DNA of 64,000 bases, taken from NCBI GenBank assembly GCA_947568835.1, contig OX387603.1, positions 20,298,651-20,362,650 on the forward strand, given 5' to 3'. This stretch comes from Protonemura montana (taxonomy: Eukaryota; Arthropoda; Insecta; Plecoptera; Nemouridae). Position 1 is the first letter of the stretch. The number at the start of each line of letters is the position of its first letter. The position numbers were made by a program, and so were the translations under genes. This document shows, one piece after another, positions 1 to 64,000 of this stretch. The notes under the pieces are model-generated. The model was not told the origin of the DNA, searched no databases, and saw nothing but the letters and a program-made list of their open reading frames with translations.

Positions 1-803
1 AGTGGTTCGGATGGTTTCCTTCGGGATCAGTCCTCCAAAACACAAACACAAAGAGAATTGCCGGGAATTATGACGTTTCATACAGCGAATGCCCTCTAAG
101 AGACCGAGCAGTGAAAGCCCCATTTTGCGCTGCGAGTGCACCAGACAAAAACCATCACAGTCTACGTGCAAAAACAAAGAAAATATCATTACCCTCCTCT
201 TTAATCCTTTCGTCAGTACCAGAAAAGGAAGAGATAAATTATACCCAGACCGAGAATTACTTTTAGTTTACTAGAAAATGTTCAAAGTGACAGTGGCTAT
301 TTCCAAAAGTCGCGCTGTGACTGTGAGCCGGCTTTAATGAATCGTGAAATTTATTTTCAATTAAAAAGAGATTAAATCGGCCTTAAGGGTAGCACGAGAG
401 ACAGAGAGAGAACGAGGTAGCGGTGGGTGGGCAGGGGGGCGAACATGTCTGCATGCAGGGAGATGACGGCCGACGACGCCGCCGGCCAAAGCAGGGGTAG
501 ATCAAACGTTTCAGCGGCGTTAGCACAAATTATCTTAAACGAGAGACAATCTCAAAGGATGCCGTCGTGCTCGCCATTTTGAGGTGAAGTGATCATAAAG
601 CAATTCGAGATAGATTAGACAAAGCGTCAGATTAAATGATCATTTGTATCCGACGAGAGCGTGGTACTTTGAGTGAAGCAGAGATTTCTATTATATGCCA
701 GTGAAGAATGTCAAAAAGAGAATGATGATTGCACCTATACACAAGTCATGTAGTGCACGAATGCCATAACTCTTTCAAAACTTGTGTTGACACACTCGCA
801 TAT

Positions 804-818
804 ACACACACACACACA
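804..818 (+). repeat. (AC)7 microsatellite
   Basis: Seven AC units after tcgcatat. Confidence 0.95.
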
Positions 819-2029
819 AAATTGACAAACAACTAAATCGTTTACCGAAAAAGTCCCGGCGTTCGACAAACGTACTACTAACTTTCTGCTGCATGTTCGC
901 ACGTGTCAAAATTGTCGCGAGCGCGCACTCCCGTTTGGTGTCGCACAAGCGCCGTCGGGCGTCGCGGATATTGGATGGTTTACAGTTTAGGTCCGTCAAA
1001 CTCGAAAGGCGATAGATCACTCACTATCACACCGGCGACGCCGCCGACGCCGCCGTTCAACAAACCAAAAAGCATGAATGACAAAATGCAAATTGTTTCG
1101 TGTCTTTTGTTGTCAATCAAACCATGTCGACTGGCTGTCTGTTTGACGGAACTCTTCACGGCGCTATGATTTATAGATAACACCATGTCCACGCAGCTAA
1201 AGAGAGCTCGTAAGAAAACATTTGCAGAAGCCGTGGTAACTGGCGCATTTTCACTGTCGCACTCACTTGTTGACAAATGATCGCCACACGGTTTCCGTAA
1301 GTTATCTGTCAAAATATTAATCGATTGTTTACTTCAAAGTTGATTGGGGTAGCCTAGGCACCGCGTCTGAGGGGGTGTTTGTTAACTTCGATGACATTGT
1401 GTGCTCAAATCTTATGATATGACACATTCTCAATACTCCGCCGAGCGAAGCTATTGTCAAATTTGACAAGACCGTCGACGATTTGACGTGGCATGCCGTT
1501 AATATTTTGTTGACTAGGCAAAGTTATCACTGACAGTGTTAAAAAATGATTAATTAATTTAGTAAAGTAGAGAAATGCGCAATCTGTTGCTTGCTGCTAC
1601 AGTGCTACGTACATCTATAAATTCATATGTAAAGACGGGCCATATTGCATCCCCTTAACAACAGTCAACGAAACGAAATAACAATAAAGAATATCGACAG
1701 GAGTGCTTGCTAAATCTTAAAAGGTCCAAATACATCTTTATATGTGATAGACCCTAATCGAGCAAGACAAGTTCCAATTTTTCCCACGCGACTCGATCCT
1801 TTCCCTGTCCACATGTATAAAAGTGGCAATCGACGGGGCACAAGCCAAGGGGAGACGACGCGGTGCACAGACCAAGACAGAGAACGAACCACTGCGCCAC
1901 CATAGTGTACTATAATGGCAAGCGAGAGAGAGAATGAGAAAACCCGTGTGCATTGCACGAGGTGGAATTTTGATAGACAATGTGCGCGAGCGAGACGACA
2001 GATAAATCATGTGTAAGGGGGTCTGGTAT

Positions 2030-2049
2030 TATATATATAGAGAGAGAGT
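2030..2049 (+). repeat. (TA)n-(GA)n microsatellite
   Basis: Five AT units run into five GA units. The GA part also matches GAGA-factor type sites, which is a weak statement on its own. Confidence 0.9.
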
Positions 2050-3937
2050 GATCCATTGTTTGACACCCTCGCCTTGCTATAACACGGTGGGGGTGGGTGC
2101 TAGGTGACGGGGGGGATTGGGATGCATGCTAGCTATAGAGAGTTCCTTGCTCGGTTGCCGGGACTATAAGGGAAGGTTCTATTGCATTTGCTGGAAGGCG
2201 AGAGCGTGCAGGAATCGAGTCACGCTAGTTGAATAGCAAATCAAATCCATCCACGGTGTGTTGTACGCGAGACGAGCTTGCCAGAGGCACAACCCGCGCA
2301 CTTTCTTACGGCACAACCATTTTTTTTCCGCAAAATGCATTATAGTGTATGTAGCGACGCGCGAGAGCGTGATACGAAAAATAGACGGAATGCTAGAAGC
2401 ATTGGATAAAAAAAAATAAACGAGACGCCTCGCCGAGAAATGAAATTAATTATGAACTACAGTGGTGGGATACGGTTGGTACATAAATATCGAATAATTA
2501 TGGTAATCATTAATAGAACATCAACGCAGTCTGTATTCTGCGGGGTTAATGTAATTATATCTAAAAGCACCTGCACGAAATGTAGCTAATAATAATATGT
2601 TAAGTAATGCAGCTTTTGCCAATTTAAATATACATAGTATTTTGTACACAGTTACGGCTTGTACTGTCGAGTACAAACAAACCAACCCCACTTTGCAACC
2701 CTTATCAAAGCTGCTATCGTGCCAACGTTACCATGTGATATTGTAACTTTGCAAGATTTCGTACCGAGCGCGTATTATGTGATCAGTCAACTCGAACGCA
2801 AATTAAAACCGTCCCTTGTCTGCAGCTAGAGTCGACTTGTTTTGGGCGCAGGAAGCAATTACTGATTGCGTTGACGTGTTAATAATATGGCGATCTAGCG
2901 TAAACATCTTGCCTTCTGGCGAAAGGTGCAGCATCGGGCAAATAATTTACAACGAAAATAGCCCATGCATGTTGCAGACGGCAAGAACGTACAGATGCCA
3001 AAAGTCAATACCGATATCTTGTGAACATGGCGTTCACTACAAATTGGGTGAAATTATGAAGCAAACATAGAAATGGCGAAGGGCAATCAGTCTACCGGCC
3101 ATCTGCATAACAGTTTTCACTAGCTTATCATCTAGCTTCGCTGCTAAGACAATTGGCTTTCTATCTCAGCACGTTCTCATCATGGTAGACAATCACTTAA
3201 AAACCTTACAACCCGACAATGACTTCCGTTTACTCGGATTATTTTATCGGTGAAGCAGCCAGCCTCCAAGTTCCCAATGCTAGCATATATACCCTCACGG
3301 TATTTGAATATGTCGCCCGAAACGCGCCCGGGTCGACAGGCCCGTTTTCGTTCACCGTCGAATTGTCTTACTCTTGTCGCCATTTCCAGACGAGTGACCA
3401 AGCCCGTACAATATTGAATAGTTTCCTCGTGGCCCGCAACGCTCAAAACCCCCACGTCCCGTCGAACAGTTTAGAGAGGCGTCGCGACGCTGTCAGTTAC
3501 TTCTCATCGCACACCGTGGCGTCGGCGGCGTCGCTTGCTGCTCATCTGCATACGGCGCTACGTCACAGCGTAGCGGAGACGCCGAGAAACCTTTTGAATT
3601 ATTCATAGGGCAAATGAAGCGCGATAAAGCGCGCCAGAAACTTTGGAACACACACACAAAACTACTAGTCGCCGCGCAGGGGTGCGAAAAGTGGGCCCGA
3701 TATGGCGGACGCTAACGGATTGACGAGTCTAAATTTGTCGTAGCGCTTGCAGAATTGAGCCCAAATGTAGTAGTAATTGCGCAAATGCTTTGTCAGATAC
3801 TACAAGATGTACTTTTTAAGAAATTTCCAGCTTTGTCGACGTGCCAAAGTAGTTAGTATATGGTTTAAGACTTGATAAAGGTATAGATTAAAAGGTAGTA
3901 TCATTCTACCGTAACGCTAATGTGTAACTGCCTTCGC

Positions 3938-4054
3938 GAAAAATGGCCGCTAAATGATAATTTAACCGGCAAAAATAGAGGATACTTATAGGAAGAGTCA
4001 CTGATGTTTTGAGTGAAAAGAAATGTTATTTTGCTATTTCACGCAGATAACACG
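3938..4054 (+). repeat. Diverged dispersed element, copy A
   Basis: This stretch aligns without gaps to 49,472-49,588 in the same orientation. From accggcaaaa onward 63 of 90 bases match (70%), and the 27 bases before that match at 16. Similarity seems to fade near 3930 and beyond 4055. Such identity across 45 kb is far above chance. It may be an old interspersed repeat of unknown family or a duplicated regulatory sequence. No terminal repeats, target duplication or coding frame are visible. Confidence 0.65.
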
Positions 4055-5147
4055 CATTCGAGACTGGTTAACTGTATCTATTAACTCGACGGTAGTACAT
4101 TTAAAATAATCGTTGCACCCCAATTAGTTTGAACTTACACACCTGTGTATGAAGATCGACATGAGTCATAACGAATGCACGAAATATCGACAGCATTATC
4201 CTAAGAGAAGACATGGATCCCAAAGAATCCAATGTGTCAACTCAGTTCTATTACCTGGCAACCCCTTGCCCGACCACTGAGCGAAGCGACTTGGGAAACT
4301 ACGAAAGCGATTGCTGTTAACAAGTTTGCCACAATTAAGTCGCCGCGCAAAAAGCTCGGCTAACGGTGATTATTATTCAACGGGAAAAGTCTGGCGCTCG
4401 GCACAGGAAGCGTGGAAAGTTTCCAAACCATGTCTGTGCAGACATGGCGCCAGCGAGGAAGGTGATGCAGGGGCGTAACGCTAGCTTGGTGGCTAGGAGA
4501 AGCTGGTCAAGAGGTAGCGGTTGTGAGAAAAAGCCAGGATATGCACCCAAGAAGCTGATTGCTGGTTTAGAAAATGCATTTTAACTCAAAACGAAGTATG
4601 TGATATGTAAACTGTCTCAAATAGCAAGAAAATATTTAAGATATATTTTATGTAAGGGCCTTAAAGAGTTCCGTTTGAACGTGTTGACCAGAAAATGGGA
4701 AACAAAGTGTTTTTGCGGTTTAAAAGTTTCCTAAAACTTGGCCAACGAACGCGAAATCCTGTCACATTTTAAATTTATAAGACGTCGCCAAAGACAGTGT
4801 AGATAAGAATATCTCAACCGAAAGCTAGGTAACGCTCTAACCTCTCACCAATTTACATCAAATCAAACAGTAACACCACCGGTGTCCCTATAAATTCTTA
4901 TATCTCGATAGGGAGGCGATGATCATAAAAAAAAACGGCGTACAGCTTTACGACATTTTTATTACAATTTAACTTGAGTACGCTATTTCATTTTGATCAT
5001 CACGAATACTAAAGATCAGGGAGCGTTCCGTTTGGTCACAGGATTGAGTCCCCATGCACCGGTCATCACCAACAACCATACCGAGGTGCCGGCATACATC
5101 GACTGATAGCGTTCGCCGCCACCCCCCATGCCTTCTATCTTCTATCA
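4055..5147. other. Non-coding stretch between repeat copy A and poly-C
   Basis: Apart from the palindrome at 4428-4447 I see only AT-rich single-copy sequence and a short GC-richer end (about 4980-5130). Confidence 0.5.
4428..4447. promoter_or_regulatory. 20-bp palindrome with paired GTCTG/CAGAC
   Basis: CCATGTCTG and CAGACATGG form perfect 9-base arms around a TG spacer. GTCTG and CAGAC are Smad-type half sites in inverted orientation. The palindrome is certain; a binding role is inferred. Confidence 0.4.
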
Positions 5148-5169
5148 CCCCCCCCCCCCCCCCCCCCCC
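5148..5169 (+). repeat. Poly-C tract, 22 C
   Basis: Uninterrupted run of 22 C, the longest homopolymer of its kind here, preceded by tctatca and followed by taccccacc. Confidence 0.98.
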
Positions 5170-5350
5170 TACCCCACCACGGGCGGGTGCTGCTTTGAAC
5201 ACAGCGGGGTGTTCACTGTAATAGCATTATTATCATTATCTCAGTTGGCGCAGCGGTCTGGCCCCGGGGCACATTACTCACGGGGTTACCATGTGTTACC
5301 ATGGCTAGGTAACGACAGCGAGCACGGGTCCTGGACATGCCATCACGGAT

Positions 5351-5388
5351 CTTACCTGCGAACAAACAGGAAAAAACAATTATTAGTA
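5351..5388 (-). other. Recursive (ratchet) splice site 1
   Basis: On the minus strand a branch-point match TACTAAT (branch A at 5383, 27 bases from the junction) is followed by a long pyrimidine tract ending in gtttgttcgcag and then at once by gtaagatcc. The acceptor is therefore joined to a donor with no exon between them; the junction lies between 5356 and 5355. This is the ratchet-point pattern known from long fly introns: the upstream exon splices here first and regenerates a donor for the next step. A second possible donor (catg then gtaaca) follows after 56 bases, which would bound a cryptic exon at 5300-5355. It is the last of the four sites in the minus-strand direction. The pattern is directly visible; use in splicing is inferred. 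Confidence 0.6.
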
Positions 5389-5676
5389 AACATTGGTATA
5401 AGATATATTAATGTTGGTACTAAACCTTCAAAGAGTGAACGGGAGAAGGGAAAGAAAAATATTGGTAATTGTTTTCAAACATTGTCAAAGCATCTTTCGG
5501 CACCTTAGATCCCGTCGTTAAACCACATACCTATGAGAGCTCTTGAAAAATATATAATGAAATTTATTCGTGAGTGTGTGTATGTGTTTTTTTATAAATA
5601 CTAAAATAAACCAGTCTTGACAAATCAGGCACCTAGAACTGATATGAAAACTGTATTAATTTATTGCCAGCAAACA

Positions 5677-5690
5677 AGCGAGCGAGCGAG
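5677..5690 (+). repeat. (AGCG)3 microsatellite
   Basis: Three and a half AGCG units. Confidence 0.85.
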
Positions 5691-5821
5691 CCGCATGGAT
5701 CCCCTAATCTTTCGATTAACGTCGTCGTGACAATGATTTAAGTGTGTTAAACGTGGCCGAGGCAGGGCGTTCTCGTCACGCGAGATACTGAACCAACTGC
5801 GATAGCATCCCACCACCCGCT

Positions 5822-5847
5822 GCACACACACACGCGCACGCGCACAC
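5822..5847 (+). repeat. CA/CG microsatellite
   Basis: Alternating purine-pyrimidine tract of CA and CG steps just upstream of the 31-bp minisatellite. Such tracts can adopt Z-DNA. Confidence 0.9.
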
Positions 5848-5870
5848 TCACAGACTGATAGAGTGAAGAA

Positions 5871-5996
5871 AAGTGAGGTTTCATCACTACTTTGGTGGCA
5901 GAAGTGGGGTTTCGTCACTACTTTGGTGCCAGAAGTGGGGTTCCATCACTACTTTGGTGGCAGAGAAGTGGGGTTTATGAAAACTTTGGTAACAAC
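5871..5996 (+). repeat. 31-bp minisatellite, four copies
   Basis: Four head-to-tail units of 31 bases begin at 5871, 5902, 5933 and 5966, the third with two extra bases. The unit begins aagtggggttt and ends with ctttggtggcag. The first three differ at only a few positions and the fourth is more diverged. A CA-rich microsatellite lies just upstream (5822-5847). The unit length is not a multiple of three, and nothing suggests it is translated. Confidence 0.95.
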
Positions 5997-8729
5997 ACAA
6001 AATACATCACTATTTCATTACACTTTATAACTATCTTACACTAGCTGATGCGGTGTATTCTTAAATAACTTACAATAAAAAAATAAAAAAATAAAAATTA
6101 TATAATAACACTATTACATAACGATTAAAAAATTGTTATTTTAGAAGCTCTTAAACACAGTTCTACGCTGACGCCACAAAGGGATGCGTCCCTCATTGAC
6201 AGTAGACCGGGGGTCACGTGACGCCAGCCAGCGCGCCACGTTGCGGCGACGATCAGCACTGCGTTTGACAGTCGCGCACGTGTGATGATCAATGGCCGGA
6301 CATATTTGCCAACGCAAAGTCAATGTATTACGTGATATCGCACGATAGGCACCATAGCTCAAACACTCGCCGTGACAATGTTTATTTATCGGTTTAACAA
6401 GTGCAGGGGCACGATCTGATGTTAAAACGCGCGGCGAGGATTTATCTGAGTGCGGAGAGATCGCACCGAATATTTTTCTGAAAATAATACGAGTGGCAAA
6501 AAATGTGGCTGCCGATTTCCTCCCGTCTCGGGCAGTCGTCACTGTTTCATCTAAACATGTCATCGGGAAGTGAACGAGAAAAGTAAGCGACACTAGAAGT
6601 CGTGATTAACATCCTGATAGTTACAACTCACGCGGCCAAGAATGAGTTTAACTGTGACGTTTATGCACCTTAATGGGGTACCTATAGTCACACAGAACGC
6701 ATCGCTCACGACAGCTTCCCTTCCCGTCGTCGTCGACCTACCAATCGTTTCGATTTCGTCGTCGCGACATTCACCGATTCCGATTACGTTTCGCCGAGCT
6801 ATATAGCCCGATGTGAATTGTATCGAAGACGGCAAAGCACACGACGCCCTCAACGACGACGTCGGCGTCGTGTTTGTGATTGCAAACTGTGCGCAGAGTG
6901 AGTTGTCGGGTAATGGGTGTGCTATAACTGTCCTAGGTCGGAACAGTTTCTGAGTAATAAATGTCAGAAACTGGAGTCGTAATGCGAACCTGATGGCACC
7001 AAACAACTGGCGGCCCTTTAACGCTGCAGTTTGCCTGTCTGCCACGCTGTGTCGTACATCCTTTCGACACCATACAGTATACACCACGCGACAACGGCAC
7101 AAGACGCGGGAAATTGTTGTGGTGTGCTTCAGGAAACTTGTGCGGTGCACAAGGTAGTCGGAGTGGCGTGAATATCAATGGTGTCAGCAGCCTCTAAGGT
7201 TTGATTGGCAATAAAAAGGCGGTAAAATTAAATGGTAAAGTAATTGGACGGCCGGTTCGTCACACATAGACACTTTTTGTAGTCTTTGCTCGGGTTATTT
7301 CGATTCCACCTGGAGATAGGCGTATCAAAATGTATGCTGGTGTTGAAAGGTACGATAACAAAATTTAAAAATATGTTCGCTTTATGAGAACACACACACA
7401 AGGGTTCGTTTAATTAATTTAGAATTATATCTTCTCATCAAAGTACGCGGCTAGTGTCTCATTATTATTTTAATTGACCATGAAATTGCCACGTGACGGC
7501 GAGCCGAGTCCAGGCCAAAGTTAGAAATGCTAATTACTCGTGTAGCAACGCGACGCGGCAGCGGACGTCGACAATAACTCAAGTTTTGCACCGAGACAAA
7601 AGTAATTAATTGCAAAATTGAGAGACTCCCCGCGTCGAAACTATTGCAATGAAATTTTCAATTCAAAGTCTGCCAGCGCGCTAGGCGGCGCAGGGTCGCA
7701 GGTTGGGGCACGAAACGGGCTGTGCGGAGGTGGGGCTAATTTCATTTTCATTAAAATTACCATAATATCTCGTTACGCGTCGAATTGGTTCTCTAATGCG
7801 CTCTATAGAGTTGCGAACGGCGAAACATGGCACAACAGTCGCAGCGCCGCGCGGAATCAGAGTATCATAAAATGGCAATTACATTATTATTCAGGACACT
7901 GTGATGGGAAAATGGCCGAAAGCCAGTAGGAGCAATTATCAGTAAGTAGTTGTAAATATGTGCGGTAAAGAAGACGCAGTAAAATATCTAACCCAAGACT
8001 CGGTGCTTTACCATACAGGTAAAACTTATTACGAAACTGTCGGTGAAGTGTCTGTGAACTCCCTCTGCAAGCTTGGCATGCTCCGGCTGTTTTGCGATTA
8101 TCTAAAACTAATTAATATGTGCAATTTAGCAATAAATCGGCGCTCTTTCATCCTCTACGCCATACACGGCACTTACCTTGCGACGCCGGGTGTTTTTATG
8201 GCTTAATAATTGAGTCAGTATTTTTAAACAGAAGCCAAACGTGTTTTTAATTTCCAACGAGCCATAAACGCGACAGTCGAGCAGTTGTAAAATCGCTCGC
8301 TGCAAACTAAAACTAAAAAAGAGGTACATAACAACGAAAAACTTTCGCAAAGTAAATGAATTGAAGATTATTACCTATACCACGTTAGGATGCCACGGAA
8401 TTATTAAGTGCCCAAAAAAAAACCCCAGCCCATGTATAAAGTGTCTATTGCTATATAGGTGTGTCTGTCTATCGCTTGTACGTGCCAAACTTTTCTACAG
8501 CCTATTACATATAACACAGGGCTATCTTTCTTAGCTCGTAAACTTGCCCAAAGAAGTCGGTTAGATTATTAGGTTAGCTTCTTCATAGGGGAGAACAATA
8601 TATATCACACTGCCGGAGCTACCACCGCGACTGCGTTTTTTTTTTAAAGCTATGTGTTGCAAAGAGAAAGATGGCTAAAGTTTAGGGGTCGCGTAACATT
8701 GCACATTCTTTAACACTCCTCCGCGCCTA
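5997..8729. other. Non-coding stretch with CpG-rich block
   Basis: About 6180-6910 is richer in CpG than its flanks and carries the longest open frame of the window (minus strand, 6593-7150, 185 codons) next to another of 150 codons (6141-6593). Neither resembles a known protein, and their Cys/Arg/Thr-rich make-up looks like chance openness. AT-rich words such as taattaattgc occur near 7600, and a good minus-strand donor (gcaag followed by gtaagtg) lies at 8176-8175 without a convincing exon. Confidence 0.4.
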
Positions 8730-8744
8730 CCCCCCCCCCCCCCC
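8730..8744 (+). repeat. Poly-C tract, 15 C
   Basis: Run of 15 C; a further C-rich stretch with 7- and 8-base runs lies at 8911-8939. Confidence 0.98.
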
Positions 8745-9952
8745 TTCACCCCCCACCCAACAAGCATCTGGGGGACTGGGTCAACCTTTATATAACTTTT
8801 CTGGAGCATACGCAACGCCAGTAAATCATTTTAACACCGTGTTATTCATTACGAGGGCTCGCGCCATCCTTGCTGGCTTTTTAAAGAACTCAGTGGGCAA
8901 GCATTTTCAACCCCCCCGCCCCCACCCCGACCCCCCCCACAAGCACGCACACACCGAAAAGGTTAAAGGGGTAGCTAAATAAAAATTTATTAGGACGCGC
9001 CGAGACAAATAAAATGGCACTGGCAGCGTTTTCAAAAAACAAAGCGTCTACGTTATTTATACGGGCACCAAATTAGAGGAGCAAAACACGCTTAGCAGTG
9101 GCCATTTCAATAGCCCTCTGCTAAATTTTCAAGGCGTCCCGGCTCTCTTAACTACGTGTTTAACTAGGATACGAGTGCTAACTATCCTTTCGAGACTCTC
9201 GCGCGAATATCCATCCATTAAATCGCCATTGTTATATTACACAAGCGAGGGCATGGCTTCAATTTCAGTCAATCTAACTTAAGTGCAAAGATGGTGCGTT
9301 TGTATAGGTGGGCTCTGGGTCTATCGAGCTTGATTGCACGCTAAGACGAGACAACCAAATCCCGGCTGTCTTAGGACAGATTAAGTGTTGTACTATACAT
9401 GTATACAGAGTTTCCCGTGAATTGAGCTGTATATGGTCCGGGAGAGGGTGGAGTGGGTGCGACAGCGGCTGTACAAGAAACAATCAATAGAGACCACAGA
9501 CGGGCACTTCTTGCCCAAAAACGGGGCCATCCCAGACGCTTTAACGCTCCGACACGTCTGACACGAATACAAATTCGCAACCACGAAAGAAAAGTCTACT
9601 CCATATCGGTACTGCAGCCGTTTCCACGTGCCATTACGAATCCAAACATTAATTCTGTTTCTCCGTAAATTGCGACCGTCGGAAGGAAATGCGACATATT
9701 GGTCCGCGTTACAAGGCTCGTATAACATATAAAAGCGCACATCGCAAATTTACAGGTCCGAAAATAAACGCGTGCAGCACGGTTGCCTCATATCGAACGG
9801 AGAACCCGACTCATACGTCGAGGACTGTCGTAAGTATCAGCCAACAGCAGTCCGAAATGGTTGCTGCAGGCAGCCTCCAGAAATATGGTTAAATATATCA
9901 AGCAATTATCAGCGGAATGGCGTACAATAATTTTGGTGCACACACGTGTCCC

Positions 9953-9972
9953 TATATATATATATATATATA
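9953..9972 (+). repeat. (TA)10 microsatellite
   Basis: Ten uninterrupted TA units. Confidence 0.97.
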
Positions 9973-12078
9973 CCTACTAAAACCAAGACAAGTGTGTTCT
10001 ATGTAGTTTTGGGTTTCCCGTTTTCGCGCGTAATTAGAACACAGAGGGAGCTGCGGAAAGCTGACCAGAAGTTTATATTCTCTGCTGTCTCTGCCAGCTG
10101 ACACACAAGGGTTATGGGGGGAGGGGGAGGTGCGGTTGAGAGAAGGGAACGCCCGAGCTTTTTGGTCCCGCGAAGAGGGCATTGCTGAGTTTCATGCTTG
10201 CGCCGGGCTTGGGCAACGATTGGGCAAAAGGTGGGCTATAATAATGTGTAACAGTTTTGGGCAGCAGCCGCGTACCAAGGCAATTAAATGTACACATGAA
10301 TGGGAGTTGTGTGGCATGATGCTGGCTGGGGTGGCAAGGGTAGAGGCGAGTTAAGATTGTGCTCGGTCAAATTGACGACGTGTGTTGAAAATTTTGCAGC
10401 AGTTGAATTTTATTGTGGGGCGCACGCAAATATCACGAAGAGCCGTAAACGCGCGCTCGAGAATGTGGAATTAAGTAAAACAAAGTAAAATAAGCCGTGC
10501 AAATGAGCAAGGTAGAACAATGTAGAAAAAGTCAGGAAAAAACACACACACAAAAAAAACACAAGGTGAAAATGCCCGTTTTTTTTACTAGATTCGAACA
10601 CGGAAGAAAAGTGTTACGTGATCAAAAAATGCAAACGTTTATGCTTCTACCGCGACCTGACCTGCTATCCAAATCGTGATAATGACACGATAAACCATCT
10701 CGGAGCAACTATAAAAGGGATAATTAATATATTATATAAGCAATGTTATCTTAAAAATGCTAATAAGACAGCAAAATATTTTTATAATGTCAATTAAATG
10801 CTAATATTATGAAAATTCTGCGGCGCGTTCACTGATAGAATAACTTGTAGCACAAATGTCTACACAACCAATCAAAGGGACCGACGCCGCCGCCGCTGCA
10901 CACAATCGAGTGTGTGGAAAGTAAATCAGCCGAGCATCAGAGGTTGATGAATGCATAATTATCGGCTGCTTATTTACTTCCGTACAATGAAGGATAGCCG
11001 ATTAGTTACGATGTTGTAGCACAGCTAATCAACATAACCTTCCTTGGACCGACGCTAAAACGCCGCGATCACTTAGTCGACGTGTCGCTGTTCATTTGAC
11101 TCGCACCGACGTCGACGCCAACGCCGGAAAAGTGACAAGTGACGCCCGGAAAATGATCGAGTCGACGCCACGACGTCCCGTCGCATGAAACGACGCCTGC
11201 TTTGCGGGGAGCAGGGAAATTATCGGTGCGCGCCGTCCGCGCGGTAAGACGACGTCGATGTGTGTGTACCGACGCCGTCGACATCGACGCCTGGCGTCGC
11301 CCGCGCGGCCCGATATTGTTCCAGAAACACGACGTTGACGTCGTTTGTCAGCGTGAATCGAGTTGCAACTATCGCGGTGATAAAATAATAGACCATTCAC
11401 GTCAATCATGAATGTTGATGGCTGTTTGGCGACGACGGTAAAAGGGATCAGGTTAAACTGTTTCTAAGGAAATCTAGGCGCCGAAAAAAGAGTTTACTGG
11501 CGGAAATATCTTTCCCGAATCTGAGACCGCGTGCGTATTACTTGAACCGAGCATGAACGTCCAATTATGTGATTTGGGTCACAAATTTTGATACAGAAGA
11601 TCCAAAATATTTACCAAAATATTGATGGAAAAAGTAGCTTAGCTCAAACATGGTGAATCCGAAAAAAGAATTTTGTTTATAGTCAGCCTAAAAAATATCA
11701 AATAATAAAAAATAAATAAATATCGAAATTGCAAAATGTCGATTTTAATTGGCCTTAGACACGGACACGTAAAATGCATACACCACGTTCATTCTGCACG
11801 TGGGCCTGGGAGTTACGTTAAATAAAAGTGTGTTCGACCCCCTCCCCCCTGAACCACGCACGTTCGTCGGCATCGACGCGAAGTTGTCGTGTGCTAGTGT
11901 GGGATTGAGCCATCAGTCAGTGCCACCCCCCATGGCACCGGCACCATTAATAACCCCCGCCGCCCACCTCCCGACGCCCGACGCCGCCGACGCCCGCCAC
12001 AACTTGCAGGGAAGAGGCAAAACGATACCCGGGGAAGTAGAACGACATCACCGGCACCGAGATGCCCGAGTTAGCAGG

Positions 12079-12114
12079 TGGTACCGGTTGGGGTAGCTCT
12101 TGGTACCGGTTGAG
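12079..12114 (+). repeat. Direct repeat of tggtaccggttg, 22-bp period
   Basis: The 12-base word tggtaccggttg starts at 12079 and again at 12101. Both copies contain ACCGGTT, the core bound by Grainyhead-type factors; a related aaccggta lies at about 12240. The 22-base spacing is about two helical turns. Binding is inferred. Confidence 0.6.
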
Positions 12115-13351
12115 GTTGACACTCAGACACTCATATCAGATGGGAGTCTTGGACGTAATGGCTGCACTTTGGCACTTTCTTGTTACGGGAACGCAGCAGT
12201 CTAGGGTTTTTGACTGGATAACTTGTACGTTGAATGTGGTAACCGGTAGTATCCATGGTTTGGGAAAGGCGCGGCGCGGTTACGAGAGAATTGGTCAGTT
12301 TTAAAACACTTTGCAGCTTTTAGCAACGATAATAACCAAATTTCACAGCATGAAATTCCAAAGCAGTTGCACACAGTTCTGGAGGAACGGTAATACCTCA
12401 GAGAAAGGAATCTTTGGTAACACTTGGCAAAACAGAAATAGGTACAGTGGCCCAACAATGACAAAATAATTTGTCTGTGTCTTTAAGTTACACAATTTTA
12501 CAAGTACCAAAGTAACAAAAATTACGATTGCAACTTTGCGACCACTGTTACCACCTCGTTTGCAGAAAATCAGAAAGAACTCAAAACGGTGGAGGTGCCG
12601 TATTGTGACACATAATTAAAAACTTTCTGGCAAAGTTTCCAAACGACTCTGCAGACGATTAATTGAAGAGTATCACGTCGCTCTAACGAAGTCGCCGATA
12701 AAATGGCGTACACTACTCCTATGAGACATGAATAAAAATATGGGTAAATTTTACACCCGCGTTTCGTAACGATCACACAATTGCCACTTGCCAGCAGAAC
12801 CCATAATATTATGCAATATTTGAGTCGCTGTGAATGCAATAACAGATACTACTTTATCTCAACTCTTACAGTAGAGTTTTACTGGCAATAAAGATAAAAC
12901 GAAATTACACCGCACTTGCATGCTAAATGTTGCATTACAAAGCTAACAAATCCTTTGACGATGATCAATCGTTTACATAGGAGGGTAGGTACTAAAATAA
13001 GTTGTGTAGCGTAAACTTAAGTATGCCATCAAAATGCTATTTTCAGAAAAACCGAGCTGGAAAAGCTGTTATGTTGCGGCGTGCGCTTCCTTCTGACTCG
13101 ATGCTCGGGAGAAAATATTTCTGTATCGCGGATTTGTCTTAATTGGTAAATGACAACATGAAATGGTTCCTTTCTCCTCGATAGAAACATGACAGTAACT
13201 TTAAAAAACCACTTAATATTCTGTAAAATTACTTAGTCTTTAAGTATTTAATTTGATATCCATTTGAAATTTAAATAATTCCACCGGGTAAGGTTTGGGT
13301 AAAAGCGTCGTCCGTTTTGGACTCACGGGTTGCCATGGCATGGAGATTAGA

Positions 13352-13410
13352 GCAGGGCAGGGCAGGGCAGGGCAGGGACAGGGCAGGGACAGGGCCAGGG
13401 ACCAGGACAG
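13352..13410 (+). repeat. GGGCA/GGGACA minisatellite
   Basis: Four perfect 5-base GCAGG units pass into longer, degenerate units such as gggacagggc and ccagggacc. G-runs of three recur every five to six bases, so the plus strand could form a G-quadruplex. The repeat lies at the start of a CpG-rich patch. Confidence 0.9.
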
Positions 13411-15551
13411 AGCTCGTCGCGGTCAGAGCATGTAAGTAATAGGCCGACCGCGCGCGCGACGCTCTCCGAACAACTGTCACTTGGACGTCGACGTCGGCGT
13501 TGGCGTCGCCACGTTCCCCATCGCGGGTCACGAGCACACTAGCGGTGTACAACCGGTTCGATTCAAAGTTTGGGCATCACGCTGCATGTGACGGTACGTT
13601 AATGGTGCCCGTTAATGGTTTAAATAACTAGAAGGGTTAACACCCACATTCCTAAACTACCTTGAAAATGCATGCAAAAACGTACTATTTAGGTCGTGAG
13701 CATCAAAACAGACGTGCCTGGAATCTGATTGTGATAAGACTATAAAAAAAACGCCTTGCCAAGCACTGATTTAAAATACAGAATCGAAAAAGCACGTTGA
13801 AATTTGACAAATGTTGCTTAAAAGGCAAGGTCAAATGGGATGACCATTCTTTGGCGTGTAACCGATTGGTGCCTCGCGCCAACGAGAGAGCGCAGATCAC
13901 GGTATTCCTTCATGGATGTCAATGCAAACGACGCCCCCGATGCCTCCCCCTAGCATCCCGCCACTATTCGTCCAATCTACCGTCGACAGCGTCGTCGTGC
14001 ACGTTTGACGGCGACACGGTCAGACCGGTCCGATCCTTCGTCCACCGTGAGACACGACCCGCTAATAAATTAACTCAATCAGCTGGCGAGCAGACGCCGA
14101 CGCCGCGTCGTCAGCAAATCAGGCGGAGTGTGCTCTGCGCTGTGCGTCGGTCACGTTAGCTGTCGACATCGGCAGGGTGCTGGCTTGACGCTAACCGTCA
14201 GCCGTCGGCAATTAGACGCGTCGCGACGCCGACAGGGCACGGGGTGGGAGAGGGCGGGTAATTGGACGCGATCTGTCAAGGACATGGACAAGGTGCGATT
14301 TGGCAATCATTCATTGGCGGGGTTTAATCAGGGCATTTATAGTCAGCGTTCGGGTCAAGTAGGTATAAAAAGGAACCCTTTTCAACTTAACCAAAATCAA
14401 ACTGCAACTGGCTTTGTTTACATATGCTTTTTGGTGAATTTTGAGGGCACCAATTTTCCGAAATATGTTTATAGTTGGTTTCGGGGCTACTGTTACATTT
14501 TCAAGTTGCTTAGAGCTAAAAGGTGTGGGGTCCTCAACCAATAAAGCTTTTAAAGATCTATAGCTAAGAAGAAAAATCGAAAAAATACCAGAAGTCAAAA
14601 CATACTAGGACTAGCCAATTGTTCAATGCATGTTGATTTGTGAAAAATGTATGAGCGTCAATGTTCGCATGTTTCCGCGATTCTCCATCCGAAACCATCG
14701 AGTGGTTCCCGGTTGCTTAGCGCCACACGCACAATTCGCACGTGATTCATATTTAAACGCATCACCGATGATTGAATGACACGCGGCGTACACATAAAAG
14801 AAGCATGGAGGTCGCTGTGCATCGGAAATCGACATCGGGCAAACGAGATTGATACCAACTATTTGATGACCACTTCCACCGACCGACCGCCGATCGCGCG
14901 GAGCCAGAGCAGATTAATAATTCAGCGGAAAAATCTGATCAATTACTGATGACTACAATCTACTTCGACTGCATCGTACCAACTGACGAGCAATCATTGA
15001 TTTCATAGCTCCCATGATTCGCATTGCCGTAGTACGGTTCATATCGGAGTTGATACAGGGGTTATCTTCAAATATCTCATAATGCAAGATTGAGGAAACG
15101 AAAATTGGTGAAATCGAAAATAGAGCATGTGAATTGCAATAATTCAAACTGAACAATGGACATGCCCGACAAGAAAGGAACGCGACATTCGCTACATGAA
15201 TCCATGTCCAATTCAAAAAATTTAGATCTAGAAAGGCATTGTCGTCAAAATCGCCCATGGTTTAGATTCTGGTGGAAAAATCGACGCAGCACAAACTGAC
15301 AAAAAAGCATCGCAAGTAGACATCACGCCCTCTGTCGATCTGGACTATTCCCCTTCAAAACGTCCCTTGCATTATTGACAAGGCCGGCCGCGCGCTGGAT
15401 TCATGATACTAGGCGGGATAGACTGAGGGAGACCAGAGAACCAACCGGGATCCAAGCCGTTCGGGCTGGAATAATTCAGGAATTCTGTCCCAATCTCGCT
15501 AAGTGCGTCTGATTAGATTAGAACGGACAGTCGAGCAAAAGGCATCAGTTG

Positions 15552-15607
15552 GTTGTGTTAGCTGCCTGGCTCCTCGTTCAGGAGTCAGGACGCCCCCGTC
15601 CGAGTCC
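15552..15607 (+). other. tRNA-like promoter boxes with strong hairpins
   Basis: A near-match to the RNA polymerase III B box (cgtccgagtcc, 9 of 11 positions, 15597-15607) follows an A-box-like tagctgcctgg (15559-15569) at 38 bases. Between them a 10-bp stem (15565-15574 with 15580-15589, loop cgttc, one G-U pair) is followed by a second stem GGACG/CGTCC with a four-base loop. The arrangement resembles a decayed tRNA gene or the head of a tRNA-derived SINE, but no full cloverleaf or acceptor stem forms and the SINE body is not identified. Confidence 0.3.
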
Positions 15608-16165
15608 TAGACCGGCAACTTTTGCGCCCGTGAAACACTCCTGAGACATGATTTCCAGGACATTTCGGTGCGGCATGTCCCCGGGAGTTAGGACGAAGCG
15701 AATCCAATACGTGAAAGTGCGTGCGCAAACCTGTACACACACTTTCAGGGATCTTTTAAAACGAGAGGTTCAGTGCTAGGTGGGGTGATACGAATCGGAC
15801 TAAGCAACCAGGTATAATTGAAAAATAGTTTACAAAGCAACCATTGTTTCAATATTCGATGCAATTTTTTCAGATTGAGAGTTAAAAATGATACCCAACC
15901 ATAGTCCCAGATCCTGCAAAAACACTGATCGAGCACCACATAGATGTCTTTTTTCCTCGGTCTTAAGAAACAGGAAGAGAGAATCAGCAGTGGAGCAATT
16001 TAATATCCGAAATTTTAACGACCGTGTTAATTATGAGGAAAGTTTTCGAAGTGAGATTATTACAAGAGCAATGAATCTCGCCAACATTCTCAGACAAACC
16101 TTGTCTCCGAGCAAATTGTCCGGGTAATTAGTAATTGCTTTTAGAAACACCTATAGACGATAACT

Positions 16166-16182
16166 CCCCCCCCCCCCCCCCC
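16166..16182 (+). repeat. Poly-C tract, 17 C
   Basis: Run of 17 C after gataact, followed by gacccacccg. Confidence 0.98.
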
Positions 16183-17600
16183 GACCCACCCGCAGCAAAG
16201 TACAAAACTCCACAAGACCGCGAAAAAGACCCCGAAAAAAAAAGTGCTAGGTGCACAAAAAAAGGTGTCGGAGGCCATTCACAAGTTCGGAGAGGTTCAC
16301 TTTGGAACGTTTTAACTTTCGGCCACGTCCCGGCAGACCGATGACAATAAGCGTCACGAGCGTCCCTCGCAATTCCCACCACCGACGCCGAAAAACTCGA
16401 ATTTACTGTTTGCCATCTCGAAAATTAAACCCGTTCATCATTCGTTTGGTCGGGCAAGGCGTACCGACGTCGTCTTCGTCGGGGCGCTCGGCTCGGCTCA
16501 CAGCGGGTAGTGTCACAATCTTCTTAGCCACCTGGGGCATCCCCGTAGGGGGGGTGCGACAAGGCGGCGTGTGTCTGCTGGCACGGGGGGGTAGAAGGGT
16601 TGGTAATGTGCGTCAGTGTCGGTAATTAGCTGTTATAGAAGCAGACCGCCTGCGTTTGCCTTGCAATTGGTGTAAGTGTTTTGTTTTTGAATAAGTTAGG
16701 CGAAGACGGTGGCGTTACTCTGCGTAGGAGGAATCGTGGAAAGCTGTTCGACGGTGAAAATGAATCGGGAACCGCTTTGATGCTTCCATGGTAATGGTTC
16801 ATAAAAATCGATCTTCTGATCCTTTCCCCACAAAACACCATTTTGAATGCAACCATGTGAAGTATATCGAAATTCGTTTCTGATTCTTCAGATATTTTTT
16901 TGTCAAGCATCCTACAAGAATTTCTGTAAAGAACTGACTTTTCCTTCCAATTTTAATAAATAAAGCAACTTAGCATGTGGGTTAACGACATGTTAGTTAC
17001 AGTAATGAAATTAAAGAGGGCCTTGGGCGTGTACACCTCAAAGCGTGCCTAACGACGCACGTTGCATGCATGATTAATGATTAACGAAGCTGGTCACCAA
17101 GGAGGTATTCTCATTGCCATCGCTAACAAGACCGCAAATCTGCAGGGACAAGACTCTTCCAATTTCATTGGGCATTAGTTTCTTTCTCTCTCGCTCTCCC
17201 CGTCGACCGCAATATCCCACGAATGTATAGGATATATAACAAATTGATCCCAGAGCATTGCTAGATTATTAAATACGAAATGATCGGCGAGCAAGCTCCG
17301 AGATGGGAAAAGGTAGATAATTTATTATTTATAGCATTCCAGCAGAAGTCTAGCAAACACTCGGAGGGATTGCCGGCTCTCCTGGCCATCGAGCACAGGC
17401 AATAGAACCGCGATCAAAATTGTTCCATTTTGGTCTGATTGCATTGCTTTTCCATCAATGCATGCCGCTGTGCTGGCCATTTACAAGCACTGCACAGAGA
17501 GAAAACCACATCAAAACATTTAATTAATAGGAGATTTCTTATAAGCGCTATTTTTCCAGGATATACACAATGATTTCATTGATTTACAAGTGATATAGTG

Positions 17601-17700
17601 TATTCCGTGAGAGAAGATACTATTTCAAAGCGCACTAGAGCCATTTTTCTATAAGAGCTAGTGGAACTGAATTCATATAGAAGGCTTCCTCTCACGGGAT
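17601..17700. repeat. Inverted repeat with inner hairpin
   Basis: CCGTGAGAG at 17605-17613 pairs with CTCTCACGG at 17689-17697. About six further pairs extend the stem on both sides with one bulged base. Inside, CACTAG (17633-17638) can pair with CTAGTG (17658-17663). The loop is long for a microRNA precursor. Confidence 0.5.
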
Positions 17701-20700
17701 GAACTGTGTTTGTTTTTAGGGTAATGCATTAAGTTTTAACAAAGCTGTAACATAAAAAAAAAGTAACACACCTTATGTAGTTCAAAATACATAAAACGAT
17801 TTCAAACAACAAAACCATTTGACAGCTAATAGCGGTTTTCACGTGTAAAATATCCCGACTCTAAAACGGTGACATCGGCGGGCACTTGCATACAATAAGC
17901 AGCAGCTTCCAGACTTTTCGACGACTTGAAAGTAGCGTCACAATTCAATGTTGTTGCCTGTCGCTGCACAGTGTGTTACACTAAGGAGACGTCGCTCCTG
18001 ACGGCGTGCCAGTCAGGACGAGATCCGTTCGCCGCGTTCGTCGTCGGTATTGATTTTCACGTGCACTCTGTCTCGGTGGCAGTCGGCGAAACGTTGGCCT
18101 GCGATGAGGAACAACTCGAGGGCGAGGGCACGCCAGGGTTGGTGGGCACTCGCCCATTGTTTTCAAGGGCGATGTGTCGGCCGTGTTGACGTTTTGGTTG
18201 CACAAAGCCGATGGTGAAGGAAAGGGCGAGCGAAATAGAGACGAAAACGATTTTTTAACGTATCGACAATCGGGGAAAGTGGATTTTTTTTTTCGGCGAT
18301 ATCAAAGTTTCATACCGTAGATAGTGTATTTTATCATAAGAAATACTCTAACTGGGATTAGCTAAACAGACTGAATTCCAGAAATGAATAACGTGACACA
18401 GAATTTAATACACTTTGAATAAAAGGTCGCGGGCGCTAAATATTATTTGTGTCATAATTCTCAATTTTGGGTGGGCAAAAATGAACCTCATATCGTACCC
18501 AAATTTATTGCCATTTTCACAGTTTTGTCAAACTGTCACTGGTTAAAAGATTATCAACAACAAACTATTGATTTACGTGCTGTGGCGGCGGCGACGGCGG
18601 TATGGTTGGTACCCATGTTTTTGTCACTTCGCCCCCGCAGGCAAGTCTGTCTAAAAATGATGAATATTTCACTAAATTGGTCAATACATCATTATGTCCA
18701 TGAAGGTTTGCATTAACAACTAAACAGTTTAATACTTCTGACAGGTATCACTATTTCCCTGAATAGGTACGTACACCGCGCGTATTACTGGTATTGAATT
18801 GTTAATTATTATACATTACAATGAAAATAAAATTATCTAAGTCGGCAAATGCAATTTCTAGAATCATAACACAAAACAGCGTGAAACCTAGAGTTGAACC
18901 AAATTATCACAAACAATGTCTTTGAGTTTAGGACCTCTAAAACAAAACAGAAGAGGTCCAAGATGTTGTCAAAGCATGTGAATGAATTTCGCGGAGTAAG
19001 GGAAAAAACAAAACAAAACAAAAATCACCAAAGACAAGAGCTACTCTCTCGCTTGGCGACCATTCCCAATCTAATCACGCCTAGCGATCGGCAAAACAAC
19101 ACTTGTCCATCGCATCGAAAGTACGATCCGAGCACGGGCTCGACTGACGAGCATTCAGAACGTTTGTAAAGTGTATATGATGTGTCCGAGTGTCCGAAGG
19201 GTGGCGAGCTAGCGAAGGGGGTGAAATGGGTGGATGAGGGTGGGCTTGGTAGGGGGGGTCTACTTCAATGTAACGCGTCCCCCGGGGGTCATTCTGTCGG
19301 TCCAGAGCGCGTAGAGACGATTACTACGTCACACGGTCCATCTCACCATAGCGTGGTGGCAGCAAGCATCTCTCCTACCCTCTTGCACTTGACCGTATGC
19401 CGATGTTGTCTCTCACCGCTGCGTCCCTACCAGCTGTAGGATACACTATTATAGAGCTTGGCCAGTTTTAATCAAAATTAGTTCATAGCCGTCTTCATCC
19501 GCGCGGAGAAGAACAAAACAAATTACTTTTTTTTTCCGTTCGAACGTAGTTTCTTTTGCAAGGTTCGGTGATTGGATTTGCGAGCCAGCTATGATTGCTG
19601 GCACACGTGGTTCCACTCACCACAAATCGATCGCTGGTTAACGGACACAGAAAATTATGAAGAGAAAATCGAACAAGGCATTCGTTTCAAAAGCATTTTT
19701 CCAAAAGCTACACATTTTTACGCTTAACAATAGTTCCATCCAACGTTTCCTCGTTTTGTTACATCCGAGCAACGGCATCCTAAGCCCAGCACACTTCTCT
19801 ATTATTTTCCCCAATTTCTCTTTCCCTGTACATCTCGTCTCGCGTTCCCCTACCCTAGCCCCATAGTGGAGAAAACCCTTCTAAGCATGTCTCGCCCTCG
19901 CTTTCCCTTTATCTGTCTTCCTCGCTCTCGCTCTCTTGTTACTCGCTGCGAGCGTGCAGCTCACAAGTTAGGGTATTTGCAGGCGGAAATCCCGACGCAG
20001 CCTCCTCGGCATGGACCACGCAAGAACGCAACGGTCTTCCGGCGCGCGTCTTCATCTGCTTCGTAGGGTAGACAGTGGCGGCGTCACTCAGTGGCGGCGG
20101 GATCGTCGCATTTAGATTAGATTGATCCATCATATTTAAGTGTGGTGCTTATATCCCTGGTCTTATAACACAGTCTGACGACATATAGTATTCAATACCC
20201 GAAGGGGCAGATTTCTCAAAGTGTAACACCAATTTATATTTTCGATGTGGTATTTCACTGACGGTGCCTCTGTCGTTTTTAACACATTTTTTAAATGTCA
20301 CGCTAAGATACCGTAGTTACGGATAAAAATACAAATTACTGGCTTCTTTAAACCTGTACGACTTACATAGCAGAAAACACCAGACTGCAGCATTTCCCAG
20401 CCCAGAGGCCCCGACTTTCCACCGCTGCCATTCACGACGCGAGCCATTCTCCTTCGCCTCATCCGCAACCCCCTCCCCCCCTTCCCACCCTTCCCACGAA
20501 ATGGAACACGGTGCACAATGCTCAGAGTCCCTACACCTTGCTCGCTCGCTCACGTCGCAAGCCTTCGTTACCGACTCTCTCGACGCCGTCCTATAGCCAC
20601 TAGCTCGCTTCCCTCTTCTTGGCGGTTCGCAGCTCGCATCGCCTCTCGGTCGAGGAGTACTAGCCGTCGAAAAGACGCGTTCCATCATCGTGTTAGCCCA

Positions 20701-20968
20701 TTCAGACAACTGCATTGTGGTCACAACGCCCCCCCCCCCCCCCCTCGCCCGACCGTAGCGCGCGGACCTCGAGGATAGATCTGATTTCTATTGAGCATTA
20801 CTTGGAATAAATCCAATAAAATAGACATTTTCGACACCTCGATGGACGCGGAGGATTATTTGAGTGTTCGCATGAGTGGTGGAGGGCCGATGTGAAGTGG
20901 CTGCGATTTAGTCATGTCCGTCCATGCAGATGCATGTATGGGGTGGGCTTGGTATTTGTGTACTTTAC
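17701..20968. other. Non-coding stretch before ratchet site 2
   Basis: This stretch lies just past ratchet site 2 in the minus-strand direction. C-rich stretches (20,465-20,500) and one poly-C tract are the only marked features. Open frames here are short and Arg/Pro-rich. Confidence 0.45.
20729..20744 (+). repeat. Poly-C tract, 16 C
   Basis: Run of 16 C after cacaacg in a CpG-rich patch. Confidence 0.98.
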
Positions 20969-21022
20969 CGAACGTGCTTTGGCTGCCAGATTTCTTGGAC
21001 GGCCAGAAAAGAAAAGTGGACA

Positions 21023-21055
21023 CTCACCTGGAAAGAAAAGAGCATCATCGTTAAT
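21023..21055 (-). other. Recursive (ratchet) splice site 2
   Basis: The minus strand reads attaac (branch A at 21051, 23 bases from the junction), then a pyrimidine tract ending in cttttctttccag, directly fused to gtgagtgtcc. The junction lies between 21028 and 21027. Thirteen of the 15 bases before CAG are pyrimidines, and GTGAGT is a near-consensus donor. A further donor-like gtaaag occurs 59 bases downstream and would close a cryptic exon at 20969-21027. It sits 15.7 kb before site 1 and 12.9 kb after site 3 in the direction of transcription. The pattern is seen; function is inferred. Confidence 0.6.
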
Positions 21056-23964
21056 ATTGCATTTAGACAATTTCAAAATTTAGCAATGACTTGCTTTAGA
21101 GGAATATCTCAGTTGACAATGGCATTTTTACAATACTTTATGGTTATTGGGGTGCTTTTGTAAATTGAAAAGTATACGCTATTTTGAGCAAAAAAATAAA
21201 AATAAACAACAAAAAATTCCTGTCCCAACATAACTCGACAAACATAAGCTCACGCTTTTCCTCGAGTTTTCCGAAGGTCTACATTCTTGATGTGCGTAAT
21301 AGTGTCTACAGTGTTTCTCGAGACGGTCCCTGCGTACAGCCGAGCTGCGTGCCAGCCTCCTTCGCTGGGTGCCGAGATTAAAAGTTTGATTTATTCGAGC
21401 GCGCGGGCCCCGGAGTTTGGGAGGGCTCGGCCGTATCGCGTTCGGGGAGTTGCCGCCAAAATGAGTTTCCACGGCGCGCGGGAAACGCGTCAGCCGTGCC
21501 CCCCGTCGTCCCCGCCAAGACGTTGGCCAACGAGCACGGTATGACTCACGCAATGCCCTTGGCCTCGATCCGCTCCTCCACCCCCGTACTAACCATTAGA
21601 TACGAAAATTACGCCAGAGATTCTGTACGGTCCAGAGTTTATCGGTGTAGATCTTCGTTTTAGTGAGTTTTCCCTTTTTTCGGGTTTTAAAAAGAAGATA
21701 GAAACTTTTCATCTACAAACAAAAGGCAGCTCGTAAAGTTCAATGTCTCGAAAAATATAACGCGCCATTTGCCTAACTCATACAGCCGTGGAACAATTTT
21801 CGAAGAGTTTATTCGAAATGTGAATCAAATGTGAAAAACGGGAATTGCCGACGAAGAATTGCAAGGTCCAACGACAAGATTTAGGAGCTGCAAACTGAGA
21901 CGAACGAATTGTACAAAATACAAACGCTAGAGCATGTCAATTCGCAAGCATGTTCGTCAAAAAAACGCAACCTTGCAAAGTCCGAAAACTTCTTCACCAA
22001 ACTCCTAGATTAAATTTGAAAATACTTCTTCGGTTTGAAAACAAAGTATGACTACGTTCTTTTCGAGCGCAAGATACGCGTGCCCTGCCTCGTGGTACCC
22101 CTGGCCGTACGGGACTCGCCTGGTACAACCCCCACCCCTGCCGTTGTCTCATATCGTTAGCTTCGATCCGGTGATGGGAACTTGCCGTGCGCTCCGACCG
22201 TAACAACCCCCGCGCGGGGGGCGCCGGGCACATGCATATCCCACCGAACAAAGTAAGCAGGGACTATACCTGTGTGCGCTCCAAGAAGTGTGCAAGGTGA
22301 GGAAAATATTGTGTACGCCGCGATAAGCGCGTGCTGGCAGCGGGTCGCGGGTTGGGGCCGACCCGTGTTGTTCAAACACTGGTTCGCGGGGTGGCGACCA
22401 AGATAACTGTTGTTCGTGCACCGTTCCAGTACACCGTGTCGCAAGCATTTCCTCAAAGATTAGTAATGGCCGTTCAGCTTTCCCGATAAAGATAGTGGAA
22501 ATAAAGAGAAAAATTGTGTTGTGGTATGTGAAGTTGTTTGGCATAATGTGTGTATGGAAATCGGTTTTTCAACGCTGATAGCGTATAGGGAAACTATCAA
22601 GAACGCACGCCTTGTTTAAATTTGTTGTGAAAGATGTTATCTTCCTGGGAATCTAAAAAAAAAATGCTGCTCGAAAAGAAAAAGAAATTGTGCCACTGCT
22701 TTATCATGCGCGGCGGGAAGCGGAAATGGTTAATATCTTCCACGTAAATCAAACACCTTCAGTCGATCAAAAAAGGAACTTTGTAAAACTAATAACGAAT
22801 TTGCACTCCAACAAAGAAAAGTAAAAAAAAAAAACGTATAAACAATGTGATTTCCTATTGAGTACAAATTGTCGAGTCGAATGCTCGTAAAAGTGCGACG
22901 CGAGCGCGCTCGAGCCGTGAAACCTAGAAGCTCTGCTCACTCCTCTGTTTGTGGCTGTTGATATCGAGTGTATATTGACGGAACGGACCACAACTTAGCC
23001 ATAAAACGGCAGCACCAGAAGAAGGAAGAACTGACGGGGAAGAATTTTACGAGCACTAAAGCATGGGGTTAATGTGTCGTTAGTACGGTCCAAGTCCCTT
23101 CTCCAGCACTTCACTACCTTATGTTATGGCCATACCCTCTTCAGCGAGTATAAGCTGTGATTCCGCCGAACACATGCTAAAGAGTAAACAACGTCTGGTG
23201 AGACACTCATTGAAGAGTCTTTCGTATTGTTCAAAGGGGGAAACTACATTTGGGATCGCGTGTCGCAAAATAAGCACGATCAGATTGTGTCGAAAAAATG
23301 GTTTCTTGTTTTTGGTGGAGGTGCCGAATTTAAGCTGAAAATTAAAGCAGTCCCAATTCTCTTGATGTCTGATAAATTGAAAGTGATATATGACTACGGT
23401 TTAATAAAATAACTCAACTTAATCCAATGATGTCGAGAATGACGGCTTAGCTTCAAAGGGAATGCGTCAAGCGTCTATTTATTAAACACGTGGAGGCGCC
23501 GTGTTTCAAGGTAAGTCCTGGTTCCTCGCAACTAAAACGTCGTTGTCTTGTTTTGAAACTACTGCACGCCCACAATTATGTTCGAAACGTTCCGTCGCGA
23601 CGGAAAATGAGGAGCGAAGAAGCTAAGCAATAAGAATTCCAAATTGAATGTCGCACTAGATTCCACCCTCTATATTCCCGTCAATAAAAAAGCAACGCGT
23701 CTTCCTCTCTTTCTCTCACGCGAATCTGCCGAGAACCATCCTCGCGTGCACTCTCTCGCACAGAATTTTCACACATACACAGCATCCATAGCAGGGTCCT
23801 ACAGGATCCGAACCGTACGGTAGGCAGCTCGACTAAATGAGAACGTGCGCTCGGAGCGATGCAGACGGCAGAGACACCCAGCTATTCGTACAATGTCAAT
23901 TACTTCCATCAAATTCCATTCCGCATTTATATTGTAACAAATTCCATTTGAAATTTCAATGTAG

Positions 23965-24075
23965 CAGCCAGGCGACGACGAGAGCGCGATGGTGGCTTTG
24001 TACAGGAGGCAAGGCCTCCACGCCGAGCGTCGCTCGCATTCCAGCGACTGGCGCTTCAAATTCACGCGACGGAAG
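23965..24075 (+). CDS. Possible 37-codon exon, plus strand
   Basis: A 111-base stretch starts after tandem acceptors (tagcag, an NAGNAG arrangement) and ends at a donor (cggaag followed by gtaaat). It is open in phase 0 at both ends. Its middle reads SAMVALYRRQGLHAERRS and continues to DWRFKFTRRK; about 80% of third positions are G or C. Against it: the upstream pyrimidine tract is weak, the donor lacks the +5 G, other frames are open in the same GC-rich patch, and the strand is opposite to the ratchet sites, so it would have to belong to a nested or overlapping gene. I recognise no family. Confidence 0.2.
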
Positions 24076-25913
24076 GTAAATGATTGTCCCTGAAGACACA
24101 TGCATTTATTACCGGCGCGCTCTGCAGCGGAGACCGACGAAACTTTTGATGAGCAGTTCGTATAGAGCGGCCCACACCCACCCCATCTTGCATAGATATA
24201 TATAATCCAATCTCTATTCATGATCGTCACTGCCGCGTACTGCGCATACAGGTAATGCTTGTGGTTGGGTCGTTGATTAAATATCTGTGCAAATGATTGC
24301 TTAGCGTATTGGGTGTGCCTATACCATACCAACATGGAGCTTTTAATTTCGTGTCCTCAGAGGACCGTTTCCTCAAATAGTTTTTCTGCTCGTTATTTGT
24401 CCCTCACATGGGCTGCGCTCGTCAATATAAAATAGTTCGTTTACGTAACTACTTACACACCAATCGCTAGTTTCGCAAACTATTACCAAACGAGCTTCGA
24501 AAATTGAGCAAGTCATCGCGCAAAAGTGTACGACACAAAAAGCTCTTATCGCATTAACAACAATCGTAAAAGCAAATTGCTTCTTCCAAGTTTACGCGGC
24601 AAACTTTCAGAAATAGCACAACTCACTAAAATACTTAAAAAAATGCACTTGGCATGGTATGACATGATGTGATAAGGTATGATATGCACAAATACGCCAA
24701 ACCGATATCGTATAGATTCATCGTCGGCGCTACGTCATCCCAAAGTCACGAGGACATTGAAGGCGAAGGGGATTGGGCGGAGAGGACCCCATCGGGCGCT
24801 CTCCGGGACGCTAAGTGGCGACACCGTGTTCTTGACATGGACGGGGAACCAATTTCTGTTACACCTGCTTTTCTACGCACTAGGCCCAACCTGTATAGCT
24901 CGTGGACAGAGAGAAAATCGGCGAGTCTTTTACGAGGCAGCTTATTAAGACAGCGCCATCAGGCTTTCATGTATCTTTGATGATAAGAGGCGTTTTACGT
25001 TCAGCTATTAACTTTAAATTCTGGCGATTATTATGTCCTATTCAATTAAACAGCAAACATAAAAGTGATTTGGAGCAACCGCGAAATGACTTCTAGAAAT
25101 GTGTCGTCTTCTCTGTTTAAGTATTACAGCCCATAATAAAAGACTTGTGATCTGTCTCGTTTCTGACCATCGACAGCAATAGCTAATCGGGTAGTACTAT
25201 AAAGTGACCAAATCCTTTTGAGACCCATGGTGAATGAACGACGTTTGGTCCATTGATCGAAGCCCTCCCAAGAAGTCTCTTTCGTCAGCCGACGACCAAA
25301 CAACTTGAACTGTGTGCCCCAAAAGGTCGGGAGGGCAATCGCGATCCGCGAGAATGCAAATTGCACATTCCCAATCACGCGAGACGCAGCTACAGACACC
25401 GGCAGTGAGCACGTCTTGAGTGCTTCAAGTAGATGCCATCGCACAGACGACTGTGTCCAAACCAATCAATCAAGCTCGCCGTGAAATTTCGTCGATGGCG
25501 TTCTGTTGCAACATGATTGGAATTTTTTCGATTTGGGAGGTATTACCTTTCTTCCTCTAAAAATGTGGTGGTATAAAGCTGGTTTTTCGTATTTCTATTT
25601 TGTGTGGCCAGACCTAGCAGGTGTCCATGTGCTAGCAATTAGCATTTTGGAAGGAAACGAGGCGTAACGATTCGAAGAGTATTGGTTTTTCGGTATTTTG
25701 CTGTATAGATTTGAAGGTTATGTGCCCACAACGAGTATCGAGTGAAGCAAAGTGATTTTTAAAGTAACTCTGGTCTGGCGAGGACGTGTATATACCTATA
25801 CAGAAAGTCACGACGGAACGAATGTTCATTTTATGCCAATCACTATAAAGGTAAGAAATAAAGTTCACAACCGTGTCGTGTCTTAGAAATTCGAATGAAA
25901 AGTGCAATGGCTC

Positions 25914-25952
25914 ATGATGAGGACGATGATTATGATGAGGATGAGGATGATG
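25914..25952 (+). repeat. Degenerate GATGAG repeat
   Basis: Six imperfect hexamers of GATGAG, GACGAT and GATTAT type. On the minus strand one frame reads as a His/Pro-rich run, a product of the repeat. Confidence 0.85.
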
Positions 25953-27377
25953 CACTAAAGGATAAAGGCGTTTCATGACGGCTAAATTATCATGACTCGG
26001 TTGCCCTTTCCAAGGTGTGGAACATGTTAATAACACCTCGAGATGACGTGGGGATTTATGGTCACTCCTCATCAAAGATTATGGCTTTAAGAAACATGTC
26101 AATTAAAGAATTCAATGCCGACAAATCGTGTACAATCGGGGCAACAATATCATGGGTTCTATTTCAAAGAGAGGATAACCGATTTGTGGGAAGAGGTTAA
26201 AAAAACGTTTTAATTTAAAAAAAAAAATGCGATGGCTACGGGGAGGTATACATTTGGCCACATAATTGAAACGTACACTCTAGTTCTTTAGCAAAATAAG
26301 CATACATGCTTTTAGGCGAGCCTCTTTCGCACCAGCGATTTCACAACTCAGAAAAATTTGAAACATATCAGAAATTGCAATCAACTTATCCATGATTAAA
26401 CGCAATAAAGCTGCTCAACATTTTACACGTTTGCCAACACAAACGGGCGCAATCCATTTCCACAACACGCCATTTAATAAGTTTCAATCTTGATTGCTTT
26501 GAGATAGCTAAAAATTGATAACTTTGTGGCAAGTAAGAAGGCCTCACCACCTTGCCTGATTTTCACAACAGTTTTAATCTGGTCGGCGGCGGGGAAAGCG
26601 ACTGCGGTGCCGGCAAAAGTGCGGCCCCCTGAACAGTTTCGACCCCCATCGAGGTAACTAATCACTGACGCGCGCACAGCTAATCAACATAGACTAAAGA
26701 GAAAATTATTAAAACTAATTAAAAATTCTCTCAGCACAGATATTCACACAAACGCAGCAGAAAAAAAACACAAGTTTCGTGGACGAGCATGTTTTCTGCA
26801 GACGTAGCGACGTGGAAGGATTTTACGTTATTCAATTCGCAGTCGTCATGATGAATGCACCCTTGAATTTAAATAGCAATCAGAGAAAATGGATTCAATT
26901 AAAGGGGGGTAATAGAAATACGAGAATCTACACAAAAAAATCTTATAATTAAAATGAAGAAAGAGGTGAGCTGAATACTAAGTAGCTTGATCCAGACCGA
27001 TATCCAGGAGAGCCAACGAAAATTCCGTGCAAGAACACAGCGACCCCCAATCATTTGTCAGTCACCAACAATTCACGCACAACTACAATGAATAATGATG
27101 CATGTTTTACACACAATGCTAAATATTATATCTCGAGATATCCACCGTCTCCCGGAGCAAAATAGTACTTTATAAATAAGGTAGTGCAAAGTAATACATA
27201 AATGATACCCACTGATAAAGCGGGCAGTAAGGCAATAACTATGTTAATGGAAGGAAAAGGGGTTGAAAACAGAAACATGCAGTAATATTGCTATCGTGAT
27301 GAACGGGAAAAGACTTTTCTTCATCTAGCAAATAATTTTCTTGCCATTATCTCTCTCCCCGGGTTTGAGAGAGTTAA

Positions 27378-27499
27378 GGGGGGGGGGGTTGTCGGGGGTG
27401 GCTTTAATTACTTGAGCGTTGTGCCTGTGCATGGCTAAACGAGTAGGAGTGGCGGTGCAAAGATGAGAGGGGGTGGGCGCCATGGGGGGGGGGGGGGGG
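27378..27499 (+). repeat. Two poly-G tracts, 11 G and 16 G
   Basis: Runs of 11 G (27378-27388) and 16 G (27484-27499) with G-rich sequence between them (gtcgggggtgg, gagggggtgggc). They read as poly-C on the minus strand. Confidence 0.97.
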
Positions 27500-28237
27500 C
27501 AGTAATTACCTAGAGCTGGCTCCTCTACGGGTTTAAATAAAGCAACATTAAGGATGGCTACGGAATTGCTAAACAACCAACATATATACACGGTACAGCA
27601 CGGCGCGGACGACGCCATGTTTTCACGATAGAAATTTCATAACAATAAACCATTACATATATACAAAACTAATTTAGTATTCTTCGTTCGTGCCGGCGCA
27701 ATTTTAGTTCGAATAATTGCCATTGTAGCCGTTGAGAATGGAGAGCACATTGAAATGAGACCTGGCTAAATATATACGAAATATATATAGCCCATTAAAG
27801 AGTTAGGAAAAGCGTGGAATAATTTTCAAATGAAGATGTGTTCTGTTGTGGAGTAAGTCATCCGTTATTTATGTTTAACGAACGATGCGCAATTTCGGAA
27901 TTACTCTTTAAGGTGAACGAGAGAAGATAAGTGGGTGCCGGCAGCACGCGCGTTTATGCTGAATTGGCCGGGCCATGGTGATGCCTTTAATGCTGCCGTT
28001 CCGTTCCTTTATCATTCTCAGTGGCAATTGAAATGCGCTTACGGCAATACATTAGAAAATATTACCCCCTTAACGTCGAAGGAACTCTCCATCCCATCTT
28101 GCAGGCAAAGCAGCAGTGCGCGTGAGTGATTGCATTTGAATTACGTTACATGACACAAAATTATGTAAATGAATGCAGTTCTAACATGCCGAGCCACACG
28201 ACCAATGCAGATACAACGGTTGAAAAAAAGTGCGACA

Positions 28238-28328
28238 TTTTTTTTTTTTGGACGACCGTTACAAAAAGAAATAATAAAGAGCCAAATTTCAAATCTGACA
28301 GTTATAAAAAAAAACAAAAAAAAAAAAA
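28238..28328 (+). repeat. Poly-T (12) and A-rich tracts
   Basis: A run of 12 T at 28238-28249 and an A-rich stretch at 28306-28328 (runs of 9 and 13 A) lie 60 bases apart and could pair in a transcript. The intervening sequence shows no other complementarity. Confidence 0.85.
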
Positions 28329-29127
28329 CGGTAGCAACGTCTTCTTTTCTAAACATCGATTATTCAAATCGTTGAGCAAATGCAAATTAGATCCGACTAG
28401 CGCTCGTTTCTGCTAAAAAATAAATTTCAATTTATGTAATTTGCTACATTAAACATCTGAAACTGGAGACTGAAAAGAAAGAAAATGCCGTCGCGCCATC
28501 TGAGACGGGACATCTCTATTTTCGCGCGAGTGAGCTGTCACTTAACAGGTTTCCTAATGAACTAATTAACATTTGAAAAAAGAAACGCGTGTAAAAACGC
28601 GCCCGACTGAATGGGTATGAACGGTAAGGCGATGACTGCCGAACGGCGCGCGCAAACGCGTGACGTGATTTCTTCCCGTCTGACAGAAGATGCTAATTCG
28701 GCGACAGTCGCGACTTCCAATTAATCGCACAATGATCGCCCCCACCCCCTCTGGTGTTGGCACCGACAGCGAGTCCGACCGGTGCCAATCAACGACAGCG
28801 ACACTGACACAGAGGACACCTATAGGACGGCGTCGGCGTCCACCTCCTGATCCCGCATCAATTAAAATGTCTATCGAGCACTCGCCGCTGTCACCAATGT
28901 AACCGTTTACCCCATAATGTGTGTGGCTAATAAACGAGGCGAACGGAGACACGGGACACAAAGGAAATCACCGCGGTAAACACTCACTCTTTGACGGCAC
29001 TGCTAGCAACGACACAGGAAGCCAAACGAATCTGGCTAAACGAGCGAAATGGATCATTTTTTTAAACAATCCGCATTCCAGTTTCGCCCCAAAGTATAAG
29101 ATATGTATTGATGTTACAGTTGAAAAA

Positions 29128-29159
29128 GTGATCAGTGGGTATCCGTGATCAGTGGGTAT
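29128..29159 (+). repeat. Perfect 15-bp direct repeat, 2-bp spacer
   Basis: The word gtgatcagtgggtat occurs twice, separated only by cc. It is either a recent small duplication or a paired protein-binding site. Confidence 0.9.
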
Positions 29160-32000
29160 TGATTCTCAGCAACCTCAAAAACACTTAATCCACATTAACC
29201 ATTTCCGTATGGTCATCATAACAAGATTTTACCACAGTTGTTAAGTGTAGCCAAGAATTCAAAAACCATCGGGCCCGCCCCCACACCCCACACACCCGGG
29301 GATATCCCATCATCACGAAAGTATTAATTTAGCTAAGTAACATAATGAAACCTTCTCAACTTCCTCGACGCCCCCAACCCCCCACGACGGGCGCAGCTAT
29401 TCAAGACCAGCAGGACCCGCGGCCCACGCAGTTTGCGATCAGGGCCCGCATGAAACATTGCCCGGTTCCTAGGCACGCTACCTACAGAGCAAGAAACGGA
29501 AGTGCTCTACTTTGCACCGGATGCACGTAGTAAAATTAGTCCCAGCGCCCCTTCCCTGTGGCTCCCCCTGCCCTATACCCCCGCCGGTCCCCTGCCCATG
29601 CACCCCGAGCGCCCACTTCTCCACTACATTATTACGTTACGTATATCCCGAACTAATTTATGGCGGGGCCCGCGAAACGTGCCTCGCTTCTGGAGTATGC
29701 CACTCTGGATTCGGGATAGCCGACGTCTCTAGGACGACGCTGCAGAGAATGGCATGTATCGAGCAGGGATGAAACTTCACGCGCGTCGGGACGCCGTGGC
29801 CCGGATCGTGGGAGGAGAATTGCCAATAGCTAAGATTAGGGAGTTATGAACTATAATCCTAATCCGATGGCATACTGATACGTCCTCGGGCAATTCGCGG
29901 CGCGGCGGACGGCATTATCTACTTGCGGAGTTGCGCAGATGCGTATCGGAGACAATGTTAAAATTGTCAATGAGTTTTGAATGGCGCACTTCTTTTGACG
30001 ATAAACACTGGAAATGTACAGAGGTTGATCAAAAGAAATTGATACCAGCAATTGTTGTTTCAGCGCAGGGAAATGTTCTATCGAATTTAGGATCAGAAAA
30101 ATATTGGCACTTTTACGTAGTTCGGGATAGGTAACTCGGCGTGAAATCAGCAACAGTTAAAAATAGGACATTTTTGCTCAAATTTAGCATCCCAGTGAAA
30201 AGGAACCCCGGTTAGATGCCGATACCGCTCTTTGAAAACTTTCTCTGTCCGTTTCCTGAGGTCCGACTCCGATGTGAGGGGCTGCGAATCAAGACAGCCC
30301 AGCCCCTTAAGCCTATAAGCATGGCGACGAGGGGACTATGCGCGCTTGACGTGTACGCTGCAGCAAACCGCTGCCCTCTGACCTCTCTCCCATGTCTCCC
30401 ACTCTGCCACAAGAACCTATCCACTCATTGTCAGCCGCGACTACTAGCTAGAACAATGCCCTTTGTCTACGCCATCCGGCGACCAGAGTCGCGGAGGACT
30501 CGCCGCCCCGGCTCGGAGATGATCGCGAAGAAAACGGGACCTGGCACGGTGGGAAATGTTGCTAACTCATGACAACGTGCTCCGGCCGCTTTGTGTGCTG
30601 GTGCCCGGCCAAAGCATCCTAGCGCGAATCGCATTCACGTCGAGCGAACGCAGAAATGCGGCGCAGGTGACTGCCACTATAAGTGAAAACAAGAGTGCTA
30701 AGTGTTTTCACACCGATACATATCCGTGGGGAAGGAGGCAGTGCAGAGAGAGGTGTAGTTCTTTCGATTTAACCAGCATGCATCGGATAGCGTTCATGAC
30801 TTGCAGTTTCGCGCATGTCGAATATAATTTCTACGAACGGTTCACTCAAGAAGACACTTGTTATGAGATTTCATTTAATTTTCAAAAATATCTCAAAAAC
30901 ATGCAGCGCCACGGTAGAAGACGTAATGACGATCGCCATGGGTAGGCAGCTTGAAACAAGAACGGGTAGCGGTTTGACAATCACATAACGCTTTTTAAAC
31001 AAACGACGCCGCTGTGCAAGCGATCGCCCCCCAAAACCGCCCAAATTGGCAATTCACACCAAATTAAAGAGGCGCCCAAAGTTTGGTTAAAAGACACAGC
31101 GCAAGACACATTCGAGTCAACCCGTAACGACAGCCGGGCCCGGAGTGTGTACGTACGATGCGACGGAAATGTAATTCAAACCAAGGGACGTCGAAATCTG
31201 AGAATAAGGATTCTGGAAACGAAATGAGAAAAAGGGGAGATTCAAACTAGCGGCTCACGCGAAGTGTGAACGAGTCCTGAGGGCGCCGTTAACGTGTACG
31301 TGTGTGTTTGTCTGATTTCAGCTCTCCCGAAGTTCAGGGGCCGGGACCGGAGTCGGGTGAAGCGAGCAGACAACTTGCTGACTCGGCAGCGTAAGAGCCG
31401 ACACGGAAAGTGGCCGTATTAGTGAGGCAGGGTACAGCGTCGTCGTCGTCGACGTCCGAAATTAGTTGGCGTCGCGGAAACCGTGGCGGCGAGTGTACAC
31501 GGCGTCGTCAGAGAGCGAGTGTGACGATATCAAGGGATGAGAATGCGCTGAGGGTGGGAGACGACGCAGACCTAATTGGAAGCGAGGCAAACAAGATGAA
31601 TCGGAGTTGCAGGTGTCGATTCTGGGACGAAAAAAAAACTATCGGGAAATGGAAGGCGCATAAAATATACGAACTGAAATACCGTTTATCTTGCAATTAC
31701 ATGGATAAAAGAATGAAGTCCGTAGTTCCTTGCTAGCTCAGCTGTATCATCTAGATAAGGAAAAGAAAATTACCAATCTCAATCCAATACAATTGACTTT
31801 TCGGTTCGTAATCCATTCCAGAATGAACCACCAAATCTCCATGCCTCACGTCCTACCCACATAGCACACGAATTTCAATTTAAACCACGCTAGCAAGGCG
31901 ATATTCAAAAGTCTGTGTCGCAAATAAAACAAATCTTCCAGAGTCAGTTACCGACAAGAAAACACCCCTTCAATCTACCGTCGCTTACCCCATCACAGAG

Positions 32001-32016
32001 CCCCCCCCCCCCCCCC
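32001..32016 (+). repeat. Poly-C tract, 16 C
   Basis: Run of 16 C after catcacagag, followed by tcctcgctg. Confidence 0.98.
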
Positions 32017-32542
32017 TCCTCGCTGAAAGTCATCCGGAGCGCGACAAGTAACCCGTTCATTCGTTCGTAGCGCCCAAATGTCTTGTCACAGATCGTATTC
32101 GAGGGGTCGCACGTACGACTTTCAAGTTTCAACCCCCCGTTCGCTAGCAGCACCCCCGCGCTCCGGGCACCAACCGCGGCGACCCTGCCACTACGCGCAG
32201 CGTGGGCGCAGCTCAGGCGCAGCGCACGCCGAGGCGTCGAGTAGAAAAATTGTTAAATTTATGGCCAGACCGGCGGTTCGGATTATCTTCTTGCGACGCC
32301 CGGCCGGTTATGCGTCCCTCGAGACGTCTTCACCATTACCGCAAAGGAAATCTGAAAGCGCGCGCGGGGAGGCGTCGCTGGCGTCGTCGTGCCTCGACGC
32401 CCGACGCCGCGGCGGCTTTGTGTCCGACCCTCCGACGCTCCCCGTGATAAGACGCCACGGTGCACGGCGAGGAGTTGGTTAGAAATTATTGGGTAGCGGG
32501 GCAATCGCAAAAGAATTTGGACGAGACTGGGATAGATTTTCC

Positions 32543-32576
32543 AAAAAAAAAAATAATAATAATAATATTAATAATA
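32543..32576 (+). repeat. Poly-A / (AAT)n tract
   Basis: A run of 11 A passes into about eight imperfect AAT units. Confidence 0.9.
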
Positions 32577-33961
32577 TGAAGCTGATAGATATTTCACCGC
32601 AAGGCCCAAAAACTTGCCGTTTGGAAGCTAGTTCTTAGGCCATAATAAAAAGAATGCCGGAAAGCCAAATGAAGTCAAACCGATTTGACCAAGAGTCAAA
32701 AATAATGTACCAGATATGTGTAATGCATGCCATATTAAAGTGAACATCAAAATCTTTTGTGAAATCGAACTATAGCATTTAGTTTTGAAATTGCCAAAAC
32801 CTGCAAAGTCTTAGCTGCAAACTGAGGTCGCAGGTGTCGGTGACTACCCTAGAGGCCCTGAATTATGGCTGCGCCTCCGCTGCGCACGCCTGGTGCTCAC
32901 ACCACGTCCTGCACTTGGAAACTTCATTAGCCTAAACAACGAGGATGCAATCCTAGGTCGGTCATACATAATGAAGTTAGCTAGTTTGACCGTAACACGT
33001 TATCGCGTTATCGCGGCGCCCGCTCGAGGGACTCCCGAGCAGAGACATTCTCCGTTCCAGCAAATACACACAATAACAATAACCACTAATAAAAGTATAC
33101 AGGCGATTTGATTACTCATCAGACGCTCTTAGAAAGGTGTACAAATAGTTTCTACCATCTCAGAGGAGGAGAAATACTCATTGGATTTTCCAAAAAGAAA
33201 ATGTGCGAAACCTACGTGGTCTCATTGTCTCCACTTCGTCTCAAAGAGCCGTACACTATTTAAGTTGGCAACTTGGCAAAGCACCGTGGCGCTCCACGCG
33301 AGTTTAAATCTTACTTCAATAACTAATTCATCGTGCACGGTGATTTGCCACCCCCGCTCCCCTCCCACGGTTCCCGGTCCCACCGCCCCCCGTTTAAAGG
33401 GACATTGAATAACGAACGGGTTACGAGGTCATTTCACCGTTGGGCGAGCAAACACTGCTCGACGGTGACTTTCCAACTTACTAACTCGAAAGTAAAAATC
33501 ATCGTATCTCTCCCCAGTATACTCTCAACGTCGTCTCCAAGAACCCATCCCCCGAAAACCCCCTCCCCGGTGTCACCCCGGGGACCCATAACTCCGTTGT
33601 AATGCATGCACAACCGGTAATTCTTTTTGATGAGCTGCAAAAATGTGTTCAGGCTCCTTGCACATAACGGGCTACGGGCGCCTGCGTTGCTCCCCCGTTC
33701 GGCAACCACGGGTCTTGCGGCAGACCTAGGGGCCCTGACTTATGTAATGACGCTCAGGAGGATTTGACCATACGGTTCTAATTCGTCTGCTCGTAAACTA
33801 GCTGCGAGAGCGTCGGTTCAATTTTACTCAAAATCCATTCGCCGTAAAGATGGTTTCGAGACGTCGTGAATGCATTACTCGTACTTACGTTGTAATCGAA
33901 AAACCGTGTGCGCCGGGCGAGGGGAGTTTGTGTCAAAGAAATTCGCCACTCCGGTTATAGT

Positions 33962-33995
33962 CTTACCTGGAAAGACAGAGAATAACGTGATTAGT
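33962..33995 (-). other. Recursive (ratchet) splice site 3
   Basis: The minus strand carries actaat (branch A at 33991, 24 bases from the junction), then tattctctgtctttccag, fused directly to gtaagactat. The junction lies between 33967 and 33966. A very good second donor, aac followed by gtaagtac, lies 78 bases downstream with GT at 33888-33887, giving a possible cryptic exon at 33889-33966. Of the four sites this one has the strongest downstream donor. Chance occurrence of a fused acceptor and donor with both a branch site and a pyrimidine tract is unlikely, but there is no transcript evidence. Confidence 0.62.
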
Positions 33996-35575
33996 TTATG
34001 ATTGATCAAAACTGTAATCAAAACGTGAGCGGATCTAACTTCTTAAGAGCAACTTGTTTGCTGGGATCAGGCTGTATCGTGGAAAAAGAAGCGAGAGAGC
34101 TACAAACTTTTTGCCCGGGAGAAAAAGGGGCGACCGGACGGGGGAGAAACTGGCTAGTTGGACAAAAATGCTGGGCGTCCAAAATGTTTTAGCAGAGTTT
34201 ATTTCAGCCATCGGGGAATTTCAAGAGCGGCAGAGAGGAAGAGAGAAATGGCAACGGAATTGGAATAAAATGAAGTAACAGGATCAATTTGTGGTGGTCC
34301 TTATTCTTCGTTTTCTAAGTTTCCCCTTGGCTCGACGGTGCCTGGCTCTGGCCGTGTTGGTTGCCTAGGCAGGGACAGGCCAGAGAGAGGGCAGGGCGGG
34401 AGACAGGGAAGAGTGGGAGGGTTATAATCAGGGAGTCGGGACTCCTTGGAGGATCGCAAGGATAGAGTTCGAAGAGGAAACGCCGTACACGATGCCCCAG
34501 AGAACATCTTACTGTGGCCGTTGCCGATGAACCAGTTAGGCTCGTGCCGTCCTTGCGCTCGACGCGAGTAAATACAAACCAGGAAAATGTACAAAGGTGC
34601 CTTCGGTATGGGTGGTGTCAGAAAAAAGGTGCACAAATCACGCGGTAACTTCCAAGGACGGTCCTCAAAACAGGAGGGTGAAAAATTTAAAACCCAAACA
34701 AAAGATCGGATTTGTCAAAATGCAGGGTCACATTTTTGGAGGGGATTGTGACGCCAAAATTCCATCTTCCAAAGCATTATCTCGTTCAGAAATTGAAGTT
34801 GAATGTCACTAAAGCATCCTCGGTGAAAATCGCGCTGAACCGACACCTCAACTGCTGTCAATCTCCCATCAGCTGCATGATTCGTACGCACCAAAACACC
34901 CCTAGTCATTTATCAGAAGCAACAGAGCTAATTTTGAATTCACAAACGCATAAACGTCGACAATATAAGCTCGCAATAATGATGCAAATTGCGGTACACA
35001 CATAATTTTATTCTTACAGCTTTTACATCTGTTCGTGTCCCCACATCGTAGCAATCTTCCAGTCCGATTGTTTCTGATTGTTCCTGCACAGCTATCAAGC
35101 ACCTAGCATTTGAATCTAATGAAATGGTTGTGAAGCCTCGACCCTATAAACGCGGCATACACACAAGCCAGGCGAAATGCTACCAGCAAACAGACAGTAA
35201 AAAGATCGTAAACTCGGCTATAGGCGCAGAGGGGAGGACAATTTTCCTATTAATTTTACGAGAATGTAAAACTGGATTTTACTAGTCTCTTGAATGCGCT
35301 ATAAACGAGCCAGTTTATTTGGCTGTATAAATTTACCCCTCGGGCCCCGGCTCGCACGGCGTCGCAGTTTTACTGCTTGTGCACTCATATTATCTCGACT
35401 TGTGGCTTACGGCGGCCCGGGAACGAATAGCATCGGGTGCCCTTTTGGCCTAGGTCGGGGTCTGCCACAAGCAAACGCCGCGATATCACAAGGCATAGAA
35501 AACTGGATTCATCCAGCGACAACCCGGACCACGGTTATAAACGTTTATTGGGCATAAAAATGCCAATGGATATAG

Positions 35576-35598
35576 AGCTGTGTGCAAGGTACACAGCT
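35576..35598. repeat. 8-bp inverted repeat AGCTGTGT
   Basis: AGCTGTGT and ACACAGCT are perfect arms with a 7-base loop (gcaaggt). Confidence 0.5.
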
Positions 35599-36270
35599 AT
35601 CAGATTCACATAAAAATTGTGACTTTCAAATTGTTTAGTTGTTTGCGAAGCCACCGGCTGAATTTGACAGATCATTTTATAATTTTTTTTCTTTTATGCA
35701 GTTCGATGGGTACGGCCTAACATACAGCCTACACAGAGATCCAAAAATAAATATCTAAAGCACGTCTTTGTCTCAGGACTGTGCAGGAAGCTGAGGTTAC
35801 AGAGATACCGTGTGAAGTCTATAGCCTCGTTGGCCAAGGATGGATGGTCCAGTTGACTCGGAGGCACCTCCCGTTTCATTTGTCATTCCGCACACACCGT
35901 CGCGCATTCTAGCATCCCTATTCGAAGGCGTCGTCGTGAGCCACGACGAGTCCCTATTTCCTGATTAACTCTCCCTGTCTGCCGCCCGCGACACACATAG
36001 CCCACTGCCCTCTACGCAACGCGTCGTCCTCGGCCCTCCACATACGTGAGCGTGTTATAGAGGTAGGAACTGTACCCCGACCCAATTCCGATCATTACAG
36101 AGGTGTCAGTCACAATTTTCTTGCACTTTTTCTGCTCCAATTGCGTGTCAAATGGAAACTCTCAATGAACTCAGGCTTACATTTTTATATTATCCAGAAG
36201 TTCAATATTGCTTTCGATAGGTATCGAATAAAGAAATGCACTACTAATAAAGTAGCGTCAGGTGGCTTAT

Positions 36271-36334
36271 ATTAAAAGTCCAATTCCATTTAATTGGACT
36301 CTGGAATGGTGTATAAACGTATAATACTTTTAAT
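36271..36334. repeat. Nested palindromes with CCAAT/ATTGG
   Basis: AGTCCAATT (36277-36285) and AATTGGACT (36292-36300) are perfect inverted arms with a 6-base spacer. ATTAAAAGT (36271-36279) also pairs with ACTTTTAAT (36326-36334), and ATTCCA (36283-36288) with TGGAAT (36302-36307). The pairings overlap, so alternative folds compete. Confidence 0.6.
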
Positions 36335-37350
36335 TTTTCAACCGGTGAGCAAATACTCAGAATATTAACTAAATAAAAATCACATTGCATCAAAAGAACG
36401 TAATTAAAATTTTAAACTGCACTGCTAGTGCAACTTCATGATGAAAATGAATACATTTTTTCACCGCTGATGCTGTTTTTCAAGCTACGGAGCTCGGTGG
36501 CAAGTACATAGTGAATGGAGAGCTATGTGCACAGTGGCGGTATAATGGCATTCATGCACCCCAGAGGACCATATCTCATGTGCTAGAAATTGCAATCTGA
36601 AGCCCGCTGACAGGTGTGTAATATATTTTATTAGTTTTGTCTGCCTGTGCACGGCTGCCATGGGCCGTGCAGTATACGCTACACATGCCAGCCAGGTTGA
36701 ACCCGTGACTGATATGAAATATGGAACAAAAACCACCGGTGCCACCGCGTTACTGTACTGGAAGATTATTAGCCGGTTAATCAAATTTGCATTATTTATA
36801 TGTGCCCGGACTGTTTTTGTTATATTCGCTTTTTAAAATATGTTCCACGGGTACCGTAGAGAGTGCATGATTGATTATGATCTGCATTCGATTGGTGACT
36901 GCAGTCTGGACAAAGGACATCGACCGAGCTGATTGTGGAGGACAGTGTTTTCAGAAAATCATGTTTTTACGTTTTTTTTTAGTTATGGCAACTATCAAGG
37001 TACCAAAGTAGAACCTGAATCGAGTCATTTTAAATTAGTCAAATACGTAATCGCGCCAGTGCGGAACGTTCGACTCTACAAATCAAATCGACGAAAGTAA
37101 TCAGCAGAGCATTTGTGTGCATCAAGAGCGAGCACTTTAAGCCACCCCCGTTCCACTAATCAAATCGAAATTAACCTAATTATAAACGTGTGTCAAATGC
37201 GATTAGAAAGAGACACAACCGCATGACCGGCGGCTGCTGACAGAGGACAGAGCTACGCGGCTCTGTGTGTGCAATGGCACTAGCGTGATGGGAAAACCAG
37301 CGCGCGGACGCCCGACGCCGACGCCCGATGCACGAGTGTTGCGGTCGGAG

Positions 37351-37410
37351 ATTAAATCACGTGTCCGACAAATGGAATCGTAATTAATTCGCCATAAATT
37401 TAATTCGCAT
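37351..37410. promoter_or_regulatory. Homeodomain-type site cluster with E-box
   Basis: Within 60 bases there are an E-box CACGTG (37358-37363), overlapping TAATTAATT, a Hox-type CCATAAA and another TTTAATT. A CpG-rich GACGCC patch lies just upstream. This mix resembles a developmental enhancer core, but AT-rich words are common in the window and the call is tentative. Confidence 0.25.
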
Positions 37411-38516
37411 CGCCCGCCCTCGTGATGTCGACCGCCGCGGCTCACGGGCCCATCGCAATCTATCGGTAGGGTTTACCAGAACGCTTTTATTTGTATTTCA
37501 CTCACTCTGTTATATGTTTTTCAGATTCGGGCGCCGCGCGACTCGCCGTTGTGGGAATCCGGCGATAGCAGCGGTGCATTCATAAAATCAATGTCGCTTG
37601 CTGTTCGCTGATGTAAAAGCTCGTTTTGGGGAAAAACGGTTTTAACTTTTGACAGGAGATATTTTTTGCGAGCATGTAGGTCTATACATGTTTGTGATTC
37701 AGTGCCTATTCTGGACTTTTGTTGTGTGCACTGTGCGCTCTGTCGTTCGACGTCGCGCGGTGTACCTTTTTTTCCCTGCGCTCACCTTTTTGGCGATTAG
37801 GAAAATACACGACGTATAAGGACGCGAGAAATAAATTGAAACCCGCGCAATTGTCGTTATAAAAAAATTGATAAAGGACGGGTCGCGGGCGCGAGCAATT
37901 CGAATATTACCATTTAATCAAAATGTAATCATCTCGCCAAATAGAAAATCGTCATTGAGAAAGAGAACAAGGTAAAAAAAATATTATTAGCTGATTGCTT
38001 TTCTGAATGACGAATGAAAATACATTATGTCGCCGTGCAAAAAAAAAAATACTTGTGTATTTTATCGTCGGCTCATTTTTTGACGAAGATGGAGAAAGAA
38101 AATCGTTTTATTACATCCGTATAAAAGTTGTGATGGACTGACGTCTACCCTACATAAAATAGGACGCGGGCAAAACGTCTGTACGTTTTAAACTGTCTTA
38201 CGACCCGAGTCGCGGATGATGGAGCTAAGAATGGTGGTAGGACAATAAGAGGTCGTATACGGCGCGTACGCGAACCCGTACGTCGGGCTACGATGCAGGG
38301 AGCTGGTGGTATGTGTGTCCGGGGGATATGCAAAGCCATCTCCCAAGCTCCCTTAACGCATTTTCAAGAAAACAGGCAAAAACATAGCTAAGGCTTTTGC
38401 TCAAATAATAACATAAGCATGCCATTTTCAAACCCCCCTTTTCTCTATTCTCATACAACCTGAAACAAGGGAGAAAATTACTTTGAAAATAAATTTCCTG
38501 TGAAACCCTTGCCTAA

Positions 38517-38531
38517 GGGGGGGGGGGGGGG
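38517..38531 (+). repeat. Poly-G tract, 15 G
   Basis: Run of 15 G after gcctaa. A shorter 9-G run occurs at 39268-39276. Confidence 0.98.
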
Positions 38532-40348
38532 CAAAAGTACAAACTATCCCCCTTTATAGTCTACTTCTAACGTGCATGAAATTTATTTCAGACGTAAGAA
38601 ACTATAGAAATAAATCTGTTTCTTGCAATGCAAACCGGTAAAGATTGACGTTACCAACAACCGCGATAATTTTTATAGAAAACTAAAGACGCATAAAAAC
38701 TGATGACGAGCCGCTTTAAAACAACGAACAACCATCACAATGCAAAACTTTTCGGAGAAAATTGTACACAGCAACCACCATAATAGTTGATATGGGCAAC
38801 TTTGCGCGAGACTCGTGTTAGCTCGGGCACGGATAGTACAGGCCTCACTTCCACACAGAGACACGGACAGACATGTTCAAGCGTTATCATTGCCAAACAT
38901 AACGAGCCCCACACCTAACTGCTTGCTCCATGGCTGCTGCTTGACTCAACTTGGAACCAACTTTCGAAACTAAACTTCGCATCTTGTTTCTAGAGCTATA
39001 GATGCTCAAGCCAAAACCCAGCCTGTATGAGGTGGTTTCCCAAGATGAATTAGCCATATCAAGGGGTTTTAGGTGCGGGTGTGCGGATAGGGTGTAGGGG
39101 GGGAGGGGGTGCACTAATGAATGAAACCAGGTGCAGAGATACTAATTATAATGATAAGATATGAGATGGTGGCAGAGGACAATGACGTATTAAAGGAAAC
39201 TAGTAAGGAGATCAATGGGAAGCCATGGTAGAGCCTACAGGAACCACTTGACGGGATTACCGAGGATGGGGGGGGGAGGAGACATCAGGATGTTGGATTA
39301 GGACAGCTTGATTCCAGGCAGAAGTGGCAAGTCAAAGAGACGAAATCAACTGAGATGTCAAGCCAGTTGATGTGAATTTTTAATTCGCAAGTGAGTGCAA
39401 ATGATTATTCGCCCCAAGCATTCACCCAAACGTACAAGGAAATGTTGAAATGTTAAACAAGTATTTTATAATTTGCGAATTGATTCTGAAATTGAAATCC
39501 CTGCTTCGCAAAGCTGAGAATGAAGATGAACGGAGGGTAGGCGGATTGTTCTGCTCATGTCCGGAAAGTTCGCTAAGTGGTGGTATATTGTATAAAGCCT
39601 GCAGCCTGTTCAGCTGCATCTTCCCAGCGTTAAGATCTGATTGTCGAGCAATTAGGGGATGTGAATGGTGCGAAGATGTTCACCACCAATCGGCCTGTTG
39701 CTTAGAACTTCCTGTGACGTGCGATCTGTCCGACCAACCCCGTCGAGTGTCTGCTAATAATCACCTTGTAAGACAACCATAGCTTTTGTTTCTGTACAAC
39801 GTCTCGCAAAAGTCGATCGCTATTACCGTTTTCAAAGCGTTCACACACAGTCATACGCAATCAAACTTTACAGCCCTCGAGGCGATTAAAATTGCGTAAG
39901 ACAGGAAGATGATTTCATGCTAAGAATAAAGTGTGTTGATAAAGGAAGCGGATCGCTGGGAAATTAGTTGACAAATATTTATTTTTCGCTGTCGGAAGTT
40001 TGCGATGTGAAGGGATAAAAATAAGGTGTCGTTGTCACGTCTTTATTCATAGTCAACGCCTCACATCCATGGCGCGTATTGTGCGAAGTTAAATTCAGGA
40101 ATTCCGGAAGCAGATTCGGATCGAGTACAAGAAGCGACTGACCAGAAACAGCGCCGAGCAAGTTATACGGGTCTGTGTTGTCCGCCCACGACTTTTGAAC
40201 GCGAGTGTACGATCTTCGGTTTAGTTTCTAAAGCCATAATTTCTCAGTTAATTGTTCCTCATTTTGAAAGCAACTTCTGCAGAAGACATTAAGTGCAGTC
40301 GATCCCCTTCTACTTCTTCTCGTACCCTTCTTTGGGCCGGCCGGGAAT

Positions 40349-40412
40349 GGCGGCGGCGGCGGCGGTGGCGGCGGCGGCAGCAGCAGCAGGCGACGCCGAC
40401 GCCGACGCCGAC
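40349..40412 (+). repeat. Compound (GGC)n-(CAG)n-(GACGCC)n repeat
   Basis: About nine GGC units interrupted by one GGT are followed by four CAG units and then about three and a half GACGCC units. One plus-strand frame translates this as an Arg/Gln/Thr-Pro run, but that is a product of the repeat and no other sign of coding is seen. The GACGCC part is the purest local tract of a word scattered across the whole window. Confidence 0.95.
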
Positions 40413-43400
40413 CTGCCCAACTATCCAATCTAACAGTTTACACGAGGCTGCAAATCTTATTCCTCCTCGCGAGAATCTTCATTTGACCTGCTGACAGTCG
40501 GGTCTCGTAATTCTTTCTTTTCTCTTTCCTGTGCAGCGCGCCCGCTGTTATCCCTTTCCTCAACTTTACGCCTTTGTTTTTCCAGAGTTTCCTTCAGAAG
40601 AAAGGAAGCGACGAGTTTCCCTGCGTCATCGAAAACGTCGCTGTGACGTCGATTTCGGGTATGAAAAAATCGGACAACAAAAAGTGCTGGCAGATAAATT
40701 TTTAGAGAATGTCATCTCTGCAACTTTTTCATTGGTGCAGAGCACACTTGCTGGCACAAAAAAAAATGTGAGCAAATCATAAATTTTCATTGCAGCTATA
40801 GCTGAGGAGAATACATGGTGAAACTGCATGGGCTTAGCCGAAATCTGCATGCAGCAATTCAGAATTACTGCACATTCCTAGATGATCCTCCGCAAAGTTA
40901 TCCCATAATGGCCGCATGGTCCATGGATATTAAACTTTTTAATTGAACGCCTATCCGAAACATTAAATCCAATCTTGAAAACTAACCCTCGAAATTGCAA
41001 AGGAAAACTTTATAAGCTTCAGTAAGGTCCTATCTTTTCCGGGGGGCGGCCCCCCGAATGAAGGGAGGAAAAACTGCATAGCGTGCGGCACAAAATGGCT
41101 TAATATTTCCCTATTACAAAAAACGAGCGCATAATTTGAACTTGCAGTTCTTTTTTGGCAACGTGCGCTGCATCGTTCCACCCTTTGCGGGTGTCGGGGT
41201 GCCCGGTTCGTGTCCCGGGGCGTGCGCTTAGCCGGGGCAACACGCCCTCTCGTGATGTCCCGCCCACCATCGAGTGTACAAGTACATGCTCTGTACTTAG
41301 CTACGTACACTCTGTGCACTGATAAGACTCGGCGAGTCGCGCAACGGTATTTGCTATGAGTTACTGTCACTGATTCAATACGAATAAAAATTATTATAAG
41401 TTGTGCAGTGAAGTTTCAATTTGTCTTCATTATTTTATAGAGCAAACGAGTAAATTATGCATGCTCAGCCCAAGACTTGCTTTTAAGGGACTTCATAAAG
41501 CAGGAGATTTCAGTAAAGTGAATCGCAATGGATTGCGCATGGGTATATCTTTCTGCACAAAGACAACAATCTCTATCCCATATAAGATTCACAATGATAA
41601 GACTTCACTCGTCTCTGATTTCTCACATTATTCTGCAGTAACCCTCTCAATCACATCGATTTAATAACCTGCCATTCGATTTGAAAGCGCAACCCTAGCA
41701 GGTTAGCAACGCCCGCTCCGCGGTAGTCCCACGAGTAATGTCACTTCTTGAATAAAGGAAGCCACACGATTATCACGATTATAAACTGCTCGGACTTGAG
41801 TCAGGAGATGTTTTATTATTCTCTATTTTCAATTCACAAGTTATAATGAATAATGCATTGGGTATAGAAACGAACGGGTTGATTTTCCAATAGCGCCTAG
41901 GCTGATGGTGCATGTACGAATGAGAATTGCCAGCCCGTCTAGCATCGTAGAGCGCAGAAGGTAGCTATAATATAATAAATGCATGAAGTGAGAAGGGTTG
42001 GATGGTGAATGAACCATGTTTTCACCAGTACTATTCAAATGAATTTTAATTGCCTACATAAAGAGACCGATGCGGGAAAACCAAAAGCACTTCACTTCTT
42101 AAATGTTGAAACCACGTTCAAAATTTGCATTTACTCTTTAGGAATCTTTATCTCTATCTGCCTATCTCTATTTAAATATCTATTGTCTTTCTTCCACTCA
42201 CTTGGCGGCATAGATGCACCCTTGTGTGAAAAGCTATGGATTGTATACTTTATTTCCTGTAGTCTAATCCTTAAGCAGTCACAATTTACATTGCACAAGT
42301 TCCCACTGTTGCAGGCGAACAGCCAGAAAAACACTCCAAAGATAATTGTATTTACAATTTAAATGGTCTTTTATACGCCATTCTCTTATTACGGTATTTA
42401 AATGCGATGACATTAGCGTTGTGGCAGAGGTGTGAGGGAGAAAGCAAACATTTCGCATGAACGGTAAGAGATATTCACATTATGGAAAGTATTGGTTTAA
42501 TTTAATTGTGTTTGGTTAACAACAGAACCAATACAGGGTCGACACGACCATAACTCACCGTAAAGAAAACCCGAGAAGAAAAACAACATGACAAAAAGCT
42601 AACCCACACATTCGTGACCAGCACGCCCACAAAACAAAAGACAAAAATGTCGAACGCGTACCCCCATTAGCGCCGCCACACAATTACGCAATTAGACGAA
42701 GCCTATAATTATGACGATTAGCCACATTATACAGTTCATGTTTTCGTCAATTGACATGAGCTACGACTGTGACCGATAACACACAGACAGCAGCACGTTC
42801 ACAAATTCGAAACGATCATGTGCCGCGCAACGCAGCGTGCAACGCACGGCACAGCCTACACGGGGTTAATAATAATATTCAAAAAAGTGTTGTAGCTCAG
42901 GCGCGATATCAGCCGGTGCCCGATGAAAGATGCATAAATTGGATACGTGTTTATTGCACGCACACACGCACACGATCGCGCGAGGTGCCCGCGACGCACG
43001 TGGTACGTGCAGTGGCGGCAGTCGGGTGGTACTAGATAGGGAAACAATGGTTAAGCGTCGATGTACGAGGTTGTTGGACGCTGTGGGTCTATAACGGGTG
43101 TTCAGATTAATGGAGCAGGTGGACATTTGGTTTCGCAGGCTGATTTCACGCGGCAAAGGTGCGTTGGTGGAGCAAATGAAAAAAATAATAATACGGCAAC
43201 GAAAACTGATTAAGAACCAAACCGAAAGATATTGGAGCCACGTACGCAACATAAAGACTATATAAGGAAATGCATTTGGAACAGATCTGTGGCCACGCCA
43301 ATAATGCCAATAATGTAGCAAGCTAGTCCGCTCGTTTTCTGAACAGATATCAAACAGCCATTTCCCTACCTATTTTCCAATCCCAAAGGACTTGAGTAGA

Positions 43401-44146
43401 GGTCGAAGCTCTCTCCATGGAAAATCCCTCAAGGCCGCCACTGGCTACATGCCCATCACGTGGTCTGTCCGTCAAGTCAGGTGAAGTCGAGCTTCGATTA
43501 TCGCGACTCGCCTTCCCTCCCACGTTCGATGAGTTAACAATAGGTGTGTACCTGTGCACATTCAACTTAGAGGTACTGTGTGGCATGCATTGACAGTCAT
43601 ACAGGCTACGGTTGATGCCATGCGGGCCTCCCCGCACACGGTGAATTGTAATTGAAAACATGCCGATTGATTGATTGATTAGTTTTATAATTGGTTGTAA
43701 TTGGTATAATTAGTTGTTTGAATTTGCACCGTCTTCCTTTTAATTTGCTACATTTCTAGAAGTTTTCTAAAAAGCAATCCCTATTGGCAATAACTTCACG
43801 TGCTTTGAAATGCTATAGAAATTAATTGCAAGTCTTTTGTCATAGGTAAGGGTTGCTTTCAGCGCAATTTGCCAAACATATCCACTCGAATGGTAAAGGT
43901 AACAAACGCTACCTAAGTACAATCTTACAATGATCACGTTCTGATGATGGAGACGCCGTGCCGCAAAGAAAATCCCACCGTTAGCTCCCACTGCAGGTCT
44001 CAGTCACAAAATTTCCCGACTTCCCGTTCCCCGACAGTTTTAATATCGCCCGCCCGCCTGACACCCGTAATTGGTCGCACAATTCCTAAACACAAACCGG
44101 CGACAATAGCTCGCTATTTCTGGGAACGTGACCACGAGCTGGTGGC

Positions 44147-44169
44147 ACCCACCCACCCACCCACCCACA
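44147..44169 (+). repeat. (ACCC)5 microsatellite
   Basis: Five ACCC units followed by ACA. Confidence 0.95.
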
Positions 44170-44697
44170 GCAGACCGCAGCAAACACACAGACACACACA
44201 TTTTGTATCTTGTCATGTCACATTCGAGCCAGCAACGAGCACGCGGCAAACAGAAATAAATTAATGTATGTATTTGCGAGATCGGCCCTGCCCCGTAACT
44301 GCCACGCAGGGTAAAATGTAAAATAAAACGGCGAAAACGGAGCGCGGATAGCGAAAGCACACCAGGACGAACAAACCAAAGCAAGGATTTATACATTCTA
44401 ATAAATGGGATGTAGAGAACGGAGTAGAACGTAGTTTCATAAAATTGATAGCCACTCTGCAACATAGAGCATAGGTTTGAATAAGACTCGACGTTCCGGA
44501 CTCGGATTTTGTTGAATTCCCTTCTCGTTCCCGATGCCTGTGCGCTTGCAAATGTGTGTATGTGTGAGTGTGGATACGGATGGGAGCGTGCTGGCCTGCA
44601 GGATGGCGTGGTGTGTATGGAAGCGCGCCGTGGAGAGAGCTAATGGCTTTCCCAGGCTACACATATCCTGAAATGCTATTTTCCTATCCAGCCCCTC

Positions 44698-44709
44698 CCC
44701 CCCCCCCCC
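44698..44709 (+). repeat. Poly-C tract, 12 C
   Basis: Run of 12 C following agcccct and followed by tgctgccgg. Confidence 0.98.
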
Positions 44710-45344
44710 TGCTGCCGGCGCCCCAAAAAACCCCCATACAATTTCAGTAATGTGAATGCGTACGCAGTTGCGTGAAGGCTGCTTTCGGTAAGCCATAAGA
44801 GTCTGTGTTTTTTTTTGTTATTTTGTAGCAAAATATCGGATAGAACCGTTTTTTTTTTGTTTTTTTTTAACTCATGTGCTGATTTTCTGTGGAAAAGTAC
44901 AGAGGATTTACTGATGTAGCTGTCATTCGTATTCTTCTTGTAATTAAAGGTAGACATAGTGTGTAGTAGTTACGGGTGGAACTATCGGTGGCCGATCTCT
45001 AAAAAACTAGAAGAATCAACTCATTAAAAATGTGTTTCATAGTAACTTCCTAAACCATCCGCCGTAAACTTAAACTTCGCTAATAGTGGGTTTAGATTGC
45101 AAGTTAACAAATACAATGACCACATAACCAGATCGCAGCACATGCACCAGGCACTTTTTCATTGTTTTACTTGAAAATAATTAGCAAAATTGGTGTTTCG
45201 AAATAAAATTAAAATAAGATTTACGAAAAAACGCGTTCCCCGCTGTTCTGATTTTATCTACGGTAATACAGCAAAAAATCCAGACAAATTAATGAGATAA
45301 GAAAAAGTCCAGAACACATTTTTTTGCACAAGGGCACGATATTT

Positions 45345-45365
45345 TTACATTATTTAATAATGTAA
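45345..45365. repeat. 21-bp AT-rich perfect palindrome
   Basis: TTACATTATT and AATAATGTAA are perfect 10-base arms around a single T; it could be a dimer binding site or a small cruciform. Confidence 0.6.
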
Positions 45366-46730
45366 CAAAGCAGAAAAAAAAAACAGGTAAAAATCTGTGC
45401 GAATCAGGTAATTTTCATGTAATTACTAGACCAAAACACAATCCCAGATACGCATCTCATTCGGCGCAGCGTTCAAGAACACAATAAAACCATCTTTGTA
45501 CAGAGCCAACGCACACGTCCATCTCCATAACACACTGGCCTGCACTAACCAAACGCAGTGCACACATGCATAATGCACCCCAAGTACGCAAGTGCATACG
45601 TAATGCAGTGTGCATATCATCTACCCACGCTGCATGGGCACACATACACTCACACAGGCAACGCTCGGCAAACACTAACGCGCAGTAATTGCACAGGAAA
45701 GTGCACCAGTGCAGTATGCACTCGACGACAGGGGTATCTGATTAGTGGTAATCCATGCATGCACTCTAGGCCAGTGGAGGTGGTCGCACGTCGAAATGAA
45801 CTGACGATCAACTACGCGACAAAGATCAATTAGTAGATCTTCACAAATAAGGAAAGAATCGCATCAAGAATTTCAAGTTTTTAAAAGAAAGGCAATTGCT
45901 AACCCCAGCCCTACCTTCCAGCTCCTAAAGCAAAAATGTTTAAAAGAATAAGAAAATATCAAATTAGTACTAATAAGGCAATCGATTCATTTGTGGGTTT
46001 GACGACGCACTGTTTTGACTACTGTTTAATGGCGCCGTTGAATGAGTGGATTGTGATGATGATGAACTTAGACTTGCCTAGTAGGAAGAATGGCAAACCC
46101 GGTCTACATCTTCAATCCGAAGGACGGAATAACACGAACAGGCTTCCTCTACTAATCCATGCTGTCGAGAGGTTGATAAGCAAGGCGAATGAAGTTGCTT
46201 TACTAGCTTTCATCCCTCCAACCTCTCTCCCAAACATAATTGGTCATGTGTATGATGGTCAGCCATCCAACACCTGACTCAGCGCAGTGTTGCTTAACTT
46301 TTGCGGTCCCATTAGAACCGGTGTTTCCAACATGTCGAACCGTTGGGTTAACTACGGCAAGACAGAGTTGCCGGTGATTGCAAGTAAATAAGCTCAATTG
46401 AAACAGTTATCCAAATAATAACAATCAGAATAGGCCCATAGTACATATATATATGGGTTGTTTTTTCACGGAAACGTTAGCTATCGATTTTCCAAACGAT
46501 ACATTCAGACATCAAAGCTGTGAAAACAGCAAAACCTAAACGAAACTCCAAACGGAAAATTATGATAACTCAATTCCAAAGCCTGAACATAGAATTTGGT
46601 GGTGCTTTCAAAGTATTTGAGAGATCGACGGTGGTGGTGCCACGATCACGCGTGACAAGCACCAATCCACGCGTTGACAGCGCACACGCACATGCGAGTG
46701 AATGTATGCTGCACCTCGCACGCACCTTCC

Positions 46731-46744
46731 CGGTGACGTCACCG
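46731..46744. promoter_or_regulatory. Palindromic CRE site
   Basis: CGGTGACGTCACCG is a perfect 14-base palindrome containing a full cAMP-response-type TGACGTCA. It lies in a CpG-rich patch with further TGACGTG-like words at about 46,782. No transcription start is evident nearby. Confidence 0.35.
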
Positions 46745-48032
46745 CTGCGTAATTACACCCGGTGTACAGTTCGTTTCGGCTGACGTGTCACCGCGTGTCT
46801 CCGAACGACCCCCGAAACTGAGACCTAATCAAGTTTTGGTGCAGCTATAACCTGGTTCCAGGATCGTTTGTCAGCAAAGATTTTTTTTTAGATTGCCGTA
46901 AGAACCCTTGTTAAACTCAAATTTGGTGAAAAAGCATTTGTTTTCTTCCCTGAAGATAAACACAGAAAGCCCATTGGATCACTTTTCCGAATTTCTCTCT
47001 GACATGCCACGATACAATGCACTGGTCACTTGTTTTTCGTCCCATTCCAAGTGCTTCGACTTGAGTCATAAGGCGCTGTCAAGGAAATATTACATCCATC
47101 GCAGTGCGAATCGCAACAAAGCGTTTGACAAATTCGCCATTCTAAAATGACTAACAGTGGTGACATCTTACAAGAAACACACTGTAGATAGCAAAGCATT
47201 TCCACAATGCCTGGACGTGCTATACACAGTATAACAGTGTTCACGTCACTCCAGCTCTGAGCACCACCTCTAACCACTCTATTAATAAATCTACCTGTTA
47301 AAATATTGGCCAGGATGTGGGTGCTGATTACAATCACACCCTACATACGAGTCGAGCTACGATATTTTTTATTTTTAGCAAAAGAAAATCGTTTTAATCA
47401 TACAATACACGATCTAGCTAAAAGTCACAGTAACCCAAGTGAGAAAATGGGGTAGATAATGTTCGAATTAGCATGGGATGTGATTTTTTTTTTTTGGTAG
47501 CGCGACATTTAACAATGTTTCCAGACACCGGGATACGAACGATAAATAAAGCGATTTAATTTTAATCCGATCAAATTATTTGTGAGCGAACTGTAGGATT
47601 AAATAGCACCGTTTGTAAAACTTATAGCCCAACCCTGCATAACCTATCGGTGACGTTATTATTCCAAACAAGAGCCGAAAAAAGGGCGCAAAGAATAAAT
47701 AACCCCACGCGTGTGCAGCTTTTTCGGCGCTGGCTACGCAGAAAAAACGGCCTGCTTGCGCTGTTATTTCTGTTCGCACCTCGGACCGATAAAATGGCAC
47801 ATATCTCTCAACCGGCCAGGATATTGCCAGCAAGTCGCGAGTAACAGGCAATCATTCGAGCGATATTTTCATTTCGTAAATACCCACGTGATCGCTCTTT
47901 TAAACGCAGGGGTTGTAAAGTTAACGGGCAAGGTGGAAATATTGGTGGTGGTCGACTTGAGCGATGTCCAACGATTACAAAAACGTGCCTTGAGTCGATA
48001 AATAGTTTGTTTAATTCGTGATACTGATATTA

Positions 48033-48105
48033 TCAAGGAGGCTGGAACCTCGTTCTTCTTTTTTGTTGCTAGTAAAACAGAAGAACGCGGTTCAAGGCTT
48101 CTTGG
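48033..48105 (+). ncRNA. Pre-miRNA-like hairpin
   Basis: Two arms of 30 bases (48035-48064 and 48074-48103) are complementary at 25 positions plus one G-U pair, around a 9-base loop (gttgctagt). Two further pairs (C34-G104 and the U33-G105 wobble) extend the stem to 73 bases in all. Four isolated single mismatches are spread along the stem, the shape expected of a microRNA precursor. The 5' arm includes ggaacctcgttcttc and the 3' arm gaagaacgcggttcaagg. The plus strand folds slightly better because of the G-U pairs, but the minus strand would also fold and would agree with the inferred host transcript. I match the arms to no microRNA I know. It could instead be a chance fold-back. Confidence 0.4.
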
Positions 48106-48271
48106 ATCTGAATCAATCAAATGGCGGGTAAATTTTGAGATAAGCGGCAAATGCGTGCGCATCAGGAGCAATTCGGTTTTTAAAAGCAGATGGAAACAAA
48201 GTTACTTAACGCAGAAAAAATGAAAAATTTATACTCGCTGAAAACTCACTTCGTTAACTTTACTATTTTGT

Positions 48272-48291
48272 AAAAAAAAAAAAAAAAAAAA
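48272..48291 (+). repeat. Poly-A tract, 20 A
   Basis: Run of 20 A. No element body or target duplication is visible beside it, so a retroposon tail is possible but not supported. Confidence 0.95.
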
Positions 48292-48630
48292 CAGATATTA
48301 AAACTTTTCATGATAAAACGTGTCAAAAAAACTAAAGCAATAATAATTACGTGAATCACTTCGGGGACACGTGGCCCTCAACTGCCAAACAAAATTCATT
48401 TAATAATAATTAACCGAAAAAAAAAACTTCATTCATAATTGAATAGACCAGCGAGAGATCATCAGCGCGAAACACCACGCATCGAGCAAGAATTCCATTA
48501 TTATAATTCACCTAATAATAAACGTAGCCCCATATAAAAATGTGTGAAAACACGTCTACTTCATACTCGAAAACCAGATATTTTACCCGACTCCTATAGC
48601 GTTTATAAAATTATCAAGATTAAATAAAAG

Positions 48631-48659
48631 GTATAATTAATTTTATGACATAATTATAC
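48631..48659. repeat. 9-bp inverted repeat GTATAATTA
   Basis: GTATAATTA and TAATTATAC are perfect arms around an 11-base spacer. Both arms hold a homeodomain-type ATTA core. Confidence 0.5.
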
Positions 48660-49471
48660 GTATTGCAGCCAAGTTGGCTATGCGGGCTTGCGGTCGCACC
48701 GCTTTGACGATAGCATCGTATTATGCCTATGCACCGACTCTACAGTATACCCACAGACATAACCCACACGTCACTTCAAAGGTGCACAAGTACAGTTCTA
48801 AACGTGTTTCCACCGAGCATGCCCTGTCATGTCCTGTCACACGAATCGTTGGCTTTCGAGTGCATGTTTTTTTGGCGGTGAAAATAATTACACTTATGTG
48901 CGAATGAAATACTTGACATAACACTACGACTATCGTGTTCCTCTGCAATGCTTCCAGGCGTTATGCTTTCATAAAAATCAAAAAGCAAATCAAGGTTCGT
49001 TTTATTTCATTTTTATGTTTTTGGCCACAGAGAGATCCGCGTCGTCGCGTCTGCGAATTGAGACGGTACGGTCGGTGCGCTACACTCGCCGTTATTATTT
49101 TGCGGTGCTTTGAGCGGAGATTTGCAGTGTACAGGGGAGAAATTACACATCAGAAACATGACAGTTGTGAATTTAGAAAAAAATGTGTATGCCTTGAGGT
49201 GTGATGCCTTTGCGCATGAAAAATCCCTCGGCCATGAACGAGTATATATAGCAAATCAAACGCACTCAGCTCTAGGACGTGTAAATTCAACGCGTACTTC
49301 CCGATTAATTTGTCCAATCGCGCTATTGTAACCAAAGGTGGTGTCAAACCGTCCATGATAAGCAACCAGTATATGACGACCACGAAACAATAAATAATGC
49401 ATAAATAATCAGAGCCCTTATCACTGCAACCATTGCATTTGTATGTATAGTTAGAGGGCCCATAACTAACG

Positions 49472-49588
49472 CAAAAATTACTGTCAAAAGACTACTTTAC
49501 CGGCAAAACTGGAGGATGCTAGTAGATAGGGTCACCGTCGTTACAAGTACTAAGAAATTGCATTTCGTTATTTCTCACAGATTACGCT
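49472..49588 (+). repeat. Diverged dispersed element, copy B
   Basis: Counterpart of the copy at 3,938-4,054, same orientation. Shared blocks include accggcaaaa, gaggat, gtcac, aagaaat and cagat. The copy may begin slightly earlier, at the taacta block near 49,471, if a four-base gap is allowed. The family is not recognised. Its 30% divergence from copy A suggests either an old insertion pair or sequence held by selection. Confidence 0.65.
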
Positions 49589-51530
49589 CAATTAATATTT
49601 ACCAATGCTAACCTCAACGAATGACATGGATGTCGATATTTTGAGCCGTACATATTTTATTGTGAACGTTTATTAAAAATTGTGACCGCGAGCGCCGTCG
49701 GGTGGCACCTACCGTTACCACGTGTTTCAGCAGAAAGTTTTAAATAAACGCTAGCCCTCTGACTGTAACTACCAACTCAATGCTAAAACCACACTACAGC
49801 CCTGCTTTCAGAAATCACAAAACTCGGTCATTTTCCTGCGATAAGTACGGATACAATAAATCGCAGACAAGGCTTATAGGTGGGCGTCGTTTTCAACGGA
49901 GCAAAGCTGTTCTATATCTGCAAGAGCGCAATACTGCTAAGTCTACACGACAATACGGGGTCATCAATGCATAGCCATGCACGCTGACCACCCCACAATG
50001 TACGCAAAGCTCGGTCACTTCGACCTCCGTGAATATTCATAGGGGTAGTCGCCGTAATTTAGAATGCCGAGGAAGGGTGTGATACCCTCGCGCGCTACGC
50101 CTTTTCGCACAAACCTCTCGACTGGACGAAAAGTTTTAGATAACGACGTAGTGGACAGAGAAAAAAGAGTGTGCCGAGGTGGGGGGGATGAATCTGAATA
50201 ACAGGAAACTATCAAATATGCACGCCCCTTTGGAAATCTCATCACGTTATTTTTAAACACAAACACACACGCGACGCGGGAAGTGAGGATGTCTCATTTT
50301 TAAATGAGAACAGTCTGCTTGCAAGACCCGTGTTTACAGTATACACGCAATGGGCACCCATTTTCGGTGAAAGAAGGAGGGTGAAATTTTTATGAATGTC
50401 TTTCTCTTGTTGTATTAGCAGCAGATTTTTGTGGTAAACACTGCAGCGTGGTCGGTGAATGGGTGTTCAGAGAAACGTTTGATGTAAATTAGTAAGCGAG
50501 ATGCCACCCTTACGGAAACCTGAAGGGCAATTAAAAACAGTGGACTTCGCAGAAGCTTTGTGGTTCTAGCTAGACCGAAGGGATGCTTGGAATACCGTGA
50601 TTATATCTCTTGTTCTTTGCATTACCCGCGATTGCTTGCTGCATGAAAAATTGTTCACAATAAACAGACTTATTTGTTTATTTTGACACACATTCCAATT
50701 ATTATACGTGGAATTGGTTACTTTCGGATTGGTTGAACAATAGGGCATCGCAAGTCTTTGCCATCAGTCTCTCTACGAGATTTGCGGACAGCGACGGAAA
50801 GCGAAAAACTCAGGAAAAACAGTAGCGGGAGGCCATGCTCGAACCAGAGAAAGAATGGCCAGCTCCATAGGAGGGTGGGTGGTTAGGGCTACCCTTGGCT
50901 ATATTTGTGCGAGGGAACGAGGAGGAGTGAGCAGCGAAATGGAGTTCTGATCATTAGAACGGCCACTATTTCTTTTATGCTTTCTCGTCTTCACTCCCTC
51001 GTGCTTGATATCAAAGCGCTAACTGAAGAACGGAGGTGCTGCCGAGAGCAGCAAAGTGAACATTCTCTTCGCTAAACATCGGAAAACCGTAGAAAATAAA
51101 ATAAGCAGTCATCTTGCAGCCATGTTCGCGGTGGCAAAATTGGCACTGCACTTTTTTAGGGCCATCAACCATTAGGGTGTCCAAATGAAAGTAAATCAAA
51201 GCTCAAACTTTCCTCGAAATTTGCCATCGGAAACAAAAGCCATCGACGTCCACGCAGAGAAAATAACCAAGAAATTCTTCCCGCGCTCGGAGCCATGAAT
51301 TTTCCCCGGCACAAATAAAAAATCCCGCGCCTGCCCCTCCAAAAAAAGCACTCGGTGCACATAAATTCGCGTTCGGCACACGGTGCGATTAGTCGTTGAG
51401 AAATGCGAATCAAAGGTCATTTTCGTTGGTCAGCGCGGTACATCACTTCTTACTTAGAGCCAGTGCAAGATTGATGGGAGACACATTCGAGTAAAAAGCT
51501 GCCGAAGCCGTCGCAGAACGAACCACAGCG

Positions 51531-51546
51531 CCCCCCCCCCCCCCCC
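51531..51546 (+). repeat. Poly-C tract, 16 C
   Basis: Run of 16 C after ccacagcg, followed by tccaccctt. Confidence 0.98.
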
Positions 51547-54500
51547 TCCACCCTTTCCACAACCCCCTTCTTTGGTAAGGAAGAGCGCCGCGGTGGACAA
51601 AGAGTGGCCGTCGGCGGTTCAATGGTGGCTGTTTTTCGCCTGGCATTTGGTCATCATGAGTGAGTGACTCTAGAAGGCCTTACCGCCCTATAAGATCCAG
51701 AATTCAAGCTTCAACCTCTGGTTGGTGGAATTTTAGTTATTGGTCTGCTAAGCCCTAAAATATTATGTAAATGTTGCACGCTAGGAAAAGAGACCTGTTT
51801 GCTCAATCCGCGGATGTCGGAATGTTCAAATTCCACAATTTTCAACGCTCAGAGAATTGTATCCAGTACACAAAACCCAGCAGCTAACATTTAGTGTTGA
51901 AGGTTTTACAGAAAACGAGTTAGCCATGTTGCCTTGCTCGGAGGAGTAGTCGGCAACTCACCGAGCATCTAAGACTCTCTATGAGATCGCCGGCGTCGGC
52001 TCCCTCGGAGGTGGACAAGGCGGAGGGTGGTGGGCGGCGTTGGGATATGAAGATATCACTCACTGATAACCAGACAAGAAGCAAGACAATAGCTCGGCAG
52101 CCCGCACCGCTCGACCATGTCAGATAATGCGACTCGAATCTGGAGGGAAAAAAATGAGTCGGCCCCGAACTTGTCAAGTGTAAGACAGCATGGCGTCTCG
52201 ATTGTCTTTGTCGTCAGTGATTGTGGTTGGATAACAGTTAATTAATAACTCCTACAAGGTATATACGCGCGATCATTTCGACTTAAGCCATGTTATGAAG
52301 AGCCCGTCTAGCTTCCGTAGGTTTCGAAACTGATTAGTGTTACTGTCAAAGTCAGATCTGAATTCCTAATTCAATTTGGCTTCTTTTTTTTTCCTGGTTG
52401 TGTAACAGTTGCGCAGCTCAATCGGAGAATGTTATTACGGCCTAATTTGTTACGCAACTCGAATGGCAATTAGCTAATTAAATATTAGCGAAAAAAATTA
52501 AACGCATTTAAGTCACGTGCAGGTTTATATAGGAATGCTAAACACTACTTTACGGTAATTAAACCAGTCGACGAAACATAAAGGTGACATCAACTATCAA
52601 AAGTACCGGACGGACGTCATCAGCAAATTGATATAATTAGTGGTGATATAAAAACCAGTGAGGCAGAAACGCGGATCTCGGTCAGTCCACAAAGTTTTTA
52701 GAGATGCGGTAAATATCGCTGTGATGCTACTACGTATAAGAATGCTGCAATTGGCCGCGAGACATATCGGTGGCACTGGCTGTCCAGTCTGTCCAGCAAT
52801 CGCCCGAGAGTCAGCACGCGTGTCAAAAAGTGTAACGTCCCTCTTCGAATGGACGGGTGACGATAGTTTAGAAACTTGGACCCTCCGGGGACGAAACGAA
52901 GAAGGTGACGGCAACTCACTCGGGTCACTTCTTATTCGTGTTCGGGCGTATCAGCGCGGGAATATGCTCGGCCTATCCACAGCATTTATTCTTTCACTTT
53001 TGTATATGGAGCACCGATGAGCTTTAAATATGGGGATTACATTTTTGGCGGTTTTTTTTAAGGGCAGTGGAAAAGAAATGTAAACATCTATTTCCCTGAT
53101 GGAATTCGTAATAGATAACAGAGGAGCTCGAAATATTTGTACTTACAATTTCGATTAGGGAATGACGACATGAACTGCACATTTGAGATCTGAGAAATGT
53201 CCACAAAGGGTTACCATGATAGCGCTGTTAGCTACTTTTTCGAAACTTTCCCGTCATCGACAGGGGCTGGGGAATGTTTCATCTAAGACCGCACACTAAA
53301 GGTGGACAAAAGGCCTCCCCGTTTGGTTGAAGGGCTGAAGTGCCAAAACGCATGAAGAAATTAAGGCCGGCTACGTGGGCCGGTCGGTTGGAGGATATGA
53401 TTACTACGAACGGCCGAGAAAAACGAGGCCGGGGAACGGAAAAACGACGACGGCGCCGGCGAAAGGAAAGCTCGAGGAAAAGCGGGAAAACAACGTCGAT
53501 AACTACCCCGGCTGGCGACTCTGACGTGGCATCCGCCGGCTTGCAATAAGAACGAATATAAGGAGAATGTAAGAAGGAAAATAATGAAAAGAAATCCATC
53601 CCCAGGATGCACATAACTTGAGAGTCACATCTTTGAGCTGGAAGACGCTGGGGACTTGAAATGCCGGAGCGGTCATCACGGTTTATGGAGGAAAGATTAC
53701 AGGTTTTTAAAGGAATGCTCAATTATTTTCCTCCTTTTCTCCTACAGCTTTTCCGCAGGAAATGTTCAAAAAGGAAATATTAGAAGGATCGCCAAATAAT
53801 CACTACCTATGAGGGTATAAATAAGTGTCAATGTCTGATATTTATACAATGTTTGCTGGGACCGTTGAACCTGCACATTCAACGCTGGGACCTTAGTGAG
53901 CTAATAATGATATCATTGAATATATTTATGAAACAAACCAATTAAAACACCGTTTGACCAGTACACCTAAAGAGCACACCGAAATGCAAGCGTTCCGTCG
54001 ATTTCTCGCTACCATTTGCCATGAGGGCCCCAGATGCTCATGTGGTGAGTGTCTAGCAGTTATGAGAGACCGGGCTATACGACCTAGCACACGTATCTTC
54101 ACGCCAGCCGGTCTCCGAGAGGCTGTAGGATCGTCTGGAGGCCGTCGGTGATGGCCGTGGGGGAGGGTGGTAGGGGGGGTGGCCCGAGAAAGAGGGGCAG
54201 TTAATGAAACACCCGGGGTCAGAGTCGAGGGGCGCGAATGGATGGCGGGGGTGCACCGAAATACTCTGGCACGATGAGGATGTGTGAGGATGTGAACGAG
54301 GGTGGGGAGGGAATGAGAACTGACGACCTATGAGGCTGGCGAGCGCCCGCGACATTGCCCCGCAAAACTGGCAACTTTCTAACCGACCAAAACGGTGGCC
54401 CCAGCCCCTACCCCTGTCGCGTCCCCGAAGACGAGAATCACTCCGTGGCTACGACGGGGTCGCACCAGAAAGCTCGCGACGACTCGTTGCCGAGTAATTG

Positions 54501-54556
54501 TGACTGAGCACCCCAGAAGCCATTGTTGCCCGGTTCATCTTGTGGTCGGAATAAAA

Positions 54557-54586
54557 GGGTGGGCAGGGTGGGCAGGGTGGGGGGGC
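54557..54586 (+). repeat. GGGTGGGCA tandem repeat
   Basis: Two and a half units of gggtgggca ending in a 7-G run; a possible G-quadruplex. Confidence 0.85.
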
Positions 54587-55339
54587 GTAGTACCAGAAAT
54601 TAGGAACTTTGGACGTGGTCGCAGGTCTGGTTAGGATTTGCTTGTGTGTGAACACGAATATAATGAATATACGGAGGAAGCGACTTCCAAAACTATACTT
54701 GCAATTTACGTTAAACTCGTTCACGAGGATGGTTTGGCGACCAGGTGGGTACATGAAGATGGTGTATTTTAGCGCAGACTTGGCGGGCGCAGTTGCAAAT
54801 GCGAACCATCCGCCCAACGGCGCCACATCATCGGCATGATACCGAAAGAAGTTAGCGCCTTGAGCCAGAATTCAAACGCACTGGTCAAAATTGAGTAAAC
54901 AGAAAAATAGAATTTCGATTTTGGGAGTTGTAAGCAAGATGAGGGAATGTTAAGACGAGCATTGTTCAAACAAACACTGCCCCGGGTGCCGCGAACAAGA
55001 AACCAATGCGAAATATTTGCTTTCGGTGGCAGGGAAGATTCATAAACAGCCCGATTCGATCATCAATGTAACCCGGCCACAGCTCCTCGGCCGATCGCCT
55101 GGCATAATATTTAAACTGCACGGAATTTAAAAACAAAATCGGAAAAAAATTCATCGATCATTCGCGTGCGTTAGTCAAAACATCTGGAGGCATCGAGTTC
55201 GATGTCTTTTCGTCGATGTCTGGAAGGTTTGAATATTTAATCGGTAATTCAAATGATTAAGATTGGCAATGGCCATGGGGGAAGTATCAAAACTTTAATA
55301 GTTCCTGGTCTATAAATTGCGCGTACATTTAGATTTCTA

Positions 55340-55371
55340 GGAGAGGGAGGGAGAGAGACAGAGAGAAAAAA
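55340..55371 (+). repeat. GA-rich tract
   Basis: Imperfect GA/GGA tract with several GAGAG words; a possible GAGA-factor target if the organism is an arthropod. Confidence 0.85.
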
Positions 55372-56192
55372 TACTTTGGCTCGGTATATGTAGCCCAAAT
55401 AATTGCCAGCATGTCGCTTTTAAATAAATTACAAGCTGCTTGTACATGCAGCAAATAGGCAAAGCTTATATAGCTGCGTCATAATTAGGCTAGATCGAAG
55501 AAGATAGAAATGCTGAGAGCAAATCGTAATTATCTGCCAACACTGATTACCACGTAAAATATTGGAGATCGATATCTATTAAATTACATTCAATTACTCT
55601 ATACCACGTTGAGCTGGATAAAGCCTCGTGAGGCTAACAACTTTCGTTTACGTATATATACTCTATGGCAAAATAGCACACACCGAAAAAAATTGATATA
55701 TATTTGCAAAGAAGGTGGAACTTGCGCTGCCCCTTACTAAGCTGACAAAAGTAAGTTTTTCAATTTTAACATGTTCTGTTTGATCTTGCACATTTGAGAA
55801 ACATCTCATTTTCTTCTGAAGTGGTCTTGAAATCGATTTACTGACCACCTAGAAGTAATTTACCAGAACAGATACCAACTAGACCTCCATGCCAGCAATC
55901 AATTACCAGAGCTCAGAGCTCATTGGACCTATCTACCTCTACAATAACCAGAAAACCTTAGGGTCATGATCAACAATTAGTGCAAAATTTCGCAAGGTGC
56001 TCGCAAAATTTGGGCCAAAATATCAAAACCTGGAACGAAACTATGCAACGACGAGTTCGTGAGGAATTTAGCCGCGCTGTTGAAGTTGCACGTTGGGTGG
56101 GTGGAGGAGGGTCGAGGGGATGATTTATAACCAGCGAGTAGAGACTGTTTAATTATAGGTCGTTATCTGGGACAACAGGAGCAAATATTTGT

Positions 56193-56206
56193 CCCCCCCC
56201 CCCCCC
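56193..56206 (+). repeat. Poly-C tract, 14 C
   Basis: Run of 14 C after tatttgt, followed by aagcttctg; it lies 0.3 kb past ratchet site 4 in the minus-strand direction. Confidence 0.98.
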
Positions 56207-56517
56207 AAGCTTCTGAATAAGTAAAGGTAGCGAAACACCAGCTGATGTACACCGAGTATGATTAAGAAGACTACGAGACTGCAATAAAATGTAAACAATC
56301 GTAATTTTAAATGTCGAGAATGTGATATTTCTTTATTTTAAACCCGTCGTTGGTAACCTAATCTTATATTTGTTCTAAAATTGCGTATCTTTTCAGAGAA
56401 GGTGTTTTAACCAGCAATAGCTACCACACGTTTATATTGAATTAATCGTTTGACAATGCTTACAGTTACTCCTCTATGCCATCCGCACACCATTAGATCA
56501 TTAAACCGCCACTCCAT

Positions 56518-56557
56518 CTTACCTGAAACGACAGAAAAACAAATAAAATAGTTAGAA
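56518..56557 (-). other. Recursive (ratchet) splice site 4
   Basis: The minus strand reads ttctaac (branch A at 56552, 29 bases from the junction), then a T-rich tract ending in tttttctgtcgtttcag, directly fused to gtaagatgg. The junction lies between 56523 and 56522. A second donor, act followed by gtaagc, lies 59 bases on, bounding a possible cryptic exon at 56464-56522. In one phase this stretch is open (reads KMEWRFNDLMVCGWH). It is the first ratchet site in the minus-strand direction, 1.5 kb after the candidate exon at 58.0 kb and 22.6 kb before site 3. Confidence 0.6.
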
Positions 56558-58018
56558 CTCAAAGCAAGGAAATCACATAGAAAAATAATTTCCCGAACGC
56601 TAGAAACGATGATCAAAAAAAGTTGTCACTCCGTATCGCACTTGATAATCATCTCGCACAAAGTTCTACTGCTACGTCATCAAATCAAATCAAATTGATG
56701 CCATACCATAACAAGTTTAAATTTCATCCTCGGCAGCAAAGAAAAAAAAAAAAACCCAAACGCAAGACTGCAACTTTGGCAAGTATCACAGCTTTTGATG
56801 AGATAACTTCATCAAAGTTTTAAGCCGACTCTATCTCCTCAATTTCTAGCGAGCGCGCGAGAGCTGCAGATGCCATCAAGTAACAAGTTTTTGACATTGT
56901 CTTTAAATTGGCTGCTATCTCTTTGCCCAGGGAATTACGAAGACACATTTATCAGTAATCGGAAACTGACTCCACCGAGGCTGGTGCAGTATAAAGACGA
57001 TGAGAAAAGAGGGGTGGAGATTTTAACAAGTAAACTGAGATCCGAACCAATGCCGGGTTACAAGAGACCCAGTGGAGGACCAGAGCTGCTAACACAGGTG
57101 CTAAGATGGAACAGAATCTAAGCTTGCAAGGGGCCAGCAGAACAACAATTAACAGTCTCTCCAAGAAATACCATGGTAAAAAATTATTGTCAGCATGTGA
57201 TTTTACGAACCTTTCTAACCTTAGAGTGTCACTAACTTAAACGATATTAAATTAAGTCTGTCACTGTTTTCCCAGCTTCCTAATATTTTTGCGAGGATTT
57301 TCCTGACCTGGTCGACGTTCTGTTTCGCGCAAGAAATGATGTAACACATTTCCTAGGTGCCAACAATTAGCTACTCGATACTTTTTAAACAATTATGCTA
57401 TCTTTCGGCCATGGTTGTAACCTTTATCTTGGCTCTCTTGCATCTCTTTAGTGCCCCTAGTCTCAGGCTAACTAGTTTGTACGATGGGCACGCCACTGAC
57501 GAGACACCAAACTCTCGCCTCGTCTTGGATCTTAATTTATGCCCGAGAGACAAGCAGCCCTTTCGCACGGCCTCGAACATCAAGGGCTGAAGGCGTCGAT
57601 TGCCTGCAACCCACGAAGAAGTGACGATATCGCAGTGCTTTTCGAATTCAATCCGTACGAAAATGACAAGACAAAATTCTCCAAACAAATCGACAAAAAA
57701 AAAATCGAATGTTCCCAACAAAACTGCAAGTTCCGATCACAATTTGCTACGTTACGCGTAAATACACCGGGCGTCACACGTTTTTTTGTATTGTTTTGTT
57801 TTTCGTATTTTCATTTGGTCGTTCCCACGTGGCGCGGTACACCGTGCAAGAGCGGCTAAACTTGGCCATGGTCATCTACCTCGGCTCGCCGTGAAAACTG
57901 ATGTGGTATTGAGAAGTGGACCCCATGCTGTGCCCATCCGCGCCATGGGCCCACGGCAAGGAGGAGAGAGTGAGTGTTGGTAAGAGAAAGAGAGAGATAG
58001 GAGAGGTTGTCCTCATAC
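56558..58018. other. Probable intron between candidate exon and site 4
   Basis: If the 58.0 kb exon is real, this is the first intron segment removed. It includes a GC-rich island at 57,800-57,970 and CT-rich minus-strand sequence just after the donor. An open plus-strand frame at 56,870-57,121 (83 codons) is unrecognised. Confidence 0.35.
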
Positions 58019-58112
58019 CTCACAATCTCGCACAGCGTGAGGTTGAAACGCGGGTCGTCCAGATCAAATCCTTCGGACGACGAAGTAATTTTACTTGTGG
58101 ACCGAGTATCGG
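58019..58112 (-). CDS. Possible short coding exon with donor, minus strand
   Basis: On the minus strand a 31-codon open stretch ends at a donor (gattgtgag followed by gtatgagg, GT at 58018-58017). Its 3' half reads GFDLDDPRFNLTLCEIV with mostly G or C third positions, which looks coding. An in-frame stop at 58114-58116 means the acceptor must lie at about 58113 (tgag before CC GAT), and the pyrimidine tract there is poor. I do not recognise the protein. Its position 1.5 kb before ratchet site 4, on the same strand, would make it the exon that feeds the long intron. The opposite strand is also open here for 89 codons, so the strand is not settled by reading frame alone. Treat it as a candidate only. 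Confidence 0.25.
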
Positions 58113-61100
58113 CTCACTGCAGTCGACACACGTGCGGAATTTTATTTTATTTTACCAAGTAATTCAGATCGTGAGTATAGATTGATGAGAAAGTTCAGCT
58201 TAATTTAAAACTGATTAAAAGATTCGTAATATCCACACTGAGCGATGTTAAATTTGATAATATGGAACCTACATTAGTTGCGTACCCTTTCTTGAGTGCG
58301 AATTGTCATTGAATCATACGAAAATGACAGAGATTTAGCGCTATAACGCTGCATCCAGCATCAAAGTAGCCAATTCAAAGCAAGACCAATCTATTTTCTT
58401 TTATGAACTACAAAAAAAAACTCGAAGAAACGACGAAGTGCGGCAAAAAGTCGAGTGACTGATACCAAACTTTTGGCAGTCGCGCCCGAGTGAAACAGCA
58501 ATGAGAAGGCTCATTACAGTTTTTAAATTAATTTGGCACCGAGTACAATGGCAGTTGTTTTGAATGTTGGCAGCAGCGACGTCGACGTCGGCGTCGTCGC
58601 CACCGCGTCGTGGTTTTCCAGACTCGAATAGTTTTCCACGACCATCGCTGCAATTCACGGCGTCCTTATGTTCGCAATACGCGAGCTACTTTTTTTTTCT
58701 ACCAACAACACTTTTTGTTCTCTTTTGTGGAATACTAGTTTGTTCTCAAATATATGCTGCATTGTTGTTTGCACATTGCTATAAATAATTGCACATTGCG
58801 AGGACTGGCACTAATTACAAAAATGTATATATATGTAACCAAAATGTCTGGAATAAATTTCACAAAATAATAGTGCAATAAAGACACTTGTTCATTACGC
58901 AAATACATTATTCTGTGTGCGACTTCAATTGGCAAAGAGATGTCGTAACAAAAAAAAAATTCGAGGCGACTGCAGTCTGAAATTCTTCGGTACGAAAATA
59001 GAGCACAACTTTTAACTTTTATAAGCTTGTCGATTGTTCGCGGATATGAACCACGTTCATTGCTATGTCACAGAGGATTCGTTAGTTGAGGTTCCATGCT
59101 CCTAGTAGCATGCATCAAGATTCGATTGTGCTGCACAGGTCGGGAGACAAAGTCACAAATCAGAGAAGGTTTGGCCGCAAGAGACAAGCGAAGCACATAG
59201 TGTGAGACCCCCGCAGGTTCTTTTAGTGCGTCCCATTTGATGTGGCCGGATGACACCAGTATTATTGCTAAAGGTGTATAGGCAATCACGAACCAGGCAA
59301 GCGTAGAAATTGAATAAAATTGATTTCGTGGAATGCTCAACCATTACAGAAGTTTTAAGAGCAACGTAAAATTTGAATTGAAGAATTGAAGAATTGAAGT
59401 GGTATTGTTCATCATTGGCATGGTCAGTTTTCCGATCCCCGATTAAAAAGATAACTATCATTTTAAGACTCATGGCCGCAGCCAATCAGATACTTCTATT
59501 TTCATCGTAACCATCGGTTGCTTATTTTAGCATGTTGCTTATTACAGCTGATTTTCCATGGTAATTGCCATGTTGTTGCCATGATAATTGATTTCACTTC
59601 ATCTTTATCTAGGAGTTAAGAAAATTGTAATACTGGACATAAGTGTAGTAACAAAGACGCAGAGGCAGCAAAAGACAGCAAAGAAAAATAAATCGTGGCT
59701 AAAAACATGGCTAAACAAATGTAATGCTGAAAAAATTCCTACTTTGTATATACGCTGATCGTTGATTTCATGCGGTAATAAAACCGGATATAAAGTGATT
59801 TCTATTGAAAATTGAGTGCCGCATTACTATGAAAGCAACGACGCCGTCGACGACGACGCTGACGACGACGCCGAGGCAAGGAACAGCACGAAACGGCGAA
59901 GGGAGAGCAGAGCTCATAACACGGTAGTAAAACTAGGATCGTAATTTCGGGTGGGGTAGAATTACACCCCCTATAAAATCTTCACTGATGTACCCATGCT
60001 TTCACTATACATGCAACGCAACAGGTCGTGGCATTTTATTAGGCCCATGGTATACACACGTTGATTTTAGAGTAGAAAAATGCCTGAAACTATTGGGATT
60101 TTTTTTTCAAAATTAAATTTCTTGTCGGTTTAGTTTTGTGAGTTTGTCACTGGAGTGAAATGAAATTAATGAACTAACTCCAAGAACGAAAACGCAAATT
60201 GACAACAAATGCTAATAAAAAAAATCTTTAAATGTACAAACAGCTGTAAACATTTTGATTTCTGTTCCCTCCCACTCCACCAATCTTCACGGTTGGCGCA
60301 AAATCACCCTATTTTCACCCTTTTTCCCGCACTATGCTACTTTGTGTGGTACTTCAATTTAGAGACAATCTTGCTTTGTTGCATCTGCATTAGACATTCT
60401 TGAGCACATATCTGTTTAAAAAAGGTCAGTTGCTGTGGTGGTTGACGATTTTTTTAAATCAATTCAGTATTTACATGACGAATGAATCAAATCCTATAAG
60501 TTTCTAAAGCCCCGACTGTTCTAAATGCCAGTCGACATGAATTATCAAAAGAAACTACAATTTAAATTCGACTGATTGTCGTGCATATTTTAACGACGCA
60601 TCGACTTTAAATAAATATCAAATAAAATTTAACTAAACGATCTGATTTAACCACCTTACGTGAAAAACTACCAGAAATTAGTGGGTTTAGATAAACACGC
60701 CGATGATTATCCCGATATCTTACACTATAATTTGCATAACTTATTGAAGTGTTTACCTATAGGCCATCCGAGGTAAGTATAGGGTCCAAGACCATCAATT
60801 ATGATATATCATGGTGTGTCAAAAGGGAACAGTCGATGAGTTATGCTGAGGAATAAATTTCATTATCTCAGATCTGCGTTCGGAGAAACTTGCTTCGGAT
60901 CTGTGTCCACTTCACTATCATGCAATATAATTTTTCGCACTGCATTCCTAAATTTTAATTAATTGCGTCATTATTAATTGTTCATGTTCACAGAAGTGTC
61001 TAGTATATAAATATATATAAATAATTATCAGCTAACAATGACCGGAAATCTTAGACAAATATCATTTGATGAAATTTGCATTAATTTGGGTGCGCTATTT

Positions 61101-64000
61101 GCAAAAGCACCTTTCGGAACTTGTGGAAAAGACAGATCTTAGCAGAAACTTATCACTGTAAAAAAAAACAAGTGGCAGAAAAACCGAGCATCGAAAAGTA
61201 AAGAAGTAAAAACACAGATGTGTGGCAAACAGTTTTCATTTTCTCACTGCCGCCAGCCGCGACTTTCCTCTCCTCTACAAATACCCCTTTCCCTATAACA
61301 CTAGTTTTACGATAGCAAGAGACCTCGCCCGTGAACGCGCCTATACACGAACACGATATAGTACTTGTCCTCAAGTTATGACCCATCGTCGTCCTCCACC
61401 TCGCCCAATAACATTTCCCGCCAACTGCACGCGTCTTCGTCAACGGTCAGTGCTAGTTCCACACTCTCCCGCCGCCTAGCACAAGCTACGCCAAACGGAC
61501 GCGGAGAGAGAGCGCTGCCTACCCCACCGACGTTACGTTCAAGTTCAGTTTACGAGCCTGCATAAAACCGGAAATGGCCTCTTATCCATTTTACCGCTTG
61601 TTTAGCGACGCAGAATGGTGTGTGACTTCTGTACATTGTGCAGTTACTGGCGACGCTATATGCTGTTCAGTTTCGAAATAAAACTGGCAAGGATATTTGC
61701 TGGAAAGAAATGCTAGAGACTTCGAGCACCGAGCCATGTTTGAATTTGATGTAGGTATTCATACGATAAGGAAATGCATTTCAGAAAGTTCTATTGCTGA
61801 CCCCGAAGCAAACGGCATAAGAACTTGCGGAATTTGAATTGTAAAGCAATTTAAGATGCGACTGCGAATGGGACCCAGCATATTACAACATTATTGTAAG
61901 ACTATAAAAGGGCATAACACTTATTATTGCTTCAACATTTCCAATGAAGATATCTGACCTTTTTCTATGTTCATATCACAATTGCGGATTAACGGAAAGA
62001 TAGTAAGAGGACATCATGATTGTTCCAATATCACAGTCTATTTTCACCACGTGTAAGCAAGGGAGACCATGCGTACAATATTCCCGATAATCGCTCGGAA
62101 TGTATTTCAGATAATCCCGAAAACTCGGATTACATCGACGAGATAACGTGGCTAATAATATTAGAATTTGGTATTAATCAAACAACAGGGTTGTGTTATC
62201 AGTGCGATTTTATCGTCGAGTTGTATTAGCTTATCAATAACATGTGTTTACTTATCTTACGCACTTAAGAGGCTGAGGTGAGGTCAAGTGCGTGTATCAA
62301 CGCACCCCCCTCTCTTTCAGCGGCTAAATCAATGTACCATTTAATGGCACACATCTGTCTGCACGATTGACGATCGATAGTACAGTTTTAAACCATCATA
62401 TCAATTTTCCTCCATGCAGTTTTCAGGATAATTTGCCACATTTTTTTAAGAATCCTCGCTCATTGATTTTGATAGTGTTCTTATGCAAAGTACCGATGTC
62501 ATACATCATGAAAAATCCATTAATTTCGATGCATTTCACAAGTACCTGTCTAGAAGAATATGATGGTATCGGTGAGTAAGTGATCATTGAAAACGCTTCA
62601 ATTGCAGACTTGCAGTAAATAAGTAACAAATCTGTATAGATTAAAATTTTAGAATAAGTGCAATTTCTTGTCGCTGGATCTTCAAAAAATCTAATGCCAT
62701 TTATTCTAGCATTGTCGAAGACGAGCACCTGAATGTCCCTATCCAAACAACATCCCAATCCCCTGACCATTCCCAATTACATCACCCGATCACAACCACC
62801 TCGCGATACCGTCTTATTGAAATCTGATTTACGTCCCACCGAACGGGGGTCTGACTCTTTCCCCTAGACGTAGCATAGACCCTGAGCGCCCTGGGACGAC
62901 GGCGCGAGAGGCAGGAGGCGGCGGGGGCGGCTGTCCGTTACCCTTCAGCTTACCGTCGGACGTCACTGAGGCAGGGGTAAGACGCCGTCGCCGATCTAGT
63001 GTCCGTTACGGGGGGAGGACGGCGGTAATGCCATCGGTAAACCGATTTCTTACCACGCATTCACCTATCTGACAACATTCGACCTGCCATGACCAATCCG
63101 ATTATGATACAGTCGAGGCTCTTTCACGGATTGAACGCATGTCAAGGATATTATATGTGGGCTTCAACGGTTTTTTTTCGGATAAACTTTATACGGATTA
63201 GTTTTCTTATTTTTCCGTAGTGACAGAAGAGACCATTGGTCCATTTCATACGACGAGTTCGTTCAGCGGGTGGTTGATTTTAGGATTCGCAGACTTTGCT
63301 TTCTGTCCCTCTGCTCTGCAAATTCTACATATTTCGAAACCTACAACAACATTCGTTACAGCATTCCTCGAGAATCATTTTTATAATTGTAAAAGCAAAT
63401 AACATAACCTAGGCACGCTCAAGAATGTTGTCGTCATGGTAACAAGCATTCGTTACCAATTACCCACGGCTCAAAAATTAAGATATCTATCTCATTTCAC
63501 ATATGCATTAAAAGTTCCGCTCGAAGCCGTTTGTGACCAAACTTGGTAGCATTTTATGGTGTATTTATTCAGATCGGTTGCTCGTGGTGTGACTGTTAGG
63601 TTGTGCATTCACCTATAGGTGTCGTTGGCTTGCAATCAAGTTACTGACGTCTTTCAAAGACTTAGGGGCTTGCTAAGAAAAAACTGGTCAAGAAAATCCA
63701 GAAACTCTTTTCAAAATGTTGCTCAAGCCTAAAATAAAAATATGAACCAGGATGCTTACCTAACCTCCCCTAAGCACCTAGCTCCTACCGATTCCAACCA
63801 AATTTGGTGTCAAAGGCATTTCAAACCTCTCCAATGTCATAACTCGGAAAAGCGTTATCTTGAAAACAAAATGAAGCTGCACATAGAGAATCGTTTGCTC
63901 TTTTGAAATGTTTTCAACACTAAAACGACTTGAACTGTACAACACCACGGTTTATGACCGCCTTGAAGCTATGTGTCCAACAGCACAAGAGACTCCTTTT
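58113..64000. other. Non-coding stretch upstream of candidate exon
   Basis: It has GACGCC patches at 58,575-58,610, 59,838-59,875 and 62,890-63,000, AT-rich sequence elsewhere, and a strong plus-strand donor (ccgag followed by gtaagtat) at about 60,773 without a clear exon. The last 500 bases hold two related words (ccaaacttggta and ccaaatttggtg), possibly part of an unrecognised repeat. Confidence 0.4.
59838..59875 (+). repeat. Imperfect (GAC)n/(GACGCC)n repeat
   Basis: About a dozen GAC, GCC and GTC triplets in a row. It is another dense instance of the window-wide GACGCC word. Confidence 0.85.

Follow-up and report, generated by a model that had tools for sequence, protein, structure and literature searches.

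When the 64,000-nt stretch of Protonemura montana DNA analyzed here (the window) is viewed together with its flanks, four fused acceptor-donor sites within it and two further upstream very probably serve as ratchet points for the recursive splicing of intron 2 of extradenticle (exd/PBX), which is 120 kb long. The host gene of this array is extradenticle, on the minus strand. Use of the sites in RNA, the order in which the steps would follow one another, and the skipping of the short exons behind the sites (RS-exons) are what we infer from the sequence. The array would be a named case of a Hox cofactor gene spliced in several steps, its junctions predicted to the exact base.

Throughout, a site is numbered by the G of its donor GT. 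The first-pass annotation of the window had placed four fused acceptor-donor sites on the minus strand at 56,522, 33,966, 21,027 and 5,355, and all four are found at exactly these positions (Table 1), each with the core CAG/GTRAG. The pyrimidine content claimed for them (at least 12 of 15) also held, with counts of 12, 13, 13 and 12 in the same order. A branch word of the form YTNAY does stand upstream of all four, at a distance of 22-30 nt, close to the 23-29 nt that had been given. About eight YAG/GTRAG words had been roughly expected in the window; there are six (one plus, five minus), and, as had been claimed, only those four have 12 or more pyrimidines in 15 beside them. The remaining two words, at 43,846 (plus) and 63,759 (minus), have 9 and 5 of 15.

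Table 1. Coordinates of the exd locus, its predicted ratchet points and candidate RS-exons, and same-strand groups elsewhere in the genome. Positions are those of the window, continued into its flanks, unless a contig (C) is named.
Feature	Position	Strand	Details
Window	1..64000 (= C2:20298651-20362650)	minus	inner part of exd intron 2
exd coding exon 1	97,914-97,715	minus	consensus splice sites
exd coding exon 2	97,156-97,083	minus	consensus splice sites; ends in CAG
exd intron 2	97,082 to -23,056 (= C2:20395732-20275594)	minus	120,139 bp, phase 1
exd coding exon 3	-23,057 to -23,307	minus	consensus splice sites
exd exons 4-6	further down than exon 3	minus	consensus splice sites
Predicted ratchet point 56,522	56517..56553	minus	acceptor TTTTTCTGTCGTTTCAG + donor GTAAGA; CTAAC 30 nt upstream; 19.1 bits
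Predicted ratchet point 33,966	33961..33995	minus	acceptor TTCTCTGTCTTTCCAG + donor GTAAGA; CTAAT 25 nt upstream; 19.6 bits
Predicted ratchet point 21,027	21022..21055	minus	acceptor CTCTTTTCTTTCCAG + donor GTGAGT; TTAAC 24 nt upstream; 20.9 bits
Predicted ratchet point 5,355	5350..5385	minus	acceptor TTCCTGTTTGTTCGCAG + donor GTAAGA; CTAAT 28 nt upstream; 20.0 bits
Candidate cryptic RS-exon, 59 nt	56464..56522	minus	donor GTAAGC; if included, frame shift leading to a stop in exon 3
Candidate RS-exon, 78 nt	33889..33966	minus	donor GTAAGT; in frame, with no stop codon from exon 2 through exon 3
Candidate cryptic RS-exon, 74 nt	5282..5355	minus	donor GTGAGT; if included, frame shift leading to a stop in exon 3
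Group of three fused sites	C1:12015945-12046261		same strand, spaced 10-41 kb
Group of three fused sites	C12:9804523-9852848		same strand, spaced 10-41 kb
Group of three fused sites	C15:6799701-6869191		same strand, spaced 10-41 kb
Group of three fused sites	C16:23325464-23370870		same strand, spaced 10-41 kb

The sites were scored with a matrix of 26 positions, 20 for the acceptor and 6 for the donor, set by hand from fly frequencies, over the window and 100 kb on each side (264 kb, both strands). The four window sites score 19.1-20.9 bits, and the six highest-scoring sites in the 264 kb (82,377, 68,866, 56,522, 33,966, 21,027 and 5,355) are all on the minus strand, score 19.1-21.5 bits, and all join acceptor and donor motifs around AG/GT; the runner-up on either strand reaches 15.5 bits. 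When the strict rule of 12 or more pyrimidines in 15 was applied to the 200 kb of flank, it returned 68,866 (minus, 21.5 bits) and -68,614 (plus, 15.5 bits), and loosening it to 11 of 15 added 82,377 (minus, 20.8 bits). Sites 68,866 and 82,377 are therefore out-of-sample finds, both within the intron that holds the window sites. Strong fused sites could also arise by chance and have no function, and fused words do occur randomly: reversed versions of four of the patterns used in the genome search below match 14 to 38 times per genome. On the sense strand of the intron (120 kb), however, an order-4 Markov null gave a mean of 0.0275 sites of at least 19 bits (maximum 1 in 400 simulations) against the six observed, while for the 264 kb, both strands, 15 simulations gave 0.47 sites of at least 18 bits. 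The six sites share one strand and one intron, and two of them were found outside the original window, which makes an origin by chance extremely improbable.

Scored with this matrix, the acceptor halves of the six sites (11.4-12.4 bits) exceed the acceptors of exd exons 2-6 (6.3-10.7 bits), and their donor halves (7.7-9.0 bits) compare with 7.2-9.0 bits for the donors of exons 1-5. At all six, the closest other AG lies at least 35 nt upstream. The word YTRAY occurs between -50 and -15 at four of the six sites, against a background of 0.24, and CTAAY at three of the six, against 0.05; neither is found in this interval at 82,377 or 68,866. CTRAY is present at 7 of 16 other sites, hand-chosen from same-strand pairs in the genome. 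These branch-word counts are suggestive only. A 31-bp tandem repeat (3.8 copies, window 5871-5990) lies about 0.5 kb upstream, on the minus strand, of site 5,355.

The exons of exd/PBX were first recognized on the minus strand in a coding-score scan of the flanks, and were placed with hand-typed probe peptides. The joined protein has a PBC domain (Pfam PBC, 2.8e-86) followed by a TALE homeodomain (Homeobox_KN, 7.2e-17; Homeodomain, 7.9e-16), and alignment of the homeodomain to 4cyc_B, which is named Extradenticle, shows identity at 75 of 75 residues. Exon 2, which ends at 97,083, and exon 3, which starts at -23,057, flank the array, and all six sites fall inside the very long intron 2 on its sense strand. 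The single giant minus-strand intron proposed in the first-pass annotation is thus borne out, and because exons 2 and 3 flank the array on that strand, the entire window is intron. The open reading frame listing, a tRNA search and Rfam at gathering scores revealed no gene within the window, and a Pfam scan of three of its six coding-like segments gave no match.

Further downstream in the flank, from -99,400 to -80,000, the minus strand carries a run of EGF exons and LamG-like stretches that by eye resembles crumbs; Pfam confirmed EGF in both of the exons that were scanned. As these lie on the same strand as the array they were considered as its host, and were rejected because the exd exons stand between them and the array. 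Their shared strand is also what speaks for assigning the sites to some minus-strand transcript other than exd, an assignment contradicted by the position of the array, which is entirely between exd exons 2 and 3. The sites might otherwise be part of a dispersed repeat with a fused site inside it, but the window gave no Rfam match, the three segments scanned matched no Pfam family, and comparison of the 600-bp surroundings of the six exd sites and the 16 other sites yielded just two matches, 26 and 31 nt long. Another transcript or a repeat is scarcely credible as the source of the array. Elsewhere in the flanks we observed a plus-strand C2H2 zinc-finger open frame of 501 residues (-63,249 to -61,747) and, between 99,700 and 146,000, open frames resembling trypsin on both strands, one for a reverse transcriptase (111,342-113,651, plus) and a plus-strand bromodomain gene; in this last flank one trypsin-like, the reverse-transcriptase and one bromodomain frame were scanned with Pfam.

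The six sites cut exd intron 2 into segments of 14,705, 13,511, 12,344, 22,556, 12,939, 15,672 and 28,412 bp. The removal steps of 22.6, 12.9 and 15.7 kb proposed earlier have the right sizes and are three of these seven. Because recursive segments in flies typically measure about 9-15 kb in the available text of PMC6110457, the segments of 22.6 and 28.4 kb are long, and the matrix scan of these two found no weaker extra site above 12.1 bits.

If the six sites act as ratchet points, exd exon 2 would first be joined to the acceptor half of 82,377, a step presumably aided by exon definition that spans a short RS-exon with its downstream donor. The junction would recreate CAG/GTRAG at the end of exon 2, and this regenerated donor would outcompete the donor of the RS-exon and join the next ratchet point, the cycle repeating until exon 3 is reached. 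Intron 2 would then be released in seven pieces, as lariats of 14.7, 13.5, 12.3, 22.6, 12.9, 15.7 and 28.4 kb, and the mature exd mRNA would keep no trace of the steps.

Such a mechanism leads one to look for a second donor shortly downstream of each site, which we scored as an RS-exon donor when it reached at least 7 bits at +20 to +130. Four of the six exd sites have one, at +47, +59, +74 or +78. At 82,377 the second donor comes only at +177/181, and 21,027 has no good RS-exon donor, its best being 3.5 bits at +190 and 3.4 bits at +59. Inclusion is predicted to bring a stop for four of the five candidate RS-exons, the exception being the 78-nt exon at 33,966. With exonic context included, the regenerated CAG/GTRAG scores 11.5-12.8 bits and is stronger at all five than the RS-exon donor (4.6-9.3 bits), whereas on intronic positions only, the RS-exon donor exceeds the ratchet donor at 68,866, 33,966 and 5,355 (three of five).

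These same short exons could be read differently: the six sites may be the acceptors of ordinary alternative exd exons that happen to start with GTRAG, the short exons being expressed and recursion incidental. The second donors at +47 to +78 at four of six sites would suit this, as would the 78-nt exon at 33,966, which is in frame and open. Against it stand the stop brought by four of the five candidate exons, the stronger regenerated donor at all five in full context, and the recurrence of the fused geometry genome-wide, so that we regard ordinary alternative exons as a very unlikely explanation of the sites. The 78-nt candidate could nevertheless be expressed, as an insert in the PBC domain; a structure-bank search with this insert within the N-terminal part of exd returned no match and is uninformative on function. 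If recursion does take place, the choice of an RS-exon donor over the regenerated donor might act as a switch on Exd, stepwise splicing thereby tuning a Hox cofactor as it tunes the Ubx microexons of flies, an idea we consider quite improbable. Were it true, four of the five candidate RS-exons would yield a poison transcript and the insert at 33,966 an Exd isoform with 26 extra residues inside the PBC domain.

The genome (258 Mb, 34 contigs) was searched with fused-site patterns, using the reversed patterns as controls. Matches exceeded their controls in the strict pattern (14 against 2), in three others (41 against 14, 59 against 16 and 42 against 16), and in a pattern fitted to the six exd sites (81 against 38). 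Merging the matches of four patterns (41, 81, 59 and 42) gave 164 sites, among which pairs 1-80 kb apart lie on the same strand 40 times and on opposite strands four times; equal numbers would be expected if there were no strand bias. The excess is retained when the exd intron is left out (25 against 4), and again when C13:5.88-6.40 Mb is left out as well (24 against 1). This latter interval was set aside as one 18-mer is repeated there on both strands, as a repeat would be. Both strands of C13:5888944-6378332 bear fused sites, five in all; three of these are one 18-mer that is present again at C2:15345095, and the pattern resembles a repeat family with a fused site in its sequence. The four same-strand groups on C1, C12, C15 and C16 (Table 1) are probably further recursive introns.

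An RS-exon donor at +20 to +130 is present at 19 of 26 other genome sites: at eight of 10, which comprise eight loci of the strict genome pattern and two sites in the Hox cluster, and at 11 of the 16 hand-chosen sites. The first donor at these 19 sites lies 44-71 nt downstream in 18 cases and at 118 nt in one. Control bins of 110 nt contained a donor at 0-3 of 16 sites (the exd sites included) in the first set and at 1-4 of 15-16 in the second. This suggests that the grammar known from flies, a ratchet point with a second donor mostly 44-78 nt further on, recurs across the Protonemura montana genome.

Ubx is the classical case of recursive splicing in the fly according to the available portion of PMC8605326, and its homeodomain is found here at C16:2992425-2992655 (minus; 100% identity over 77 residues), with a Ubx-like first exon at C16:3080812-3081069 (minus; 62% over 84 query residues). 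On the same strand, C16:3036272 is a fused site with an acceptor of 15.1 bits, a donor of 9.0 bits and an RS-exon donor at +52. It lies about midway between the Ubx exons, 43.6 kb from one match and 44.5 kb from the other; in the accessible text of PMC6110457, single ratchet sites of flies tend toward the intron midpoint. A second fused site, C16:2890460 (minus), with a second donor at +58, lies on the 5' side of an Antp-like homeobox at a distance of about 105 kb; a probe for the Antp N-terminus had no match.

We found no paper that links recursive splicing to extradenticle in a literature search that misses most subscription papers, and searches pairing it with PBX1, Hymenoptera or honeybee gave no report of the exd intron by title or abstract start, again in a corpus mostly outside the subscription literature. 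Exon 3 of human PBX1 starts, we assume, at the codon matching the start of exd exon 3, which would make the introns before them one ancestral intron. We know of no recursive splicing in human PBX1 intron 2. That intron, directly 5' of exon 3, is giant like exd intron 2, measuring 229,182 or 166,397 bp by transcript in the available part of PMC10499895; the psyllid exd gene is described with seven exons and six introns in that of PMC9933525. Should insects and humans both have a giant PBX intron 2, the gene would offer a route to when and why very long introns gain ratchet points.

Sites of this class are known by sequence outside flies, because an excess of RP-sites in large introns is reported in the accessible text of PMC2773006 for bee (ratio 4.0), beetle (8.0), mosquito and sea urchin; bee introns longer than 50 kb have 0.484 RP-sites per 100 kb, against 0.122 on the complementary strand. 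The exd array shares with the insects of that study sequence-only evidence for RP-sites in large non-fly introns. Whereas the text available gives averages, the present case concerns a single gene and adds a test of the downstream RS-exon donor. In flies, a ratchet point depends on a cryptic exon that is about 50 nt long, carries its own donor and is skipped because the regenerated donor wins (PMC8605326, as far as its text is available). With the Drosophila ratchet points, as described in the accessible parts of PMC8605326 and PMC6110457, the exd sites have in common the fused acceptor and donor, their place on the sense strand of a very long intron in a developmental gene, a short cryptic exon with a weaker downstream donor, and a number of sites that grows with intron length. 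They differ from the Drosophila sites in being known from sequence alone and in two segments that exceed the 9-15 kb given there as typical of the fly.
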